Shown: positions 1 to 52,393 of the stretch, piece after piece | Numbering within the stretch: position 1 is the stretch's first letter | How the letters are laid out: the number at the start of each line of letters is the position of its first letter | IMG/VR virus record: IMGVR_UViG_3300048999_000021 | Coordinates: 1-52,393 of that record | DNA length: 52,393 nt | Source: a virus | Direction: 5' to 3' (one strand) | Program-made: the position numbers and the translations under genes | The notes under the pieces: generated by a model | Database searches by the model: none | Told to the model about the DNA's origin: nothing | Seen by the model: only the letters and a program-made list of their open reading frames with translations

Positions 1-127
1 TCTGCCTCTTGGCCGCCGAACTTCGTGAAGTTGTAGGCCATCGGCTCCACATCTTCATCCGGATTGAATCCCATGTCTTTACTCCTCTATCCGTCCCTGG
101 CTGATTTGTTAGTTGTGGTTCGCCGTG
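1..127. repeat. 127-bp terminal direct repeat, left copy
   Basis: Bases 1-127 are identical to 52267-52393. The duplicate covers the start of the tail assembly chaperone gene (ATG at 74, equivalent to 52340) and the last codons of the tail tube gene. An exact overlap of 127 bp is what a de Bruijn assembler run at k=127 leaves when a molecule closes into a circle, so I read it as an assembly overlap rather than a biological terminal repeat. The true genome is then 52,266 bp and either circularly permuted or joined through cohesive ends. Confidence 0.9.
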
Positions 128-999
128 ATCTCCACAATCTGGATCGCCGACAGGTCGCACACCGAGGTGAATGTGACCGGGATGAGACGCTGCTGAGCGG
201 CCCGACGGAAGTTCGTCCCGACGTTCGCGGCGACGGTCATGCTCGGCACGTAGTACCGACGAGGCATACCCTTCTGGTTCTTGGTCTCCAGGACAGCGGC
301 GACACGCGGCAGGCTGTTCTGCAGCGTGAGCGTCGTCTTGCCAAAGAGAAGGGTGGTCGGGGCCTGTACCGTCTTGACCGCCGAAAGCGCCAGCAGCCAA
401 TTCTCCACAGTGTCCTCGGACAGGTTTGCCACGAACGTAAGCACCGCATCCGTCACCTGAGAGTCAACCGGAGTCGGCTGCTCCTCGATGTTGATGTTCT
501 GCACGTTCGGGTTGTAGTTGACCTGCCAGCCCTGCTCGGTCGCTCCGCTGGGGTTCCACGCGCTGACCGTGATGGCCGCGCCAGCCCCGCCAGTCAGCCC
601 GGTCAGCGTCGCTGTGACGCCCGACGCGTACTTGGCCAGCGGACCGCTCAGCGTCACGACCCAGGGAGTAGCGACCGCGCCGGTGCCGGTGACCGAGACG
701 TACGGGGCCACCTGCGCCGTGGTCAGGCCCAGTAGCGTCGCACAGGCCGCCTCGACAGTGGACTCGACGACCGAGGCCGCAGCTCCGAACGCAATCGTGG
801 CGGTCGTCTGGCCGCCGATGGTCAGTGTGTAGCTGCCAGCCGTGTTGGTGCCGATCGTGACGGAGAAGCCGAGCCACGCAGTCGTGTCGAAGACGGTGAT
901 GCTGTCAGCGGGCAGCGGCGTGTTCTCCGGAGCGTACAGGCCAGCCGCCTGGCCGACGATGACGTTCTTGGAGTTGTAGAGATCTCCGATGCCGCTCAC
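109..999 (-). CDS. Major tail tube protein with inserted beta domain
   Basis: 296 residues. Position between a tail terminator-like gene and the tail assembly chaperone, and the length, fit the major tail protein that polymerises into the tail tube of a siphovirus. Residues about 48-150 look like an inserted beta-rich module (starting near GSYTLTIGGQTT and ending near the Gly-rich LTGLTGGAGAAITV stretch), a module type seen inserted in actinophage virion proteins. The flanking parts form the tube domain. ATG at 999 overlaps the preceding gene's stop. The stop at 109 lies inside the 127-bp terminal overlap. Identification rests on synteny and fold-like features, not a diagnostic motif. Confidence 0.75.
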   Translation of the reverse strand: MSGIGDLYNSKNVIVGQAAGLYAPENTPLPADSITVFDTTAWLGFSVTIGTNTAGSYTLTIGGQTTATIAFGAAASVVESTVEAACATLLGLTTAQVAPYVSVTGTGAVATPWVVTLSGPLAKYASGVTATLTGLTGGAGAAITVSAWNPSGATEQGWQVNYNPNVQNINIEEQPTPVDSQVTDAVLTFVANLSEDTVENWLLALSAVKTVQAPTTLLFGKTTLTLQNSLPRVAAVLETKNQKGMPRRYYVPSMTVAANVGTNFRRAAQQRLIPVTFTSVCDLSAIQIVEITANHN

Positions 1000-1304
1000 T
1001 TCGCCTCCTCTGCATCATCGCGCGTGATGACAACCCCGACTGAGGCCGCCAGCTCGATCAGGTCATCCGCCTCGTCCGATGGCACCTTCACGCCATCGGC
1101 GGTGACCAGGATGCTCTGCTGGACTTGGACGATGTTGCCATCCTCGTCCATCGAGTCGACCGGGTGCGTCGTGTGAAATTGGAGCGGGTTGATGCTGTTG
1201 AGCTGCTGCACTCGAACAACCACCAGATCCGGCTCAGCCTTGGTGTCCGGCTTGGCCTTCTGCGTGGTGCGTTCCGGCGCAGCAGCTGGAGTGCTGTCGG
1301 TCAT
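996..1304 (-). CDS. Small protein between tail terminator and tail tube
   Basis: 102 residues from ATG 1304, preceded by AGAGAAGGGAACC; a longer reading from 1325 is possible but has a poorer ribosome site. The N-terminal 30 residues are Ala/Thr/Lys-rich and probably disordered. The rest (LVVVRVQQLNSINPLQFHTT onward) looks globular with an acidic C-terminus. Its position directly before the tail tube gene suggests a tail completion or chaperone role, which is inference. I do not recognise the family. Confidence 0.7.
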   Translation of the reverse strand: MTDSTPAAAPERTTQKAKPDTKAEPDLVVVRVQQLNSINPLQFHTTHPVDSMDEDGNIVQVQQSILVTADGVKVPSDEADDLIELAASVGVVITRDDAEEAK

Positions 1305-1321
1305 GCCGGTTCCCTTCTCTC

Positions 1322-1741
1322 TCATATCCCTGATGCGGATTGGACAATGTAGGAACAGTTGAAGCGATACCGGGAGGCCACGTCGTGCTCGACTAGGGCC
1401 GGCCCTCCGCCCGCTCGATTGATGAAGTTGACCCAGGTCCCGTTGACGTCTTGGGATGAGTCGACCCGGTTCCAGATCCGATCGATGGCGGTGGCCATGT
1501 CATAAGCGTCATCGAAGTTGTTCTGCTCCCCGAGCACGTCGAGCATCCAGCCCTGGTTGTCGAACATCTTCTCCGTCGTCATCGGCCCGCCCGACCATGG
1601 CGCCATCAGCACGATCCGGCCGGGGAAGCGCTGCGCGCTGTCCGGGTCGTACGGACCGACATCGAACGGGGGCAGGTCGATGATCCCCTCACCCTCTAGC
1701 AGTTCAAGGGTGTAGTCGCGGAGCGTCGCGAACGCGATCAC
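1322..1741 (-). CDS. Tail terminator-like / tail completion protein
   Basis: 139 residues with alternating beta strands and a short helical region (DDAYDMATAIDRIWNRVD). Size and place, after an HK97 gp10-like neck protein and before the tail tube, match tail terminator proteins (lambda gpU/HK97 gp11 type), which cap the tube and join it to the neck. It overlaps the upstream gene by 4 bp, so translation is likely coupled. The assignment is by synteny; no catalytic motif is expected. Confidence 0.6.
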   Translation of the reverse strand: MIAFATLRDYTLELLEGEGIIDLPPFDVGPYDPDSAQRFPGRIVLMAPWSGGPMTTEKMFDNQGWMLDVLGEQNNFDDAYDMATAIDRIWNRVDSSQDVNGTWVNFINRAGGGPALVEHDVASRYRFNCSYIVQSASGI

Positions 1742-2172
1742 AGCGCACTCCCGCCGGATGGGGCGGCTGGCGGCCGGTCGTACACAACCACGCCATCGTC
1801 AAGGACCTGCGGGTGGGTTGAGCCACGGAGAACCCCGGTCTTGACCGGAGCGAGCTCTGAGTAGCGTCGCGCGATCGCTTCTGCGTTGTCCTCGGCTGCC
1901 GAGATGATGTCAGAACCGCTCTCGGTGATCAGCCCCTCCGCCAGGCGCCGCATGTAGTCGTCAGCGTGGGGGATGACGGAGTCGCGCATGGCGTGCGTCT
2001 GACCGCCTCCGGGGTGGTTGCGGATGGCATGGCCGGCGAGTGGGCCAGTCTCCCAGTAGCCTCGCTCTTGCGGTATGGCATACGGCTGAGCGACTTCAAC
2101 GCGGGACACCAGCGGACCTTCGCCAACGGCAGCGATCAGCTCGTTGACTCGGCTCTCGTATTCAGAAGCCAT
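1738..2172 (-). CDS. HK97 gp10-like neck / head-tail joining protein
   Basis: 144 residues. The C-terminal segment ARRYSELAPVKTGVLRGS carries the P-x-K/R-TG-x-L-R-x-S signature common in HK97 gp10-like neck proteins. The middle is rich in charged helix. It lies between a Gp36-like connector and a tail terminator-like protein, the usual place for this family. It overlaps both neighbours by a few bases within a continuous head-to-tail operon. Confidence 0.65.
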   Translation of the reverse strand: MASEYESRVNELIAAVGEGPLVSRVEVAQPYAIPQERGYWETGPLAGHAIRNHPGGGQTHAMRDSVIPHADDYMRRLAEGLITESGSDIISAAEDNAEAIARRYSELAPVKTGVLRGSTHPQVLDDGVVVYDRPPAAPSGGSAL

Positions 2173-2674
2173 AGCGGTCCGTCCGATCCCAGCCGAATCG
2201 AGCCGGACGTAGATCGAAGTCGCGGATGCCGAAGAGGTCGCCGATGTAGGGATTGATCGGGTCGCCGGCTCCTGCCGTTGAATCGTCGCTCACATTCGGC
2301 GGGATGTCGAGAGTGGCCTGGCCCCTTGACACCGCTATCAGCAGCGCCATCGCGTCGGCGAACCGGCGATACACCGGGTTGTTATCGCTCATGTCCTGCG
2401 AACCCCGGTACGTCAGCGTGGCCAGGTAGGCCGCGAGGTCCCGGGACAGGAAGGCGATGACGTTGGAGTATGTCAGCGGATTAGCATTCGGATCGAGCGG
2501 GCCGACCGGCGTGACATACCGGCCGCCGATGTAGGAATCGATCCGCGAATCAGCCTGGGCAATTGCATCTTCAAGCTGCTCGTCGGTGAACTCGGCGGCC
2601 GATCCACGGCCTGTGGCCAGATTGGGAGCAGGGGCGAGGGCTGAGCGTACTTCCGCCACCGTCGAGTAGCCCAT
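2162..2674 (-). CDS. Head-tail connector, Mu Gp36-like (DUF1320)
   Basis: 170 residues. The N-terminus MGYSTVAEVRSAL, the segment FTDEQLEDAIAQADSRIDSYI with GGRY following, and the helical region with LSRDLAAYLA are characteristic of the DUF1320/Gp36 family of head-completion adaptors. These bind under the portal and form part of the neck. A GGAGCAGGGGTGAG-type ribosome site precedes ATG 2674. Position after the capsid genes and before the gp10-like gene agrees. Confidence 0.75.
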   Translation of the reverse strand: MGYSTVAEVRSALAPAPNLATGRGSAAEFTDEQLEDAIAQADSRIDSYIGGRYVTPVGPLDPNANPLTYSNVIAFLSRDLAAYLATLTYRGSQDMSDNNPVYRRFADAMALLIAVSRGQATLDIPPNVSDDSTAGAGDPINPYIGDLFGIRDFDLRPARFGWDRTDRYGF

Positions 2675-2697
2675 AACTCACCCCTGCTCCGCCCGAG

Positions 2698-3135
2698 TCA
2701 GTGAGACTCGGGGATGGACGGACCGGCAGCCTCGGGCACGTTCCCCACGCCAGGAACGTTGCTGGCGTCCGCCTCGTTGGCCTCGTCGTCCGCTTCCAGG
2801 ACCGCCACGAGATCAGCCTTGACACCGGCAGTCGACAACAGCTCTTCGTCGTCTCCCTTGGCGTCGTTACGCCGTCCGATCTCTTCCTTCAGCTGCGCCA
2901 CGGTCCACGCCTCGTACGGCGCTTCATCGTCCTCTTCGTCGTCCGCCACGGCCGCATCCTCAGCGGGCACGGGACGGATGGCGCCGAGCTCCAGCAGCCG
3001 GTCCACGTCGGAATACTGAAGATCTTCCGGCGTGAGGACTTCGCCCTTGCGATGGTCCTGCCACTTTCGGTTGACCTTGTCCTCGGGGCTGTGGTGAAGC
3101 CCCACACCTGCCACGACAACGACATGATCACCCAT
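2698..3135 (-). CDS. Head protein with HeH/Rho-N-like domain
   Basis: 145 residues from ATG 3135, chosen because GGAGGTGTAAA lies just upstream; the frame remains open to 3156. The N-terminal half (MGDHVVVVAGVGLHH) is a small beta segment, followed by a very acidic linker (EEDDEAP). The C-terminal region AWTVAQLKEEIGRRN ... LSTAGVKADLVAVL resembles HeH/SAP-like helix-extended-helix motifs of phage head-region proteins. The role is unknown; it may be a capsid accessory or connector factor. Confidence 0.65.
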   Translation of the reverse strand: MGDHVVVVAGVGLHHSPEDKVNRKWQDHRKGEVLTPEDLQYSDVDRLLELGAIRPVPAEDAAVADDEEDDEAPYEAWTVAQLKEEIGRRNDAKGDDEELLSTAGVKADLVAVLEADDEANEADASNVPGVGNVPEAAGPSIPESH

Positions 3136-3136
3136 T

Positions 3137-3367
3137 TTACACCTCCGTGAATGCAACGTTGTATGTCTTCGATGGATCGAAGGTGAGCGGGGACAATACC
3201 CCGGACAGATTCGTGTTCTGCTCGACCGTGAGCACCAAAGAGGCGCTTTCTATCGCGGCTGCTGCCAACACAGAGTTCTGGTGGTCCACATTGGTGCCCA
3301 TCAGATCGGCAGAGTACTTCCTCAGCCTTACTCCATTGGCTGAGAGCACTATGTCGCCGCTAGCCAT
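3137..3367 (-). CDS. Small protein downstream of major capsid
   Basis: 76 residues from ATG 3367, which shares one base with the TGA of the major capsid gene (TGATG), implying termination-reinitiation coupling. The sequence (MASGDIVLSANGVRLRKYS ...) reads as a beta-strand protein without cysteines. The position suggests a minor capsid or decoration component. No family recognised. Confidence 0.6.
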   Translation of the reverse strand: MASGDIVLSANGVRLRKYSADLMGTNVDHQNSVLAAAAIESASLVLTVEQNTNLSGVLSPLTFDPSKTYNVAFTEV

Positions 3368-4278
3368 CAGACGCCCGTGATGATGCAAGCCGACAGAGGC
3401 TGGTCGATGAAGATGGCTGACGCCCGGGTGGTGTCCGAGCGCCAGGTCTCAGTGGGCTGGTGTTCGTAGAGGTTGGTCGACCGCAGCGGGCGCTTGTCGG
3501 ACACGCCACCGATGGTCTTGCGCTCCAGTAGCAGCGCCTTCCCGGTCGGCATCCGCCAGGACGTCACGATGTCGAGGTCAAGGAACTTGTTCGGGAGCTT
3601 CCCTGTGTACTGCAGGTTCTCTGAGGCAAGGTTCCCGCCCAGATACACCTTCGCCACGTCATCCGAGTTGAGGAAGTCGTACTTGGAGCCGGTCCCGATG
3701 ATCAAGGTGTCAGCGTTGAATCCGAACTTCTGGTTGCCAGCGGCATCTGCAGCTGCCAGCTCCACAGTCTTGCGAGCTGCATTGAGATCCTTGCGGATGG
3801 TGGTGCTGGTTGCCCAAGCGACACCGCCGGTGACAGCCTGCGTCGGCACGGCCGGGTTCGCGAACACGGCTGCCAGGAAAGCATCCTCCCAGTCCCGGCG
3901 GAACGTGTTGCGGATCTGGATCATGCGAGTGTTGACCGCGTCGAAGTTCTCCTCATCGATCATGTCCTGGGAGATCTTCAGCGCCATACCACGCCGGACG
4001 GCGCGAACGGTTCGGGGAATGCCGAGCGAGCTCGACACAACCGGGATCTCGCCGAACTCCTCGACGACCGACGACGCGTCATCCGCGAACAGCGGCGTGC
4101 TCTCGTTGTACACGATCACGCCGGACGGAGCGGGCGGCCCAGGACGCAAGATCGCGTCCACAAGGAACATCTGATCCATCATGTTGAGGATGCGAGCTGG
4201 GACCAACGCTGGCTGCTTAACCAGAGTGGACACCAGCATACGCTGGCCGTCAACCTTGCTGATGAAAGGCACAGGCAT
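3367..4278 (-). CDS. Major capsid protein
   Basis: 303 residues, preceded by AAGGAGTACTGAC and ATG 4278. It follows a protease-scaffold gene and a DUF2190-like decoration gene, the canonical order for a major capsid protein. The sequence has the long spine-like helical region (RMIQIRNTFRRDWEDAFLAA) and the beta-rich segments expected of an HK97-fold shell subunit. There is no obvious long N-terminal delta domain, consistent with scaffold provided by the separate upstream protein. Identification is by context and size. Confidence 0.8.
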   Translation of the reverse strand: MPVPFISKVDGQRMLVSTLVKQPALVPARILNMMDQMFLVDAILRPGPPAPSGVIVYNESTPLFADDASSVVEEFGEIPVVSSSLGIPRTVRAVRRGMALKISQDMIDEENFDAVNTRMIQIRNTFRRDWEDAFLAAVFANPAVPTQAVTGGVAWATSTTIRKDLNAARKTVELAAADAAGNQKFGFNADTLIIGTGSKYDFLNSDDVAKVYLGGNLASENLQYTGKLPNKFLDLDIVTSWRMPTGKALLLERKTIGGVSDKRPLRSTNLYEHQPTETWRSDTTRASAIFIDQPLSACIITGV

Positions 4279-4296
4279 GTCAGTACTCCTTTCTGG

Positions 4297-4767
4297 TTAG
4301 AGGACGTTGATCCAGGCCTTGCCAGTGGCGCCGCCTGATACTCCGGCCTGCTCCTGGCAAGATCCAATGATCGCTTCGACGCTGTCAGTGCCTCGCACCC
4401 ACAGCGCAACCTGGCCAGCTGCGGCCGCCTTGATCTTGTCCCCGTAGGCGCAGGCGTTGTTGTACGTGACCGTCCACTCGCCACGCTTGCCGACAGCCAC
4501 GGCCTCGCTCGGGACCGCCACGTTCAGCGACGGGTATCCATCGCCCGACGTGAACGACTGGAGACCAGCCTGGTTCGCGTTCGCCACGGCATCCTTCGTC
4601 GCGACGCCAGCGACCTTCAGCGAGGTCAGCGTGCTGAGCTGTACAAGCGACAGCCCCGGCTGGGTTGGGGTGCCGGCCACGTACTCAACGATCTGGCCAG
4701 CCTTGATGTTGACCGAGGCCTCGTACGTCTTTGGCCCAGTCTCGAACTTCGGGAGTGCACCTGCCAT
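4297..4767 (-). CDS. Capsid decoration protein, DUF2190-like
   Basis: 156 residues. The pattern of an early KAGQIVEYVAG segment, a GVATKDA turn and a later repeat-like GEWTVTYNNACAYGDKIKA region is typical of DUF2190 / gpD-like head decoration proteins, which bind the outside of the capsid and stabilise it. It lies directly upstream of the major capsid gene, where these usually sit. ATG 4767 has an AAGGAACGAGGGA ribosome site. Confidence 0.7.
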   Translation of the reverse strand: MAGALPKFETGPKTYEASVNIKAGQIVEYVAGTPTQPGLSLVQLSTLTSLKVAGVATKDAVANANQAGLQSFTSGDGYPSLNVAVPSEAVAVGKRGEWTVTYNNACAYGDKIKAAAAGQVALWVRGTDSVEAIIGSCQEQAGVSGGATGKAWINVL

Positions 4768-4803
4768 TCCCTCGTTCCTTTCTTGAGTGGAGTAGGACTG
4801 GGC

Positions 4804-5997
4804 CTACTTGGAGGGGTACTGCTCTTCCCATGTATCGAGGGCAGCCTGGTCCTTGGCCTGCTCCTGCTCGTTGTCGGACGGCACCTCGCCGAAGCCGCGC
4901 TGCACGCCGCTCGCGTCGATCAGGCCCTTGAGGGTGTCGAGGATTTTGCGCATCTGCGCCGATCCGTCGAGACTCTTCCCGTTGGACAGATCGATCATCT
5001 TCGGGTCAACCGTGTGGAGGTACGGCTCGGCCAGATCCACGATCACCTTGGGCACGCCGGCTCGGGCGTACTCCTTCGACTCCACAGCCCAGTCCTTGTC
5101 GGCTGCAGCGGCGAGGGCTCGGTTGGCGCGCTGCTCGGCGTTCGACGCCCGGGTGTTCGCGAGGTCGATCATCTTCTGGGCGCGGGACGACAGCTCGGCT
5201 GGCGCAGCCTCGGCAGTCGCTCCGTCGCCCGGGTCCTCCTCATCACCGATCTCGTCCTCGTCGTCGCTGTCGTCGTCCTCGTCGTCGGAGTCCAGCTCGT
5301 TGTCGACCTCTTCGGCAAATTGCGCCAAGATCGCGTCCAGCTGCTCGTCGGTCAGGTCGTCAGTCGCGACACCGGAGAGGTCCACCTCATCCTCTGCCGT
5401 GTGGTTGCGCTTTGGCATCTTCGTTCCTTTCCAATTGACAGAGGTCAAGTCGATCGTGTCAGATTCCGGAGTGTACCCGGACAGGTCCACTCGCTCCCAT
5501 GGCTTCATTCCGTTGATCTGCGGGTCCATCGTTCCGCAGACATGCACTAGCGCAGCGTCGAAATGCTCTCCGTCGCTACGCGTGTAGTCCTCTTTGATAC
5601 GGACGCTGACGCCGAGCTCCGGATTGTCCAGGACGGCCTGCGCAGCGCGCTTTGAGGGGAAACTCAGTTCAGCGTAGACGCCCGGCTCCTCGCCATCGAT
5701 GGCCTCCCCAACTCGCTCGATCTTCCCTCGGAACTGCTCCGGGTCCATCGAATGCGAATTGTCATCCTTGGCGAGCACGAAAGGGACCGCGTCGAACGCC
5801 TTGGAATTGAAGGACTCGATGACGCGGGTGTTGTACTCGCGGTCGAAGTTGATCTGACGCTGTTTGCCTTCGCTGTCGGTGTAGGTGATCTCGCGCTCGG
5901 GCAGGATCTGCTTCCGGAACTTGAACCCCCGAGATAGCAGCCCTCCCTTGCGCGTGGCCGGCTTCGCCAGGACAGGCGTGAGAACGTCGCGCGCCAT
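4804..5997 (-). CDS. Capsid maturation protease fused to scaffold
   Basis: 397 residues in two parts. Residues 1-185 form a protease-like domain: KAFDAVPFVLAKDDNSHSMDP contains the His-Ser element used in actinophage prohead proteases, followed by VSVRIKEDYTRSDG and a later HVCGTMDPQI segment. Residues about 200-397 are scaffold-like: an extreme acidic stretch (DSDDEDDDSDDEDE), then Ala-rich coiled-coil helix and a C-terminal tail. A single chain would give scaffold that is cleaved from its own protease during head maturation. It overlaps the upstream gene at TGATG. Confidence 0.7.
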   Translation of the reverse strand: MARDVLTPVLAKPATRKGGLLSRGFKFRKQILPEREITYTDSEGKQRQINFDREYNTRVIESFNSKAFDAVPFVLAKDDNSHSMDPEQFRGKIERVGEAIDGEEPGVYAELSFPSKRAAQAVLDNPELGVSVRIKEDYTRSDGEHFDAALVHVCGTMDPQINGMKPWERVDLSGYTPESDTIDLTSVNWKGTKMPKRNHTAEDEVDLSGVATDDLTDEQLDAILAQFAEEVDNELDSDDEDDDSDDEDEIGDEEDPGDGATAEAAPAELSSRAQKMIDLANTRASNAEQRANRALAAAADKDWAVESKEYARAGVPKVIVDLAEPYLHTVDPKMIDLSNGKSLDGSAQMRKILDTLKGLIDASGVQRGFGEVPSDNEQEQAKDQAALDTWEEQYPSK

Positions 5998-6506
5998 CAG
6001 ACAGCCTTCCTGACTCGCGAACGCTTGGCCAACGCCGGGAACTTACGGGACACAGCCGCCAGCACCATCCGCTTCTCCTCGGGCGTGCCGTTCTGGGCGA
6101 CCCGGGATAGAGCGTTCTTGGCATGGGCGAGATCGTTGACCGGGTAGGAATCCGTGCCCGGATTACTGCCCTTGCCCTTCGGCACGGCAAAGCTCGACTT
6201 GGCCAGATTCTTGCGCTTGGCTGCTGTCAGCGTCGCCAGGTCGATTGCCTTGGACCCGTTCGCTACGCGCCAGTCTGCCTCAGCGATGACGGCGGACATG
6301 TTCAGCGCCCGGCGGATCTTGGCAACCTTGTTTGGGTTGCGACGCACGCGGCCCATCGCAATAGCAATCCGCTTCTTGCTTCGCCGGGGCGCAGTCTTTC
6401 CCTTGGGCGCTGGATTGGTCGATATCTTGGACCCGCCAACTGGCAGACGCGGCTTCCCGGGGAAGGCGCCGCGCGAGGGCGGTGGGTTGGTTGACGCCTG
6501 TCCCAT
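5997..6506 (-). CDS. DUF6582-like head-region protein
   Basis: 169 residues with a very basic, Pro-rich N-terminal 60 residues and a C-terminal domain of the pattern KRKNLAKSSFAVP ... YPVNDLAHAKNALSRVAQNG. That YP-(I/V)-x-D-x-x-HA-(K/R)-NAL-x-RVA signature recurs next to phage head proteases and in DUF6582-like domains. The function is unknown. A strong ribosome site (AGGAGGCAGC) precedes ATG 6506. Next to the protease it may act in prohead assembly, which is inference. Confidence 0.65.
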   Translation of the reverse strand: MGQASTNPPPSRGAFPGKPRLPVGGSKISTNPAPKGKTAPRRSKKRIAIAMGRVRRNPNKVAKIRRALNMSAVIAEADWRVANGSKAIDLATLTAAKRKNLAKSSFAVPKGKGSNPGTDSYPVNDLAHAKNALSRVAQNGTPEEKRMVLAAVSRKFPALAKRSRVRKAV

Positions 6507-6535
6507 TGCTGCCTCCTGTGAGTTTGATGGAGATC

Positions 6536-6868
6536 CTACTTGGAGCGCCGTCCGCCTTTGTTCGGGATGGCGCGAGCCCGAGCTGCCTCAGCTCGGAATT
6601 CAGCAATTGCAGCGGCTGCGGCAGCCTGTACCTTTGGGGATACCTTCTGCCCCCGACCCGTGTGCCCCTCTGCAAAGTTCTTGACATACCCGACGGCTCG
6701 CCGAGTAGCTTCGCCCTCGGGCATACCGTCCTTCATCAGCCCATTGCGAACGATGCGGATATAGCGCGGAAGCTTCAAGCCCTTGATCCGGAACAACCCT
6801 GGCCCACCGGGCTTACCGAGCGTCTTGTCATTGCCCACTCGCCCGCCGGGCGTTATGACAGTGGCCAT
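6536..6868 (-). CDS. Small basic virion-region protein
   Basis: 110 residues. The region LPRYIRIVRNGLMKDGMPEGEATRRAVGYVKNFAEG followed by an Ala-rich helix resembles the C-terminal part of the neighbouring 169-residue protein's family (an arrangement of R-x-x-x-NGL and A-x-x-x-VK-F-A-EG elements). It is strongly basic and may bind DNA or acidic scaffold. ATG 6868 abuts the stop of the 919-residue protein. No confident family assignment. Confidence 0.6.
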   Translation of the reverse strand: MATVITPGGRVGNDKTLGKPGGPGLFRIKGLKLPRYIRIVRNGLMKDGMPEGEATRRAVGYVKNFAEGHTGRGQKVSPKVQAAAAAAIAEFRAEAARARAIPNKGGRRSK

Positions 6869-9628
6869 CTACGCCACCACCTGCACGTAGCCAGCGAGCT
6901 TGACAGCCTGCTCCCCGACGCTGCTTGTGATGAGCGTGTTCACGTACCAGGTTCCCTCCGAGGCAAACGGTCCGAGCCAGGCGAACCAATCGCCATCAGC
7001 ATCGACTACCGCCGACTGCCAGGTCGGGGACGCTGGGACCGCATCGACCGGGCCAACGATGTATTGCACATTTACGATCTCAGTGAGCTTGGGCACATCG
7101 ATCTCTAGCCCGATCAGCTCATGCGTGTCCTGCTTCATCGACTTCACCCCTAGCCGTATCTTCCAGCGCTGCCTACCGAACTGAGTTTCCCATCGTTCCA
7201 GGCCTAGATCTACGCGGGATAGCTCGATCCCGCCTCCGCCCGGATTGTAGGAGATGAATAGCGCGTCACCGGAACCGCTGAGATCTGTGATCGTCTGTGC
7301 AAAGAAGTTCGTGCCGCCCTGAGACAGGCTATCGGTAGATCCCGAGCCATCTGTCAGGGCCACGACGACGCTCGATGTAGCCGAGGCATTGTCCGTCGAG
7401 CTAGCGAGGTCTGTCAGCTGCCGTGAATACGCCTTGGACAGCGAGTCGACAGCCCCGGACGAGTCGGTGATCGTGATGTTGTACATGACAGATTGTGTAA
7501 CGCCATCCGTCGCCCCGGACGAGTCGGTGATGTTCTGCGAACCAGCGCCTGACGTCTGCTGCGATACAGCGTCGACTGATCCCGAGCTATCCACGATCGA
7601 GCGTGACACGGCCTCGGCCTGGGTGACAGCGTCCGTAGCCCCGCCGGAGTCCGTCACCGACCGTCCGGCCGACAGCGACTGTGTCAGCGCGTCACTCGCT
7701 CCCGAGGTGTCGGTGAAGGATTGCGAGATAGCTCCGCTGCCAGCTTGCGAGAACGGATCGGTAGCCCCCGAGGTGTCCGTTTCGGTCTCTGAGTAGGCCG
7801 CCGCATAGGTCTGGTCTTGGTCAGTAGCCCCGGAATCGTCCCCGAGAGTCCTTGTCCAGCCCTGGGACGCCACGAACGGATCGGTAGCCCCGCCTATGTC
7901 TGTCAGCGCGCGTACGGCTGCGGCAGCCTGCGCGGCTGGGTCGGTAGCGCCCGAGCCATCAACCGGGGATTGCACAAATGCTGAGGCAGAGCTGAGGAGG
8001 TCTACCGCGCCGGCTGAGTCAGTCATCGAGCGGCCTACGCTGATCGCTTGCGTCAGCGGATCTACCGCCCCAGCGAGGTCTGTCAGCGCCCGGGCTGCCG
8101 AGCTGACCTGGCTCGCGGCGTCTACTGCACCCGAGCCATCAGTGAAGGACTGCACATAGTCTGTGCCGCCGCTAGTGGTGGCCTCCAGGTCAACCCAGTA
8201 GTTCGCCGAGTTGAACGTTGACCCCGGGTAGGCAATAGAGGTTGCAGTGTTGAAGGTGTCCTGGCCATCATCCGATGACGGATTGTCAGGGGCGTGGATG
8301 ATCCCAGCGGTGATCCCGCCGGAGCCCGGGCCAGTCAGCCAGTACGCGCCCGTGGCCGAGTACCATGCCACGCCGGGGTTGGCGAATACAACGACCTTGT
8401 ACACGCCAGCGGCTACCGGGATAGGCGTTGCTAGAGTCACCTTGATCTCGCCGGTGGTAGCCCCGGGATTGGGGAATGCCTCGGGAGCTGCCAGGAGCGT
8501 CTGCGACAGGACGTCATAGAAGCCGACCTGTGAAGGGAACCCAGACGTGGAAGTGGCGCGCCACCAATACACCCCGGTCAGCGTGGCGGCCTGCGACAGG
8601 ACGAACTCCATGCCCATCGTGTAGGAACCGTTGTCGCCTGCATCTGATCCGGGTGCGCCGGCCGCTCCCATGCCACCCGGCCAGAGCCGGTAGGCGGTGC
8701 CTCCGCCCGGCGTGTAAGACTGCGACATCGAATCTGTAGCGCCTGATGCATCAATAATGGCACGGGCGGCTATCTGCGCCTGGGCCAGGACGTCTGTAGC
8801 GCCTGACGGGTCGGTTGGCTGCTGGCTGGCTGCAAGCGCCTGTGCCGGGCTATCGGTAGCGCCCGACAAGTCGATGACAGCGCGTGTGGCTGCGAGAGCC
8901 TGGACCGGAGCGTCCACTGCCCCGGACGTATCGATGACAGCTCGGATGGACGCTGCAACCTGCGCAAGTACCTCTGTAGGCCCTGACAGATCCGTGTTGG
9001 TCTGCGTGAAGTTAGAGGAGCTCACAGGCAGCAGCGCCCCGAGGAACGCCTTCATGCCGGCCGACCCGCCAGCGCAGGTGAATGTCTTGTTCCCTGTCGT
9101 GCCGGATGCAACGTTGTCAGCGGTGTCAAGCGTGGCGTCGGCGCCGGTGTCCTGCCGCTCCGTCAGGCCCGATGCAGGAGTCCACGCGCCGCCGGTGAAG
9201 TTCGTTGCCAAGCCTATGAGGTCATCCCCAGATGCGGCAGGGCTGATCGCGGTTGCGGTGATGTTCCCGGCGCCGGTCGTTTCGTTGGTGCTGGTCAGGT
9301 CGAACGGGTCACCCGACGCGACGCGGCCGGAGAACAGGCCGCATGCGGCTTCGCGCCACTGCGTCGGCGTGGCGATGCTGAACGAGTAGGTCCCGGAGTC
9401 GGCGGCGGTGAGGCGCTTCCAGAACACCACCAGCCCACCCACGGCGGATGGGGTCCCGGTCCGTAGGTCGACCTTCTGCGTGAAGCCCGCTGGCGGAGTG
9501 ATCGCGCCGGTGGACTCGGTGTAGATCCCGACGACCGCGATATCCCCAGACGCCGCCCCGGCCGGAACCGCGACCGCAGCCGTTGCGCTACTCGCGCCCG
9601 TCAGGTAGGTGGAGGACCGGTAGGCCAC
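6869..9628 (-). CDS. Large repeat-bearing surface/fibre protein
   Basis: 919 residues from GTG 9628, chosen because GGGGGAGCA lies just upstream; the open frame extends to 10027 but overlaps the previous gene. Residues 1 to about 210 form a beta-sandwich-like domain (SSTYLTG, ASGDIAVVGIY, GLVVFWKRL). Five DxSGATDxxxQ repeats follow, then an insert of roughly 180 residues resembling DUF4082 (YTMGMEFVLSQAATLTGVYWW). Fifteen more repeats follow, then a C-terminal beta-rich domain of about 120 residues. It sits among head genes, so it may be a capsid fibre or host-recognition protein; virion attachment is inferred. Confidence 0.7.
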   Translation of the reverse strand: MAYRSSTYLTGASSATAAVAVPAGAASGDIAVVGIYTESTGAITPPAGFTQKVDLRTGTPSAVGGLVVFWKRLTAADSGTYSFSIATPTQWREAACGLFSGRVASGDPFDLTSTNETTGAGNITATAISPAASGDDLIGLATNFTGGAWTPASGLTERQDTGADATLDTADNVASGTTGNKTFTCAGGSAGMKAFLGALLPVSSSNFTQTNTDLSGPTEVLAQVAASIRAVIDTSGAVDAPVQALAATRAVIDLSGATDSPAQALAASQQPTDPSGATDVLAQAQIAARAIIDASGATDSMSQSYTPGGGTAYRLWPGGMGAAGAPGSDAGDNGSYTMGMEFVLSQAATLTGVYWWRATSTSGFPSQVGFYDVLSQTLLAAPEAFPNPGATTGEIKVTLATPIPVAAGVYKVVVFANPGVAWYSATGAYWLTGPGSGGITAGIIHAPDNPSSDDGQDTFNTATSIAYPGSTFNSANYWVDLEATTSGGTDYVQSFTDGSGAVDAASQVSSAARALTDLAGAVDPLTQAISVGRSMTDSAGAVDLLSSASAFVQSPVDGSGATDPAAQAAAAVRALTDIGGATDPFVASQGWTRTLGDDSGATDQDQTYAAAYSETETDTSGATDPFSQAGSGAISQSFTDTSGASDALTQSLSAGRSVTDSGGATDAVTQAEAVSRSIVDSSGSVDAVSQQTSGAGSQNITDSSGATDGVTQSVMYNITITDSSGAVDSLSKAYSRQLTDLASSTDNASATSSVVVALTDGSGSTDSLSQGGTNFFAQTITDLSGSGDALFISYNPGGGGIELSRVDLGLERWETQFGRQRWKIRLGVKSMKQDTHELIGLEIDVPKLTEIVNVQYIVGPVDAVPASPTWQSAVVDADGDWFAWLGPFASEGTWYVNTLITSSVGEQAVKLAGYVQVVA
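7253..8140 (-). repeat. Fifteen degenerate SGATD protein repeats (block 2)
   Basis: Coding repeats of about 54-66 bp, each encoding a unit that starts D-x-SG-A-(T/V)-D-x-x-x-Q. Examples are DGSGAVDAASQ, DTSGASDALTQ and DSGGATDAVTQ. Unit length varies from 18 to 22 residues and the DNA is diverged, so these are old protein repeats maintained by selection rather than recent tandem duplication. Confidence 0.85.
8713..8992 (-). repeat. Five degenerate SGATD protein repeats (block 1)
   Basis: Same unit as the larger block. Copies read DLSGPTEVLAQ, DTSGAVDAPVQ, DLSGATDSPAQ, DPSGATDVLAQ and DASGATDSMSQ, spaced about 20 residues apart. Block 1 is separated from block 2 by the DUF4082-like insert. 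Confidence 0.8.
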
Positions 9629-9636
9629 TGCTCCCC

Positions 9637-10521
9637 CTACACGTTCGGTGACAGCGGGGTGCCGTCGTCGTAGGTGTTGCCGGTGAACACGTTGCCGTTG
9701 CCGACGAGGAACGCCGTGGTCGTGCCGAACACCCCCGTCGAGCCACCGGGGGAGCGGCGGGTGTGGACGTTGTTGGTGTAGGTGATGTTGGTCGGGTCGG
9801 ACCCGAAAGGCTTGTCGACGTTCAAACCGAGCGCCGCACCGAACCCGCCATCTCCGGCGACGATCTTGCAGTTGTTGACCGTGATGTTCGACAGGTGGTC
9901 GAAGTCGCCGAACAGCGCGACCGGCCCTGTGGGTCCGCCGCCGGATCCGTTGTCTGTGGTGTCGCAGGCGACCGTGCAATGCTCCACGTCGATCGGGGCT
10001 GCACCGGACGTGCCGTTCCCGGAGCACAGGACGCCGTTGTTGTGGGTGCCGGCAGTCGGCCCGAGGTATTGGGAGTGGAACCAGCAGTCCGTGGCATGGT
10101 TCGCCCTCGACATGTTGAACGACGTCCCGCCGCCCCGCACTTGGCAGCGGGTGAGGGTGACGTTCTGGTACCCGATCGCCGCGCCGGAGAACGTCCCCGC
10201 GTCGATGTCGCAGTCGATGAGCGTGATCGATCCACCGGACTGGTCCGCGTCGACGTGCCCGTTCACCTTGCAGCGTTGGAACGTCAGCTGCGCCGTGCTG
10301 CCCGTGTTCAGCACCAGGTCGGAGTTGATCAGCTCGTCGCTGAACGTCAGCGTCCCGACCGACCCGAACCCGCCGTGCGTGGTAGCGCTGAGGTTCGACG
10401 TCAGCCGCGCACCAGCTGGGCCATAGGTGAGGACACCACCCGACTCGCTCGGGGTATTCGAGGCGTCCGGAAACCCAGCAACCGGAGGCGAGCCGATGCG
10501 GACGGCAACGCTGCGTGCCAC
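9637..10521 (-). CDS. Right-handed beta-helix surface protein
   Basis: 294 residues from a GTG with GGAGG upstream. The middle shows ladder-like repeats of short strands ending in C/D/N turns (TFQRCKVNGHVDA, ITLIDCDIDAGTF, VTLTRCQVRGGG, IDVEHCTVACD, ITVNNCKIVAG), the hallmark of a pectate-lyase-like parallel beta helix. Phage proteins of this shape are tailspikes, depolymerases or host-surface adhesins. No catalytic residues can be assigned. It lies directly upstream of the SGATD-repeat protein, so the two probably act together on the virion surface. Confidence 0.65.
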   Translation of the reverse strand: MARSVAVRIGSPPVAGFPDASNTPSESGGVLTYGPAGARLTSNLSATTHGGFGSVGTLTFSDELINSDLVLNTGSTAQLTFQRCKVNGHVDADQSGGSITLIDCDIDAGTFSGAAIGYQNVTLTRCQVRGGGTSFNMSRANHATDCWFHSQYLGPTAGTHNNGVLCSGNGTSGAAPIDVEHCTVACDTTDNGSGGGPTGPVALFGDFDHLSNITVNNCKIVAGDGGFGAALGLNVDKPFGSDPTNITYTNNVHTRRSPGGSTGVFGTTTAFLVGNGNVFTGNTYDDGTPLSPNV

Positions 10522-10558
10522 ATCAACCTCCGATCGCCGACGGAACCGCTCCCCGAGG

Positions 10559-11401
10559 TTACGTGCCCAGCACCTTGTAGTTCCAGGTGATCGCGAGGGT
10601 GTCTGTGGCGCCCTTGTTGACGGTCGGCGAGAGCAGCGCTCGGTGGACGGTGCCCTTGGTCGCGCCTGACGTGACGTTGGTGTCGGTGAACGGGTGCTCG
10701 GCGACGATCGCCACCTCAGCGAGCCCGCTCTGCGTGGCCTCCCCGGCTGCCCAGGTGGTCTTGTAGACCGTGTAGCAGCCCAGGTTGTTTCCGAGATTGG
10801 AGAACTGCGGGTAGGTTGCGTCGAACCCCTTGTTGGCGGTGATCCCGGTCACGTACGTGCCAATGTCCATGCCGGCCGGCGTCGCCTTGTTCGGGGTTGT
10901 GGTACCGGTGCCAACCTTCATGCCGTTCGCGGGCGGGTACGTCTGCGCGGCGGCTGTCGCGACGCCCGTCACAGTTCCGCCGGATGTGTACGCACCGGGA
11001 GCGGCCCCGACCGGGACGGTGAACGTCGTCGTCGAGCCAACAGCAGAGATCACCCAGGTGCCATTGACGCCGGTCGACCCGACCACGCCCGCGATCGTGA
11101 CCTTGTCACCGACGCCGAGCCCGTGCGCGGCCGACGTCGTGACTACGGCGCTCGCGGCGTTCGTGACACCCGTGATCGTGACCGTGAGCAGCGTCAAGAT
11201 CGGGAGGTTCCGCGCGGCGTAGTACTGGTCACCCCAGTTGGTGATGATGTTGTGGAACGGCACGAACTGCTTCAGGTCCCCGTTGTCGTCGAACAGTTCG
11301 GCCCAGCCGAACCCGGACACCCCCGCGTCATCCTCGTTGCCCCGCGCAGCCGAGAGGCTGGCGATGAACGAATCGATCTGCTCGGCTGAGTCGATAGTCA
11401 T
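10559..11401 (-). CDS. Virion protein with FCCH-like beta module
   Basis: 280 residues from ATG 11401 (ACAGGAGCATAGT upstream); the frame extends to 11422 inside the MuF-like gene. The N-terminal part has the segment SGFGWAELFDDNGDLKQFVP. Residues about 75-145 contain TTSAAHGLGVGDKVTIAGV ... NGTWVISAV ... TTTFTV, the H-G-x-x-x-GD-x-V-x-I ... NG pattern of E1 FCCH-like modules inserted in many phage structural proteins. The rest resembles bacterial/phage surface domains with Thr/Gly-rich strands. Location between the MuF-like and beta-helix genes suggests a head-associated or fibre-anchoring role. Confidence 0.6.
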   Translation of the reverse strand: MTIDSAEQIDSFIASLSAARGNEDDAGVSGFGWAELFDDNGDLKQFVPFHNIITNWGDQYYAARNLPILTLLTVTITGVTNAASAVVTTSAAHGLGVGDKVTIAGVVGSTGVNGTWVISAVGSTTTFTVPVGAAPGAYTSGGTVTGVATAAAQTYPPANGMKVGTGTTTPNKATPAGMDIGTYVTGITANKGFDATYPQFSNLGNNLGCYTVYKTTWAAGEATQSGLAEVAIVAEHPFTDTNVTSGATKGTVHRALLSPTVNKGATDTLAITWNYKVLGT

Positions 11402-11402
11402 A

Positions 11403-12086
11403 CTATGCTCCTGTCTTGGCAACGCTGAGTCTCGTTGTGCGGGAGTCTACGGTGGCCCGTGTAGCGAACGGTGGGCCAGGAACGCAACGGCAGTGCGGAT
11501 GCACTGACCCTGGGTAGCCAATCGCCGGGCGCTGGCCAGCGCGGAAGTTCGCTCCGTGCGCCGCTTTGCATTCCGGGGACGTCTTCCCATCGTCGCGCGC
11601 GAACCACCCGAGCAGCGCCCCGTACTTGCCCGCTTCGACGTCGACAGCCTGCGCTGTGTCTTGCCGATTGCGGCGCGCGGTCTCATGCGCCCGGTACCAC
11701 GTCCGCTCCCGCCTCAGCGCCTCGCCGAGCGTCGCCCCGCCCTCCATCGCGCTAGCGATCCGCTCAGCCGCATTCGCGACATACCCGGCCCGGTAGCTCG
11801 CCTCGGCCAACTGTGTGGCCCGAGCCGCGTCGCCGCGCCCGCGCAGTCGAGGGGAGTGTCGGGTGGACCGCTTCGCCACGACGTCGTGGTCGGTGAGCTT
11901 GAGAGCTGCGGAGATTGACGCCCGGGTCGCCCGCGCGCCCAGTATGTGCAAGATCGCGTTTGCCGTCGCCCGTGACCCACCGTAGCCGGACGCGCCCTGC
12001 CGACGGGTGAGGATGTCGGTGATGGCCTGGATGGACGAGCTGCTAGCTAGCGGCGGCTGCAGGTGGTGGTGCGGCTGCGTTGCCAT
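11403..12086 (-). CDS. MuF / SPP1 gp7-like head morphogenesis protein
   Basis: 227 residues. The C-terminus has the conserved zinc-like pattern of the Mu F family: DDGKTSPECKAAHG, then IGYPGSVHPHCRC. Proteins of this family are minor capsid components that bind the portal and take part in head assembly, and some reach the host during ejection. It overlaps the 3' end of the portal gene by 44 bp, the usual gene order. It is shorter than many relatives; no toxin domain follows the MuF motif. Confidence 0.85.
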   Translation of the reverse strand: MATQPHHHLQPPLASSSSIQAITDILTRRQGASGYGGSRATANAILHILGARATRASISAALKLTDHDVVAKRSTRHSPRLRGRGDAARATQLAEASYRAGYVANAAERIASAMEGGATLGEALRRERTWYRAHETARRNRQDTAQAVDVEAGKYGALLGWFARDDGKTSPECKAAHGANFRAGQRPAIGYPGSVHPHCRCVPGPPFATRATVDSRTTRLSVAKTGA

Positions 12087-13521
12087 CAGCGCCTCCCTGC
12101 CCCTGCACTAGCTGCATCGCGCGGTTTACCGTGCTACCGAGGCCAGCGGCCTGCTGCTCGGCTGGCGTAGCCCCAGCGGCCCGAGCGGCCGCCTGCGCGA
12201 TCTGGGCAGCGGACCGGAGATCCTCGCGGATCTTGTCGATGTCGAGCCCGAGGTAGCGCGACACGTTGAGTATCAACTCCTCGTTGAAGGACTGCGGGAA
12301 GATCGCCACACCGGCCCGGCTCGCCATCGAGTTGAGCAGGTCCATCGAGATCTGCAGGTCAGCCTCAACCATCGGCGCGAACTTGAGCTTTGGCACGCTC
12401 ACGTCTGGCCCGAAGTTCCATCGGATCAGGTCAGCCAGCATCCAGTTCCGCAGCGCAAACTCCATCTCGCGGACCTTCTTCTGCCGCGACTTGAGGAAGA
12501 AGTTGCTCATAGTGTCGGCGAGCGAGTTGGAGCCCCGCCCGTTCGCCGCAGCGGACGCGAGCCCGGTGAACCCAGCCAGTACGCTGTCCAGCGCGGTCTG
12601 CTCCAGCCAGGCTATTGCGTTCATGAACTCGGCTGACCCCCGGCCCGAGCTGTCGATCGTGTAGATCATCTGCCCTTTGGCCTGGGCTCCGCCGTTGTTT
12701 GCCACCGGGATAACAGAGCTGTTCTTGCTCGCGGCTACCTTCCTCGCGATCCCGGTGGCCGTGCCGATCTCGTTGGCCTCGACCACGGTACGGGGTAGCG
12801 CCTGGCCCTCCAGGAACGTCAGCAGCAAGAATAGCATCTTCTGCTTCTGCTTATAGCACCAGAACGGGATCCGGAGCGAGGACGTCCCTTTGATCGGGTC
12901 GCGATCAAGCCCGTTGATGTGGACGAAGGAGTACTTGGGCTCGAACAGGATCGGCTGCAGCCCTGACTCGGTCTGCTGGGCGACGGTGACTGGGTTCTGC
13001 TGAAAGCCTTGGAACGTTCCGGTCTTGGGATCCCGGATCACGTTGCAGGTCTGCGCCGGTCGGAACGCGACCTTGTCATAGACCTGGTGCCCGTCGCCAT
13101 CAACCGTCCAGACCTTCTCAAAGTACGCCTTGGAGTACGTCTCCGCTGAGGTCATCTGCGAGATGATCAGGTCCATCGGAGTCGTCATACCGCCCTGGTT
13201 GGCGGCTGTACCGAGGAAGTCAGCGAGCCACTTAGTCTGGCCCCGGTCGTCGGGTGGCGCCTTCAGCTCCCAGTCGAGCCCGCTCAGCGGCAGCGTCAGG
13301 ACCGCCTCGATCTGGGACGCCTTCCCGTCGTTGTCGAGCATCTCAGCCATGTCTTTGGCTTGTGCCTCATCGAGGGTGAACAGCCCGCCGGTCGTGAAGT
13401 TGAAGAACAGCACGTCAGCCGGCGTGAAGGTGGTGCCGCGCTCGACGTCGTTCTCAGGCGGTTCGTCAGCTGTCGCGCCTACGCCGCGTACGAACTTCTC
13501 AAGGTCTACTGGCGTTGTCAC
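12043..13521 (-). CDS. Portal protein (DUF935/Mu-like)
   Basis: 492 residues from GTG 13521, overlapping the terminase stop by 4 bp (GTGA). Features such as ASQIEAVLTLPLSGLDWEL near the start, a central strand/helix region with YSFVHINGLDRDP and a long C-terminal Ala/Gln-rich tail fit DUF935-type portals. The portal forms the dodecameric DNA gate at the capsid vertex, docking terminase and the neck. Position immediately after terminase and before MuF supports this. Confidence 0.85.
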   Translation of the reverse strand: MTTPVDLEKFVRGVGATADEPPENDVERGTTFTPADVLFFNFTTGGLFTLDEAQAKDMAEMLDNDGKASQIEAVLTLPLSGLDWELKAPPDDRGQTKWLADFLGTAANQGGMTTPMDLIISQMTSAETYSKAYFEKVWTVDGDGHQVYDKVAFRPAQTCNVIRDPKTGTFQGFQQNPVTVAQQTESGLQPILFEPKYSFVHINGLDRDPIKGTSSLRIPFWCYKQKQKMLFLLLTFLEGQALPRTVVEANEIGTATGIARKVAASKNSSVIPVANNGGAQAKGQMIYTIDSSGRGSAEFMNAIAWLEQTALDSVLAGFTGLASAAANGRGSNSLADTMSNFFLKSRQKKVREMEFALRNWMLADLIRWNFGPDVSVPKLKFAPMVEADLQISMDLLNSMASRAGVAIFPQSFNEELILNVSRYLGLDIDKIREDLRSAAQIAQAAARAAGATPAEQQAAGLGSTVNRAMQLVQGQGGADGNAAAPPPAAAAS

Positions 13522-15260
13522 CAGTCATCATCCTCCTCATTGCCGATCGGCTGATACCCGGTGTAGCGGATCACGCCCTCAGCGGTCTTATCGCTCCATC
13601 GGATCGGGTTGCCCATCACTTCCGACTCGTACCCGGCGTCCATGTGTCCCGCGTCGAGCCCATCAACCCAGAACGCCTGGATGACGGCGTCAGCGGAGTC
13701 CGTCGAGCGTCCGATCCTATCCTTCACGTCGGCCTTGCTCTCAACCACAATCACGCCTCCTGTGCGTAGCTCCCACTGCGGCGCTGTAAGCTCCTCTGTC
13801 AGCTCATCATCCCGAGGTAGCGCGACCGTCGAGCCTCGCGACGGATCCAGTAGCTCTCGCATCCTCCACCACGCCGCTGACCGGTCGTTGAGGAACTTGA
13901 ACTCCCGCAGCGCGTCAGTCCGCCCAGAGTTAGCAGACGCGTTAAAGCCGATCGCCTCGCCACCGATCTCGCCGGTCCGTTGCATCTCGCGCAGGCGATC
14001 GAGGACGCCAGCCCCGATCCCGATCACGTCAACTACCGCCAGCGACCTCGGCCAGTTCACGAGGCTCGCCGCGTAGTTCGCTGTCTGCATAGTGTCAGGC
14101 TGGTTAGACTTGTCAAGCTTCTCGACTACCATACCTTGCCGTACGGCTAGCACGGTCTGGTCTGACCCGGTCCGGGCGACGTCAACCCCGACGATCCGCC
14201 GGCCGACCTGGCCGACCTGTCCCGCCTCCTCCCAGTCGTCCCATCGGTTGTGTGCCAGTTCGACCCATCCGAGCGGGATCACGTTCGTCCCGCCACCGAT
14301 CGGCGGGAACACCCCGCGTACCTTCGCCGTGAACAGCTGGGACGCGCCGGTCTTCTCCAGCAGCACCTTGCGCAGCTTCACGAGCGGTAGCTTGGCCTGG
14401 TCCTTTGTCACGCCAGCCCACCGCTTGATACGCTCCTCGATCCAGTCGGGCGACAGCAGCACATCCCGGACCATCGACGGCACAGGCTCGGTTGCGTACG
14501 GGATCTTCTCTGCCTCCATCAGCGCAGCGAGCAGCGGGAACGTCGGGCGCGAGGCGTCCGCCCCGATAACCAACTCCCGGGTCATGTTCGGCGTGCGCAG
14601 GCCGTCGATGTGGATGACGTTCCAGTCGCTGTTCGGCTCGCATACCTTCGCGAAGTACGACGTCGGATCGTCTGGGTTGCCGATCGCGAGCACTCGCGCG
14701 TTCCGGTTCGTGGCGAAGGTGTCTACGGCATCGAAGATCGCCCGGCTCACGCCTCCCGCCTCGTCGATAATCACAAGGGGGTAGAGCGCGTGGATCCCGG
14801 AGAACGCGGCTACGTTGTAGTCAGCCGGCTTACGGCCTAGACCGACCTGCGTTGACCCGATGAACCACTCGGGCGCCGAGCCCCGGTTGATCCGGCCGGC
14901 GAGCTCGGCGCGCTCGTGGATCTTGGTGATCTCCTGCCACAGGACAGTCTTGACCTGGGCTGCGGTCGGCGCGGTCGTGACGACGAAGGCGGTGCCTACT
15001 GGGTGCGAGTCGATCCACCAAGCCGCGATATCAGCAGCCGAGAAGCTCTTGCCCGAGTCGTGGCAGCTCTTGCACGCGGTGTAGCGGTTCTCGAACACGC
15101 TCATCTTGATCTCGCGCTGCTTCGCCCACAGCCGACTGCCCGCCTTCTCCCGGCTCCACTCCAGCGGCCGGTTTGCCCAGCCCTTCTCGTCGTCAAAGCT
15201 GTCTATCAGCCCTCCCCACACCGACGTCGTCATGGCCAGGAGTCTACGGGCGTAACTCAC
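13518..15260 (-). CDS. terL: Terminase large subunit
   Basis: 580 residues from GTG 15260; ATG 15233 is an alternative, and neither has a convincing ribosome site. ATPase domain: deviant Walker A at CHDSGKSFSAADIAAWW, Walker B at YPLVIIDEAGGV. Nuclease domain: GVDVARTGSDQTVLAV carries the first metal-binding Asp, with later acidic residues near VVDVIGIGAG and STDSADAVIQAF. This motor packages DNA into the procapsid and cuts concatemers. The terminator hairpin at 15269-15303 lies only a few bases upstream, so transcription must start inside or just after it, or read through. Confidence 0.93.
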   Translation of the reverse strand: MSYARRLLAMTTSVWGGLIDSFDDEKGWANRPLEWSREKAGSRLWAKQREIKMSVFENRYTACKSCHDSGKSFSAADIAAWWIDSHPVGTAFVVTTAPTAAQVKTVLWQEITKIHERAELAGRINRGSAPEWFIGSTQVGLGRKPADYNVAAFSGIHALYPLVIIDEAGGVSRAIFDAVDTFATNRNARVLAIGNPDDPTSYFAKVCEPNSDWNVIHIDGLRTPNMTRELVIGADASRPTFPLLAALMEAEKIPYATEPVPSMVRDVLLSPDWIEERIKRWAGVTKDQAKLPLVKLRKVLLEKTGASQLFTAKVRGVFPPIGGGTNVIPLGWVELAHNRWDDWEEAGQVGQVGRRIVGVDVARTGSDQTVLAVRQGMVVEKLDKSNQPDTMQTANYAASLVNWPRSLAVVDVIGIGAGVLDRLREMQRTGEIGGEAIGFNASANSGRTDALREFKFLNDRSAAWWRMRELLDPSRGSTVALPRDDELTEELTAPQWELRTGGVIVVESKADVKDRIGRSTDSADAVIQAFWVDGLDAGHMDAGYESEVMGNPIRWSDKTAEGVIRYTGYQPIGNEEDDDW

Positions 15261-15268
15261 GACGCAAA

Positions 15269-15303
15269 GGAGCCCTGCCGCGACGACTAGACGGCAGGGC
15301 TCC
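15269..15303 (-). terminator. Strong hairpin between middle operon and terL
   Basis: On the minus strand GGAGCCCTGCCG pairs perfectly with CGGCAGGGCTCC (12 bp) around an 11-base loop and is followed by TTTGCGT. This is a good intrinsic terminator shape with a weak U tract. It lies between a 53-residue gene and terL. Confidence 0.8.
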
Positions 15304-15316
15304 GCGACGTTTGACG

Positions 15317-15478
15317 CTACTCGTCGTCCCCAGCGGCGATCTTGATCTGCTCCGCGATCACGATCATCTCCGCCCGGAGCGCGATCAGATCCGAGTCGAG
15401 CTTGTCGATCTGGTGGTCGATGGCGCTCCGTAGCGCGTCCACCAGCTCGTCGTCACTCATGTCACGAGGCCTCTTCAC
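15317..15478 (-). CDS. Small coiled-coil protein
   Basis: 53 residues from GTG 15478, overlapping the TAG of the secreted-protein gene (TAGTG). Residues 8-45 form one amphipathic helix with heptad-like spacing (ELVDALRSAIDHQIDKLDSD). Last gene before the terL hairpin. Function unknown; small helical proteins at this site can be terminase accessory factors, but nothing here proves it. Confidence 0.65.
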   Translation of the reverse strand: MKRPRDMSDDELVDALRSAIDHQIDKLDSDLIALRAEMIVIAEQIKIAAGDDE

Positions 15479-16377
15479 TATCGCGCCTTCCTTGCGCCGA
15501 CCGTTGAGGTGAAGTGGATATCGAAGCGGGGCGTGATGCCGCGCTTGATCGCGACGTCGGACTTGAAATCGCGGTCGGTCGCTCCGCAGTACAGGTGGCA
15601 GGTCAGCTGTAGGCTGTAGTGCTGAGCCACCGAGCCACACTGCCCCGCCACCAGGTAGTCCATCCGATAGTAGGTCCGGTCCGGTCCGCTAGCGGTCGTG
15701 AGCTGGTCAGCGGCAGCCGAGAACCCCCGGATGCCACAGGCTGCCCCGTCGCCCGGGAAGGCCCGGACCCGGGTGATCGCCGACGCCGGTACGTAGGCGC
15801 CGTTGTAGGTGATGTAGCCCTGTAGCCCTCCGGTGTTGCCGCCGCCGTCCTGGTACACGACCGGTACGCGCAGCGCCAGGTTGGTTGAGGTGCCCGGAGT
15901 GACCGCGCCCCGGTAGTAGGCGACCGACGCGTACCGGGACTTGTCGGTGACCTGCGGGACGGTCGGGTCCGGGTCTTGTGGCGCCTTCGGGTACACCTCG
16001 ACGTCGAAGCGGGTAACCGCCGAACTGACGCATGCTCCCCACACGTTCGTCGCGGCCGGGTCGGTCGTACCGCCAGCGGCGACGGTCGGGTTGAGCTTGT
16101 CGATCCAGGAGTAACCGGCGTCTGGCCCGGTGGGCGTCCCGTCGGGGTACAGCGTCGCGACGTAGGCGCCGGTCGCGTCACTCGACCCGACCCAGACCCC
16201 TAAGTGCACGTCCAACGCGCGCCCGTCGGTGTAGCCGTTGATGGTGCCGCCGACGTAGGTGGGCTGGGCCATGGTGCAGCCCGGAGCGATCGTGCGCCGA
16301 GCTTGGGCGTCGGCGCTACCTCCTCCGGTTAACAGGCCCGCGACTAGCGCGAGCAGCAAAGCTACGATCTTGAACAT
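15478..16377 (-). CDS. Secreted cysteine-rich protein
   Basis: 299 residues. The N-terminus MFKIVALLLALVAGLLTGGG ending ADAQA is a clear Sec signal peptide with an AxA cleavage site. The mature part is beta-rich and has several cysteines (PGCTM, WGACV, GAACGIRG, GQCGSV, LTCHLYCG) suited to disulphides outside the cell. Segments such as AYVATLYPDGTPTGPDAGYSW and VYPKAPQDPDPT resemble extracellular domains. The gene has the AGTCGGGA start element. Function unknown: it may alter the host surface, block superinfection or accompany the virion. Confidence 0.7.
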   Translation of the reverse strand: MFKIVALLLALVAGLLTGGGSADAQARRTIAPGCTMAQPTYVGGTINGYTDGRALDVHLGVWVGSSDATGAYVATLYPDGTPTGPDAGYSWIDKLNPTVAAGGTTDPAATNVWGACVSSAVTRFDVEVYPKAPQDPDPTVPQVTDKSRYASVAYYRGAVTPGTSTNLALRVPVVYQDGGGNTGGLQGYITYNGAYVPASAITRVRAFPGDGAACGIRGFSAAADQLTTASGPDRTYYRMDYLVAGQCGSVAQHYSLQLTCHLYCGATDRDFKSDVAIKRGITPRFDIHFTSTVGARKAR

Positions 16378-16385
16378 TCCCGACT
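16378..16385 (-). promoter_or_regulatory. AGTCGGGA start element before secreted protein
   Basis: AGAGGGAGAGTCGGGA directly abuts ATG 16377. The GGGAG part can serve as the ribosome site. One of eight exact copies of the core in front of start codons in this genome. Confidence 0.7.
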
Positions 16386-16401
16386 CTCCCTCTGTTGGTT
16401 G

Positions 16402-16719
16402 CTACTTGGACTTGCGCTTCCGCCGAGCGGCCTTCCGCTCAGCGCGAACGAGCTTCCGTCTAGCTCGCTCGGCCTTCCGGTTGGCCTTCGCGCGCGCCTC
16501 GTAGGCCACGCTCTCGGGTGTGGGATCTGGCCCCCAGATCCTGGCCATGTTCCTCCTCTGGTTTGGCCGGCTCGGCGATTCGCCGAGCGCGGCGACGTTC
16601 CCTCGCGACGGATCCACCAGTCGTCCATGCTCCCTCCTCTCGTCCCTTGCATCGCGCTCGATCGCCGAGAGGAACTCAGCGAAGATCATCCCGGCTGCGG
16701 TTGGCCTCGCCTTGGGCAT
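16402..16719 (-). CDS. Basic protein with Arg/Lys/Ala-rich C-terminus
   Basis: 105 residues from ATG 16719 within the end of the preceding gene. The N-terminal part (MPKARPTAAGMIFAEFLSAI) is helical. The C-terminal 40 residues are almost wholly Arg/Lys/Ala (AERARRKLVRAERKAARRKR) and would bind nucleic acid. A second in-frame start at 16548 has a very strong ribosome site (AGAGGAGGAAC), so a 48-residue basic product may also be made. No family recognised. Confidence 0.6.
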   Translation of the reverse strand: MPKARPTAAGMIFAEFLSAIERDARDERREHGRLVDPSRGNVAALGESPSRPNQRRNMARIWGPDPTPESVAYEARAKANRKAERARRKLVRAERKAARRKRKSK

Positions 16720-16934
16720 AGCGCCTCCCAGTCCGTCCACTCGACATCAGCCTCAGTGGCACTGTCAGCTGTCGGCGCAAGCGTAGCTAGCTCGGGCGCC
16801 AGTCGCGGGTGCTCAGCCTCGACAGACACGATCGCCCACGCGCAGCACATCTGGAAGCCACACAGGAAGACCCAGCCCCAGCAGATCGCTCCGGCCTTCT
16901 CGCCGATGACCGCGTACCAGTCGAACGCGATCAC
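16686..16934 (-). CDS. Single-pass membrane protein
   Basis: 82 residues from GTG 16934, overlapping the previous stop (GTGA). One hydrophobic segment (ICWGWVFLCGFQMCCAWAIV, about residues 17-37) followed by an acidic soluble tail. Four cysteines lie in or near the membrane segment. Function unknown. The frame extends far upstream but overlaps two genes, so the short start is preferred. Confidence 0.6.
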   Translation of the reverse strand: MIAFDWYAVIGEKAGAICWGWVFLCGFQMCCAWAIVSVEAEHPRLAPELATLAPTADSATEADVEWTDWEALCPRRGQPQPG

Positions 16935-17146
16935 AGTGAGCCCTCCTCCAGCGCGGCGTTGACGGCCTTCCACTCCAGCCCGAGGATCAGCGAGATCGCC
17001 TTGGCGCCCTCGATCTGCTTGCCGATCTTGACTAGGTCGATCACGCTCCCGCGCTCCGCCTCGATCTTGTGCCAGCGGCGAGCCAGCTCCTCGACCACGT
17101 CGAGGCAGCGCTGGGTCGCGTCGCTGACAGGCAGCCCTGTGGTCAT
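16931..17146 (-). CDS. Small helical protein
   Basis: 71 residues, ATG 17146 overlapping the upstream TGA (ATGA). Predicted mostly helical (RCLDVVEELARRWHKIEAER, then DLVKIGKQIEGAKAISLI). No recognised domain. Part of a tightly packed run of small genes from 17310 to 15317, probably translated as one coupled transcript. Confidence 0.65.
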   Translation of the reverse strand: MTTGLPVSDATQRCLDVVEELARRWHKIEAERGSVIDLVKIGKQIEGAKAISLILGLEWKAVNAALEEGSL

Positions 17147-17310
17147 CGCTCCTCAACGCCCCAGCCGGCTTCCAGCGCCTGGATGATGTTCTCGCCGGCC
17201 TCGTCCATGATGATGGAAATAGCCAGAGCCAACCCGAAACGAATCTGGGGATGGGTTTCGGCATGGTAGCGCCGTACGAGCTCGTTTACCGTTGCAGCTT
17301 CGTCCGTCAC
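17143..17310 (-). CDS. 55-residue protein behind a conserved leader
   Basis: 55 residues starting MTDEAATVNELVRRYHAET and ending WGVEER, from GTG 17310. It is preceded by GAGTCGGGCT, a variant of the start element, and by the hairpin and upstream box described for 17311-17375. Its stop overlaps the next ATG (ATGA). The helix GLALAISIIMDEAGENII is amphipathic. Function unknown. It is the first gene of a small-gene operon that runs to the secreted protein. Confidence 0.65.
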   Translation of the reverse strand: MTDEAATVNELVRRYHAETHPQIRFGLALAISIIMDEAGENIIQALEAGWGVEER

Positions 17311-17375
17311 AGCCCGACTCCGATCTGGCGGACCCTCATCCGCCGATATACATACTGTACGCCACTATGCAACGT
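17311..17375 (-). promoter_or_regulatory. Leader element: box, TGAGGG hairpin and start motif
   Basis: On the minus strand TTGCATAGTGGCGTACAGT is followed by a perfect hairpin GGCGGA-TGAGGG-TCCGCC (17327-17344) and then GAGTCGGGCT just before GTG 17310. The same three-part order occurs before the genes starting at 40465 and 38862. It is probably a promoter or operator plus a structured 5' UTR; a -35/-10 pair is not clear. Confidence 0.6.
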
Positions 17376-17379
17376 ACGT

Positions 17380-17583
17380 CTACCCCGAGTTGCACAAAGC
17401 CCCGACCGGGACTATGAGTTCTAGGCCGCCGCGACCTCGTGGCCGGGTGACGGCCTTATCGCACAGGTCCGTGACGCTTCGCTTGAAGATGGCACCGATG
17501 TGTTCGAGCAGCCACCCCACATCAGCCGAGCTAGGCGTGTTACGCGGATAGATCCTCAGTTTGCCGGTCGGCCTACTCGGCAT
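17380..17583 (-). CDS. Small conserved-looking hypothetical protein
   Basis: 67 residues from ATG 17583, chosen for GGAGGTACCG just upstream (an identical ribosome site precedes the 97-residue gene at 17866). Starts MPSRPTGKLRIYPRNTPSS and contains WLLEHIGAIFKRSVTDL. No family recognised. The last gene before the leader element at 17311-17375. Confidence 0.6.
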   Translation of the reverse strand: MPSRPTGKLRIYPRNTPSSADVGWLLEHIGAIFKRSVTDLCDKAVTRPRGRGGLELIVPVGALCNSG

Positions 17584-17866
17584 CGGTACCTCCACGGGCC
17601 TCGCTTTGGGCGTGCTTGAAGCCGCGATGGTAGGCGTCACTGAGTAGGTGAGCCAGCTCCGATGAGTCCCATATGAACCGTGCCAAGCACACCGTGGTCT
17701 GGCAGTTGTGATCGAAGAACTGGTGCCGAGTGACGAGGTTCAAGATCTGCTGAAAGTCGTCGTACTCGCAAGCCGCGAGCGGCGTGCTGTCCTCAAGTTC
17801 GTACCTCGTCGCGGCGATGTCCTGCGCTGCTGCGGTTTCTAGGAACGGCCGCATATCAAACATCAT
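17573..17866 (-). CDS. Hypothetical protein, 97 residues
   Basis: From ATG 17866 with GGAGGTACCGA upstream. Sequence is acidic/helical (MRPFLETAAAQDIAATRYEL; FDHNCQTTVCLARFIWDSSE; LAHLLSDAYHRGFKHAQSEA). The final segment, with DAYHRGFKHA, resembles C-terminal helices of small phage proteins of unknown role. Overlaps its neighbours at both ends. Confidence 0.65.
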   Translation of the reverse strand: MMFDMRPFLETAAAQDIAATRYELEDSTPLAACEYDDFQQILNLVTRHQFFDHNCQTTVCLARFIWDSSELAHLLSDAYHRGFKHAQSEARGGTDAE

Positions 17867-18036
17867 TCGGTACCTCCACGAACCACCCGATCGGCGGCGT
17901 GCTCCAGGACACCGTTCCAGCCGATGGCGTGGTCGGTGCGCGGCGAGGGCATGCGCCAGCCACGGACCTCGTCGGCGATGTCGTGAGGGCGGTGAGGTCT
18001 GCCATGATCTTGTCTGCCTTTCCATGTAGGGACCAT
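17863..18036 (-). CDS. Small protein with HDIADEVRGW motif
   Basis: 57 residues from ATG 18036. This frame has a very high GC share at third codon positions (GAC ATC GCC GAC GAG GTC ...), unlike the two competing frames, and ends in an ATGA overlap with the next gene. The core HDIADEVRGWRM ... DHAIGWNGVLEHAADRVV looks like a small helical protein. No clear ribosome site is visible, so the start is uncertain. A 93-residue reading of another frame (18137-17856) was judged less likely. Confidence 0.5.
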   Translation of the reverse strand: MVPTWKGRQDHGRPHRPHDIADEVRGWRMPSPRTDHAIGWNGVLEHAADRVVRGGTE

Positions 18037-18179
18037 ACGAGGTTGCGCAGCGTTGGTTGACGCCGGCGCAGGTATCGCTTCACAGCCGCGAGCTTAGACC
18101 CCGTTTCAGCCCGTCTAGCTGAGCCGCTAGGTGGCATTCTAAGCGATGGGGCTAGCCCTATCCGACGACCGTACGAAAC
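18037..18179. other. Non-coding gap, possible promoter
   Basis: 143 bases without a convincing gene. It holds a 10-bp palindrome (GGGCTAGCCC) and, on the minus strand, TAGAAT in a -10-like position about 90 bases before the 57-residue gene. No matching -35 is clear. I see no tRNA. Confidence 0.3.
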
Positions 18180-18956
18180 CTACGGCTCCATCGAACTAGC
18201 GGCATCCTCAGGCCGCTCTAGGGCTATGAGCTCATCCCGGATCATGCGCCGAACTTCCGGGGAGTTGGGATCAGCCCCGAGGTTCGCTGCAATGTTGGCG
18301 ATCGCGCCGTTGAGCTGGAGCACCAGCGTCTCTTGCAACCGGATACGGCGCTCTTCCAGGCCGGCCGAGATCCCGATCTTGAGCAATGATGCATAGTGAG
18401 TGCGCTCCTTGAGGTAGATCCCGGCCCAGTTGTGGACCCTGGCCTCCTCAACCTCCATCACATATGAGGCATCCTGTGGCTGCCCGCCATCACCATAGCT
18501 AACAGCGGCGTCCTTGACCTCGCGCTTGGTACGGCCCCAGATGACCTCGCTCGGGTCAAGGTCGGCCAGGTACTCCTCGCAGGTGATGATGTTGCCAGCC
18601 GTGCGCCGCAGCTCCCACAGGTAGCCCGTCACAGGGTTCGCGCCGACGTGGTTCTCGTCGGCAAGGTTGTTGCCATAGCCTCGCTTGGCCAGCGCTATGG
18701 TCGCCTTGGCCAGCCTCGACTTGGCTACCACAGAGGGGAACCGGCCGCCGTGAGTGGGCATCTTGCAGGTATGTGTGCCAACCAGAGCCCGATTCTTGCA
18801 GCGCTCACCATTGCGCTTGATGAAGGTGCAGCGCTTGCCGTCATCCAGCGGCGCATCAAAGCCGTTGCTCCTGACACCCCGTGGCCTTTTCACGACCTCG
18901 CTGACCGGCACAGCCTTCACCGGTGGCTTACGACCTCCAGGTGCAACCTTAGCCAT
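18180..18956 (-). CDS. Candidate terminase small subunit
   Basis: 258 residues from ATG 18956 (GGAGGAGTCA upstream). Residues 40-75 contain DGKRCTFIKRNGERCKNRAL ... CKMPTHGG: two Cys pairs and a C-x5-HGG element, as in many actinophage small terminase and HNH-like DNA-binding N-termini. This is followed by a long helical region that could oligomerise (LQETLVLQLNGAIANIAANL). It lies about 3 kb upstream of terL, separated by an operon of small genes and a terminator, which is unusual. Could also be another DNA-binding protein; the call rests on the zinc-like motif and length. Confidence 0.5.
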   Translation of the reverse strand: MAKVAPGGRKPPVKAVPVSEVVKRPRGVRSNGFDAPLDDGKRCTFIKRNGERCKNRALVGTHTCKMPTHGGRFPSVVAKSRLAKATIALAKRGYGNNLADENHVGANPVTGYLWELRRTAGNIITCEEYLADLDPSEVIWGRTKREVKDAAVSYGDGGQPQDASYVMEVEEARVHNWAGIYLKERTHYASLLKIGISAGLEERRIRLQETLVLQLNGAIANIAANLGADPNSPEVRRMIRDELIALERPEDAASSMEP

Positions 18957-18980
18957 TGACTCCTCCAAGCTCTCCAAGAT

Positions 18981-19136
18981 TCAGTTCGACCTAATTCAGT
19001 TCGACCCAGCAGTTCGGTATTTTTCAGCTTTGCATATGTCAGTGGTTTTCAGTTCGACCCCCCTAACGGGGGAGGGTCAAACTAAAACCAGACTGACCCG
19101 CACCATGGGTCAAGGTGGGTCAAGGTGGGTCAAACT
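18981..19136. repeat. Iteron-like cluster, candidate replication origin
   Basis: On the plus strand, CAGTTCGACC occurs at 18982-18991, 18997-19006 and 19050-19059, with a partial copy at 19010-19017. Its near-inverse GGGTCAAACT occurs at 19074-19083 and 19127-19136, with the related GGGTCAAGGT in tandem at 19107-19116 and 19117-19126. The two orientations meet in a dyad around CCCCCTAACGGGGG (19058-19074). The cluster overlaps the 3' end of a RepA-like helicase gene, and the upstream sequence is AT-rich by local standards (TATTTTTC). This suggests an origin or a regulator-binding site; the dyad could also stop transcription. Confidence 0.6.
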
Positions 19137-20408
19137 AGAATCCGGCGCGCCCTTGAAACCATTGCTGTGCACTTTAATTCTGCCATTCGAGGGCACATTT
19201 TGACCTGCGTCTTCAAGCGAATATATCCATGCATTATGCGCACCCTTTGCCACGTCCAGAACACCCCTGGCTTGCATAGACTTAAGCACCTCCTTCTTCT
19301 TGTCGCTATTGCCCGGGACTGCCCCGATCAGGTCGCCCTGGTTCATACGGGCACCGCCGGCCAGCGCCGCCAGCACAGCTGCCTCTATGCGCCCTAGCTG
19401 ATTGCCTCTACGGCTCTCTGTGCCGGCCCATGACAACCGCCGCGTACCCCGGTCATAGTCGATAGAGAACTCGCTCAGGTCGACATCGCGCCCGTACGCG
19501 CTCATGTATCGACGTCCGCTGCCGGATGTGGGCAGCTCATTGTCCTCAGCGTCATACCGGTATGTCACTAACGCATCAGGCCAGTCCTGCAACCGAGAGC
19601 TGCCCCGCGCTCGGGGTAGGGCGTCACCTTCGGGCGGATGCCCGGTGTGAGATATGAGCACGAGCCCGCTCAGGCCAGCCCTGAGCTTGATGGAGTCGAG
19701 TGCCGTGGTCCAGTTACGGACTTCGGATGCGCTGTTCTCTTCGCCATCGTAGATGGCGCCAAAGGGATCGACAATTAGCACAGAAACCTTCTTGCGCCTC
19801 AGGTAGTCGACCAGCCAGTCGGCCGTGGCCGGCGCAGCTAACGGGAGCGCGTACCCGCGCCAGTGCTCAACGTGGAGGCGGTTGGCGTTATCAAGCTCCA
19901 TCTCCGCTAGCCAAGTCTGCATCTGCGGAGCAGATACCTCGATGTTCAGATACGACACCGTCCGCCCCGCTGGTAGGCGAGTTGGGAAGTGGCCTAGGAA
20001 GTCGTCTCCGGTGGCCAATGACGCAGCCATATTCAGCGCCAGGGTGCTCTTTCCGGCTTTGTGCTGGGCCTGCACCAGCATGTTACCGCCCTCGATAAGC
20101 AAGTCCTCCACGAGCCAGTTCGGGGCTGGCAGCGGGCTCGCTATCTGGGAGGCAGCTGTGCCGAACTCAGGCGGGGCAGCCCAGCCCTTCTCCGCGACGC
20201 GAGCCTTGGCAGCGGCCTGCAGCTCTATGTAGCGCACCGCCTTGTCGAGGTCAGCCTCGTCATAAAGCGCGGCTGCCTTGCCGAGTGAACCGCCGTCAAC
20301 CGCCACCAGCTTAGCGGATGGATCAGCTGGGGTGTCAGCCCGTTTGGCAGACGGTCGAGCGCCCTTTTTAGGGCCGCGCCTCGGCGGCAACTCCTTCGCG
20401 GTAGTCAT
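19110..20408 (-). CDS. RepA-like replicative AAA helicase
   Basis: 432 residues. Walker A at VQAQHKAGKSTLALN, Walker B at VSVLIVDPFGAIYD, followed by GLVLISHTGH and an R-containing loop (LPRARGSSRLQDW), typical of AAA_25/RepA hexameric helicases. A C-terminal winged-helix-like part (GRIEAAVLAALAGGARMNQG) follows. It probably unwinds DNA at the phage fork. It is encoded right after the TOPRIM primase, overlapping by 4 bp. Its last codons lie within the repeat cluster 18981-19136. Confidence 0.8.
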   Translation of the reverse strand: MTTAKELPPRRGPKKGARPSAKRADTPADPSAKLVAVDGGSLGKAAALYDEADLDKAVRYIELQAAAKARVAEKGWAAPPEFGTAASQIASPLPAPNWLVEDLLIEGGNMLVQAQHKAGKSTLALNMAASLATGDDFLGHFPTRLPAGRTVSYLNIEVSAPQMQTWLAEMELDNANRLHVEHWRGYALPLAAPATADWLVDYLRRKKVSVLIVDPFGAIYDGEENSASEVRNWTTALDSIKLRAGLSGLVLISHTGHPPEGDALPRARGSSRLQDWPDALVTYRYDAEDNELPTSGSGRRYMSAYGRDVDLSEFSIDYDRGTRRLSWAGTESRRGNQLGRIEAAVLAALAGGARMNQGDLIGAVPGNSDKKKEVLKSMQARGVLDVAKGAHNAWIYSLEDAGQNVPSNGRIKVHSNGFKGAPDSSLTHLDPP

Positions 20409-21058
20409 GCGATGTGTATGGTCAAGTTGTACCCAAGCGACTTGAGGGAGGAGCGCGTGGTGCGCCCGGCTGCACTCGCTATCCCTCCTAGGTCGCTGAC
20501 GGACACAAGATCCTCTGGGCCATAACCCGCTTCAAGATGGTCTGTGACATCCTTCCCAGCCCGAGCATGCGCTACAACTATCCGCTCTGCAGCCACTCCC
20601 GCAATCTGAAGCAGGTCAAACCTCTTCCACACATCCGCCATCCCCACATTGCCGCCCCGCTTGTCGTCCGGGTCTAGGTCATACAGAAGCACAACCCGCT
20701 TAGCCCCGGCCAGCCAAGCCGCCTGCTTGAGCGAGATCTTGCCGGCGCCGCCGTGGTGAGAGGTGGCGACCAGGCCTATTGCCTTAAGGGAGTCCGCGTC
20801 CTTCTCGCCCTCAGGCCACCAGATTGTCTGGCCGTTTTGCACCGCTGCAACGACCTTGGGCAGGTTATAGATCAGATGCGCCCAGGCGCTCGGCATCTTA
20901 GGCACCCAAACGTACCCCGGACCGTGTCGCCAGCGATAAGTGATGTCCTTGGTTGCGCCGGTCGGGCTCGGAGGGTCAAGCCGATACCGGACACGTTGGA
21001 ATCTCTCGATGCTGAACTGGTCGGTGTACGAATAGGCGCACTCGAATATGCGCCCCAT
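20405..21058 (-). CDS. TOPRIM primase-like protein
   Basis: 217 residues. TOPRIM core: WWPEGEKDADSLKAIGL (catalytic Glu) and RVVLLYDLDPDDKRGG (DxD), followed by VVAHARAGKDVTDHLEAGYG. The zinc-binding N-terminal domain of DnaG is reduced to about 80 residues with no Cys cluster. It likely synthesises primers with the adjacent helicase, as in split primase-helicase systems. A polymerase-like RNAP core beyond TOPRIM is not evident, so primer synthesis may need a partner. Confidence 0.75.
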   Translation of the reverse strand: MGRIFECAYSYTDQFSIERFQRVRYRLDPPSPTGATKDITYRWRHGPGYVWVPKMPSAWAHLIYNLPKVVAAVQNGQTIWWPEGEKDADSLKAIGLVATSHHGGAGKISLKQAAWLAGAKRVVLLYDLDPDDKRGGNVGMADVWKRFDLLQIAGVAAERIVVAHARAGKDVTDHLEAGYGPEDLVSVSDLGGIASAAGRTTRSSLKSLGYNLTIHIA

Positions 21059-21060
21059 CC

Positions 21061-21219
21061 CTATCTGCCAGAGGTGAACTCAGCGTTAAGCAGCTCAAGG
21101 CAGTATACGCACACCGGCCCGATATCAACAGCGTTGTCGCTCTCGTTGATCACTACTTCCTCCCAGGGGAAAGATCCGTGGCAAAGCTTGCATACGTGGC
21201 TCAAAGGAATAATCTTCAT
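21061..21219 (-). CDS. Small zinc-ribbon protein
   Basis: 52 residues from ATG 21219, overlapping the previous TGA. Two Cys pairs, CKLCHGS and CVYCLEL, form a probable treble-clef or zinc ribbon. Sequence MKIIPLSHVCKLC ... LLNAEFTSGR. Immediately upstream of the primase, whose own zinc domain appears missing, so it may supply template binding in trans; this is a guess. Confidence 0.6.
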   Translation of the reverse strand: MKIIPLSHVCKLCHGSFPWEEVVINESDNAVDIGPVCVYCLELLNAEFTSGR

Positions 21220-21395
21220 TGGCCAGCCTTTGGACCGCCGGGCAATCCTTCGCCGATATCCAGGATGGACTCTATGATTGCCAGGCGGTATTCAAATGCC
21301 CCTGTGCCATCTGGATATAGCACGACAGCGGCCAGCCTCTCGCCTGGCAGTCTGAACAGCATGCCAGGCAATTCCTCTAGCGGGATGTTGCTCAT
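21216..21395 (-). CDS. Small hypothetical protein
   Basis: 59 residues from ATG 21395 (ATGA overlap with the excisionase-like gene). Sequence MSNIPLEELPGMLFRLPGE followed by a strand-rich part (LAAVVLYPDGTGAFEYRLAI). No recognised domain. Confidence 0.55.
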   Translation of the reverse strand: MSNIPLEELPGMLFRLPGERLAAVVLYPDGTGAFEYRLAIIESILDIGEGLPGGPKAGQ

Positions 21396-21607
21396 CGCTC
21401 GGCTCCCTTGCTCAGCCACACTCGGACGTCGTGGCGCGAGAACATACGGGAGCGCCCGATGAACCGGGAGTCGAGCTTGCCCGACATCGCCGCCGCGCGC
21501 ACCCAGTCGCCGCTGATCACTACGCCGAGCGATTCGAGATACTCCACAACGTCGCCACGACGCATAACGGGTAGCACGTCATCGTCAACCGGAACTGTAC
21601 TCAACAC
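21392..21607 (-). CDS. Excisionase-like / helix-turn-helix protein
   Basis: 71 residues from GTG 21607 (AAGGAGCGGTT upstream). The segment WVRAAAMSGKLDSRFIGRSR followed by FSRHDVRVWL is the winged-helix pattern of excisionase-type proteins: a helix, a short turn with an RSR-like wing, and a W-L helix. It probably binds DNA and may regulate the replication operon it heads. No integrase is present, so an excision role is unlikely. Confidence 0.65.
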   Translation of the reverse strand: MLSTVPVDDDVLPVMRRGDVVEYLESLGVVISGDWVRAAAMSGKLDSRFIGRSRMFSRHDVRVWLSKGAER

Positions 21608-21685
21608 AACCGCTCCTTCAATCGGACGTTAGAGAGACGGGTATCGTACCGTACGGAGATCGTTTTACTCTCGCGCTCCCCGGAG
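21608..21685 (-). promoter_or_regulatory. Intergenic region upstream of HTH gene
   Basis: 78 bases. Contains the palindrome CCGTACGG, then TACGAT on the minus strand in a -10-like position, and a short GC hairpin (GCTCCGGGGAGC) just after the previous stop. A promoter controlled by the small HTH protein is plausible, but no clear -35 is visible. Confidence 0.35.
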
Positions 21686-22276
21686 CTACGCGAACAGCTC
21701 GGGCCAGGCCGCTTCACGGAGCTTCGCGTCAGCGCGCGCCCGGCGGAGGAACGTCGCGACGTGCCGCGCGGCGTCGGTCCCGTGCGGCAACCCAGCGCGG
21801 TACAACCCCGCCTCTCGCATGCGCGGGTCAGTCGCGGCCGACTTGGCGAGGGAGGCGCTTTGCGTAAAGGGCAGCCGGCCATCCTCGCCCCAAATCCCGA
21901 ACCGGATCATCGAGAACATCCGTACCGGCGCGAGCAGGTCCCGGTCCTTTGTGTACTTGCGCAAGATGAAGTCCTCGTAGCCCCACGCGGCTTCCGGCCA
22001 CGCCAGGATCAGCTCGACGATCTCGCTCGCGGACACTAGCTCCGCCCCTCCGACCAGCGAGCCCTCCCGGGCGGTCTTCCCTCGGCCCTCCTCGCTCCAT
22101 CCGTCTACCTGGCCTACGGCCACGCTTACGAGGTGCCGCTTGAGGCCGGTCCAGTCGCCGTCACCGAGCCCCTCTAGCCACCTCGCAGCCACTGTAGCCA
22201 CAGCGTAGCCAGTCGTGCCCCCGGGGTCCAACCACACGAGCTGCGCGAGCCGAGCTGGCCTACCCGCGCGGTTCAC
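21686..22276 (-). CDS. RuvC-like Holliday junction resolvase
   Basis: 196 residues from GTG 22276, overlapping the previous TGA. RNase-H fold features: LVWLDPGGTTGYAVATV at the N-terminus (first catalytic Asp), AWGYEDFIL (Glu and Asp), and TDAARHVATFLRR near the C-terminus (last Asp/His). This matches phage RuvC-like endonucleases that resolve branched DNA before packaging. A longer frame from 22327 overlaps the preceding gene and was not chosen. Confidence 0.75.
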   Translation of the reverse strand: MNRAGRPARLAQLVWLDPGGTTGYAVATVAARWLEGLGDGDWTGLKRHLVSVAVGQVDGWSEEGRGKTAREGSLVGGAELVSASEIVELILAWPEAAWGYEDFILRKYTKDRDLLAPVRMFSMIRFGIWGEDGRLPFTQSASLAKSAATDPRMREAGLYRAGLPHGTDAARHVATFLRRARADAKLREAAWPELFA

Positions 22277-22416
22277 GCGGAGTGCTCCCCTCGTCGGCCA
22301 GTCGCCCGGCAGTTCCGGCACGCCCACGCGTAGCGCGGATAGGTGCTACCCTCCGGCGGGATGTACCGATCGTGGCGCCCGAGTAAGCAGCGAATTGACG
22401 TACTCAGCCAACGCAT
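22273..22416 (-). CDS. Small DUF1660-like Cys protein
   Basis: 47 residues. The pattern RCLLGRHDRYIPP ... YPRYAWACRNCRATG (C, H, then C-x-x-C) resembles the DUF1660 group of short phage proteins thought to bind zinc. It overlaps the previous gene by about 70 bp in another frame, which is more than usual here, so the start at 22416 is uncertain. Confidence 0.5.
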   Translation of the reverse strand: MRWLSTSIRCLLGRHDRYIPPEGSTYPRYAWACRNCRATGRRGEHSA

Positions 22417-22648
22417 TGTCCTGCCCCGTCCTGTGCATCCAATGTGACCTGGTGAGCATGTCGACGTCGCCCACGTTGTAGTTCCATGGCCCCCAGTCGC
22501 CACATGTGCAGTACATGTAGGTGACCATGCCCGGAGCGGTCGGCGTCGTGAGCTTGTACTCGTGCCCGATCGCCGCGAGGCGCGCCTGGCTCGGCGAGCC
22601 AGAGTAGTAGGCGACCTCGCCCCAGCCGTCAGGTTGTTGCTCGCTCAT
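22346..22648 (-). CDS. Hypothetical protein with CTCGDWG
   Basis: 100 residues from ATG 22648. Contains MVTYMYCTCGDWGPWNY and a Trp/His-rich stretch (DMLTRSHWMHRTGQDN). The paired C-x-C and His may bind metal. No family recognised. Member of the dense small-gene region. Confidence 0.6.
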   Translation of the reverse strand: MSEQQPDGWGEVAYYSGSPSQARLAAIGHEYKLTTPTAPGMVTYMYCTCGDWGPWNYNVGDVDMLTRSHWMHRTGQDNALAEYVNSLLTRAPRSVHPAGG

Positions 22649-22649
22649 G

Positions 22650-22751
22650 TCAACGCCACCACTTCGACCGAACGACGAGGATGTAGGTCGTGGCGTAGAT
22701 GAAGCCGCTAACGGACAGCCCGAGCAGGAAGCTGCCCAGGTCCCACCTCAT
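22650..22751 (-). CDS. Very small membrane protein
   Basis: 33 residues (starts MRWDLGSFLLGLSVSGFIY and ends RSKWWR). One hydrophobic helix with a basic C-terminus (RSKWWR), so probably N-out/C-in. ATG 22751 overlaps the TGA of the upstream gene (ATGA), which supports translation despite its size. Possible host-membrane or lysis modulator; function unknown. Confidence 0.5.
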   Translation of the reverse strand: MRWDLGSFLLGLSVSGFIYATTYILVVRSKWWR

Positions 22752-23074
22752 GTCAGCGTCCCGTCCTTCCAGTCGTTGTTGTCGCCTATGCGCTCTTGGA
22801 TTCGGCGAGAAGTCTCGATCTGGATCTCGGCGGTAACGCGAGCGCGATCGGCAGAGATGATGTCGGCGAGCTGCTTATTGGCCGCTCCGAGCGCCTGCTG
22901 GCACTGCTGTAGCTGCCGCCACAGGTTGACGTGGATCGCGTCGGCCGGCCGCTGGACTTCCTCGCCTGCGTCGTTCCGCCATAGGATGGTCTGGATGCTC
23001 CCGTCGCGCGAGGTCATAAGCCGTAGCTGATTAACCCCGCCAGACAGGGTCTTGCCGATCTCCTCGATGCTCAT
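22748..23074 (-). CDS. Hypothetical helical protein
   Basis: 108 residues from ATG 23074. Beta segment early (GGVNQLRLMTSRDGSIQTIL) then a long helix (LWRQLQQCQQALGAANKQLA ... RARVTAEIQIETSRRIQER) likely coiled coil. No recognised domain. Confidence 0.6.
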   Translation of the reverse strand: MSIEEIGKTLSGGVNQLRLMTSRDGSIQTILWRNDAGEEVQRPADAIHVNLWRQLQQCQQALGAANKQLADIISADRARVTAEIQIETSRRIQERIGDNNDWKDGTLT

Positions 23075-23406
23075 CAGGCGTCCGCTCGCGGCGCTCGGGT
23101 GGACAGCGAGCCGTACCCCGGGCAGGCGGTTTCCTCGCCGCCCGTAAGCAGGTCAGCCCCGCCGAGACGGTTGACATGCGCCTCGTGGTCGCCGGCCGTT
23201 CCGCAGAACTCGGCCTTGCGCCCGAGCACCCGGTCATAGGCGATACCGCCCCGCATGACAGACCGGGACGGCGTGCTGGCCTGCTGTAGCCATTTCAGAT
23301 AGGTAGCGGCTCTGTGCACTACATCTTCGGGGCTAGCTGGCCATTCCTTGTTAGCGTTCTCACTGGAAGAGGCGAAGAGCGCAGCCTGCTCATTGGTCAG
23401 TGTCAT
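23074..23406 (-). CDS. Hypothetical protein, 110 residues
   Basis: From ATG 23406 (GGAGCAGTTT upstream); the frame extends to 23439 but overlaps the previous gene more. Contains EWPASPEDVVHRAATYLKWL and two cysteines. The N-terminal half looks helical, the C-terminal half loop-rich. No recognised domain. Confidence 0.55.
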   Translation of the reverse strand: MTLTNEQAALFASSSENANKEWPASPEDVVHRAATYLKWLQQASTPSRSVMRGGIAYDRVLGRKAEFCGTAGDHEAHVNRLGGADLLTGGEETACPGYGSLSTRAPRADA

Positions 23407-23812
23407 AAACTGCTCCAACCTTTCTGCCATATCCATCAAGAATGTCGATCTTCGTCGTGCTCGCCAGCCACTCGATCACTGGGCGGACTTCCAGCCCGCA
23501 CGACACCGCGACGTACTGCTCTAACCGCGCGCCCGGTGACAGCGTCCAGTCGTCCAGGAGCGCCACGCCGTCCGCCCAGTTGAGGAAGCGCGCGATGTCA
23601 TGGCGCAGATAGCACTCCCAGTTGTGCTCGTAGCGAGCGGACGAGTTGCGCTGGTAACCGTTGCAGTCATACGTAGCGCACGCGGCAATGTTGAAGGGGT
23701 TGAGCGTCTCGTGGCCGCCTTGGACCCGGAGCGCGCGAGCGGCTTCAGCGAACTTGGCTCGCGTGCCGTCCGGATCGAGGCCGGCTATCTTTCCGGCGAT
23801 GTACAGCTTCAT
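23390..23812 (-). CDS. DUF4406-like nucleoside deoxyribosyltransferase fold
   Basis: 140 residues. N-terminus MKLYIAGKIAGLDPDG and later DGVALLDDWTLSPGARLEQY are hallmarks of the DUF4406/NDT family: YIAGPM-like loop, a W-x-x-YLR-D helix (ECYLRHDIARFLNWAD) and a (S)-x-GA-x-x-E motif with the likely catalytic Glu. Such proteins may hydrolyse or exchange nucleoside bases. It could support nucleotide salvage alongside ThyX and MazG-like genes. Confidence 0.65.
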   Translation of the reverse strand: MKLYIAGKIAGLDPDGTRAKFAEAARALRVQGGHETLNPFNIAACATYDCNGYQRNSSARYEHNWECYLRHDIARFLNWADGVALLDDWTLSPGARLEQYVAVSCGLEVRPVIEWLASTTKIDILDGYGRKVGAVYDTDQ

Positions 23813-24099
23813 CAGTTGCTCCCTGGCTTGCTTCGGCCTGGCTGGACGGTGCGGGTACCGCCGTGCGGCGACTTGCGTACGCTCGCGGTCTTGGGCGTTT
23901 GGCGGTGGCTGCTACCGCAGCAGATCCACGCCTGGCCGAAGGTGAACGCGACCACGATCAGCGGCGCGTACAGGACCGCAGCGGTCGCCCGCTCTCGGCA
24001 GCACGGCTCCTTTCGGCACGAGCACGTCGGGCCACGGCCTCGATCACAGCGCGCCAGCGCCCAACGCCGAGCTACGTTCGTGCGGCTCGTGCGGCTCAT
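23812..24099 (-). CDS. Cys-rich membrane protein
   Basis: 95 residues from ATG 24099 (ATGA overlap). The N-terminal 40 residues are basic with CDRGRGPTCSCRKEPCCRER, followed by one hydrophobic segment (TAAVLYAPLIVVAFTFGQAW) and a basic tail. Function unknown; the Cys cluster may bind metal in the cytoplasm. Confidence 0.5.
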   Translation of the reverse strand: MSRTSRTNVARRWALARCDRGRGPTCSCRKEPCCRERATAAVLYAPLIVVAFTFGQAWICCGSSHRQTPKTASVRKSPHGGTRTVQPGRSKPGSN

Positions 24100-24335
24100 G
24101 ACAGGTGCTTTCGGCCTAGCAGAATCCGCTCTCGGATCAGCGTGACGCGGTACTTGATCCGAGCCCACTGGCCGGTCTTGTCAGCCTCGGACAGCTCCGT
24201 GAGCAGGTCGTCGATGACCTTGTTGAGCGACTTCTCGCCCGAGCCCGGGTTGGCGATGATGAGTGACGAATTCTCCAAGATCGTGATCAGCTTGACCTCG
24301 GCTGCATCGATGATCTCGGCCTGCTTGCTATTCAT
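24096..24335 (-). CDS. Small helical protein, 79 residues
   Basis: From ATG 24335, overlapping the previous TAG. Starts MNSKQAEIIDAAEVKLITIL, and is predominantly helical (LNKVIDDLLTELSEADKTGQ). The longer upstream frame runs through the previous gene and has no ribosome site. No recognised domain. Confidence 0.6.
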   Translation of the reverse strand: MNSKQAEIIDAAEVKLITILENSSLIIANPGSGEKSLNKVIDDLLTELSEADKTGQWARIKYRVTLIRERILLGRKHLS

Positions 24336-24708
24336 CATCCACATCCATAGGCCACGCGATAGCCTGCGAACGGTCAACCACAAGGACGGTCGAGCAGCCC
24401 GGTGCGACGCAGTGGTACGCGTTCGCGTTCGCTGGATCCTTGCCGCGTTCCAAAACATGCTGAGGCCCCCACGCATCGCGATGGTTGGCCCGGGCGTCGG
24501 CGAGATCGTCCGGAGGGATCATCTCAACGCTAGCCTGCGGAGTCATGAGCTCAGCCGTAGCAGCGTCGCTGCGCTGCTTCACCGCGCCCTTGGCGGGCGT
24601 GTTGGTGGGCGTGTCAGCCTTCGATCCGCCAGCGCCTTTCCGGCGGTAGCCGTCGATAAGCTCCTGCTTCTCCTTGCGGGAGAGGGCTCGTCGCGAGCGG
24701 CGATTCAC
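24328..24708 (-). CDS. Hypothetical protein, 126 residues
   Basis: From GTG 24708 (GGGAGGCATC upstream, GTGA overlap with the previous stop). Basic N-terminus (RRSRRALSRKEKQELIDGY), disordered centre, C-terminal AYHCVAPGCSTVLVVDRS with a Cys pair, ending acidic (DVDDE). Function unknown. Confidence 0.6.
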   Translation of the reverse strand: MNRRSRRALSRKEKQELIDGYRRKGAGGSKADTPTNTPAKGAVKQRSDAATAELMTPQASVEMIPPDDLADARANHRDAWGPQHVLERGKDPANANAYHCVAPGCSTVLVVDRSQAIAWPMDVDDE

Positions 24709-24932
24709 GATGCCTCCCAACCAAGAAACGCCGGCAACGCCGGCATCACGCTCGTCTCCGCCGACGACTCGCGAACGACGTACGCGAGGTAGGCGATTGA
24801 GTGGTGATGCGGGAAGGCGGAGCGAGCCCGCTTCCGGACCTGGCGGTTGATGCGGAGCCGCGCGAGCCCCTGGTACATGCGGGTGGTTCGCGGGGAGAAC
24901 CGGCGCGAACCTCGATAGCGATAGCGGCGCAC
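24705..24932 (-). CDS. Small basic protein behind a leader element
   Basis: 75 residues from GTG 24932 (MRRYRYRGSRRFSPRTTRMY ...), extremely Arg-rich at the N-terminus, so probably nucleic-acid binding. A variant of the start element (AGTCGGAAGGAGG) and a TGAGGG hairpin precede it, and it heads the run of small genes from 24932 to 21686. Confidence 0.55.
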   Translation of the reverse strand: MRRYRYRGSRRFSPRTTRMYQGLARLRINRQVRKRARSAFPHHHSIAYLAYVVRESSAETSVMPALPAFLGWEAS

Positions 24933-24943
24933 GGGGCGCCTCC

Positions 24944-25007
24944 TTCCGACTCTGGCCAGACCCTCATCTGACCTGGGGTGGATCCTAGGCTTGATTCTTC
25001 GGTACGT
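24944..25007 (-). promoter_or_regulatory. Leader element before 24932 gene
   Basis: Between the polymerase stop (25008) and the 75-residue gene. Hairpin CAGA-TGAGGG-TCTG at 24957-24970, followed by AGTCGGAA and AGGAGG. The hairpin loop equals that of the leaders at 17327, 38882 and 40493. The upstream TGCAWAGT/GGAGTA box is not evident here. Confidence 0.5.
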
Positions 25008-28000
25008 CTAGCTAGCCTTCGCGTCCTCCCAGTCCGCCGGGTCAAGTACCTGCATACGGTCTACGTAGATCGCCACGCCAAAGCCCTTGCGCTTGATGCC
25101 GGACGCGATCACGACGTCACCGATATTCAGCCCGGACAGCGCCCGCTCGAACCGGCGGAAGGCCTTGACGCGGTGGAACCGTAGGTAGACGTCTTCTTCG
25201 CCATCGTCAAAGCAGTGCAGCGTGCATGACTTGGGCATATCCGGCCGCCACAACCGCTCCCGGATCATGTCGAGCGAGTCGCCCGAGCGAGCCCGCTCAT
25301 CCTCAATCGCGTCCTTGTACTCCCGAGCCCGGACGAACCCGAGCCAGGTGACCCGGAGCTTGTCGGCGTCCGGATCGATCTCGTCTGAGCGGTAGTTGGG
25401 TACGAGCAGCCCGTCTGGGTTGCCAGGGTAGAGGTCGGCCCGGATCGAGTCGAGGATGCGCCCGGGCCGGAGCACGCCAAACGGGTCATCGCTCTCAGCG
25501 AACGCGCGGATCGTCTCGATCTTCTTCGGGCCTACACCCTTGACGCGGTTTAGATCGCTCCACGTCTTGTATGGGCCGCCGTCGAGGATGGCCGGGGTCA
25601 TCTTGACGCCGATACCCGGAACCTGAACCAAGCCGGCTCGGGCCTGCCGGGCCACGGGGTCAGCCGTCCAGCTCGCCGTCATCCGCTTCAGGCTCGGCCC
25701 GAGCACCTCGACATCGTGTCGCCGGGCGTCCCGGATGAGCCGGGTGATCTTCGGCTTGCCGTCCTTGTTGGCTTCGATCTTGGACAGCTGCGCAGCGTAG
25801 AACTCGGCGGGGTGGTGAACCTTGAGCCATTGGCACCAGAACCCCAGCATCGAGTAGGAGATGCAGTGCGCAATGTTGAAGGAGTAGGTCGCCGATGTCA
25901 CCATCAGCTTCCAGATCCGCAACGCTAACGCCTCGTCGACGCCGTGAAGCCGGGCCGCGCCGTCGCGGAACTCCTCCCACATCGCATTGAAGGACGCCTC
26001 GCCGAGCTTCTGCGAGATGATCTTGCGGATGTCTCCGATCTTCGTGACCGGGAACCCGCCCATGTCGCGGATGATCGAGAGGACCTGCTCCTGGTAGATG
26101 ATCTGGCCGTAGGTCGATTGCGAGTACTGGTCCACGATCGGGTGCAGGCTATCGACCTCGGCGCGCCCGTGCTTCGACTCGATGTAGGCGGCAGCTGCTC
26201 CGGAGAACAGCGGGCCGGGTCGGGCGAGCGCGTTGATGTCGGCGAGGTGCATGAAGTTGTCCGGCGATACCGCCGAGCACACGAGCCGGGTAGCTCGGCC
26301 CTCGAACTGGAAGATCCCTACCACGTCGGCGCGCTTGAAAGCGGCGAGCGTCTCGGGGTCATCGAGCGGGATCGCGTACAACTCATCGAGCGGCATGTTG
26401 ATAGACTTCAACGCGATGTCGATCATGCCCATCGTCTTGAGCCCGAGGAAATCGGCCTTCAGGAGATTGAGGTAAGCCGCATCATACTTGTCGGTAGCGA
26501 GAGCATCAACCACGCGTCCATCTGCCCCGACAGTCCGCTGATAAACTGCTGTGACCTCGGTGATCGGCCGAGAGCTAACGACGATCCCAGCCGCGTGTAC
26601 TCCCATGCCTCGGTAGTTGCCCTCCAGTCTGATCGCGGCTTCCAGCTCAGGGTGCTCGGCGAAGACGGCGGCCGCAGCCGGAAACATGTCGCGGGTGTCG
26701 CCGAGACTCGCGTCAAACCGGCTGTCACCACCGCTTCGCTCAACGATAAGTCCCTTGACCGTCTCGGCCGCGTACTTGGGGATGCGGTAGACGCGCGCCA
26801 CGTCGTCGATTGCGTTCTTGCCCCTGTAGCGAGTGAAGGTGCCGATGTTTCCGACATGGTCAGCTCCATACTTGCCGACTAGGTGTAGCCGGATCTCATC
26901 CCGGCGGTCATCCGAGAAGTCCAGGTCAACGTCGGGGAGATCCTCGCGGGTGAGGTCGATGAACCGCTCGAACACCATCGTCGGGAACAGCAGCGGGTTA
27001 ACCTCGGTAATGCGAAGGAGGTAGCACACAAACGAAGCGGCCGCGCTACCGCGCGCCGGACCGACGGGAATGCCGGAGTCCTTCGCGAACCGGACGGCGT
27101 CCGAAAGCATGAGGAAGTAGTCGAGATAGTCCTTGGCCGTAACCACGTCCATCTCGTAGGACAGCCGCTTCACCGCCATCTCCTTGTTCTCGGAGACGAA
27201 CGCGCGGAAGTCGGGCGAGTGCTTCATGCGGTACTTCCACCCCGCCCGCAGCCATCCCCAAATCAGATCAACGGTGGTTTCGCCCGCGTCAAGCGGGTAG
27301 CGGAGCGGCTCAGCCTTTGGGAGAACAACAGTGCATCGAGATGAGATCTCGCTCGTGCTGAGAAGCGCGCGTTCAGAATCTTTTTGGCTGAGTCCAGTGC
27401 CAGCAAGTCTTCGTAGAACCGATTGATCGTTGCTGGGGAGGGTGAGGGGGATGTCGTACTCCCATCCAGCCTCAGCGGCTTCGACGGTTCCGGTTCCACC
27501 TCGGAGCGCGGCGTGGAGGACTTTTTGGAGCTCGTTGTCCTCTCGGCGCGGGTAATGCACATCGTGAGTAGCAACGAGCGGGACCCCGAGCTGACTGGAT
27601 AGGTCTGCGAATGCTGAGTTGAGAATCCTCGTCCGCTCAAGCTCAGGGAAAGCTTGCACCTCAAGGTAGTAACGGTCACCGAATAGCCGCTTGAACCGCT
27701 CGACAGTGCGCTTCGCAGCTTCCCAGTCCGGTCGATCTTCATGGAGCTCTCTCCCTTTCCCGCCGAGCAGGTCACAACTCAGCATCGAGTCAGCGCACCC
27801 ACTCAGGACTATGAGGCCTTCGTTGTGCTCCTTCAGCATGGCGCCGTCTACCGTGGGCCACTGATAGAACCCTTCAGCGTACGACCGCGAGACCAGCCGC
27901 ATGAGGTTGATGTAGCCGACCTGGTCCATGGCAAGAACCGTCAAGTGCCACTTGCGCCGGGTCCGCTCAGCAGCTGTGTACAGCTCTACCCCGTACAAGG

Positions 28001-28187
28001 GCTTGATACCGGCCTTAGTTGCCGCCTTCTCCAGCTGGACGTGCGAACTTACGTTGCCTCAACCGTGTTCGGTCAAGGCAAAAGCAGAACCTTCAAGCTC
28101 CGCTACTCGCGTGACGTGCTCGGCCGGCAGGCCGTATCCGTCGCCATAGGAAAACGTGGAATGCGAGTGCAATGACACAAACTTCAT
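25008..28187 (-). CDS. dnaE: DNA polymerase III alpha subunit, in-frame TGA at codon 43
   Basis: The frame from ATG 28187 (GGAGGTGATGCCCG upstream) to 25008 has 1060 codons. The N-terminus is a PHP domain: FVSLHSHSTFSYGDG (H-x-H) and ALTEHG, then TGA at 28059-28061, then GNVSSHVQLEKAA continuing in frame to the end. The polymerase catalytic acidic motif is at LPDVDLDFSDDRRDE, and a C-terminal helix-hairpin-helix (VKGVGPKKIETIRAFAES) and OB-like region follow. Everything after the stop looks intact, so the TGA may be a sequence error, a recent mutation or a readthrough site. Restart at TTG 27998 lacks a ribosome site. It replicates the genome with the primase and helicase. Confidence 0.85.
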
Positions 28188-28510
28188 CGGGCATCACCTC
28201 CCATCCTCTTCGCGCGCATGATTGCGCTCATGGTCCTGCCAGGGTTGTCATATAGGATGTGGCAACGACGGCACATGGGCTGGTACGCAAAGACGTCAAG
28301 AGGGTCACCGCCGTGGACCTGCGCCCAATCCCGGGCTTGGACTTCTTGGCAAGATACGCAGTCGTACAAGTCGGCTCGACCGCGCTCATAACGAACCCGA
28401 TCATGCCTCGCCATCACGCCCGGGGTGCCAACCCTTTTGCGCCCTTTCTTCTGCCCGTGGCCTTTGTGCTTATTACACTCGCATCCCGGCTCGCACCTGT
28501 ATCCGGCCAT
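28184..28510 (-). CDS. HNH endonuclease
   Basis: 108 residues. HNH core: YDCVSCQEVQARDWAQVHGG ... YQPMCRRCHILYDN, with two C-x-x-C zinc pairs and the H-x-x-x-H/N elements. N-terminal 40 residues are basic and Cys/His-rich (CEPGCECNKHKG). Overlaps the polymerase start by 4 bp. It may be a free-standing homing nuclease or a packaging HNH, and its place right before a polymerase with a disrupted 5' end is worth noting. Confidence 0.75.
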   Translation of the reverse strand: MAGYRCEPGCECNKHKGHGQKKGRKRVGTPGVMARHDRVRYERGRADLYDCVSCQEVQARDWAQVHGGDPLDVFAYQPMCRRCHILYDNPGRTMSAIMRAKRMGGDAR

Positions 28511-28701
28511 TACTCCGCCAGCCCGAGAATGTCGAGAAGCTCCAGCATCGCCTCACGGTCATACACGCCGTCGACGTACCGCCGTACGACGTAGCGCTTG
28601 GCTAGCGCCTTGACCTCGGCCGGCGTCCGCACCATCGCTGGCGCGTACTGGTCTTGGAGCTGCTGCAGGCTCAACCCGGCCAGGTTGTGGTTAGCGGCCA
28701 T
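28510..28701 (-). CDS. Small hypothetical protein
   Basis: 63 residues from ATG 28701, overlapping the TGA of the zinc protein (TGATG). Helical (LAGLSLQQLQDQYAPAMVRT; AEVKALAKRYVVRRYVDGVY). No recognised domain. Confidence 0.6.
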   Translation of the reverse strand: MAANHNLAGLSLQQLQDQYAPAMVRTPAEVKALAKRYVVRRYVDGVYDREAMLELLDILGLAE

Positions 28702-28925
28702 CAGTAGCAATCTCCGTTGTGGATCAAGAAGCACTTCTTGCACACCTGGTCACGAGTGAATGGCCTCGGGCAGGTACCGTGTCCCCACTCGCCATCGCGG
28801 CACACGATCCGGTCGCCCGTGAGAACCGGCTCGATACACCACGGGCACTCGGTGTCGTAGAACGCTGTGGTCTGGGCCTCGATCTCGTCCGGGCTGTCAT
28901 CGAGGTTGAACGTCAGCTTCTTCAT
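28701..28925 (-). CDS. Zinc-finger protein, 74 residues
   Basis: From ATG 28925 within the TGA of the preceding gene. An acidic start (KKLTFNLDDSPDEIEAQ) is followed by ECPWCIEP, IVCRDGEWGHGTCPRP and QVCKKCFLIHNGDC: four Cys pairs/His typical of a double zinc ribbon or LIM-like finger. Function unknown, perhaps transcription control or a nuclease partner. Confidence 0.65.
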   Translation of the reverse strand: MKKLTFNLDDSPDEIEAQTTAFYDTECPWCIEPVLTGDRIVCRDGEWGHGTCPRPFTRDQVCKKCFLIHNGDCY

Positions 28926-29074
28926 CGCCTGCCCTTTCGGCGCTTGTTGCAAGCCGGACGGGAGGCGCACACGTAGAACGTCTGTCCGGGATGGGCCTCG
29001 CTCGGGGCAGCCTCGCGCATCCGATCCTCGTAACGAACCAGGCCACAGCGAGCGCACTCACGCAGCTTCTTCAT
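28922..29074 (-). CDS. Zinc-ribbon protein, 50 residues
   Basis: MKKLRECARCGLVRYED ... YVCASRPACNKRRKGRR. C-x-x-C and C-x-x-x-x-x-C pairs separated by about 26 residues, with a basic tail. ATG 29074 overlaps the UDG stop (TGATG). Too short for the usual ORF limits but framed by coupled overlaps at both ends. Confidence 0.6.
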   Translation of the reverse strand: MKKLRECARCGLVRYEDRMREAAPSEAHPGQTFYVCASRPACNKRRKGRR

Positions 29075-29637
29075 CACGCCTCCAGGATGAGCCGGCGAAG
29101 CACGGAGAAGTCCTTGCGGAGATCCTCCAGGAGCAGCGGGTTGTAGAGCGCGGCGGCCGGGTGGAACGTCGGCAGGTACACCCGACCACGCCGCGCGCGC
29201 TCCTGTCCGTGGTCTCGGGAGATGGAGACGTCTGCCCCGAACACTAGCTGATAGGCGAACCGGCCCACCAGCACAACCACTCTCGGCTCGATCGTCGTCA
29301 GCTCGACGCCCAGGTGCGAGCGAGCGGCTAGGACTTCCTCGGGGAGCGGGTCACGGTTGCCTGGTGGCCGGTACTTGACTACATTGGTGACGTAGACGTA
29401 CTCGCGCCGGACCCCGCTGTACTCCTCTAGCATCCGGTCTAGGAGCGCTCCGGCTCGGCCAACGAACGGGCGGCCTTCGGCATTCTCCGTCCGCCCGGGC
29501 GCCTCCCCAATCAGCATCACCCGAGCGTCGAGCGGTCCGTCTCCCGGCACGAAACGCGAGTGCGCCCGGAGGTGCGCGAAGGCGTCATCCCGCTCGTAGC
29601 TCCGGTTGAGCTTGAGGATCGCGGCTTCTTTGCTCAT
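29074..29637 (-). CDS. Uracil-DNA glycosylase, family 4-like without cysteines
   Basis: 187 residues from ATG 29637 (GGAGGTCGGT upstream). Motif 1: VMLIGEAPGRTENAEGRPFV; motif near the end: LPTFHPAAALYNP. These are the family 4/5 UDG signatures. Family 4 enzymes normally hold a 4Fe-4S cluster with four Cys, but this protein has no cysteine. It removes uracil from DNA, or, if inactive, could bind UDG-like targets. The gene follows ThyX by a 4-bp overlap, fitting control of dUMP/uracil content. Confidence 0.8.
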   Translation of the reverse strand: MSKEAAILKLNRSYERDDAFAHLRAHSRFVPGDGPLDARVMLIGEAPGRTENAEGRPFVGRAGALLDRMLEEYSGVRREYVYVTNVVKYRPPGNRDPLPEEVLAARSHLGVELTTIEPRVVVLVGRFAYQLVFGADVSISRDHGQERARRGRVYLPTFHPAAALYNPLLLEDLRKDFSVLRRLILEA

Positions 29638-30698
29638 ACCGACCTCCGGGCTGCGCTCGGGTCTGCCAGCCATTCCTCAGGCCTGATGGCTTCGATCAGT
29701 ACACCTGTCTTCATGGTCTTGTCAACATCCTGCCAGCGCGGATCGATGGGCGTATCCCCATCAGCCATCATCCGCCCACCCCACTCGCTTGACGGGCGGC
29801 CAGCCATGTGGTTGGCCTCAACGCGCTCGCGGATCGAGCAGTGACGGTCGAACTCCGACATGAACTCGCACTTGCCCGTTGCGTAGCAGATCGGCCGGAA
29901 CAGGTCGGCGAGCTTGTCGGCCATGTACACGCCGCTCTCGCGGATCGCCTTGACGATCCCGATCTCTACTTTCTTCCATTCGAACTGTGCCTGACTACAA
30001 AGTCTGTTGCCGGCGTGCTCCAGGAGGTTCCGCAGGTCGGTCTTGTAGTGGATCCGCGTCGTGATGTTCGTCGGGAGCAGCCCCCGGGCGTCCTCGGCCG
30101 GCATGCCCATGTTTACGAGCATGTTGTAGGCTGTCGCAGTTCGGGCTACCTGCTGATCCCAAACGTCTCGCATCATCTGCTGCTTGTCATCACGAGTGAA
30201 CTCCCCGACCATATCCTCGCCTCGACCATTCGCCAGGGTAATGCTGCCATCCCAGGGCTCTGTGCCGAGCAGGCTCGGAGGCAGCGCGACCTCGTGCGCG
30301 CCGTTTGTCTTGACGGCAAAGCGCTGGGACTCCTGGACGTAGACAGCCGTCCGCTGCCGAACCAGCTGATGGGTGAAGGCGCGCGTGACACCCTCGATCA
30401 GGAAGTGGATTGACACGAACTCGAACGGGGCCTTGAGTCGCGTGTTCTTGAACTGCTCAAAGTAGTGCAGCCGATCCTCGTCCGTCACCTCCTGCTCGGC
30501 GTATGCGCTGATCCTGTAGGGTGACTTGACGGGCTGGCCCTCGTACATCTTGGCAGCTGCGGCGATCACGCCGAGCGGGTCCGGCGTCATCGAGATCAAC
30601 TTCACGCTCGGCTCGACGGGTTCGCTACCCGTGTTGGTTGGTACCGCTTCGAACATTGCCTTATCGGACCAGTTCTGTATTTCCTTGCCTTCACTCAT
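29634..30698 (-). CDS. thyX: Flavin-dependent thymidylate synthase ThyX-like
   Basis: 354 residues from ATG 30698, preceded by AGGAGTCGGG. The ThyX signature RHRxxSxNExSxR is seen as FTHQLVRQRTAVYVQESQRF, with the canonical His replaced by Gln and Asn by Val. N-terminal LISMTPDPLGVIAAAAKMY and C-terminal RPICYATGKCEFMSEFDRH fit the family. ThyX makes dTMP from dUMP with folate and FAD. It is longer than bacterial ThyX (about 220-250 aa), as in some phage enzymes, and the divergent signature leaves room for a modified-pyrimidine role. Confidence 0.8.
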   Translation of the reverse strand: MSEGKEIQNWSDKAMFEAVPTNTGSEPVEPSVKLISMTPDPLGVIAAAAKMYEGQPVKSPYRISAYAEQEVTDEDRLHYFEQFKNTRLKAPFEFVSIHFLIEGVTRAFTHQLVRQRTAVYVQESQRFAVKTNGAHEVALPPSLLGTEPWDGSITLANGRGEDMVGEFTRDDKQQMMRDVWDQQVARTATAYNMLVNMGMPAEDARGLLPTNITTRIHYKTDLRNLLEHAGNRLCSQAQFEWKKVEIGIVKAIRESGVYMADKLADLFRPICYATGKCEFMSEFDRHCSIRERVEANHMAGRPSSEWGGRMMADGDTPIDPRWQDVDKTMKTGVLIEAIRPEEWLADPSAARRSV

Positions 30699-30705
30699 CC
30701 CGACT
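30698..30705 (-). promoter_or_regulatory. AGTCGGGA start element before thyX
   Basis: AATAGGAGTCGGGATGAG: the motif overlaps the A of ATG 30698, with AGGAG as ribosome site. Confidence 0.7.
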
Positions 30706-30717
30706 CCTATTGTGTTG

Positions 30718-31113
30718 TTAGTCCCAGGGCTTGCCGCGCTCATCGCCAGCCTCGTACAGCCGGGCGAAGAAAGCGGCGTAGTTGATCGCGTCGAGCGCGT
30801 TGTCGATTGGCTTCTCTGTGTTGCCGTTCGGAGCGACCTTGTACCACAGGCTCGCCATCAGCCGGTTCACCTTGCCCTTGAGCGCGAGGAGGTTTCCGAG
30901 GTACCCGGCTGACTTCCATGCGTCCGGCGTGACCTCGTTGCGCTCGCGATAGAGCACAAGCGCAGCGGCTAGCATCCGGGCGTGCTGCCACAAAGTGTCA
31001 AACTCTTGTCCGCCCGAGTCGACGTTGAGAACGATCAGCATCTCCTGCGCGCAATCCTCGATCTGACGATGGTTCGCGCTGATGATCTGGCTTGACTCGC
31101 GGTAGCCGGCCAT
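30718..31113 (-). CDS. Possible nucleotide-modification-associated (DUF1599-like) protein
   Basis: 131 residues. Segment YLGNLLALKGKVNRLMASLW ... DNALDAINYAAFFARL resembles the C-terminal helices of DUF1599 / nucleotide modification associated domain proteins, where a K/R-x-x-R-helix and a DxxxDxxNYxxF helix form a nucleotide site. It lies between a flavoprotein and ThyX, consistent with nucleotide chemistry, but the family call is tentative. No conserved catalytic triad is evident. Confidence 0.45.
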   Translation of the reverse strand: MAGYRESSQIISANHRQIEDCAQEMLIVLNVDSGGQEFDTLWQHARMLAAALVLYRERNEVTPDAWKSAGYLGNLLALKGKVNRLMASLWYKVAPNGNTEKPIDNALDAINYAAFFARLYEAGDERGKPWD

Positions 31114-31865
31114 CAGACCTCCTCGCAGATCGCCGTGCGCGTGTCATAGTAAGCCGTATCAACCCAGGTTTCGTTTTTCCAGGCGCCGAACCGTCCGGTC
31201 CGGAACACCTCGGGATTGCAGTCGCAGGTGGTCGACAGCGGCTTGGAGATGATGACGGCGTCGGGCGGGGCTGCCGCCAAGGGCCACTCCGTCGCGCCCC
31301 ACCCGAAGATCACCGACGACCGCACCCATGGAACCTCCGGGTCGCCGTTCATGATGACCGTGTTCATCTCCTGGCCCTCCACGGAGCACTCCGGGGTAAT
31401 CCCGACCTGGCGGTGCGTAAAGACATGAGTTGGCACCCGACAGAACTGGCTCGCCGGAGCGGTGTTCACTACCAGGTCGAAGCTCTCAGCCATGCCCGGC
31501 AGCAGCCCGGGCGTCACGCGGATGTCGGTGATCCGGTCGCGGTAGACATCCCACAGCTTGTCGTACGTCTCGTGCATCGCCCAGGCGTGCCGGCTCTCTA
31601 CCTGGCCGTTGATCGTGATGTTGACATCGCCGTAGAGCTTCCGCCGGTAGTCGAGGATCGTCCCGCCCTCAACCCACTCGCGGATGTAGCCGTCGGGGTG
31701 GTCTAGCGTCATCCCGGGGATCGGCGCCCGGAGGTAGATCGGTCCACGCAGTGGAGACTTCCGGCGCGGCGCGAAGATCTCAACGCCACACCCGAGGCCC
31801 TCAGCTGCCCAGGCAGCAGCCAGGCTACTCGGGCCGCACCCGATCACGGCAACACTCTTGATCAT
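31113..31865 (-). CDS. Rossmann-fold flavoprotein/oxidoreductase-like protein
   Basis: 250 residues. N-terminus KSVAVIGCGPSSLAAAWAAE is a GxGxxS dinucleotide-binding loop, followed by EIFAPRRKSPLRG. A later DLVVNTAPASQF segment fits an FAD- or NAD-binding fold. It lacks the C-terminal reductase parts of longer flavoenzymes. Located 1.2 kb from ThyX with a 131-residue protein between, so it may supply reducing equivalents or modify a base; no homologous pathway can be proven here. GAGCCCGA precedes ATG 31865, a variant of the start motif. Confidence 0.6.
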   Translation of the reverse strand: MIKSVAVIGCGPSSLAAAWAAEGLGCGVEIFAPRRKSPLRGPIYLRAPIPGMTLDHPDGYIREWVEGGTILDYRRKLYGDVNITINGQVESRHAWAMHETYDKLWDVYRDRITDIRVTPGLLPGMAESFDLVVNTAPASQFCRVPTHVFTHRQVGITPECSVEGQEMNTVIMNGDPEVPWVRSSVIFGWGATEWPLAAAPPDAVIISKPLSTTCDCNPEVFRTGRFGAWKNETWVDTAYYDTRTAICEEV

Positions 31866-32101
31866 TCGGGCTCCCGGTGAGTATGGTTGACGTCACGGCG
31901 GTTCGGCGGATCATCCTCGTATCCGCGAAAGTGAGCATGCTGGTGGTAGGCGCGCATGGACCTGATCACGCCCTCGCTCACGTTCGCGCGGACCGTGGAC
32001 AACCCGCCGATCGGCACGTGCCGTAGGTTGAAGTGTGCAAAGAACGTCTCGTTATCCATCTCGTCTGCAGGTGCGACTCGACGGAGTTTGGCTTTCGCCA
32101 T
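31862..32101 (-). CDS. Small hypothetical protein
   Basis: 79 residues from ATG 32101, preceded by GAGGGGAGTCGGG (start element). Starts MAKAKLRRVAPADEMDNETF; His-rich C-terminus (YHQHAHFRGYEDD ... HTHREPE) that could bind metal. It heads the cassette of flavoprotein, DUF1599-like protein, ThyX and UDG. Confidence 0.6.
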   Translation of the reverse strand: MAKAKLRRVAPADEMDNETFFAHFNLRHVPIGGLSTVRANVSEGVIRSMRAYHQHAHFRGYEDDPPNRRDVNHTHREPE

Positions 32102-32158
32102 CCCGACTCCCCTCGATGTGAGGATGGTAGACCGGATCTTGAACCGCGTCTACCTGTA
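32101..32158 (-). promoter_or_regulatory. Start element and hairpin before 32101 gene
   Basis: AGTCGGGA at 32101-32108 overlaps the A of the ATG. Upstream, GGTAGAC pairs with GTCTACC around a 15-base loop, another hairpin in front of the motif. Its loop does not read TGAGGG. Confidence 0.55.
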
Positions 32159-32162
32159 GCGA

Positions 32163-32222
32163 ACCGGGCGGGGCTTGTTAGGCTCACCCGCCCGGTCCCG
32201 GTCACCTAGCCGCTACGGCTAG
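32163..32222 (-). terminator. Tandem hairpins after the SSB-like gene
   Basis: In transcription order: CTAGCC/GGCTAG (32206-32222), then ACCGGGCGGG/CCCGCCCGGT (stem 10 bp, 32163-32196). No U tract follows, so termination may be partial or Rho-assisted. They separate the recombination operon from the nucleotide cassette. Confidence 0.65.
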
Positions 32223-32228
32223 ACAATG

Positions 32229-33071
32229 CTAGAAAGGATCCTCTTCGTCCTCTTCAGCGTCGTCCGACTCCTCGGCTTCGTCGCCGGTCATCTTGTCCCA
32301 GACCTCGGCGGCCAGCTCGGCGTCGGTGTGTCGCTTGAGCACCTTGAAGTCCGGAGACCACTCCTTGAGCAGCTCCTTGATCTCAGTGCGCGAGAGCGCG
32401 GAGATCTCTTCCAGAGTCCACTCGTCACCCTCAGCCTCTTCCTCTTCAGCTTCCTCAGCCTCTTCCTCTTCGGTCTCGTCGTCGGCGACCTCGTCAGCTT
32501 CGGCGTCCTCGTCCTCAGCTTCGACGTCAGCGCTGGAGGTGGCCTCCTCGTCCTCGTCGTCCCACGCCGACCCGCCATCGTCGCCAGACAGCGGCAGGAA
32601 CCCAGCGCCGGCCACTTCCAGCTTCTCCTCGTACCCGCCCTTGGCCGGGACGAACTTGGTGCGGATGCGGCAGGCCGCGCCCTCCTTGACGGTCTTGGTG
32701 CCGATCTTGAGAATCGTCGGCGGGTCGTCATTCTCGTCGACGGTCACCCCGCCCGCTCCCCAGAACGCCTTGCGGTTGAAGCCGAAGGTGTCGAGGAAGT
32801 TGTTGATGTACGGAGCGCCCTGCTTGGTGACGTTGAGACCGACCCAGATCCCATACCCGTTGTACTTGGCCTTGTCCGATCCCTTCGGCTCCGCGATCTC
32901 GCACAAACCCGAGATCCGAGGGTCCCCGTTGCGGTTGTCCTTGACTCGCAAGAACTTGAGCTGGGTGCGATAGATGCCCTTCGGCGGAGTCGGCCCGTCA
33001 TAGAATCCATCGCTCGACGAGTCGACTTCAGCGGCGTCCTCGCCGACGTTGAACTTGAGCTTCTTCGTCAC
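32229..33071 (-). CDS. Single-stranded DNA-binding protein-like
   Basis: 280 residues from GTG 33071 (GTGA overlap with the ATPase gene). Residues 25-150 are a beta-rich, OB-like domain (GIYRTQLKFLRVKDNRNGDP; YGIWVGLNVTKQGAPYIN). A very acidic linker, a helix-rich region and a final EEDEEDPF follow. That acidic DPF end is the interaction tip of SSB proteins. The gene sits beside a Sak4-like ATPase and a Cas4-like nuclease, a typical recombination set. Sequence-only OB recognition is uncertain; the tail is the strongest clue. Confidence 0.7.
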   Translation of the reverse strand: MTKKLKFNVGEDAAEVDSSSDGFYDGPTPPKGIYRTQLKFLRVKDNRNGDPRISGLCEIAEPKGSDKAKYNGYGIWVGLNVTKQGAPYINNFLDTFGFNRKAFWGAGGVTVDENDDPPTILKIGTKTVKEGAACRIRTKFVPAKGGYEEKLEVAGAGFLPLSGDDGGSAWDDEDEEATSSADVEAEDEDAEADEVADDETEEEEAEEAEEEEAEGDEWTLEEISALSRTEIKELLKEWSPDFKVLKRHTDAELAAEVWDKMTGDEAEESDDAEEDEEDPF

Positions 33072-33919
33072 TTGCTACCTGCCTTCTGCGGAGCGCGGCG
33101 TGGCGCTCGCGCGGTTGGGGCTCGCCGGGTGGCGGCCTTGATCGGTGTAACGCTGCCCTTCGCGGCTGCCGCCTTGGCTGGCTTAGCGAGGTTCTTGGGT
33201 GGGGTGTTGGCGATCCGCGCGGTGATCTCCGGCATCGTCGGGCTGTCCACATACGGCACCAGCACGTCGTACCGATCCTTGCCAAAGTAGGGGCCACGAC
33301 GCCGCGTGCGGAGCCGGCGAACCTCGGACCCATCCTTTAGCTTGACCTCGGACAGGTACCCGACGATGTGCATCGACGCACAAGTCCACTGGCTCATGCC
33401 ATAGTCCTTGCCGAGGATGTCGGGCAGGATCAGGTCCTCACCCTCCTCGTCGGACTTCCGGAATGCGGTCGCTGTGTAGAGCATGTTTACCGGTAGCGCG
33501 TTAAACATCCGCACGTACCGCTTGTACATGTTCTGCCACTTCTGGTGGTCCTGGATTGCGGGGATGTCCGGATCGCGCGACGGGTTCTCAGCGATCGCCC
33601 GATCGAGGATCCACCGCAGCATCAGCTGCTGGAACTCGGTCAGGCTGTCGATGATCACCCAGGGGAAGCCGTGCGTTGGGTTGTCCTTGATCCACTTGTA
33701 CGCGGCTTCGACGTCCTCCCACTTCTCGCAGATCCACACCTTGGCCTGTGAGCCTTGCCGCTTGGCCGAGATAACGCCCTTCTCCGTCGCCAGGATCAAC
33801 CCGTTCGACGTCCCGGCTAGGACGGTCTTGCCCGAGCCCGAGTCCCCGTACACGAGCGCGTTGACCGACTCGGTGAAGTCGCCCAGGTCGGTAATGTTGA
33901 CGTTGCTAGGTAGCGCCAT
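33068..33919 (-). CDS. Sak4-like RecA-family ATPase
   Basis: 283 residues. Walker A NALVYGDSGSGKTVLAG, Walker B GFPWVIIDSLTEFQQ. The overall layout matches AAA_24/Sak4 proteins: RecA-core-like single-strand annealing or strand-exchange recombinases that work with an SSB. The C-terminal 50 residues are basic and Ala/Pro-rich (KAAAAKGSVTPIKAATRRAP), probably DNA-binding or SSB-binding. Overlaps the SSB-like gene by 4 bp. Confidence 0.8.
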   Translation of the reverse strand: MALPSNVNITDLGDFTESVNALVYGDSGSGKTVLAGTSNGLILATEKGVISAKRQGSQAKVWICEKWEDVEAAYKWIKDNPTHGFPWVIIDSLTEFQQLMLRWILDRAIAENPSRDPDIPAIQDHQKWQNMYKRYVRMFNALPVNMLYTATAFRKSDEEGEDLILPDILGKDYGMSQWTCASMHIVGYLSEVKLKDGSEVRRLRTRRRGPYFGKDRYDVLVPYVDSPTMPEITARIANTPPKNLAKPAKAAAAKGSVTPIKAATRRAPTARAPRRAPQKAGSK

Positions 33920-34104
33920 TACCCTTCCTCCTCTCCATGTTCGTTGAGCTCCCGCATGTTTGTGATAATGACCTCCAGCACCTCGATCCGCCTGATGAGC
34001 ACCTCGTACGTCGGCCGGTCGATCCGGTCTAGCGCGTACGTCTTCTTGACGCGCTGCTTCAGCCGGTCCAGATCCTCCCAGCCCCGGACCTTGATGGACC
34101 TCAC
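33919..34104 (-). CDS. Small coiled-coil protein
   Basis: 61 residues from GTG 34104, overlapping the previous TGA. Starts VRSIKVRGWEDLDRLKQRVK and then a long helix (PTYEVLIRRIEVLEVIITNM). Ends acidic (EHGEEEG). Function unknown; coupled to the Sak4-like gene. Confidence 0.6.
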   Translation of the reverse strand: MRSIKVRGWEDLDRLKQRVKKTYALDRIDRPTYEVLIRRIEVLEVIITNMRELNEHGEEEG

Positions 34105-34448
34105 GACTTGCCCGGTCGCTGCCTGGCTAGCTCGCGCCCCATCTCCTCGTACGCGAGGCGCAGCCGCCGGCTGACGACCCGGCGGCCGAACTGGTCGTGT
34201 GGCTTGGGGTTGACGACGCGGGGCGAGTGCGGCATGGTGAAGCGCCCTAGGACCACAGCCTGGCGACTGGCGGCCGCCTTGAGGCGGACGTCCCGCTGCG
34301 TCCCGTGCGTCTTGGGAGCATGGCCGTCGGGCTTGGCGCAGCCCTCCTTTGGGCACTTCAGGTGCCCGACGGCGCCGGTCATGGATGACTTGTGTGTTCC
34401 CTTGCGCACCCCGAGAAAGCCGGCGTGTAGCGGATTGCGGATGCCCAT
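34101..34448 (-). CDS. Hypothetical protein, 115 residues
   Basis: From ATG 34448 (AAGGAGCAGAT upstream). Basic. Contains LKCPKEGCAKPDGHAPKTHG (Cys pair and two His, possible zinc site). C-terminal helix (RLRLAYEEMGRELARQRPGK). No recognised family; lies between a nuclease and an ATPase of the recombination set. Confidence 0.55.
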   Translation of the reverse strand: MGIRNPLHAGFLGVRKGTHKSSMTGAVGHLKCPKEGCAKPDGHAPKTHGTQRDVRLKAAASRQAVVLGRFTMPHSPRVVNPKPHDQFGRRVVSRRLRLAYEEMGRELARQRPGKS

Positions 34449-34458
34449 ATCTGCTCCT

Positions 34459-35487
34459 TCATTCTTCCGTAGACTTCCTATGATTCTGATAGGGGTCTTC
34501 GACCTTGAACATGGCCGAGCGGTACTCGCGCCAGTCGTCCCCGTTCTCGTGCAGCTCGCACATCGCGTAGAACGGGCACATGTACGCGCAGTCCGTCGTT
34601 GGCGTCTTGAAGAGCGGGAGCTGCTTCGTCCGGTACGCCTCCATCGCGAGAGCTTCCGCCTGGATCCGGGCGACCTGGGTCCGGCGCTCGACGGGCGAGC
34701 GATAGACCGGCTCCCGCACCAGCAGCGGGCTCGGCTGCGACTTGGACACCGAACCGTCCTTGTTCAGGTACTCGCCGTCCTCATTGCGCGGCCGGGCGTC
34801 AGGCTTGGCCTTCCGGAGGAAGTTGTACATGATGCCTTCAAGGTGCTGGTCCTTTGTAATCAACCCCTGCGCCAGGAGCGCGTCGTGCGCGAAGGCCCAG
34901 TAGCTCCCAGCCTGGTCGTCCAGCGGCAGGTGCCCGAGCATGATCGCCTTCGCGGTCTTGTGCTCGAATAGCCATAGGTCGCCATGCTGGCTGGCCTCAT
35001 CGCGAGCTGCGCCGTCGAACGTCATCCCGTACGTCACGAGCGTGCCACCCGTAGCTGGACCAGAGCCTGGTCTGGATGGCCGCGCAATCGGCACCTCAAG
35101 GCTTTGCTCGGTAGCGATCCAGTACCAACGCTCATCCATGCCGTAGCGATCGAGGTACTCGCCTAGCATCGCCTCGCCGAGCTCCAGCGCGCTCACCCAC
35201 ACCGGCTCCTCGTCCACGCCGGCCGACCCGATCGGGAGCGTCCGCACATACGCGATCTCGTCATTGACGTAGTCGCGCCAGACCTTGAGGACGTTCTTGC
35301 CTCGGCGGAGCCCCTTGTACTTGTACCGCTCGGCGAGAGCCAGGTGGATGCCCGAGCCGAACCACAGCGCGTCAGCCTTGAAGCCGTTCGGCCGGAGCCC
35401 CTGCCGCCAGGCCCACGCCCATTGCTGAGGGCAGCGCTTGAACGAACGCCGCTCGGACGTCCGCAGGATCGGCACGCGGCTGCTCAT
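34459..35487 (-). CDS. Cas4/RecB-like PD-(D/E)XK exonuclease with Fe-S cysteines
   Basis: 342 residues. The nuclease core includes GMTFDGAARDE and DLWLFEHKTAKAIML (the E-x-K pair). Four cysteines at the usual cluster positions: C19 in the SFKRCPQQW motif, and C300, C304 and C310 in DCAYMCPFYAMCEL. These would hold a 4Fe-4S cluster. The enzyme probably resects DNA ends to create single strands for the Sak4-like ATPase. Length (342) is longer than stand-alone Cas4 (about 200) and like phage RecB-family nucleases. Confidence 0.8.
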   Translation of the reverse strand: MSSRVPILRTSERRSFKRCPQQWAWAWRQGLRPNGFKADALWFGSGIHLALAERYKYKGLRRGKNVLKVWRDYVNDEIAYVRTLPIGSAGVDEEPVWVSALELGEAMLGEYLDRYGMDERWYWIATEQSLEVPIARPSRPGSGPATGGTLVTYGMTFDGAARDEASQHGDLWLFEHKTAKAIMLGHLPLDDQAGSYWAFAHDALLAQGLITKDQHLEGIMYNFLRKAKPDARPRNEDGEYLNKDGSVSKSQPSPLLVREPVYRSPVERRTQVARIQAEALAMEAYRTKQLPLFKTPTTDCAYMCPFYAMCELHENGDDWREYRSAMFKVEDPYQNHRKSTEE

Positions 35488-35834
35488 AGCCCGGCTTCTT
35501 CCGCTGCCTTCTTTGCGCGCCGATCGCGCTCGGCCTTGAGCGCCTTCTCGGCCGATGAGTAGCTAGCGCCCGGGAAGTAATCCTGCTCTACGCCGTTGCT
35601 TCGATATGAATACGGCTCTCCGTCATGATTGACCCGATATAGCATGCGAGCCCTTGGCAGCGCCGCTAACACCACGCGCTCGACGATCTCGTAGTCGGTG
35701 TATCCCAGGTATGGCTGTTCGCGCTTGATGAATCGCTCGGCGAGTTCGCGGGTGGCGAATATGGCGTCTATGCGGTGATCCGAGTACTCGCCCGACTCGA
35801 CGGCATATACCGTCACCGGCTCGTTAGTTGCCAC
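35484..35834 (-). CDS. DUF7336-like protein
   Basis: 116 residues from GTG 35834. N-terminal VTVYAVESGEYSDHRIDAIF followed by ATRELAERFI is the signature of the DUF7336 family of small phage/bacterial proteins (VY-x-V-x-x-G-x-YSD-x-x-I). Function unknown. Overlaps the MazG-like gene and the nuclease gene. Confidence 0.6.
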   Translation of the reverse strand: MATNEPVTVYAVESGEYSDHRIDAIFATRELAERFIKREQPYLGYTDYEIVERVVLAALPRARMLYRVNHDGEPYSYRSNGVEQDYFPGASYSSAEKALKAERDRRAKKAAEEAGL

Positions 35835-36168
35835 CCTTGCCCACGCTCTCTGCCCATGCCAGCGCTACGTTGGCGACCTGGATCAGCTCCTTGACGAAGT
35901 CGTCTCGCCAGTTGGCCAAGGCTGCTTCGATCTCGTCAGGCGACGGATCGGCGCGGTATTGCGGCGCGATGTAGGTCTCTGGCCCTTTGTCGTACGTCAG
36001 CATCTCGGCGACCTCGCCGACCTCCTCCATGAGCGCTGCGAGCTTGAGCGCCACGGACAAGTCCGGGTTGCGCAGCGTCTTCTCGAAACCGTGCTTGGCC
36101 TCGGCCTTCATCGACTCAGCCAGCACCGCATCCAGCGTAGCCTGCTCCAAGCCTGTGATGTTACCCAT
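35824..36168 (-). CDS. MazG-like nucleotide pyrophosphohydrolase
   Basis: 114 residues from ATG 36168 (GAGGAGTCGGGA upstream). KLAALMEEVGEVAEMLTYDK carries the E-E-x-x-E metal site; DDFVKELIQVANVALAWAES is the second helix (E...Q...N). Such enzymes hydrolyse NTPs or ppGpp-like compounds and may clean the nucleotide pool. First gene of an operon that includes the Cas4-like and Sak4-like proteins. Confidence 0.7.
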   Translation of the reverse strand: MGNITGLEQATLDAVLAESMKAEAKHGFEKTLRNPDLSVALKLAALMEEVGEVAEMLTYDKGPETYIAPQYRADPSPDEIEAALANWRDDFVKELIQVANVALAWAESVGKGGN

Positions 36169-36176
36169 TCCCGACT
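36169..36176 (-). promoter_or_regulatory. AGTCGGGA start element before MazG-like gene
   Basis: CAGAGGAGTCGGGAATGGG: core directly abuts ATG 36168 with GAGGAG as ribosome site. Confidence 0.7.
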
Positions 36177-36200
36177 CCTCTGTTTGTTTGCCCTCAAGGC

Positions 36201-36258
36201 CAGGGTCCGACTATCGGGGTACGCACCTACCGATTAGAGCGGTGCCAATCGGACCCTG
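36201..36258. repeat. 58-nt interrupted inverted repeat upstream of MazG-like operon
   Basis: Arms CAGGGTCCGA (36201-36210) and TCGGACCCTG (36249-36258), perfect 10-bp stem. On the minus strand, inside lies GCACC/GGTGC with CCG-CTCTAAT-CGG nested. The size (58 nt) is too small for a tRNA, though the inner part mimics an anticodon arm. Likely a structured leader or operator. Confidence 0.6.
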
Positions 36259-36269
36259 ACTTTCAAGGC

Positions 36270-36286
36270 CCAGCTTGGAAAGCTGG
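36270..36286 (-). terminator. Small hairpin after the H1-like gene
   Basis: CCAGCTT-loop-AAGCTGG, 7-bp stem with 3-base loop, 10 bases downstream of the H1-like stop. No U tract; probably a weak terminator or part of the leader structure. Confidence 0.45.
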
Positions 36287-36295
36287 ACGGCTCGG

Positions 36296-36709
36296 TTACT
36301 CCTCTTCGAATGGATCTTGCACGGCGGCCAGGTTGCCCCGAGCGGCCGGAGCCTTCTTGGCTGGAGCCTTCTTCGCGGGAGCGCGCTTCGCGGGGGCAGC
36401 CTTGGCCGGAGCCTTCTTGGCAGCGACCTTCGCCGGCGCAGCCTTCGCGGCCGGCGCCTTCGCGGCGCGGGGCTTGCGAGGAGGCTTCGGCGCGTTGCGC
36501 CTGACCTCGGCGACCGCCTTGCGCGCGGCGAGTGACTGCTGGTTCTCCGGGGACTTCTGGAACACGAACCGCAGGCGCTGGAACAGCACCATCGTGGTCA
36601 CGTCCGGGGTGTAGCCGGTCTGGCGTTCGATGAAGTCGGCGAACGCGGTCTGGACGGCAGTGGGCTTCTGCTCGGCCAACTCGGCGAGGGGTGGCGTGTT
36701 CTTGGCCAT
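36296..36709 (-). CDS. Histone H1-like nucleoid protein
   Basis: 137 residues from ATG 36709 (CGAAGGAGCAATC upstream). Residues 1-70 form a small helical domain (AVQTAFADFIERQTGYTPDV). Residues 74-124 are repeats of PAKKA/AAPAK (lysine-alanine-proline), like actinobacterial and eukaryotic H1 tails. It ends in the acidic NLAAVQDPFEEE, similar to the DPF tip of SSB proteins. Likely coats or organises DNA and may bind the same partners as the SSB-like protein. Its own promoter-like sequence lies just upstream. Confidence 0.7.
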   Translation of the reverse strand: MAKNTPPLAELAEQKPTAVQTAFADFIERQTGYTPDVTTMVLFQRLRFVFQKSPENQQSLAARKAVAEVRRNAPKPPRKPRAAKAPAAKAAPAKVAAKKAPAKAAPAKRAPAKKAPAKKAPAARGNLAAVQDPFEEE

Positions 36710-36763
36710 GCTGATTGCTCCTTCGATTGATGTTTGGCCTGTTGGCCGGGAACGTTACTCCAA

Positions 36764-36792
36764 ATTCAAAAACATGGACACTTTGTTGTCAA
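36764..36792 (-). promoter_or_regulatory. Promoter-like sequence upstream of H1-like gene
   Basis: On the minus strand TTGACA (36787-36792), spacer 17, TTGAAT (36764-36769), in a locally AT-rich stretch, rare in this genome. GGAGTAACG and a GGCC-AACA-GGCC hairpin follow, resembling the other leaders. Good -35, fair -10. Confidence 0.6.
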
Positions 36793-36806
36793 GAAAATAT
36801 GGCGAG

Positions 36807-38681
36807 CTAATCCGCCTTGCGACCGGATAGGAGCGCCCGAACCACCTCGACTCCGCGCCTCTCATCCAGCCAGGACCGGGTGTCCTTGTCGCGCATAGAC
36901 GTCGTCCGGGCTATGCCCTCCTCGATTGTGCCGAGCGAGTGCAGGTACCAGACTGTCTTGGCCCGAGCCTCGCCGGTCGTGTTGTCGATACGAAACTCAA
37001 GCTGGACCTGATCATCGGGTATCCATGTCTCATCGATGATGAATATTTCGTCAGCGGCGTTGAGCTCGATCCCGACACCGCCGGTCTTGGTCTGCAGCAG
37101 CAGCACCCGGGCCGCAGGCACGGTCTGGAACTCCTCGATGATCCAGGCGCGATCCTTGTTTGGCACGGCGCCCGTCAGGACGAGATGCGGAATGCCTGCC
37201 ATCTGCGACAGGGTGTGGCTGAGCAGATCTAGCGTCTTCGTCGACTGCGACGCGATCACGATCTTGGAGTCACCTTCCGGGCTCTCGGCCGGCGAGCGGA
37301 TACCGCGCTCCTCCAGCGCACCGAGCAGGTAGTCGACCTTGTTGGACGGTAGCTCGGCCCAGACGTCCTCGCCGTTTGTGTCGAGGTGGTGGTTAGCAAA
37401 CTGCTTCGCCCGGGTCATCTCCGCCAACACGCCGTTCGCCGATAGTTCGCCCGACCCGAGGTCGATCGTCGCCGACTTCGCGAACCGCTCATAGGCTGTC
37501 TTTTGCTTCCCTTCCATCGGCAACCACACCGCGACGGGCGAGCTGGGATCGCTCGGGTCTAGGGGCTCTCCGCCGTACATCCGCGCGGGTAGCTCGGGCC
37601 GGACCTCGGCGGTCGTCCGTCGCAGCATCATCCGGCTCAGCTCCGCCTCCAGCGCCTCCTCGACGCCGGGCAGCTGCTCGCCGATCTCCAGGCCGTAGCC
37701 ACCCTCGATCACGTCCCAGTACTGCTTGATCCAAAACCACTTGCTCGCGTAGAGGTCGGGCCGGAGCCAGTTGAACGTGCCCCAGTAGTTCTGGTTGTTG
37801 CCTCGGGCCGGCGTCCCCGTGAGACAGAAGCGGAATGCCGTGGGGTTGAGCTTCGCGAGATGGACCATGCCCTGCCGGTTGGCTGACATCTTGAGCGTGT
37901 TGGGACCAATCAGGACCTCTTGCGACTCGTCGCAGATCATGCCTTCGAACAGCGCCGGATCGTGGAGAGCCGGATAGTCCGGCGGCAGCAGCTGCACCTC
38001 GCCGGACTTCTCCGTCTTGCGGATGCGCAGCATGGCCGGGTTGGCAAGGATGAATGTGAAGGAGTCGGGGTACTTGATCGAGTACTCGAACGCAGCGGAG
38101 ATCGTTTCCTCGCGCTTGGCGCGGACACCGACAGCCGCAAATGCAGCCCCCAGCCCCGGTAGCCAGCGCGCAATCTGCCGGGCCCACACCGTTTCCAGGG
38201 TGGTAGCGGGCGCGCTGACCAGGTACAGGCCCGGACGGTTGTTCTCGACCACAGCGGCGAGCGCCTGGATCGTCTTGCCGAGCCGTGGCTCATCCGCGAG
38301 GAGCGAGGCCTGCGCCGAGACCAGGTACTTGACGCCTATCGTCTGGTATGGACGGAGCGCGGCGTACAGCTCCGGAGCGAGGCGCGGCAGGTTCTCCAGC
38401 TCGACGCTGTCCCGGCGAGACAGGTCAACGAGCTCGGCGGTTCGCTCCTTCTCGCCGCGCGCCCACTCGGCCAGCTCCGGTCCGATCTCCAGCGCGTCGC
38501 CGAACACCGCGCGTAGCTTCAAGCACACGGACCAATCGAGCGGATAGTTCCACGTCTTCGTGCTCGGCGCCCAACGGGCGCCTGGTACGCGCTTCGCGTA
38601 GACCGGGCCGTCCCCGTTGGCGTACGGGATGCGGGCGACAATCCGTCGCCCGTCCCGCTCGATCGAAACCGTCCCTCGCAT
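36807..38681 (-). CDS. SNF2-like DEAD/H helicase
   Basis: 624 residues. Motif I LLADEPRLGKTIQALAAVV (Walker A variant PRLGKT), motif II MICDESQEVLIG, motif III FCLTGTPARGN, C-terminal helicase part with KIVIASQSTKTLDLLS, VLLLQTKTGGVGIELNA (motif V), and EIFIIDETWIPDDQVQLEFR (motif VI region). N-terminal 70 residues resemble the HARP-like module (PGARWAPSTKTWNYPLDW). SNF2-like phage helicases probably remodel or translocate on DNA during replication or recombination. Overlaps no gene but is close to its neighbours. Confidence 0.85.
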   Translation of the reverse strand: MRGTVSIERDGRRIVARIPYANGDGPVYAKRVPGARWAPSTKTWNYPLDWSVCLKLRAVFGDALEIGPELAEWARGEKERTAELVDLSRRDSVELENLPRLAPELYAALRPYQTIGVKYLVSAQASLLADEPRLGKTIQALAAVVENNRPGLYLVSAPATTLETVWARQIARWLPGLGAAFAAVGVRAKREETISAAFEYSIKYPDSFTFILANPAMLRIRKTEKSGEVQLLPPDYPALHDPALFEGMICDESQEVLIGPNTLKMSANRQGMVHLAKLNPTAFRFCLTGTPARGNNQNYWGTFNWLRPDLYASKWFWIKQYWDVIEGGYGLEIGEQLPGVEEALEAELSRMMLRRTTAEVRPELPARMYGGEPLDPSDPSSPVAVWLPMEGKQKTAYERFAKSATIDLGSGELSANGVLAEMTRAKQFANHHLDTNGEDVWAELPSNKVDYLLGALEERGIRSPAESPEGDSKIVIASQSTKTLDLLSHTLSQMAGIPHLVLTGAVPNKDRAWIIEEFQTVPAARVLLLQTKTGGVGIELNAADEIFIIDETWIPDDQVQLEFRIDNTTGEARAKTVWYLHSLGTIEEGIARTTSMRDKDTRSWLDERRGVEVVRALLSGRKAD

Positions 38682-38682
38682 G

Positions 38683-38862
38683 TCAGCGCTCGTTCCAGCT
38701 CTCGACGGCGAACGGGTCAGACTCCGTCACCACGGCCTCCTCCACGCTCACCAGCAGCGAGATCCGGTCAGCCGACATCTCTGCCTCGGCATAGCTGTCG
38801 AAGTCGTGGTCCAAGTTGCGATAGGTCGACTCGCCTGCGTAGCGGTACTCGACTCCGAACAT
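38683..38862 (-). CDS. Small hypothetical protein
   Basis: 59 residues from ATG 38862 (a leader element precedes it: GAGCCGGGAGCAGAC). Starts MFGVEYRYAGESTYRNLDHD, acidic, ending in FAVESWNER. The fold is probably beta-alpha. It heads the operon with the SNF2-like helicase. Confidence 0.6.
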   Translation of the reverse strand: MFGVEYRYAGESTYRNLDHDFDSYAEAEMSADRISLLVSVEEAVVTESDPFAVESWNER

Positions 38863-38867
38863 GTCTG

Positions 38868-38930
38868 CTCCCGGCTCTCGGGCGGGACCCTCATCCCGCG
38901 TAGCACAGACGCTACTCCACATACTTTGCA
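38868..38930 (-). promoter_or_regulatory. Leader element before 38862 gene
   Basis: Order on the minus strand: TGCAAAGTATGTGGAGTAGC, hairpin GCGGGA-TGAGGG-TCCCGC (38882-38899), then GAGAGCCGGGAG and the ATG. The TGCAWAGT-N4-GGAGTA arrangement matches that before 40465 at identical spacing. Confidence 0.65.
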
Positions 38931-38934
38931 TTGG

Positions 38935-39690
38935 CTAGCGGACCTGCACCAGCGCGTCGAGGAACAGCGCCCGGTATCCCTCGCCCGACTCGTCGCAGAA
39001 CGACAAGATCCGCCGGCCTAGCGTGTCCTCAGCCTTTGAGTTGGTGATGAAGGTGGAAGTGTCAGAGACTGTCTTGAAACCTTCCTTGGTCTTGATCTCG
39101 CGAAGCTCAGCCGGCACCCGACCCTCCTCGTACGCGTTCGACATCGAGTTGCGCCACACCAGCTTGCGGCCTCTGATCTTGGCCAGCACGGTGGCGTCAT
39201 CAGCGGTCAAAGGATCGAATGGGACCTTCTGGGTCAGCTGGCGTACGGCAGCCTGGGCCACGCCGACCGGGCGCCGAGTGCTCATCGGAGCGTTCTCGAT
39301 CGCGGTCTGGCTGAGGATCTTCCGGCCCTCGCTCGCGTTGCGGACGTTGCGCGCGTGCTTGGCAGCCTCGTAGCGACCGGGATAGACGAACTGGTCGTTG
39401 GACGCCCAGCTCAGCTCCAGCGCCTCCGTCCCGCGCCGAGCGAGCACCGTCTTTCGCTTGGTCTTCGGATCGCGGATCTTCTCCACGGTCCACCCGGCCG
39501 CCTCTGCATCATCGGCGAACCGGCGTGGCTTGCTCGGAGTGGCGGACTGGCTCGCGCTCGCCATGGGCGCGGCGATCTCGTCCTTGGCTCGGTTCTTCGG
39601 CAGCTTCGAGGTCGCGTTGTTGGCTGCGTGTCTCTCGCTGAGTGCGGCCGCGCGGCGGCGACCTGCACCCTTGACTGTGGTTGTGGCCAT
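38935..39690 (-). CDS. Hypothetical protein, 251 residues
   Basis: From ATG 39690 (GGGAGTCGGGAAGGAACC upstream). The first 60 residues are basic and Ala/Ser-rich. The middle has a small alpha/beta region (WTVEKIRDPKTKRKTVLARR; YEAAKHARNVRNASEGRKIL). The C-terminal half contains FDPLTADDATVLAKIRGRKL followed by VWRN, and ends GEGYRALFLDALVQVR. No recognised domain; it may be DNA-binding. Confidence 0.6.
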   Translation of the reverse strand: MATTTVKGAGRRRAAALSERHAANNATSKLPKNRAKDEIAAPMASASQSATPSKPRRFADDAEAAGWTVEKIRDPKTKRKTVLARRGTEALELSWASNDQFVYPGRYEAAKHARNVRNASEGRKILSQTAIENAPMSTRRPVGVAQAAVRQLTQKVPFDPLTADDATVLAKIRGRKLVWRNSMSNAYEEGRVPAELREIKTKEGFKTVSDTSTFITNSKAEDTLGRRILSFCDESGEGYRALFLDALVQVR

Positions 39691-39700
39691 GTTGGTTCCT

Positions 39701-39723
39701 TCCCGACTCCCGGCCCTCACCGG
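39701..39723 (-). promoter_or_regulatory. Start element and TGAGGG hairpin before 39690 gene
   Basis: Hairpin CCGG-TGAGGG-CCGG (39710-39723) followed by AGTCGGGA (39701-39708) and AAGGAACC before ATG 39690. The upstream box is absent, so this copy lies inside a transcript. Confidence 0.6.
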
Positions 39724-39734
39724 ATGGATGGAGC

Positions 39735-39923
39735 CTACCGCCCGAGGCGACGGTAGGCTACCTGACCTTGCCGCCAGATCCAGCGGAGCGTCAAACCTGT
39801 GTAGATCACAGCGTAGACGATGCCCGTGATCAGAGCTCCGATAACCCAGCCGATGAGAGCCAGCCAGAACGGCGCTACGTATTCTGGCTGGCCGCCACGG
39901 ATGATGATGGGCAGGGTTACCAC
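39735..39923 (-). CDS. Small membrane protein
   Basis: 62 residues from GTG 39923, overlapping the previous stop. Two hydrophobic stretches (FWLALIGWVIGALITGIVYA and IYTGLTLRW) and a basic C-terminus (RQGQVAYRRLGR). Could be a holin-like or host-membrane factor; no sign of which. Confidence 0.55.
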   Translation of the reverse strand: MVTLPIIIRGGQPEYVAPFWLALIGWVIGALITGIVYAVIYTGLTLRWIWRQGQVAYRRLGR

Positions 39924-40465
39924 CCCACCTTCGACGCGCAGACCGGGCCGATACCGCGCTGGATTGACTCAGCGTCGGTGAGCGTCCGGTTGCAGATCCC
40001 GCAGCGTCCGAGCTGGTGGCCGTAGGCGATCGCAGCCTGCTTCGCGTCGAACGCGATCGCAGTCAGGATCGTCGCGGCCTTGCTCAAGCTCTTGACCGGG
40101 TGGAAGTCGTCCGAGGCCTGGACCTTGACGAACGTGTAGCCCTTCCAGCGCCCGTCCTGCGGACGATCGATCTTGTAGAAGCGCCACACCTTCTCAGTCG
40201 AGCCGGCGAACTCGCCGAGCTTCATTTCTTCGATCGCGTAGTACGCGGTCGCTACGTTCGGCAGCGAGCGAGCGGCTGCGCGGATCTCGTCGACAGGCGA
40301 GGGACGGTGCTCGCGGACCGGCGCGGCGGGCAGGCGACTCGCGCCTGGGGCGTCATAGACCTGGGGCAGTTCGGCGTTCGGGAGCTTGCCCGAGTTGCCG
40401 TAGCACTGCTTCACGCCCGCGCTGTTCTCGTGGTAGTCCTTGCAGTTTCCGCATTTGACGGCCAT
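39917..40465 (-). CDS. DUF6011-like zinc protein
   Basis: 182 residues from ATG 40465. The C-terminus GRCGICNRTLTDAESIQRGI followed by GPVCASK is the DUF6011 signature (C-x-x-C, RGIGPVC), and the N-terminus has another zinc-like cluster (CGNCKDY ... QCYGN). The central domain (FYKIDRPQDGRWKGYTFVKV) is beta-rich. Common in actinophages, function unknown, perhaps DNA or RNA binding. It heads the early/middle region and follows the best-formed leader element. Confidence 0.7.
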   Translation of the reverse strand: MAVKCGNCKDYHENSAGVKQCYGNSGKLPNAELPQVYDAPGASRLPAAPVREHRPSPVDEIRAAARSLPNVATAYYAIEEMKLGEFAGSTEKVWRFYKIDRPQDGRWKGYTFVKVQASDDFHPVKSLSKAATILTAIAFDAKQAAIAYGHQLGRCGICNRTLTDAESIQRGIGPVCASKVGW

Positions 40466-40479
40466 GTCTGCTGGCCCCT

Positions 40480-40555
40480 TCCCGACTCGTGCGCCGGACC
40501 CTCATCCGGCTTCGTAGCTCCGACTGTACTCCAGCAACTATGCATATCAAAATAG
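40480..40555 (-). promoter_or_regulatory. Leader element before 40465 gene
   Basis: Minus strand: TTGATA and TGCATAGT-N4-GGAGTACAGTC, hairpin GCCGGA-TGAGGG-TCCGGC (40493-40510), then GAGTCGGGAAGGGG before the ATG. With TTGATA as -35 and TACAGT as -10 the spacer is 16, so this may be an active promoter for the early region. Confidence 0.65.
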
Positions 40556-40559
40556 GTGC

Positions 40560-40624
40560 GGGCCGGACCCCTCAGCTTCAGCGGTGAGGGACCACTGTGG
40601 ACGGTAAGCTGAGAGATCCGGCCC
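40560..40624. terminator. Long stacked hairpin terminator after lysis genes
   Basis: GGGCCGGA (40560-40567) pairs with TCCGGCCC (40617-40624) and CTCAGCTT (40571-40578) with AAGCTGAG (40606-40613), with a further inner pairing. The strong stem would stop transcription on either strand. Confidence 0.75.
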
Positions 40625-40647
40625 AGATCAGGAGAGGTGAGCGGGAG

Positions 40648-40669
40648 GAGTCGGGAACTCAACCGACTC
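40648..40669. terminator. Second hairpin with a reversed start motif
   Basis: GAGTCGG-GAACTCAA-CCGACTC, 7-bp stem, just after the holin stop. The plus-strand arm contains AGTCGGGA, the start-element core, in the opposite orientation and not in front of any gene. Confidence 0.55.
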
Positions 40670-40690
40670 ACACCCTCCTGCGTCGAGATC

Positions 40691-41152
40691 TTACCCGTTC
40701 GGCGGAGGCGCTGAAACGGGCTTGGGGAACGTTGACAGCGCGGCGCTAAGCGGGGTTTTCTTCCACAGACCGATCCGCCCGGCGATCGCAACGGCCAGCG
40801 AGACGCCGGCCAGCACCAAGGCCTTCTTCCAGTCATAGTGCGAGGCGTCGGACGTGTTCGCCCACTCGGTTAGGAACCCGTTCGCAGTCGCCAACACCAA
40901 CGTGATATAGCCCTCTACCGTCTGACTCCAATGCGGTAGAGAGACCAGCGCCGAGACCAGCGGCATGAAGTACGAGATAGCCACGGCTAGCACAGTCGCC
41001 GTTGAGAGCGGGATGCCGAGGATGGACGGCTGGTTGACCGTCGCGAGCGCTACGGCGTGCGTGGCCGCGAACACCGACTGAATTGGGGCCAGTGTGAAGC
41101 ACGCGAACAGGAACGCCGCGAAGCCGAGCACGACCGCCAGCCGGCGTCTCAC
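40691..41152 (-). CDS. Holin candidate, multipass membrane protein
   Basis: 153 residues from GTG 41152, overlapping the endolysin stop (GTGA). Hydrophobic segments near VVLGFAAFLFACFTLAPIQS, LSTATVLAVAISYFMPLV, TLVLATANGFL and ALVLAGVSLAVAIAGRIGLW: three or four transmembrane helices with a short basic start and a Pro/Lys C-terminus. Placement directly after the endolysin fits a holin that releases it through the membrane. No specific family recognised. Confidence 0.65.
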   Translation of the reverse strand: MRRRLAVVLGFAAFLFACFTLAPIQSVFAATHAVALATVNQPSILGIPLSTATVLAVAISYFMPLVSALVSLPHWSQTVEGYITLVLATANGFLTEWANTSDASHYDWKKALVLAGVSLAVAIAGRIGLWKKTPLSAALSTFPKPVSAPPPNG

Positions 41153-42060
41153 GACGCACCCAGCTTCGCTTCGATCCGCGCCAGCGTGGCCTCCAGCGAG
41201 TCCACCCGGTCGTAGATCGCATCGATATTTTTGGGGTGGGTGACGGTGACCTTGCCTTTGGCGTCCGGGATACCGCCGTGCAGCACCACCTGGATGTCTT
41301 CGTGGATGCTCTGTGCGTCTGCCATCGAAAGTCCTCCTGGCTCTGGTTTGACTGTGCCGCCTAGGAACAGCGCTTGTAGTTGTTTGACCCCGGTCACCCG
41401 GATCGCGTTCGCGTCGGCAGGGGACTGGCCGGCGATAGTCGCGCTGGAGGTGAACTGCCCGACCGTCGGCGCGATCCCGGAGTAAGGGTTCCAGATCGAG
41501 CCCTTGTCCCCAGGATACAGACGTTGCGGGCTGCCCTGCCCGTTTACGTAGTGCGACGCCCACAGGTTGCGGTACTTCAGGCCTCTGAGCTGCCCGCCAT
41601 ACAGCCACTCTGGAGCGTACACCGTAACCTGGCTGGGTTTGCAGTGCGCCCGGGTCACGATCCGGTCCCCGCAGGCGTTGATCTCGGCCACGGTCGGTGC
41701 ACGGTACGGGCTAAATTCCTGGAACAGCTCAGCGTCGATCTGCCAAACCCAGCATGGGTGGCTGCCCCACCACGGCGCGACGCGGTTGACCGTGTTAAAC
41801 CAGAAGTCGGCCTGTGCGGCCGGGTTGTTCGGCCACAGGACGTGGTATCCGCCCAGCACCGTGAATCTGACCGGCCGAGCCCGGTTCATCGCGTCGTCGA
41901 AGTAAGGGTCTACGAACGTCGATCCCTCGGTGGACTTGTGGGTGAACAGCTCGATACCCTCGCGCTTGGCTCGGGCCAGGTCCATCTTACCCCGGGGCCA
42001 GTCGTGGTTGCTGGCGTCCCAGCCGTATTCAGTCACCGGCCTCGTCCGATGCTTTGGCAT
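41149..42060 (-). CDS. Endolysin, GH25-like muramidase
   Basis: 303 residues. Residues 1-200: YGWDASNHDWPRGKMDL (Asp of the D-x-S start typical of GH25), LFTHKSTEGSTFVDPYF, a GGYHVLWPN strand and PCWVWQIDAELFQEF, the expected beta-alpha barrel strands with catalytic Asp/Glu. Residues 240-303 form a charged C-terminal helix region (YDRVDSLEATLARIEAKLG) likely oligomerising or cell-wall interacting. It cuts the glycan chains of peptidoglycan at lysis. No signal peptide, so it needs the holin. Confidence 0.85.
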   Translation of the reverse strand: MPKHRTRPVTEYGWDASNHDWPRGKMDLARAKREGIELFTHKSTEGSTFVDPYFDDAMNRARPVRFTVLGGYHVLWPNNPAAQADFWFNTVNRVAPWWGSHPCWVWQIDAELFQEFSPYRAPTVAEINACGDRIVTRAHCKPSQVTVYAPEWLYGGQLRGLKYRNLWASHYVNGQGSPQRLYPGDKGSIWNPYSGIAPTVGQFTSSATIAGQSPADANAIRVTGVKQLQALFLGGTVKPEPGGLSMADAQSIHEDIQVVLHGGIPDAKGKVTVTHPKNIDAIYDRVDSLEATLARIEAKLGAS

Positions 42061-42220
42061 CTCCTCCTGTCGCGATCCGCTCTAGGCGTCGCGCTGTCTC
42101 GCGCAGCTTTTCAGCCACGAGCCCTAGATCCTCCGGGTGAATCTCGTTGGGCCTCTCTGGATCCAGATGGTCAGCGACATCCTGCAATTGCCTGGCGTCG
42201 CCCGCTGCTGTTTGCATCAT
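42029..42220 (-). CDS. Small protein in lysis operon
   Basis: 63 residues from ATG 42220. The helical sequence (DVADHLDPERPNEIHPEDLG; LVAEKLRETARRLERIATGG) ends acidic. It overlaps the endolysin start by about 30 bp. Function unknown. Confidence 0.55.
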   Translation of the reverse strand: MMQTAAGDARQLQDVADHLDPERPNEIHPEDLGLVAEKLRETARRLERIATGGDAKASDEAGD

Positions 42221-42225
42221 GAGCT

Positions 42226-42233
42226 CCCGACTA
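42226..42233 (-). promoter_or_regulatory. AGTCGGGA start element before 42220 gene
   Basis: AACAGTAGTCGGGAGCTC then ATGATG. The core lies 5 bases farther from the ATG than in most copies. Confidence 0.6.
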
Positions 42234-42956
42234 CTGTTGAGTTACGACACACGTATCGTACTTCTTGGCGTCCGTATTCCAAGGGCAGTGAACGTGGTAA
42301 GCGTGGTCTGTGTCCAGCGGGCCAGCGGCTGGCACCGTGAAATCGAAGTCAATGTCAGTTGGCGGTGGCCCTTCTGGCCCCGTCGGTCCCTGGTCACCCT
42401 TCGGGCCTTGGTCGCCTGGGGCTCCTGGCAGTCCTGGATCTCCGGGTATCCCCTGAGCTCCTGCAGCCCCGCTAGCGCCTGGCGCTCCTGGGCCGCCGCT
42501 ATCCCCTGCGGCGCCCGAGGCTCCATCGGCTCCGGCAGGCCCGGGGCTGCCCTGTGGGCCTTGCGGCCCTGGCAGTCCTGGAGGGCCAGCGGGTCCGCGT
42601 GGGCCGGGGATGCCGGCCGCCCCGGTCGGTCCTGGCAGAGGTACGGGGGTTGCCGTCGCGAGCTGCGAAGCTCGGGTGCAGAAGCCGGGATGCTGCGCCT
42701 GGAAGGAAGTGGATTGGCAGAGCTGGTTGATGCCCTTGGCCAAGTCGACACCTTGCGTCACGAGCGGAGCCTGCGCTGAGATTGTGGCCTCTGCTGACTT
42801 CTTGCCCTTCGCATTGTCATTGCTCTGGTCCGACTTATGAGCAAACTGAAGCTGCGAGATGACGATGTAGGCCACCACCAGCACAGCCACTATCCCGCTC
42901 ACTATCAGAGCGCTGTCTACTCGATTTGACTTGCCCTCAAGATGATTGGCCATCAC
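42231..42956 (-). CDS. Membrane-anchored collagen-like protein
   Basis: 241 residues from GTG 42956 (or ATG 42953). Residues 17-37 are one transmembrane helix ([20 protein letters not shown]), preceded by a short, charged cytoplasmic end. Residues 38-108 are a hydrophilic stalk. Residues 109-198 are 30 uninterrupted Gly-X-Y triplets ([20 protein letters not shown] ... GPTGPEGPP), many with proline, enough for a stable collagen triple helix. The C-terminal 43 residues have two cysteines. It would project a trimeric rod through the cell wall. Between the tail fibre genes and endolysin, it may aid lysis or change the host surface. Confidence 0.8.
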
Positions 42957-43302
42957 TCACCGCCTCCTCCCGCATCTGCCGTATCTCGGCTTCCAGACGC
43001 GTTATCTTCTGGCCTAGCTCAGCAATGCGTTCAGTAAGATCCTGCACGGTCTGTGCAAGTCCAGCCGACTGAGCCCGGGAGACAGCGGCATCTTCTTCGG
43101 CTGCATATTGAGCGCGCCGCGCGCTCGACAGCTTGTCCTCCAGCTCAGCCCGCTCAGCCCGAAGGCTGGCAATGCGCTCCTCGTAGCCCTTGACCTGGCC
43201 GGTCCTGGTACGGTCTGACGACGCGTTAATCCTGATCCAGAACGCAACCGCAACCAACAACGCTCCGCCAATGATGATGGTGGGAGCCTGCTCCACAACC
43301 AT
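42937..43302 (-). CDS. Membrane-anchored coiled-coil protein
   Basis: 121 residues from ATG 43302, which has GGGAGTCGGGAC just upstream, so I prefer it to 43326. N-terminal transmembrane helix ([20 protein letters not shown]) then a long coiled coil ([20 protein letters not shown] ... [20 protein letters not shown]). It overlaps the collagen-like gene by 20 bp. The pair could form a two-part envelope complex, an analogue of spanins in a host without a typical outer membrane; this is speculation. Confidence 0.65.
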
Positions 43303-43303
43303 G

Positions 43304-43311
43304 TCCCGACT
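43304..43311 (-). promoter_or_regulatory. AGTCGGGA start element before 43302 gene
   Basis: GATGGGAGTCGGGACATGG: it sets the start at 43302. Upstream, TAAGAT/TAATAG lies in a -10-like position, so a lysis-gene promoter is possible. Confidence 0.65.
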
Positions 43312-43353
43312 CCCATCGCTCACCATCCCCGTGCTATTAGTCGATCTTATCCG

Positions 43354-45579
43354 TTACAAGCTCGACGCTGATCCTCCAAACGCTGCAAAGGCCTGGCTTC
43401 GATATCGATACTTCAGCCCGGAGGCTGGAGAGTAGTCGATAAAGGAGGCGCCCGAGCCGAGCCCCGCACTGATACGGATCTCGTTGAAGTCGGGGGCATC
43501 AGTCCCCCAGACGTCCATGATGTACATCTTCTTGTCGGTGTTGCCGGCCGCCACTGCTGTGCCCGAGCCCAGATACGTTCCTGTTATGGAGGTGATCAGC
43601 GAGTTAGTCCCGGTGACCATAGCGCCGTTAGGCAGCGTGACCGTGGCCCGCCCGTTAACGCTATCGATCACAATCTCGGCTGCATAGGTCGTGGCTGTCG
43701 ATAGCGAGGCGTAGGTGCCGCTCATGACAGGGGTGACCGCTCCCGTCTGGCAGACGTTGAACGACCACGTGGTCCGCCCCAGCACGAGATAGCCGTGCGA
43801 GTCGGGGATTGTGGCTGAGGTCTGGAAGATCGCGAAGGCGCCGAGGGTCAGCGTCTCTCCGTCGGTCGATCCCGCTCCGATCAACTGGAACTCGCAGCGC
43901 ATCCGGAGGATCTTCCGGCCCATCGCCCAGTGGCTTTGCTCGATACCGGCTCCGGCCGAGGCGTAGTTCAATCCGCGCATACCGCTGAGCATGATCGGGC
44001 TCGCCCCGCCGGGAGCCTTATAGGGCCAGTCCGGCTGTAGCGTGTCCATCTTCGTCGGCACGGTTGTGAACGGAGCGTAGTCAATCCGCATCGGCACTTC
44101 ATCGATGTTGGTACGGTACAGGTCCTGGCTCGTGGTTGCGTTTGGCGTCCCAGGATTGGTAATCGCTACCAAGATCGCCCCGGTAGCCGGGCTGGGCGTC
44201 AGCGCGAGCGTCGGAATCCCAGGCGGGCCGACGTTGACCGCCAGGTTGCCTGAGTCCCCGTACGTGCTCCACACTCCGGCGAACTGCTGATAGCGAACCA
44301 GGACGTGCGCGTTACCACCCTGCGGAGCTGTGCCGAGGGGTTGGTTGACGGAGGCATGAGAGCTGGAGTTAACCTGGCCCGAGTCCGCATAGACCGTCGT
44401 CGGAACAGCTGTCCCCGAGCCGTTGTCGGCCACGACCAAGATCTGATAGGCGACCTGCGACCCGGAGATCGTCCACGACGTCGCGACCGGGTTGGCTGTG
44501 ATCGTGCCGGCTGGGGCAGTAACGGTCGGCGCGCTCGGCGGGTTGTGCGCGGTGAAGAATGAGCTAGGGGACCATCCCGACGCCACGCCTCCGTTGTCAT
44601 ACGTCTGCACCTGCCACTCGTACTGAGTGGCGTCCACAAACGTGTTCAGAGCTACCGAGTAGGTGTTAGCCGTCCCCGACACAGCCGTCACAACCGTTGT
44701 CCACGTCGGGTTGCCCACGACCCGGTAGCGGAAGTCGGCGGCCGACTGTGTGTCGGACGGATCTGGGTCAGAGAACGCCCATTGGAACTGCGTGGCGACC
44801 GTCCGGTCGATATGCGTGTTGGTTGGCGGTAGCTGTAGCGTCGGGGCGCTCGGCGGCTGGTTGTAGGTCAGCGTGACAATCCCAGCGCCAGCCCGGAAGT
44901 TGGCTGTAGTGCTACCGCCGGTTACCCCGCTGCCGCCGGTGAAGCTCGATCCGCCTCCGCCACAGCTTTGCGCGGCGCCTGTGCCAGTCGTGATCCGGCC
45001 GCCCGCTCCGCCGAAGTATCCGCCTCCGCCTCCGCCAGCGCCCTTGTTGGTTGTGCCTCCACCGTCCGAGCCGAACCCACCGACCCCAGACGCCCCGGCG
45101 CCGGCCACGCCACCGACGCTGCCGGCGACGCTGACAGCGCCTCCGGCCGATGGCGTACCGCCTCCGCCTCCGTAGGTACCGGTCCCTGCGCCGCCAGTCG
45201 TACCGCCACCCGTGCCACTGGCGTTGGCCACTCCGTTAGCGTCGCCACCGCCCGCCCCGGCGACTATCTTTCGGTTGGACAGGTTCGCCCCGCCCTGACG
45301 GATGTCAGACGCGCCTCCACCGCCGTTGCCCGGGCCAGCTGTGCCGTTGCCTCCGGCTCCACCGCCGTTAAATCCGCCGATTGATATGCCGCCCTTGCCA
45401 CCGACGTATATCCGCAAGATCTCGCCAGGCGTTACCGCCAGGGTGCCCTGGGCTCGACCACCGTTCGCATTCAGACCGCCCTGAGCGCCCTGCACATCGC
45501 ACACAATCGAGTTGACCCCGGTAGGCACGGTGAACTGCTGGACTGCTCCGGTGTAATTGAATGTCGTAGTGGTGGTCAT
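43354..45579 (-). CDS. Glycine-rich tail tip/fibre protein with Fn3-like domains
   Basis: 741 residues. Residues 1-240: N-terminal strands then extreme Gly-rich loops (GGGASDIRQGGANLSNRKIV; GGGGGYFGGAGGR), typical of actinophage minor tail proteins. Residues 245-460: two or three fibronectin III-like repeats (PPSAPTLQLPPTNTHIDRTV; YEWQVQTYDNGGVASGWSPS; NPPSAPTVTAPAG). The C-terminal about 230 residues look lectin-like (WAMGRKILRMRCEFQLIGAG; SHGYLVLGRTTWSFNV). Likely the receptor-binding or tail-tip adhesin. Confidence 0.75.
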   Translation of the reverse strand: MTTTTTFNYTGAVQQFTVPTGVNSIVCDVQGAQGGLNANGGRAQGTLAVTPGEILRIYVGGKGGISIGGFNGGGAGGNGTAGPGNGGGGASDIRQGGANLSNRKIVAGAGGGDANGVANASGTGGGTTGGAGTGTYGGGGGTPSAGGAVSVAGSVGGVAGAGASGVGGFGSDGGGTTNKGAGGGGGGYFGGAGGRITTGTGAAQSCGGGGSSFTGGSGVTGGSTTANFRAGAGIVTLTYNQPPSAPTLQLPPTNTHIDRTVATQFQWAFSDPDPSDTQSAADFRYRVVGNPTWTTVVTAVSGTANTYSVALNTFVDATQYEWQVQTYDNGGVASGWSPSSFFTAHNPPSAPTVTAPAGTITANPVATSWTISGSQVAYQILVVADNGSGTAVPTTVYADSGQVNSSSHASVNQPLGTAPQGGNAHVLVRYQQFAGVWSTYGDSGNLAVNVGPPGIPTLALTPSPATGAILVAITNPGTPNATTSQDLYRTNIDEVPMRIDYAPFTTVPTKMDTLQPDWPYKAPGGASPIMLSGMRGLNYASAGAGIEQSHWAMGRKILRMRCEFQLIGAGSTDGETLTLGAFAIFQTSATIPDSHGYLVLGRTTWSFNVCQTGAVTPVMSGTYASLSTATTYAAEIVIDSVNGRATVTLPNGAMVTGTNSLITSITGTYLGSGTAVAAGNTDKKMYIMDVWGTDAPDFNEIRISAGLGSGASFIDYSPASGLKYRYRSQAFAAFGGSASSL

Positions 45580-46172
45580 ACCAGGGCCGCCTCGAAGAAT
45601 GACACAGCCGACAGAACGACCGCGCCACCGCTGTTCTGAAAGGCCGATACGTTCACGACTGCCCCTGCCTGTAGATACCTGCGGAGGTTGAGCGTAGCCC
45701 GAGCGTTCGTCGCGTAAGGACCGGTCTCAGCGATGATGTTGCCCCCGAGCAGGATGCGAGCGTTCACGATAGTTCCGACGAGCACGCCGACCTGCGCTGA
45801 CATGTGATAGTTGCCCTCGCGCGGGGCTGTCCACGCGGTCATGGGAGGGCTGCTCCAGGCTGAGCCAAAATCTGACGATAGCTGGTCAATGCTCTGAGCA
45901 GTTACGGTTGTCTGCGCATTATTGGGGAGGCTGAAGCCGCCCAGCAACACAGTTTCCCGATAGCGGTGTGGCGAGACGATGCCGACGACAAACACACCCG
46001 AGGAGCCGTAGACGTTCCGAGCCAGCAGCACTCGGTCGTCAACTAGCAATGACTCTGGGATAGCGGCGGTCGCCTTGACCGACGCGGCTGACCCGTCCTC
46101 TCGGACCACAAGCGTCACAGAGTCGAGGTTGGGCGCGATCTTGACGGTGCCCAGGATCAGATCGCTCATCAC
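45576..46172 (-). CDS. Minor tail / fibre protein with C1q-like end
   Basis: 198 residues from GTG 46172 (next codon ATG). The N-terminal 80 residues form a small beta barrel (DSVTLVVREDGSAASVKATA). The C-terminal 110 residues (WTAPREGNYHMSAQVGVLVG; NVSAFQNSGGAVVLSAVSFF) resemble the trimeric C1q/TNF-like jelly-roll seen at fibre tips. It overlaps both neighbours, between the hub-like protein and the Gly-rich fibre. Confidence 0.65.
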   Translation of the reverse strand: MMSDLILGTVKIAPNLDSVTLVVREDGSAASVKATAAIPESLLVDDRVLLARNVYGSSGVFVVGIVSPHRYRETVLLGGFSLPNNAQTTVTAQSIDQLSSDFGSAWSSPPMTAWTAPREGNYHMSAQVGVLVGTIVNARILLGGNIIAETGPYATNARATLNLRRYLQAGAVVNVSAFQNSGGAVVLSAVSFFEAALV

Positions 46173-47545
46173 GACCCGCCCGTGAACAGCGGAGGTGGCG
46201 GAGTCGGGGCGCCATAGGTAACGCCCGGGCGGTAGGGCAGCGTCCAGGCCGACCCGATACCGCCACCGCCTGGGTTTTGAGCGTTGAACCCGCCACTTTG
46301 GCTATCGCCCGTGTTCCAGTTCGAGGTGTCGGGCGTGGCCGCGATCGTGGACCAATTCATCGGCCCGTCCCACCAGGGCAGCTCCCAGCTCTGCGCAACT
46401 AGGTTGCGCGCTGGAGTCGAGCCCGGCAGGGTCGGGTCAAGCAGTTGGATCATGTCGAAGTGGCCAGCGATTGGCAGCCTAGCTGTGCTGAACTTGACCG
46501 TCTCGGTCGGATAGATGTCGTCTTGCACGATCTTGTTGCCCTGGCTTACGATGTCAGCCTGCCCGGAGGCGTCTAGGAACTGCACAGGCGCCATAATCAC
46601 GCGTCCCACAGCGGCCTGTGAGGTTGGCCCCGAGCTGAGATTGTCAACAGTGTACTGACCGCTGCCCTCGACTGGCTCAAAGTCAAGGTCGTTCTGCACA
46701 AACCGCCAGCGGTTCGGCGCATTCCAGGTGTCGCGGGTAATGGAGCGCTCGGACAAGTTGTCGACGATCCCGTGAGCGAGCCAGTCCGCGTCAAGGTAGC
46801 GCGATTGCGGCGTGTCACCAGCCCCCAGGATCAGCTCGATCGGGCGCGTGGCCGGGTCGATATCAGGCTCGGAGCGGTAGGCGCCCGTGTAGTCAGCCCA
46901 GACCGGGCGATAGGTGATTGCCTTCAGAAGATCGTTCACCACATCAAGCCAGCGCGTGCCCGAGCTCGACGAGGCCATCGGCCAACTCATGTCATTCGGT
47001 AAGACCGCGTCTGCCTTTGTTGAGTCCAGGTTGAGGACGAACGGCGTGCCGGCCAACGCAACCGTTATCGCGTCGCGGATGGCTTGGAAGTAGGTCGTGC
47101 CGGCTCCGGCCGAGTAGGTATATCCGACGATCGAAGTCAGCAGATACACAAGGTCATACCCGGTGACGCCGTAGATCGGCACGCTTGACCCGAGCGGCTG
47201 GGTTGGGGAGGTGACTATGAATACGCCGAGGTCGAATCGAGCTGGCCCGTTCGGCACGAGCCGGGGGCACGACATCAGCATATAGGGGCGGACCCGGTCA
47301 ACTCCCCAGTTGTGGTTGTACTCCGTCGTGTAGGAGGATGTGCCCTGGATCTCGTCTGTGCAGGTCCGAGACGTCTTGGAGCTGGCGTCCTTGATCAGAT
47401 ACGAGCTGACGTCCAGAACCGGGTTGTTATTGTTGTCGAGGATTTCCATGCCGACATCCGAGCTGGCGTCCGGCGCCCACCCGATCAGGTCAAGGATGTT
47501 CTGCCGGGAGAAGGCCTGTCGAGGCGCGTCGGTGAAACCCTGCAT
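46169..47545 (-). CDS. Tail tip hub / Tal-like minor tail protein
   Basis: 458 residues. Contains YDLVYLLTSIVGYTYSAGAG, a long beta-rich central part with LDVVNDLLKAITYRPVWADY and a C-terminal Pro/Gly-rich end (RPGVTYGAPTPPPPLFTGGS). Length, order (Dit-like protein, then this) and the WxxP/GDTPQSRYLDADW pattern fit siphophage tail hub proteins that bind the tube and the fibres. Not diagnostic by motif. Confidence 0.7.
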   Translation of the reverse strand: MQGFTDAPRQAFSRQNILDLIGWAPDASSDVGMEILDNNNNPVLDVSSYLIKDASSKTSRTCTDEIQGTSSYTTEYNHNWGVDRVRPYMLMSCPRLVPNGPARFDLGVFIVTSPTQPLGSSVPIYGVTGYDLVYLLTSIVGYTYSAGAGTTYFQAIRDAITVALAGTPFVLNLDSTKADAVLPNDMSWPMASSSSGTRWLDVVNDLLKAITYRPVWADYTGAYRSEPDIDPATRPIELILGAGDTPQSRYLDADWLAHGIVDNLSERSITRDTWNAPNRWRFVQNDLDFEPVEGSGQYTVDNLSSGPTSQAAVGRVIMAPVQFLDASGQADIVSQGNKIVQDDIYPTETVKFSTARLPIAGHFDMIQLLDPTLPGSTPARNLVAQSWELPWWDGPMNWSTIAATPDTSNWNTGDSQSGGFNAQNPGGGGIGSAWTLPYRPGVTYGAPTPPPPLFTGGS

Positions 47546-47955
47546 CAGACACGGTCCGAGTAGGTAACCGCCTGGAACTGTACGGCCAGGTCGACCAGAT
47601 TGCCCTGCGAGGTGCGCGGGATGTTGAGCTGCTGCGTGCCCAGGTACGAGCCGTACACCCGGAGTCCGTAAGTGTCTCGCAGAAGCAGCAGCGCTCCCCT
47701 CCAGCGACGAACCTGGCGCGCCTGAGTCGGCGTGAGAGCGCGGAGTGTGATAGGCGTTGAGCGAGTTGTGGTCACGCCCAGCACGAGCCGGATACGACCT
47801 CCGGCGTACTGCCGGAACTCACCGTCCAAGTCGTCGCTTGAAGTCCGCTGGCCCAGCCCGCCGAGCGAGCCTGAGGAGCCGAAGATGACCGCCAGGGCCG
47901 GGTTGGATGGATCTGACAGAAAGCACCGGGTCAGCGCCACGCTAGTCGAGTACAT
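47545..47955 (-). CDS. Distal tail (Dit-like) protein
   Basis: 136 residues right after the tape measure, the usual site of Dit. The sequence is beta-rich (IRLVLGVTTTRSTPITLRAL; DTYGLRVYGSYLGTQQLN; VQFQAVTYSDRV). Shorter than many Dit proteins, so it may be only the N-terminal ring domain. ATG 47955 has GAGGTGAATCG upstream; the stop overlaps the next ATG. Confidence 0.65.
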   Translation of the reverse strand: MYSTSVALTRCFLSDPSNPALAVIFGSSGSLGGLGQRTSSDDLDGEFRQYAGGRIRLVLGVTTTRSTPITLRALTPTQARQVRRWRGALLLLRDTYGLRVYGSYLGTQQLNIPRTSQGNLVDLAVQFQAVTYSDRV

Positions 47956-47959
47956 CGAT

Positions 47960-50900
47960 TCACCTCTTCGTCCGGCTAGCAGTGACCAGCGTCTTTTCCA
48001 GAGCGGTGAACTGTGTGTTGAGCTTCTTCAGATTCGCATTGATATCGCGCTGGATAGCGGCTTGTTGGGAAGCGTACTTCTTCACCGCAGCCGTGTCATC
48101 GGCGAGCTGCTTCCCGTACTTGGCGGACGCCGCTACCGAGCCCGACGCGTCGGCCGCCAGCCCAAGGCTGTGATACTGGGTGTTGACCTGGTCGATGTAG
48201 CCCTGGCCGGCGTTGACGATTGCCTCAAGGTTCTTGCCGGCTGTGGCCGGCCCTTCCTCGGCCAGCTGCGCAATCAGCGCAGGGTTGAGTTTCATCGCCT
48301 TGGCCTTGGCGAGCAGCGTCGCAAACTTCTTCGCGTCTGTGGCGCTCTGCGTCAGCTTTGAGAGGATGCCCGAGGAATACCCGGAGCCTGAGGTGCCGAT
48401 GTCGAATGTGCCCAGGACCGAGCCCCGGACGCTCGACTTCTCCTGTGCTATGTCTTGCTGATCCTGGGCGACGCGTTGATTGGCGGCCTGTAGCAAAGTG
48501 GCGACCTTGTCCCGCTTCGCTGCCTCGGCTCGGAGCTGCGCCGTCTCCCGGTTAACGTGTAGCACCAAGGCTGACGTGGCTAGGTGATAACTAGCGGCCT
48601 TATTGACCTCGCCGATGAGGCTCTTGGCCAGCGCGTCGATTGTCGAGGCGGAGCCCCGCGAGGAAGTGCGGAGCAGGTTAACGTCGCCTTGCACCTGGCC
48701 GGTTAGAGTGCTCAGGCCCTGGCTACGCTTGTTGGACGCCGACTGCTGCGCGCGGACTACCGCGTTGTTATAGGCGTTGTCGGTCGTGTAGTGGATCCCA
48801 TTGAGCGTTCCTCCGGCGAACCCTGGTACCATCGCGGTGCCCGGCCCGCCCGGGAGCATCTTCCGCGCGTCGCGGTTCGAGTAGACGTCAACCTTGGAGC
48901 CTTGCTTGTGGAGTAGCTCCCAGGTGTTCGGGTTGCCCTCTCCTGTCGTGGACCAGCCCTCAGGTAGCCCTCCGCCAGCCGCCTTCTTCTTTGGTACGGG
49001 CAAGCCCGGAATCGACGGGCCGCCAGGAGTGTTCGGCTTCGGATTGACCGAGGTGTGGTTGATGTCCCCGATCTTGGCGATGATGCTGTCGAGAGCTGAG
49101 TTGGCTGCGCCAGCTCCGGACAAGTTGACCGTGGCGGTTGCGACGATGTTGGAGAAGTGGTTTAGTGCAGCTGTCAGGTCGGATATCGCTGTGGCCACAT
49201 CCTTCTTGCCGATCTGGCTGATGAACGTCTTGACGTCCTTGGGCACCGCCAGATACTGGTCAGCCAGCGCGTGCGCTTGAGTCCGAGTCAAGCCCGACTG
49301 CTCAGCCTGTCGTATCAGCTCGTTTCGGTAGCCAAGATACACGCCTATCGCATCTTGGGCTGCAGTAGCCGCACCCTTGGTGTTGACCTCGTTCTGGTAG
49401 GTCTGCCCGGCCATCGCTTGTGCAGCGGTAGCCTGCTGAGTGAGAGATTGCGCAATGGCTAGCCCGCCAGCTGAGAGCTTAGGCTGCTGGATCCTCCAGT
49501 CCTCGCCGACCTTGACCAGCTGCCCGAGCAGCGTGCCGTTCTCACTGATCGATTTCTTGTTGTCCTTGATGACCTGTCCGACCTGCTCGGCCGCCGTGGC
49601 TGCAGTCAGGTTTGAGGTCGCCCAGTCCAACATGACGCCGCGCCCGGCCTGGAACGCTGCCGCAATCAGGTCGCCGACGTCGGCGGCAGTCTTGCCGCTC
49701 TTGTTGAACTTGTCGATCGAGTCGAGCCAGGCGGTGTTGGCGGTGTTGGCGTTCTGGAGCTTGCCAACGACCTTCCCGATCGCGGCAGTGAACTCGTCGG
49801 CCGAGATAACTCCGCTGGCCAGCTGCTCTCCGGTCACGCCGATTGCTGCTGCATAGGTGTTCACCTGGTCGGCCGACAGCTTGTACTTCGCCTGCGCCTC
49901 GCCAACCGCGTCATTGATGTTCTGCTGCTGCTTGTTGAGCCGTTCGATGTCTTTGGCGAGCCCGCTGGCGGCGACACTGTTAGCCTGTAGCAGCCCGATC
50001 GCCTTGGCAACGTCTCCGTTAGTCTGGAGCAGCGCCTTGTGGTACTCGCCCTGGTTGAACGTCTGGCCCTTGATCGAGACGCTGCGGCCCTGGCCTACCC
50101 CGTCCAGGGACTGCTCCACCTCCAGCTGCTTCTGTAGCGCGGTAGTGACGGTGCCGAGCTGAGTGCTTAGGCCAGACAGCCCCTGCTTGTAGTTGATCGA
50201 GTTAAGCAGCTGGTCTTGCGCTTTGGCGGCTGCGTTCAGCGACTTGGCGTATTGGGTCTTGATCGTGTCGCCAAGGTCGCTGAAGGCGAAAGCGATATCC
50301 CGAGTGTCTTGGTGAACCTGGTGCGGGTCTGTCAGCCGGCGCAGAGCATCCTGGGCGCCGTCGAGGTTGCCCGTAATAACGTCGGTCACCCCAATGATCG
50401 TGTCCTTGTAGTCTGTGACTCCTCGGATCGTTGCACCGATGGCCGCGGTTGTCCGGTCCTGGCTGTCCACCAAAGAGTCACCCGCAGTAGACAGCACGCT
50501 GAATCCGACAGCCGCAGCTGTGATCCCGAGCGCGAGCTTGCTCGCATCGAAACCGGCGAACCTCTTCGTGAGTGGGCCACTCGCGGCGTCTGCAGCCTTC
50601 ATCGAGATCGCCCACGCTGCCCAGGCGACCGCCATAGCGTTGACGACCTGTGGTGGAAGCTCGGACGCAATCTCGCCTAGCACCCGCAGCCCGCTGAAGG
50701 AGAAGTTGGCCAGCGGCGTGGCCCCGGCCGCCAAGTTGATCAGCGCCTGGGCGAGAGCCCCAACTGTCTTGGCAACAATCGGGCCTTCCCTGTCCACGTA
50801 CGCGAGGAACTTGTCAAACCCGGTCCCGCTCGCCCAGGCGTTCGCCTTCTCTAGCAGGCCATCAATGAAGTTGCCGAACTTGACTATCTCGGGATTGGCC

Positions 50901-51592
50901 TTGCTCAGCATCGTCAGGATCAGCCGGAGCGCATTGTTGGCTACGTCGCCACCGATCGTGGCGAACTCCTGCACCTGGTTGTTGAGGCTCGGGAACTGGT
51001 CCTTGAGCTGCCTAGCCCCGTCAGCTGTCGAAGCAAACAGCGCCTCGGCGCCAGTCGCCTTCAGGTCCTTGAACATAGCATTCAGGCTCTGGCCCTGGGC
51101 GATGTACTCCTTGCCAAGATCTGTGTTCTGCTTGACTGCATCCTTCACACCGAGCAGCGCTACCGCGAGCCCTCCGGCCGCTACCGTGCCAGCGCCGAAG
51201 CTAGCCGCGAGGACAGCCCCGAGTGGCCCTACCGTTGGCAGCAGCGTCGAGAGGGCTATCTGCATCGCCCCCACTCCGCCACCGCGAGAGCTGGCCTTAC
51301 GCCCATCGGCGTCGACCTTCTTGATCCCTGCATCGATCGCCGCTAGCCTGGCAATAGCACCCTTGTCGTTGATGTCTACTGTCGCCGACGCCTTCGCCGC
51401 GCCGAGCCGATCAAGCTGCGCGCGCATCTTCGCGATCTTGGTGTCGAACTTGCCCGTGGCCAGGTCGGCGTTGGCTGTGAACTTTCGCCTGGCGAAGTCG
51501 TTTCCATCCTTGATGCAGGCGCGCAACCCGGCGATGAACGGGTCACGGTTGAGGATGGCTGAGCCTTCGATCGAGCCAGCGTCAAAGCTCAT
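47960..51592 (-). CDS. Tape measure protein
   Basis: 1210 residues from ATG 51592 (GCAGGAGGGCCGC upstream), with an alternative at 51607. Long helical Ala/Gln-rich stretches, transmembrane-like segments (LSTLLPTVGPLGAVLAASFG and GTVAAGGLAVALLG) and coiled-coil regions (ATLLQAANQRVAQDQQDIAQ) are typical. At about 1.5 A per residue the tail would be near 180 nm. It fixes tail length and may pass into the host membrane during injection. Confidence 0.93.
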   Translation of the reverse strand: MSFDAGSIEGSAILNRDPFIAGLRACIKDGNDFARRKFTANADLATGKFDTKIAKMRAQLDRLGAAKASATVDINDKGAIARLAAIDAGIKKVDADGRKASSRGGGVGAMQIALSTLLPTVGPLGAVLAASFGAGTVAAGGLAVALLGVKDAVKQNTDLGKEYIAQGQSLNAMFKDLKATGAEALFASTADGARQLKDQFPSLNNQVQEFATIGGDVANNALRLILTMLSKANPEIVKFGNFIDGLLEKANAWASGTGFDKFLAYVDREGPIVAKTVGALAQALINLAAGATPLANFSFSGLRVLGEIASELPPQVVNAMAVAWAAWAISMKAADAASGPLTKRFAGFDASKLALGITAAAVGFSVLSTAGDSLVDSQDRTTAAIGATIRGVTDYKDTIIGVTDVITGNLDGAQDALRRLTDPHQVHQDTRDIAFAFSDLGDTIKTQYAKSLNAAAKAQDQLLNSINYKQGLSGLSTQLGTVTTALQKQLEVEQSLDGVGQGRSVSIKGQTFNQGEYHKALLQTNGDVAKAIGLLQANSVAASGLAKDIERLNKQQQNINDAVGEAQAKYKLSADQVNTYAAAIGVTGEQLASGVISADEFTAAIGKVVGKLQNANTANTAWLDSIDKFNKSGKTAADVGDLIAAAFQAGRGVMLDWATSNLTAATAAEQVGQVIKDNKKSISENGTLLGQLVKVGEDWRIQQPKLSAGGLAIAQSLTQQATAAQAMAGQTYQNEVNTKGAATAAQDAIGVYLGYRNELIRQAEQSGLTRTQAHALADQYLAVPKDVKTFISQIGKKDVATAISDLTAALNHFSNIVATATVNLSGAGAANSALDSIIAKIGDINHTSVNPKPNTPGGPSIPGLPVPKKKAAGGGLPEGWSTTGEGNPNTWELLHKQGSKVDVYSNRDARKMLPGGPGTAMVPGFAGGTLNGIHYTTDNAYNNAVVRAQQSASNKRSQGLSTLTGQVQGDVNLLRTSSRGSASTIDALAKSLIGEVNKAASYHLATSALVLHVNRETAQLRAEAAKRDKVATLLQAANQRVAQDQQDIAQEKSSVRGSVLGTFDIGTSGSGYSSGILSKLTQSATDAKKFATLLAKAKAMKLNPALIAQLAEEGPATAGKNLEAIVNAGQGYIDQVNTQYHSLGLAADASGSVAASAKYGKQLADDTAAVKKYASQQAAIQRDINANLKKLNTQFTALEKTLVTASRTKR

Positions 51593-51610
51593 GCGGCCCT
51601 CCTGCAAGAG

Positions 51611-51643
51611 CCCCGACCACGAGCATGGGTCCCGTGGCCGGGG
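51611..51643 (-). promoter_or_regulatory. Hairpin between tail chaperone and tape measure
   Basis: CCCCGGCCACG pairs with CGTGGTCGGGG (11 bp, one G-T pair) around an 11-base loop, 20 bases before the tape-measure start. Could attenuate transcription or set relative expression of the tail genes. No U tract. Confidence 0.6.
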
Positions 51644-51672
51644 TCTCGCTCCTCAGCCAGGGACGGCAGAGG

Positions 51673-52340
51673 TCAGATGCTTCGAACTGTGATGCCAGCG
51701 GCGGCCACGTCATCCAAATCCGGCTCATCGCTCTCTCCAAGTTCGTCAGCTGCTAGCAGACCATCCCTGTAGAACCCCTCTAGATACATCCTCTTCTTCC
51801 ACCAAGGCAACGCGTCCCATTCCTCGGTTTCGTAGCCCAGTTGCTGCTTCGCCCTGTAGTAGTAGAGCCTCTGGATTAGACCACCGCTCAGAGATTCAAA
51901 GCGGTGGTCAATCCTTCCGGGGCCATTTTGCCCATCACGTACGCCTCGAATGCTGCGTAGACCCGCGACGGCAGCATGTTCAGCTCGTCGACGCTCGGCT
52001 GGTTCTGACAGAGCTTGGCGATCATGTCCTTGCGCGTCTCGATCGCCTTCATGCCGCGCTCGCTTACGCCGGCGACTAGCTCCTGGATCCGGGAGTCACG
52101 CTGATCCTGCCAGGCCTTGAAGCCAGCCGACCCTTCGGTCATGCCGTCTGGGGTGCCCTCGTTGAGCACCTTCGCGATCGTCTCGCGGTCGCTCTTGCCG
52201 AGCTGGAGGAACTGCAGCCAGCCCTTCCAGAACTCCAGGATCAGCGAGTCGGTTGGCTCGGGTATGTCTGCCTCTTGGCCGCCGAACTTCGTGAAGTTGT
52301 AGGCCATCGGCTCCACATCTTCATCCGGATTGAATCCCAT
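51673..52340 (-). CDS. Tail assembly chaperone, -1 frameshift product
   Basis: The first frame (52340 to 51888, 150 residues) ends in GLTTALNL. A second, -1, frame is open before that stop and continues RFESLSGGLIQRLYYYRAKQ ... WWKKRMYLEGFYRDGLLAAD ... to TGA at 51673-51675. Two-frame G/GT-type chaperones coat the tape measure during assembly, and the long form is made by programmed slippage. The slip must occur before 51888 where both frames are open. GGGCAAA near 51924-51930 or CCCCGG just after are candidates, though neither is a perfect heptamer. Confidence 0.8.
51888..52340 (-). CDS. Tail assembly chaperone, short form
   Basis: 150 residues from ATG 52340 (AGAGGAGTAAAGAC upstream). Helical C-terminal region: FKAWQDQRDSRIQELVAGVS and VYAAFEAYVMGKMAPEG. 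It sits between the tail tube and tape measure genes. Identical 5' part is repeated at 1-74 because of the terminal overlap. Confidence 0.85.
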   Translation of the reverse strand: MGFNPDEDVEPMAYNFTKFGGQEADIPEPTDSLILEFWKGWLQFLQLGKSDRETIAKVLNEGTPDGMTEGSAGFKAWQDQRDSRIQELVAGVSERGMKAIETRKDMIAKLCQNQPSVDELNMLPSRVYAAFEAYVMGKMAPEGLTTALNL

Positions 52341-52393
52341 GTCTTTACTCCTCTATCCGTCCCTGGCTGATTTGTTAGTTGTGGTTCGCCGTG
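52267..52393. repeat. 127-bp terminal direct repeat, right copy
   Basis: Exact copy of bases 1-127; see the left copy for interpretation. Confidence 0.9.

Follow-up and report, generated by a model that had tools for sequence, protein, structure and literature searches.

Why should hairpins with different stems carry one and the same loop ahead of several genes of a single viral genome? The question is raised by the virus contig IMGVR_UViG_3300048999_000021, whose entire length of 52,393 bases was analysed and is called the window here. Almost all genes of the window are carried by the minus strand. Its DnaE-like polymerase shows 50-59% identity to those of Nocardia phage P3.1, cluster D mycobacteriophages, Gordonia Lamboviruses and several IMG/VR phages, and the helicase, Cas4-like exonuclease, Sak4, ThyX-like and polymerase genes stand together, arranged much as they are in P3.1 and GretelLyn. 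Our best explanation as a whole, held with moderate confidence, is that the window represents an actinophage-like virus with a compact leader module.

Hairpins with one loop and different stems

Five TGAGGG-loop hairpins with five different stems were found in the window, as the preliminary description had claimed, all of them on the minus strand and each between a promoter and a start codon. The loops lie at 40504-40499, 39719-39714, 38893-38888, 24966-24961 and 17338-17333, and the stems are 6, 5, 6, 7 and 6 bp long, respectively. At the remaining minus-strand TGAGGG sites the stem does not exceed 2 bp. TGAGGG is not enriched on this strand (23 observed, 32 expected); it is the stems, not the TGAGGG count, that are non-random.

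Among the five copies 96.7% of the cells were paired, as compared with 73.5% after shuffling, and the covariation score was 0.70 versus 0.22; none of 500 shuffles reached the observed covariation. RNA folding of the five leaders placed each hairpin in the minimum-energy structure. The folding stability of the whole leaders was ordinary (z from -1.7 to +0.4), so the evidence for the structure is the covariation and not stability. Since the TGAGGG loop was seen in no other searched genome, covariation of this particular form rests on five copies.

Leader 1 (40463..40550, minus strand) combines the -35 element TTGATA (40550-40545) and the -10 element TACAGT (40528-40523) with the hairpin GCCGGA-TGAGGG-TCCGGC (40510-40493), the start motif GAGTCGGGA (40488-40480) and the ATG at 40465 of gene 39917-40465, which encodes a DUF6011 zinc-ribbon protein. 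Leader 2 (39688..39760, minus strand) has TAGCCT (39760-39755) and TAGGCT (39737-39732) as -35 and -10, the hairpin TCCGG-TGAGGG-CCGGG (39724-39709) and the start motif GAGTCGGGA (39709-39701), followed by the ATG at 39690 of gene 38935-39690 (phrog_5307). The corresponding elements of leader 3 (38860..38937, minus strand) are TAGCCA (38937-38932), TAGCGT (38914-38909), GCGGGA-TGAGGG-TCCCGC (38899-38882), GAGCCGGGA (38877-38869) and the ATG at 38862 of gene 38683-38862. Leaders 4 and 5 end in GTG start codons. Leader 4 (24930..25010, minus strand) contains TAGACG (25010-25005), TAGGAT (24987-24982), GGTCAGA-TGAGGG-TCTGGCC (24973-24954) and GAGTCGGAA (24952-24944), and its GTG at 24932 begins gene 24705-24932. 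Leader 5 (17308..17382, minus strand), with TAGACG (17382-17377), TACAGT (17359-17354), GGCGGA-TGAGGG-TCCGCC (17344-17327), GAGTCGGGC (17320-17312) and GTG at 17310, precedes the small gene 17143-17310, after which come the terminase and portal genes.

A separate feature is a long terminator-like inverted repeat (40560-40624) with 19-nt arms (89%), which stands just ahead of leader 1 in the region that separates the lysis genes from the first replication gene.

Promoter and start motif

Alignment of the leaders and a spacing test yielded the promoter pattern TAGNCN-N17-TANNNT, of which the window has five copies, all on the minus strand. Four of these copies precede hairpins, with 7-9 nt between the end of the -10 and the stem, so the predicted mRNA starts within a few bases of the hairpin. 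The fifth, at 32152, precedes a gene with a start motif and no hairpin. In this variant (32099..32152, minus strand) the elements TAGACG (32152-32147) and TACCAT (32129-32124) are followed by GAGTCGGGA (32109-32101) and the ATG at 32101 of gene 31862-32101. The promoter of leader 1, TTGATA-16-TACAGT, was found independently by a consensus scan. The recurring promoter is SigA-like in sequence, and the hairpins of the window begin 7-12 nt past the -10. As an incidental feature, in two leaders (38937-38935 and 25010-25008) the preceding gene has the TAG of the -35 as its stop codon.

Seven exact copies of the start motif GAGTCGGGA are found on the minus strand, each of them next to a start codon; hairpin leaders account for two, the start at 32101 has one, and the other four stand alone. 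The lone copies adjoin an ATG (43304..43312), stand directly 5′ of ATG 36168 (36169..36177) or ATG 16377 (16378..16386), or overlap ATG 30698 (30698..30706), an in-frame start within ORF 29634-30743. The other three hairpin leaders carry the one-base variants GAGCCGGGA, GAGTCGGAA and GAGTCGGGC given above.

A TGCAWAGT/GGAGTA box had earlier been described as part of the cassette. The minus strand has three exact copies of TGCAWAGT (40544, 38930 and 17371), one next to each of the three 6-bp hairpins, and two of the full TGCAWAGT-N4-GGAGTA. In these three leaders TGCAWAGT falls within the -35/-10 spacer; GGAGTA, where present, overlaps the -10. Because the box is missing from the other two leaders, it was set aside as a binding site. 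Thus the earlier proposal of a promoter with a structured 5′ UTR holds, with TAGNCN-17-TANNNT or TTGATA-16-TACAGT in place of the box as the promoter; the label "phage-specific" fits the loop and the start motif but not the promoter, which is common to relatives.

Another copy had been reported as TGCAAAG before a small-terminase candidate. At this site, 19034, a hairpin and a start motif are both lacking, and gene 18180-18977 matches only the uncharacterised PHROG phrog_3678, so the terminase assignment is not supported. In the intergenic region upstream of this gene (18979-19140), possibly an iteron or origin region, the 13-nt repeat ATTCAGTTCGACC occurs three times, along with paired repeats of the GGGTCAAACT type.

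Leaders with other loops in other phages

A covariance model built from the five leaders, as had been suggested, matched within the window only those five and, weakly, the 32152 leader (sixth-best match; 17.6 bits, E 0.003). It also gave a weak match in the IMG/VR contig G010, where the same promoter is followed by a hairpin with an AGCGAG loop and the start motif GAGAGGGA, which favours the coding strand by 17 to 1. The pattern common to the window and G010 led to contigs G028 and G029, and a later scan to L444.

The four contigs together contain 14 AGCGAG hairpins. Paired cells amounted to 94% versus 66% in shuffled alignments and double-changed cells to 17 versus 6, and none of 500 shuffles reached these values. 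For the joint set of 19 hairpins the covariation score was 0.805 versus 0.227. When sites were picked by loop and start motif and the stems were ignored, nearly all folded anyway. A TANNNT box lies upstream of the nominal 6-bp stem in 21 of 21 leaders, ending 9-12 nt before it in 19 and nearer in two (6 and 3 nt); among random positions 3.2% matched a TANNNT gap of 7-12 nt.

Orthologous leaders, those of the MTTTID and MYGS genes, keep the loop and differ in their stems; the 5′ arms at the MTTTID gene in four phages are GGGGCG, GGGCGG, GAGCGG and CGGCGG. Covariation in homologous genomes, a check proposed in the preliminary description, was thus found in the AGCGAG phages and in orthologous leaders, and with that of the window it supports an RNA structure with a conserved loop. 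By BLAST the gene of leader 1 has leader-bearing orthologues in G014 and G015, with promoter-linked hairpins of other forms; a clear pattern of constant loop and variable stem was not found in these two. The first genes of G010 and G028 (MIKCGHC.. and MINCGHC..) are related to it more weakly, through G014. With the same promoter class, G015 (L256-L259) has CC-GGGA-GG hairpins and G014 (L264-L266) has TGTACTNG just past the -10. In the relatives L010-L014 the palindrome TTGACGTCAA, with 6-9 copies in about 20 kb, is probably another regulatory repeat family.

Scans of IMG/VR by loop and start motif for the TGAGGG form gave only chance matches, and the four matches in bacterial genomes had stems of 3-4 bp and were judged to be chance. 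A terminase protein scan gave no match, and none was confirmed as a relative when the 40465 protein was used for scanning.

An unbiased scan took the interval from a TANNNT box to a start codon and accepted any loop that recurred there on different stems. It returned the window (TGAGGG, five stems), G029 (four), G028 (three) and the cultured Gordonia phage GretelLyn (AGAGC, three), and at the two-stem level G010; none of 336 simulated genome-strands gave a loop with at least two stems. The scan found nothing in the close relatives Troll4, Nocardia P3.1 and Tres or in the cluster K phage Anaya.

In the cultured Gordonia Lamboviruses the AGAGC loop is found at four leaders with four stems; AGAGC hairpins belong to genes 43, 44, 48 and 55. 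Eleven of twelve further Lamboviruses have AGAGC hairpins at two to four leaders, the exception being DumpTruck. At an orthologous site LuckyLeo has CCGGGAG-AGAGC-CTCCTGG and the others CCGAGGG-AGAGC-CCCTTGG, a difference of two compensatory swaps. DumpTruck and Zany have the CCGAGGG/CCCTTGG stem of the others but the loop CAGACGA. This loop also defines a second class of Lambovirus leaders with the left arm CCGAGGG (L309, about 14100, and orthologues), which in nearly all isolates examined precedes the position of GretelLyn gene 41. Two loop classes thus occur in one Lambovirus genome, AGAGC or AGAGT plus CAGACGA, and their coexistence indicates that the loop is a module and not simply one code per phage. 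The open-access literature that was searched yielded no description of such leaders from Gordonia phages.

Possible role of the leaders and known systems

The architecture of the leaders and their covariation are established at the sequence level, as is the fact that other phages use different loops in parallel, and the loops across phages suggest an undescribed RNA signal read by a candidate partner. We favour, with some reserve, a module of SigA-like promoter, hairpin, start motif and start codon in which the loop is recognised in trans and sets translation or stability. When the promoter fires, the hairpin would begin about 2-6 nt past the predicted transcription start: it lies about 9-10 nt past the -10 in most leaders, which by normal promoter geometry corresponds to about +3 to +5. 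It would then form at the extreme 5′ end of the mRNA, with the start motif in the ribosome-binding region and the start codon next. The distance from hairpin end to start codon is nearly fixed, usually 16-22 nt, and from this spacing the hairpin end is predicted to fall where a bound 30S subunit has its upstream edge. Acting as RNA, the hairpin would offer its loop for recognition and use the stem only as a scaffold. A loop that stays constant while its stem varies is the mark of recognition through the loop, as at the gp43 operator of T4, and favours a trans-acting factor, most likely a protein, whose binding beside the 30S footprint may set the translation or stability of a set of mRNAs jointly. 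Somewhat less probably, the leaders belong to an undescribed actinophage 5′-leader RNA family in which the short loop (TGAGGG, AGCGAG, AGAGC, CAGACGA) is an interchangeable address, the stem is free to vary, and an RNA-binding factor of phage or host coordinates many transcripts.

Neither a binding protein nor an antisense RNA, both suggested earlier, was found. In a comparison of seven genomes the product of gene 29074-29673, a uracil-DNA glycosylase (UDG) superfamily protein, was common only to the window and three AGCGAG phages; it was rejected as a partner by co-occurrence. Lambovirus gene 44, without a family match, is 93% identical in LuckyLeo and 36% in DumpTruck, and is weak as a loop-class partner because Zany carries both loop classes. 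Since the loop of the window with its closing base reads A/GTG (ATGAGGG), an upstream open reading frame was considered and rejected: conservation of the frames is lacking, and no start codon is present in the loops of other phages.

An origin of the hairpins by chance, TGAGGG being misread in a GC-rich genome, would agree with its lack of enrichment, but is refuted by the shuffles, the null genome-strands and the parallel loops in independent phages, and we give it next to no weight. A 5′-terminal stabiliser blocking 5′-end-dependent decay would need no sequence-specific partner. The few nucleotides between predicted 5′ end and hairpin and the short stem just ahead of the ribosome footprint suit such a role, yet it does not require every copy in a genome to have the same loop, nor phages to differ in their loops in a coordinated way, and we consider it unlikely. 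Operators are commonly inverted repeats beside promoters, and what has been proposed for cluster K ESAS offers a precedent for a double-stranded DNA site bound by a repressor. In the present hairpins the arms vary yet remain complementary, and constancy is confined to the unpaired centre, opposite to what characterises an operator, and the ESAS of Anaya differs from them in its near-constant arms and its overlap with the -35/-10; a DNA operator is highly improbable.

In lambdoid phages several operons have RNA hairpins close to the promoter, with loops that are phage-specific (lambda boxB/nut, HK022 put). The leaders resemble these in both respects and head the replication (40465) and late (17310) regions, as would suit a processive antitermination or polymerase modification signal in which the nascent hairpin is loaded onto RNA polymerase. 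That mechanism does not require the near-fixed distance to the start codon. Unlike lambda nut, the window has no enrichment of boxA (CGCTCTTTA; two one-mismatch matches against 6.8 expected), and an N-like protein was not identified in it; we find this explanation doubtful, less probable than a stabiliser.

Recognition of the loop in trans would make the leaders pointers to a candidate RNA-binding regulator, which could be of use for orthogonal expression control in actinobacteria. With the naturally varying stems and loops that cultured Gordonia phages offer, the role of the leaders is directly testable.

Covariance models of Rfam families gave no match at gathering score. T4 RegA is a phage factor acting at the translation starts of many phage mRNAs, at A+U-rich, unstructured sites that overlap the AUG (PMC3014915); the factor proposed here would act similarly, unlike RegA on structured leaders. 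In the T4/RB69 gp43 operator, recognition is through the loop bases of a hairpin that precedes the ribosome-binding site, and related phages have altered loops; each genome has one such site, to which the phage DNA polymerase binds (PMC3014915). The window shares the upstream hairpin with a conserved loop, but has five leaders in one genome and a DnaE-like, not a family B, polymerase. In cluster K phages the SAS, a 13-bp start motif (GGGATAGGAGCCC), stands at the starts of a subset of genes, and in about half an upstream element, the ESAS, carries a SigA-like promoter and a 17-bp inverted repeat, conserved by gene; the repeat has near-constant arms, overlaps the -35/-10, was proposed as a repressor-bound DNA operator and was judged to lend no support to RNA pairing (PMC3203893; PMC11373665). 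GGGATAGGAGCCC itself has three two-mismatch matches in the window, all on the plus strand and at chance level. The layout is alike, GAGTCGGGA standing at the start codons of a subset of genes, whereas the hairpins, compared with the ESAS of Anaya, lie past the -10 and have variable arms and a constant loop. Judged from these features, the repeat of the window clearly appears to be RNA, in a system parallel to SAS/ESAS of cluster K.
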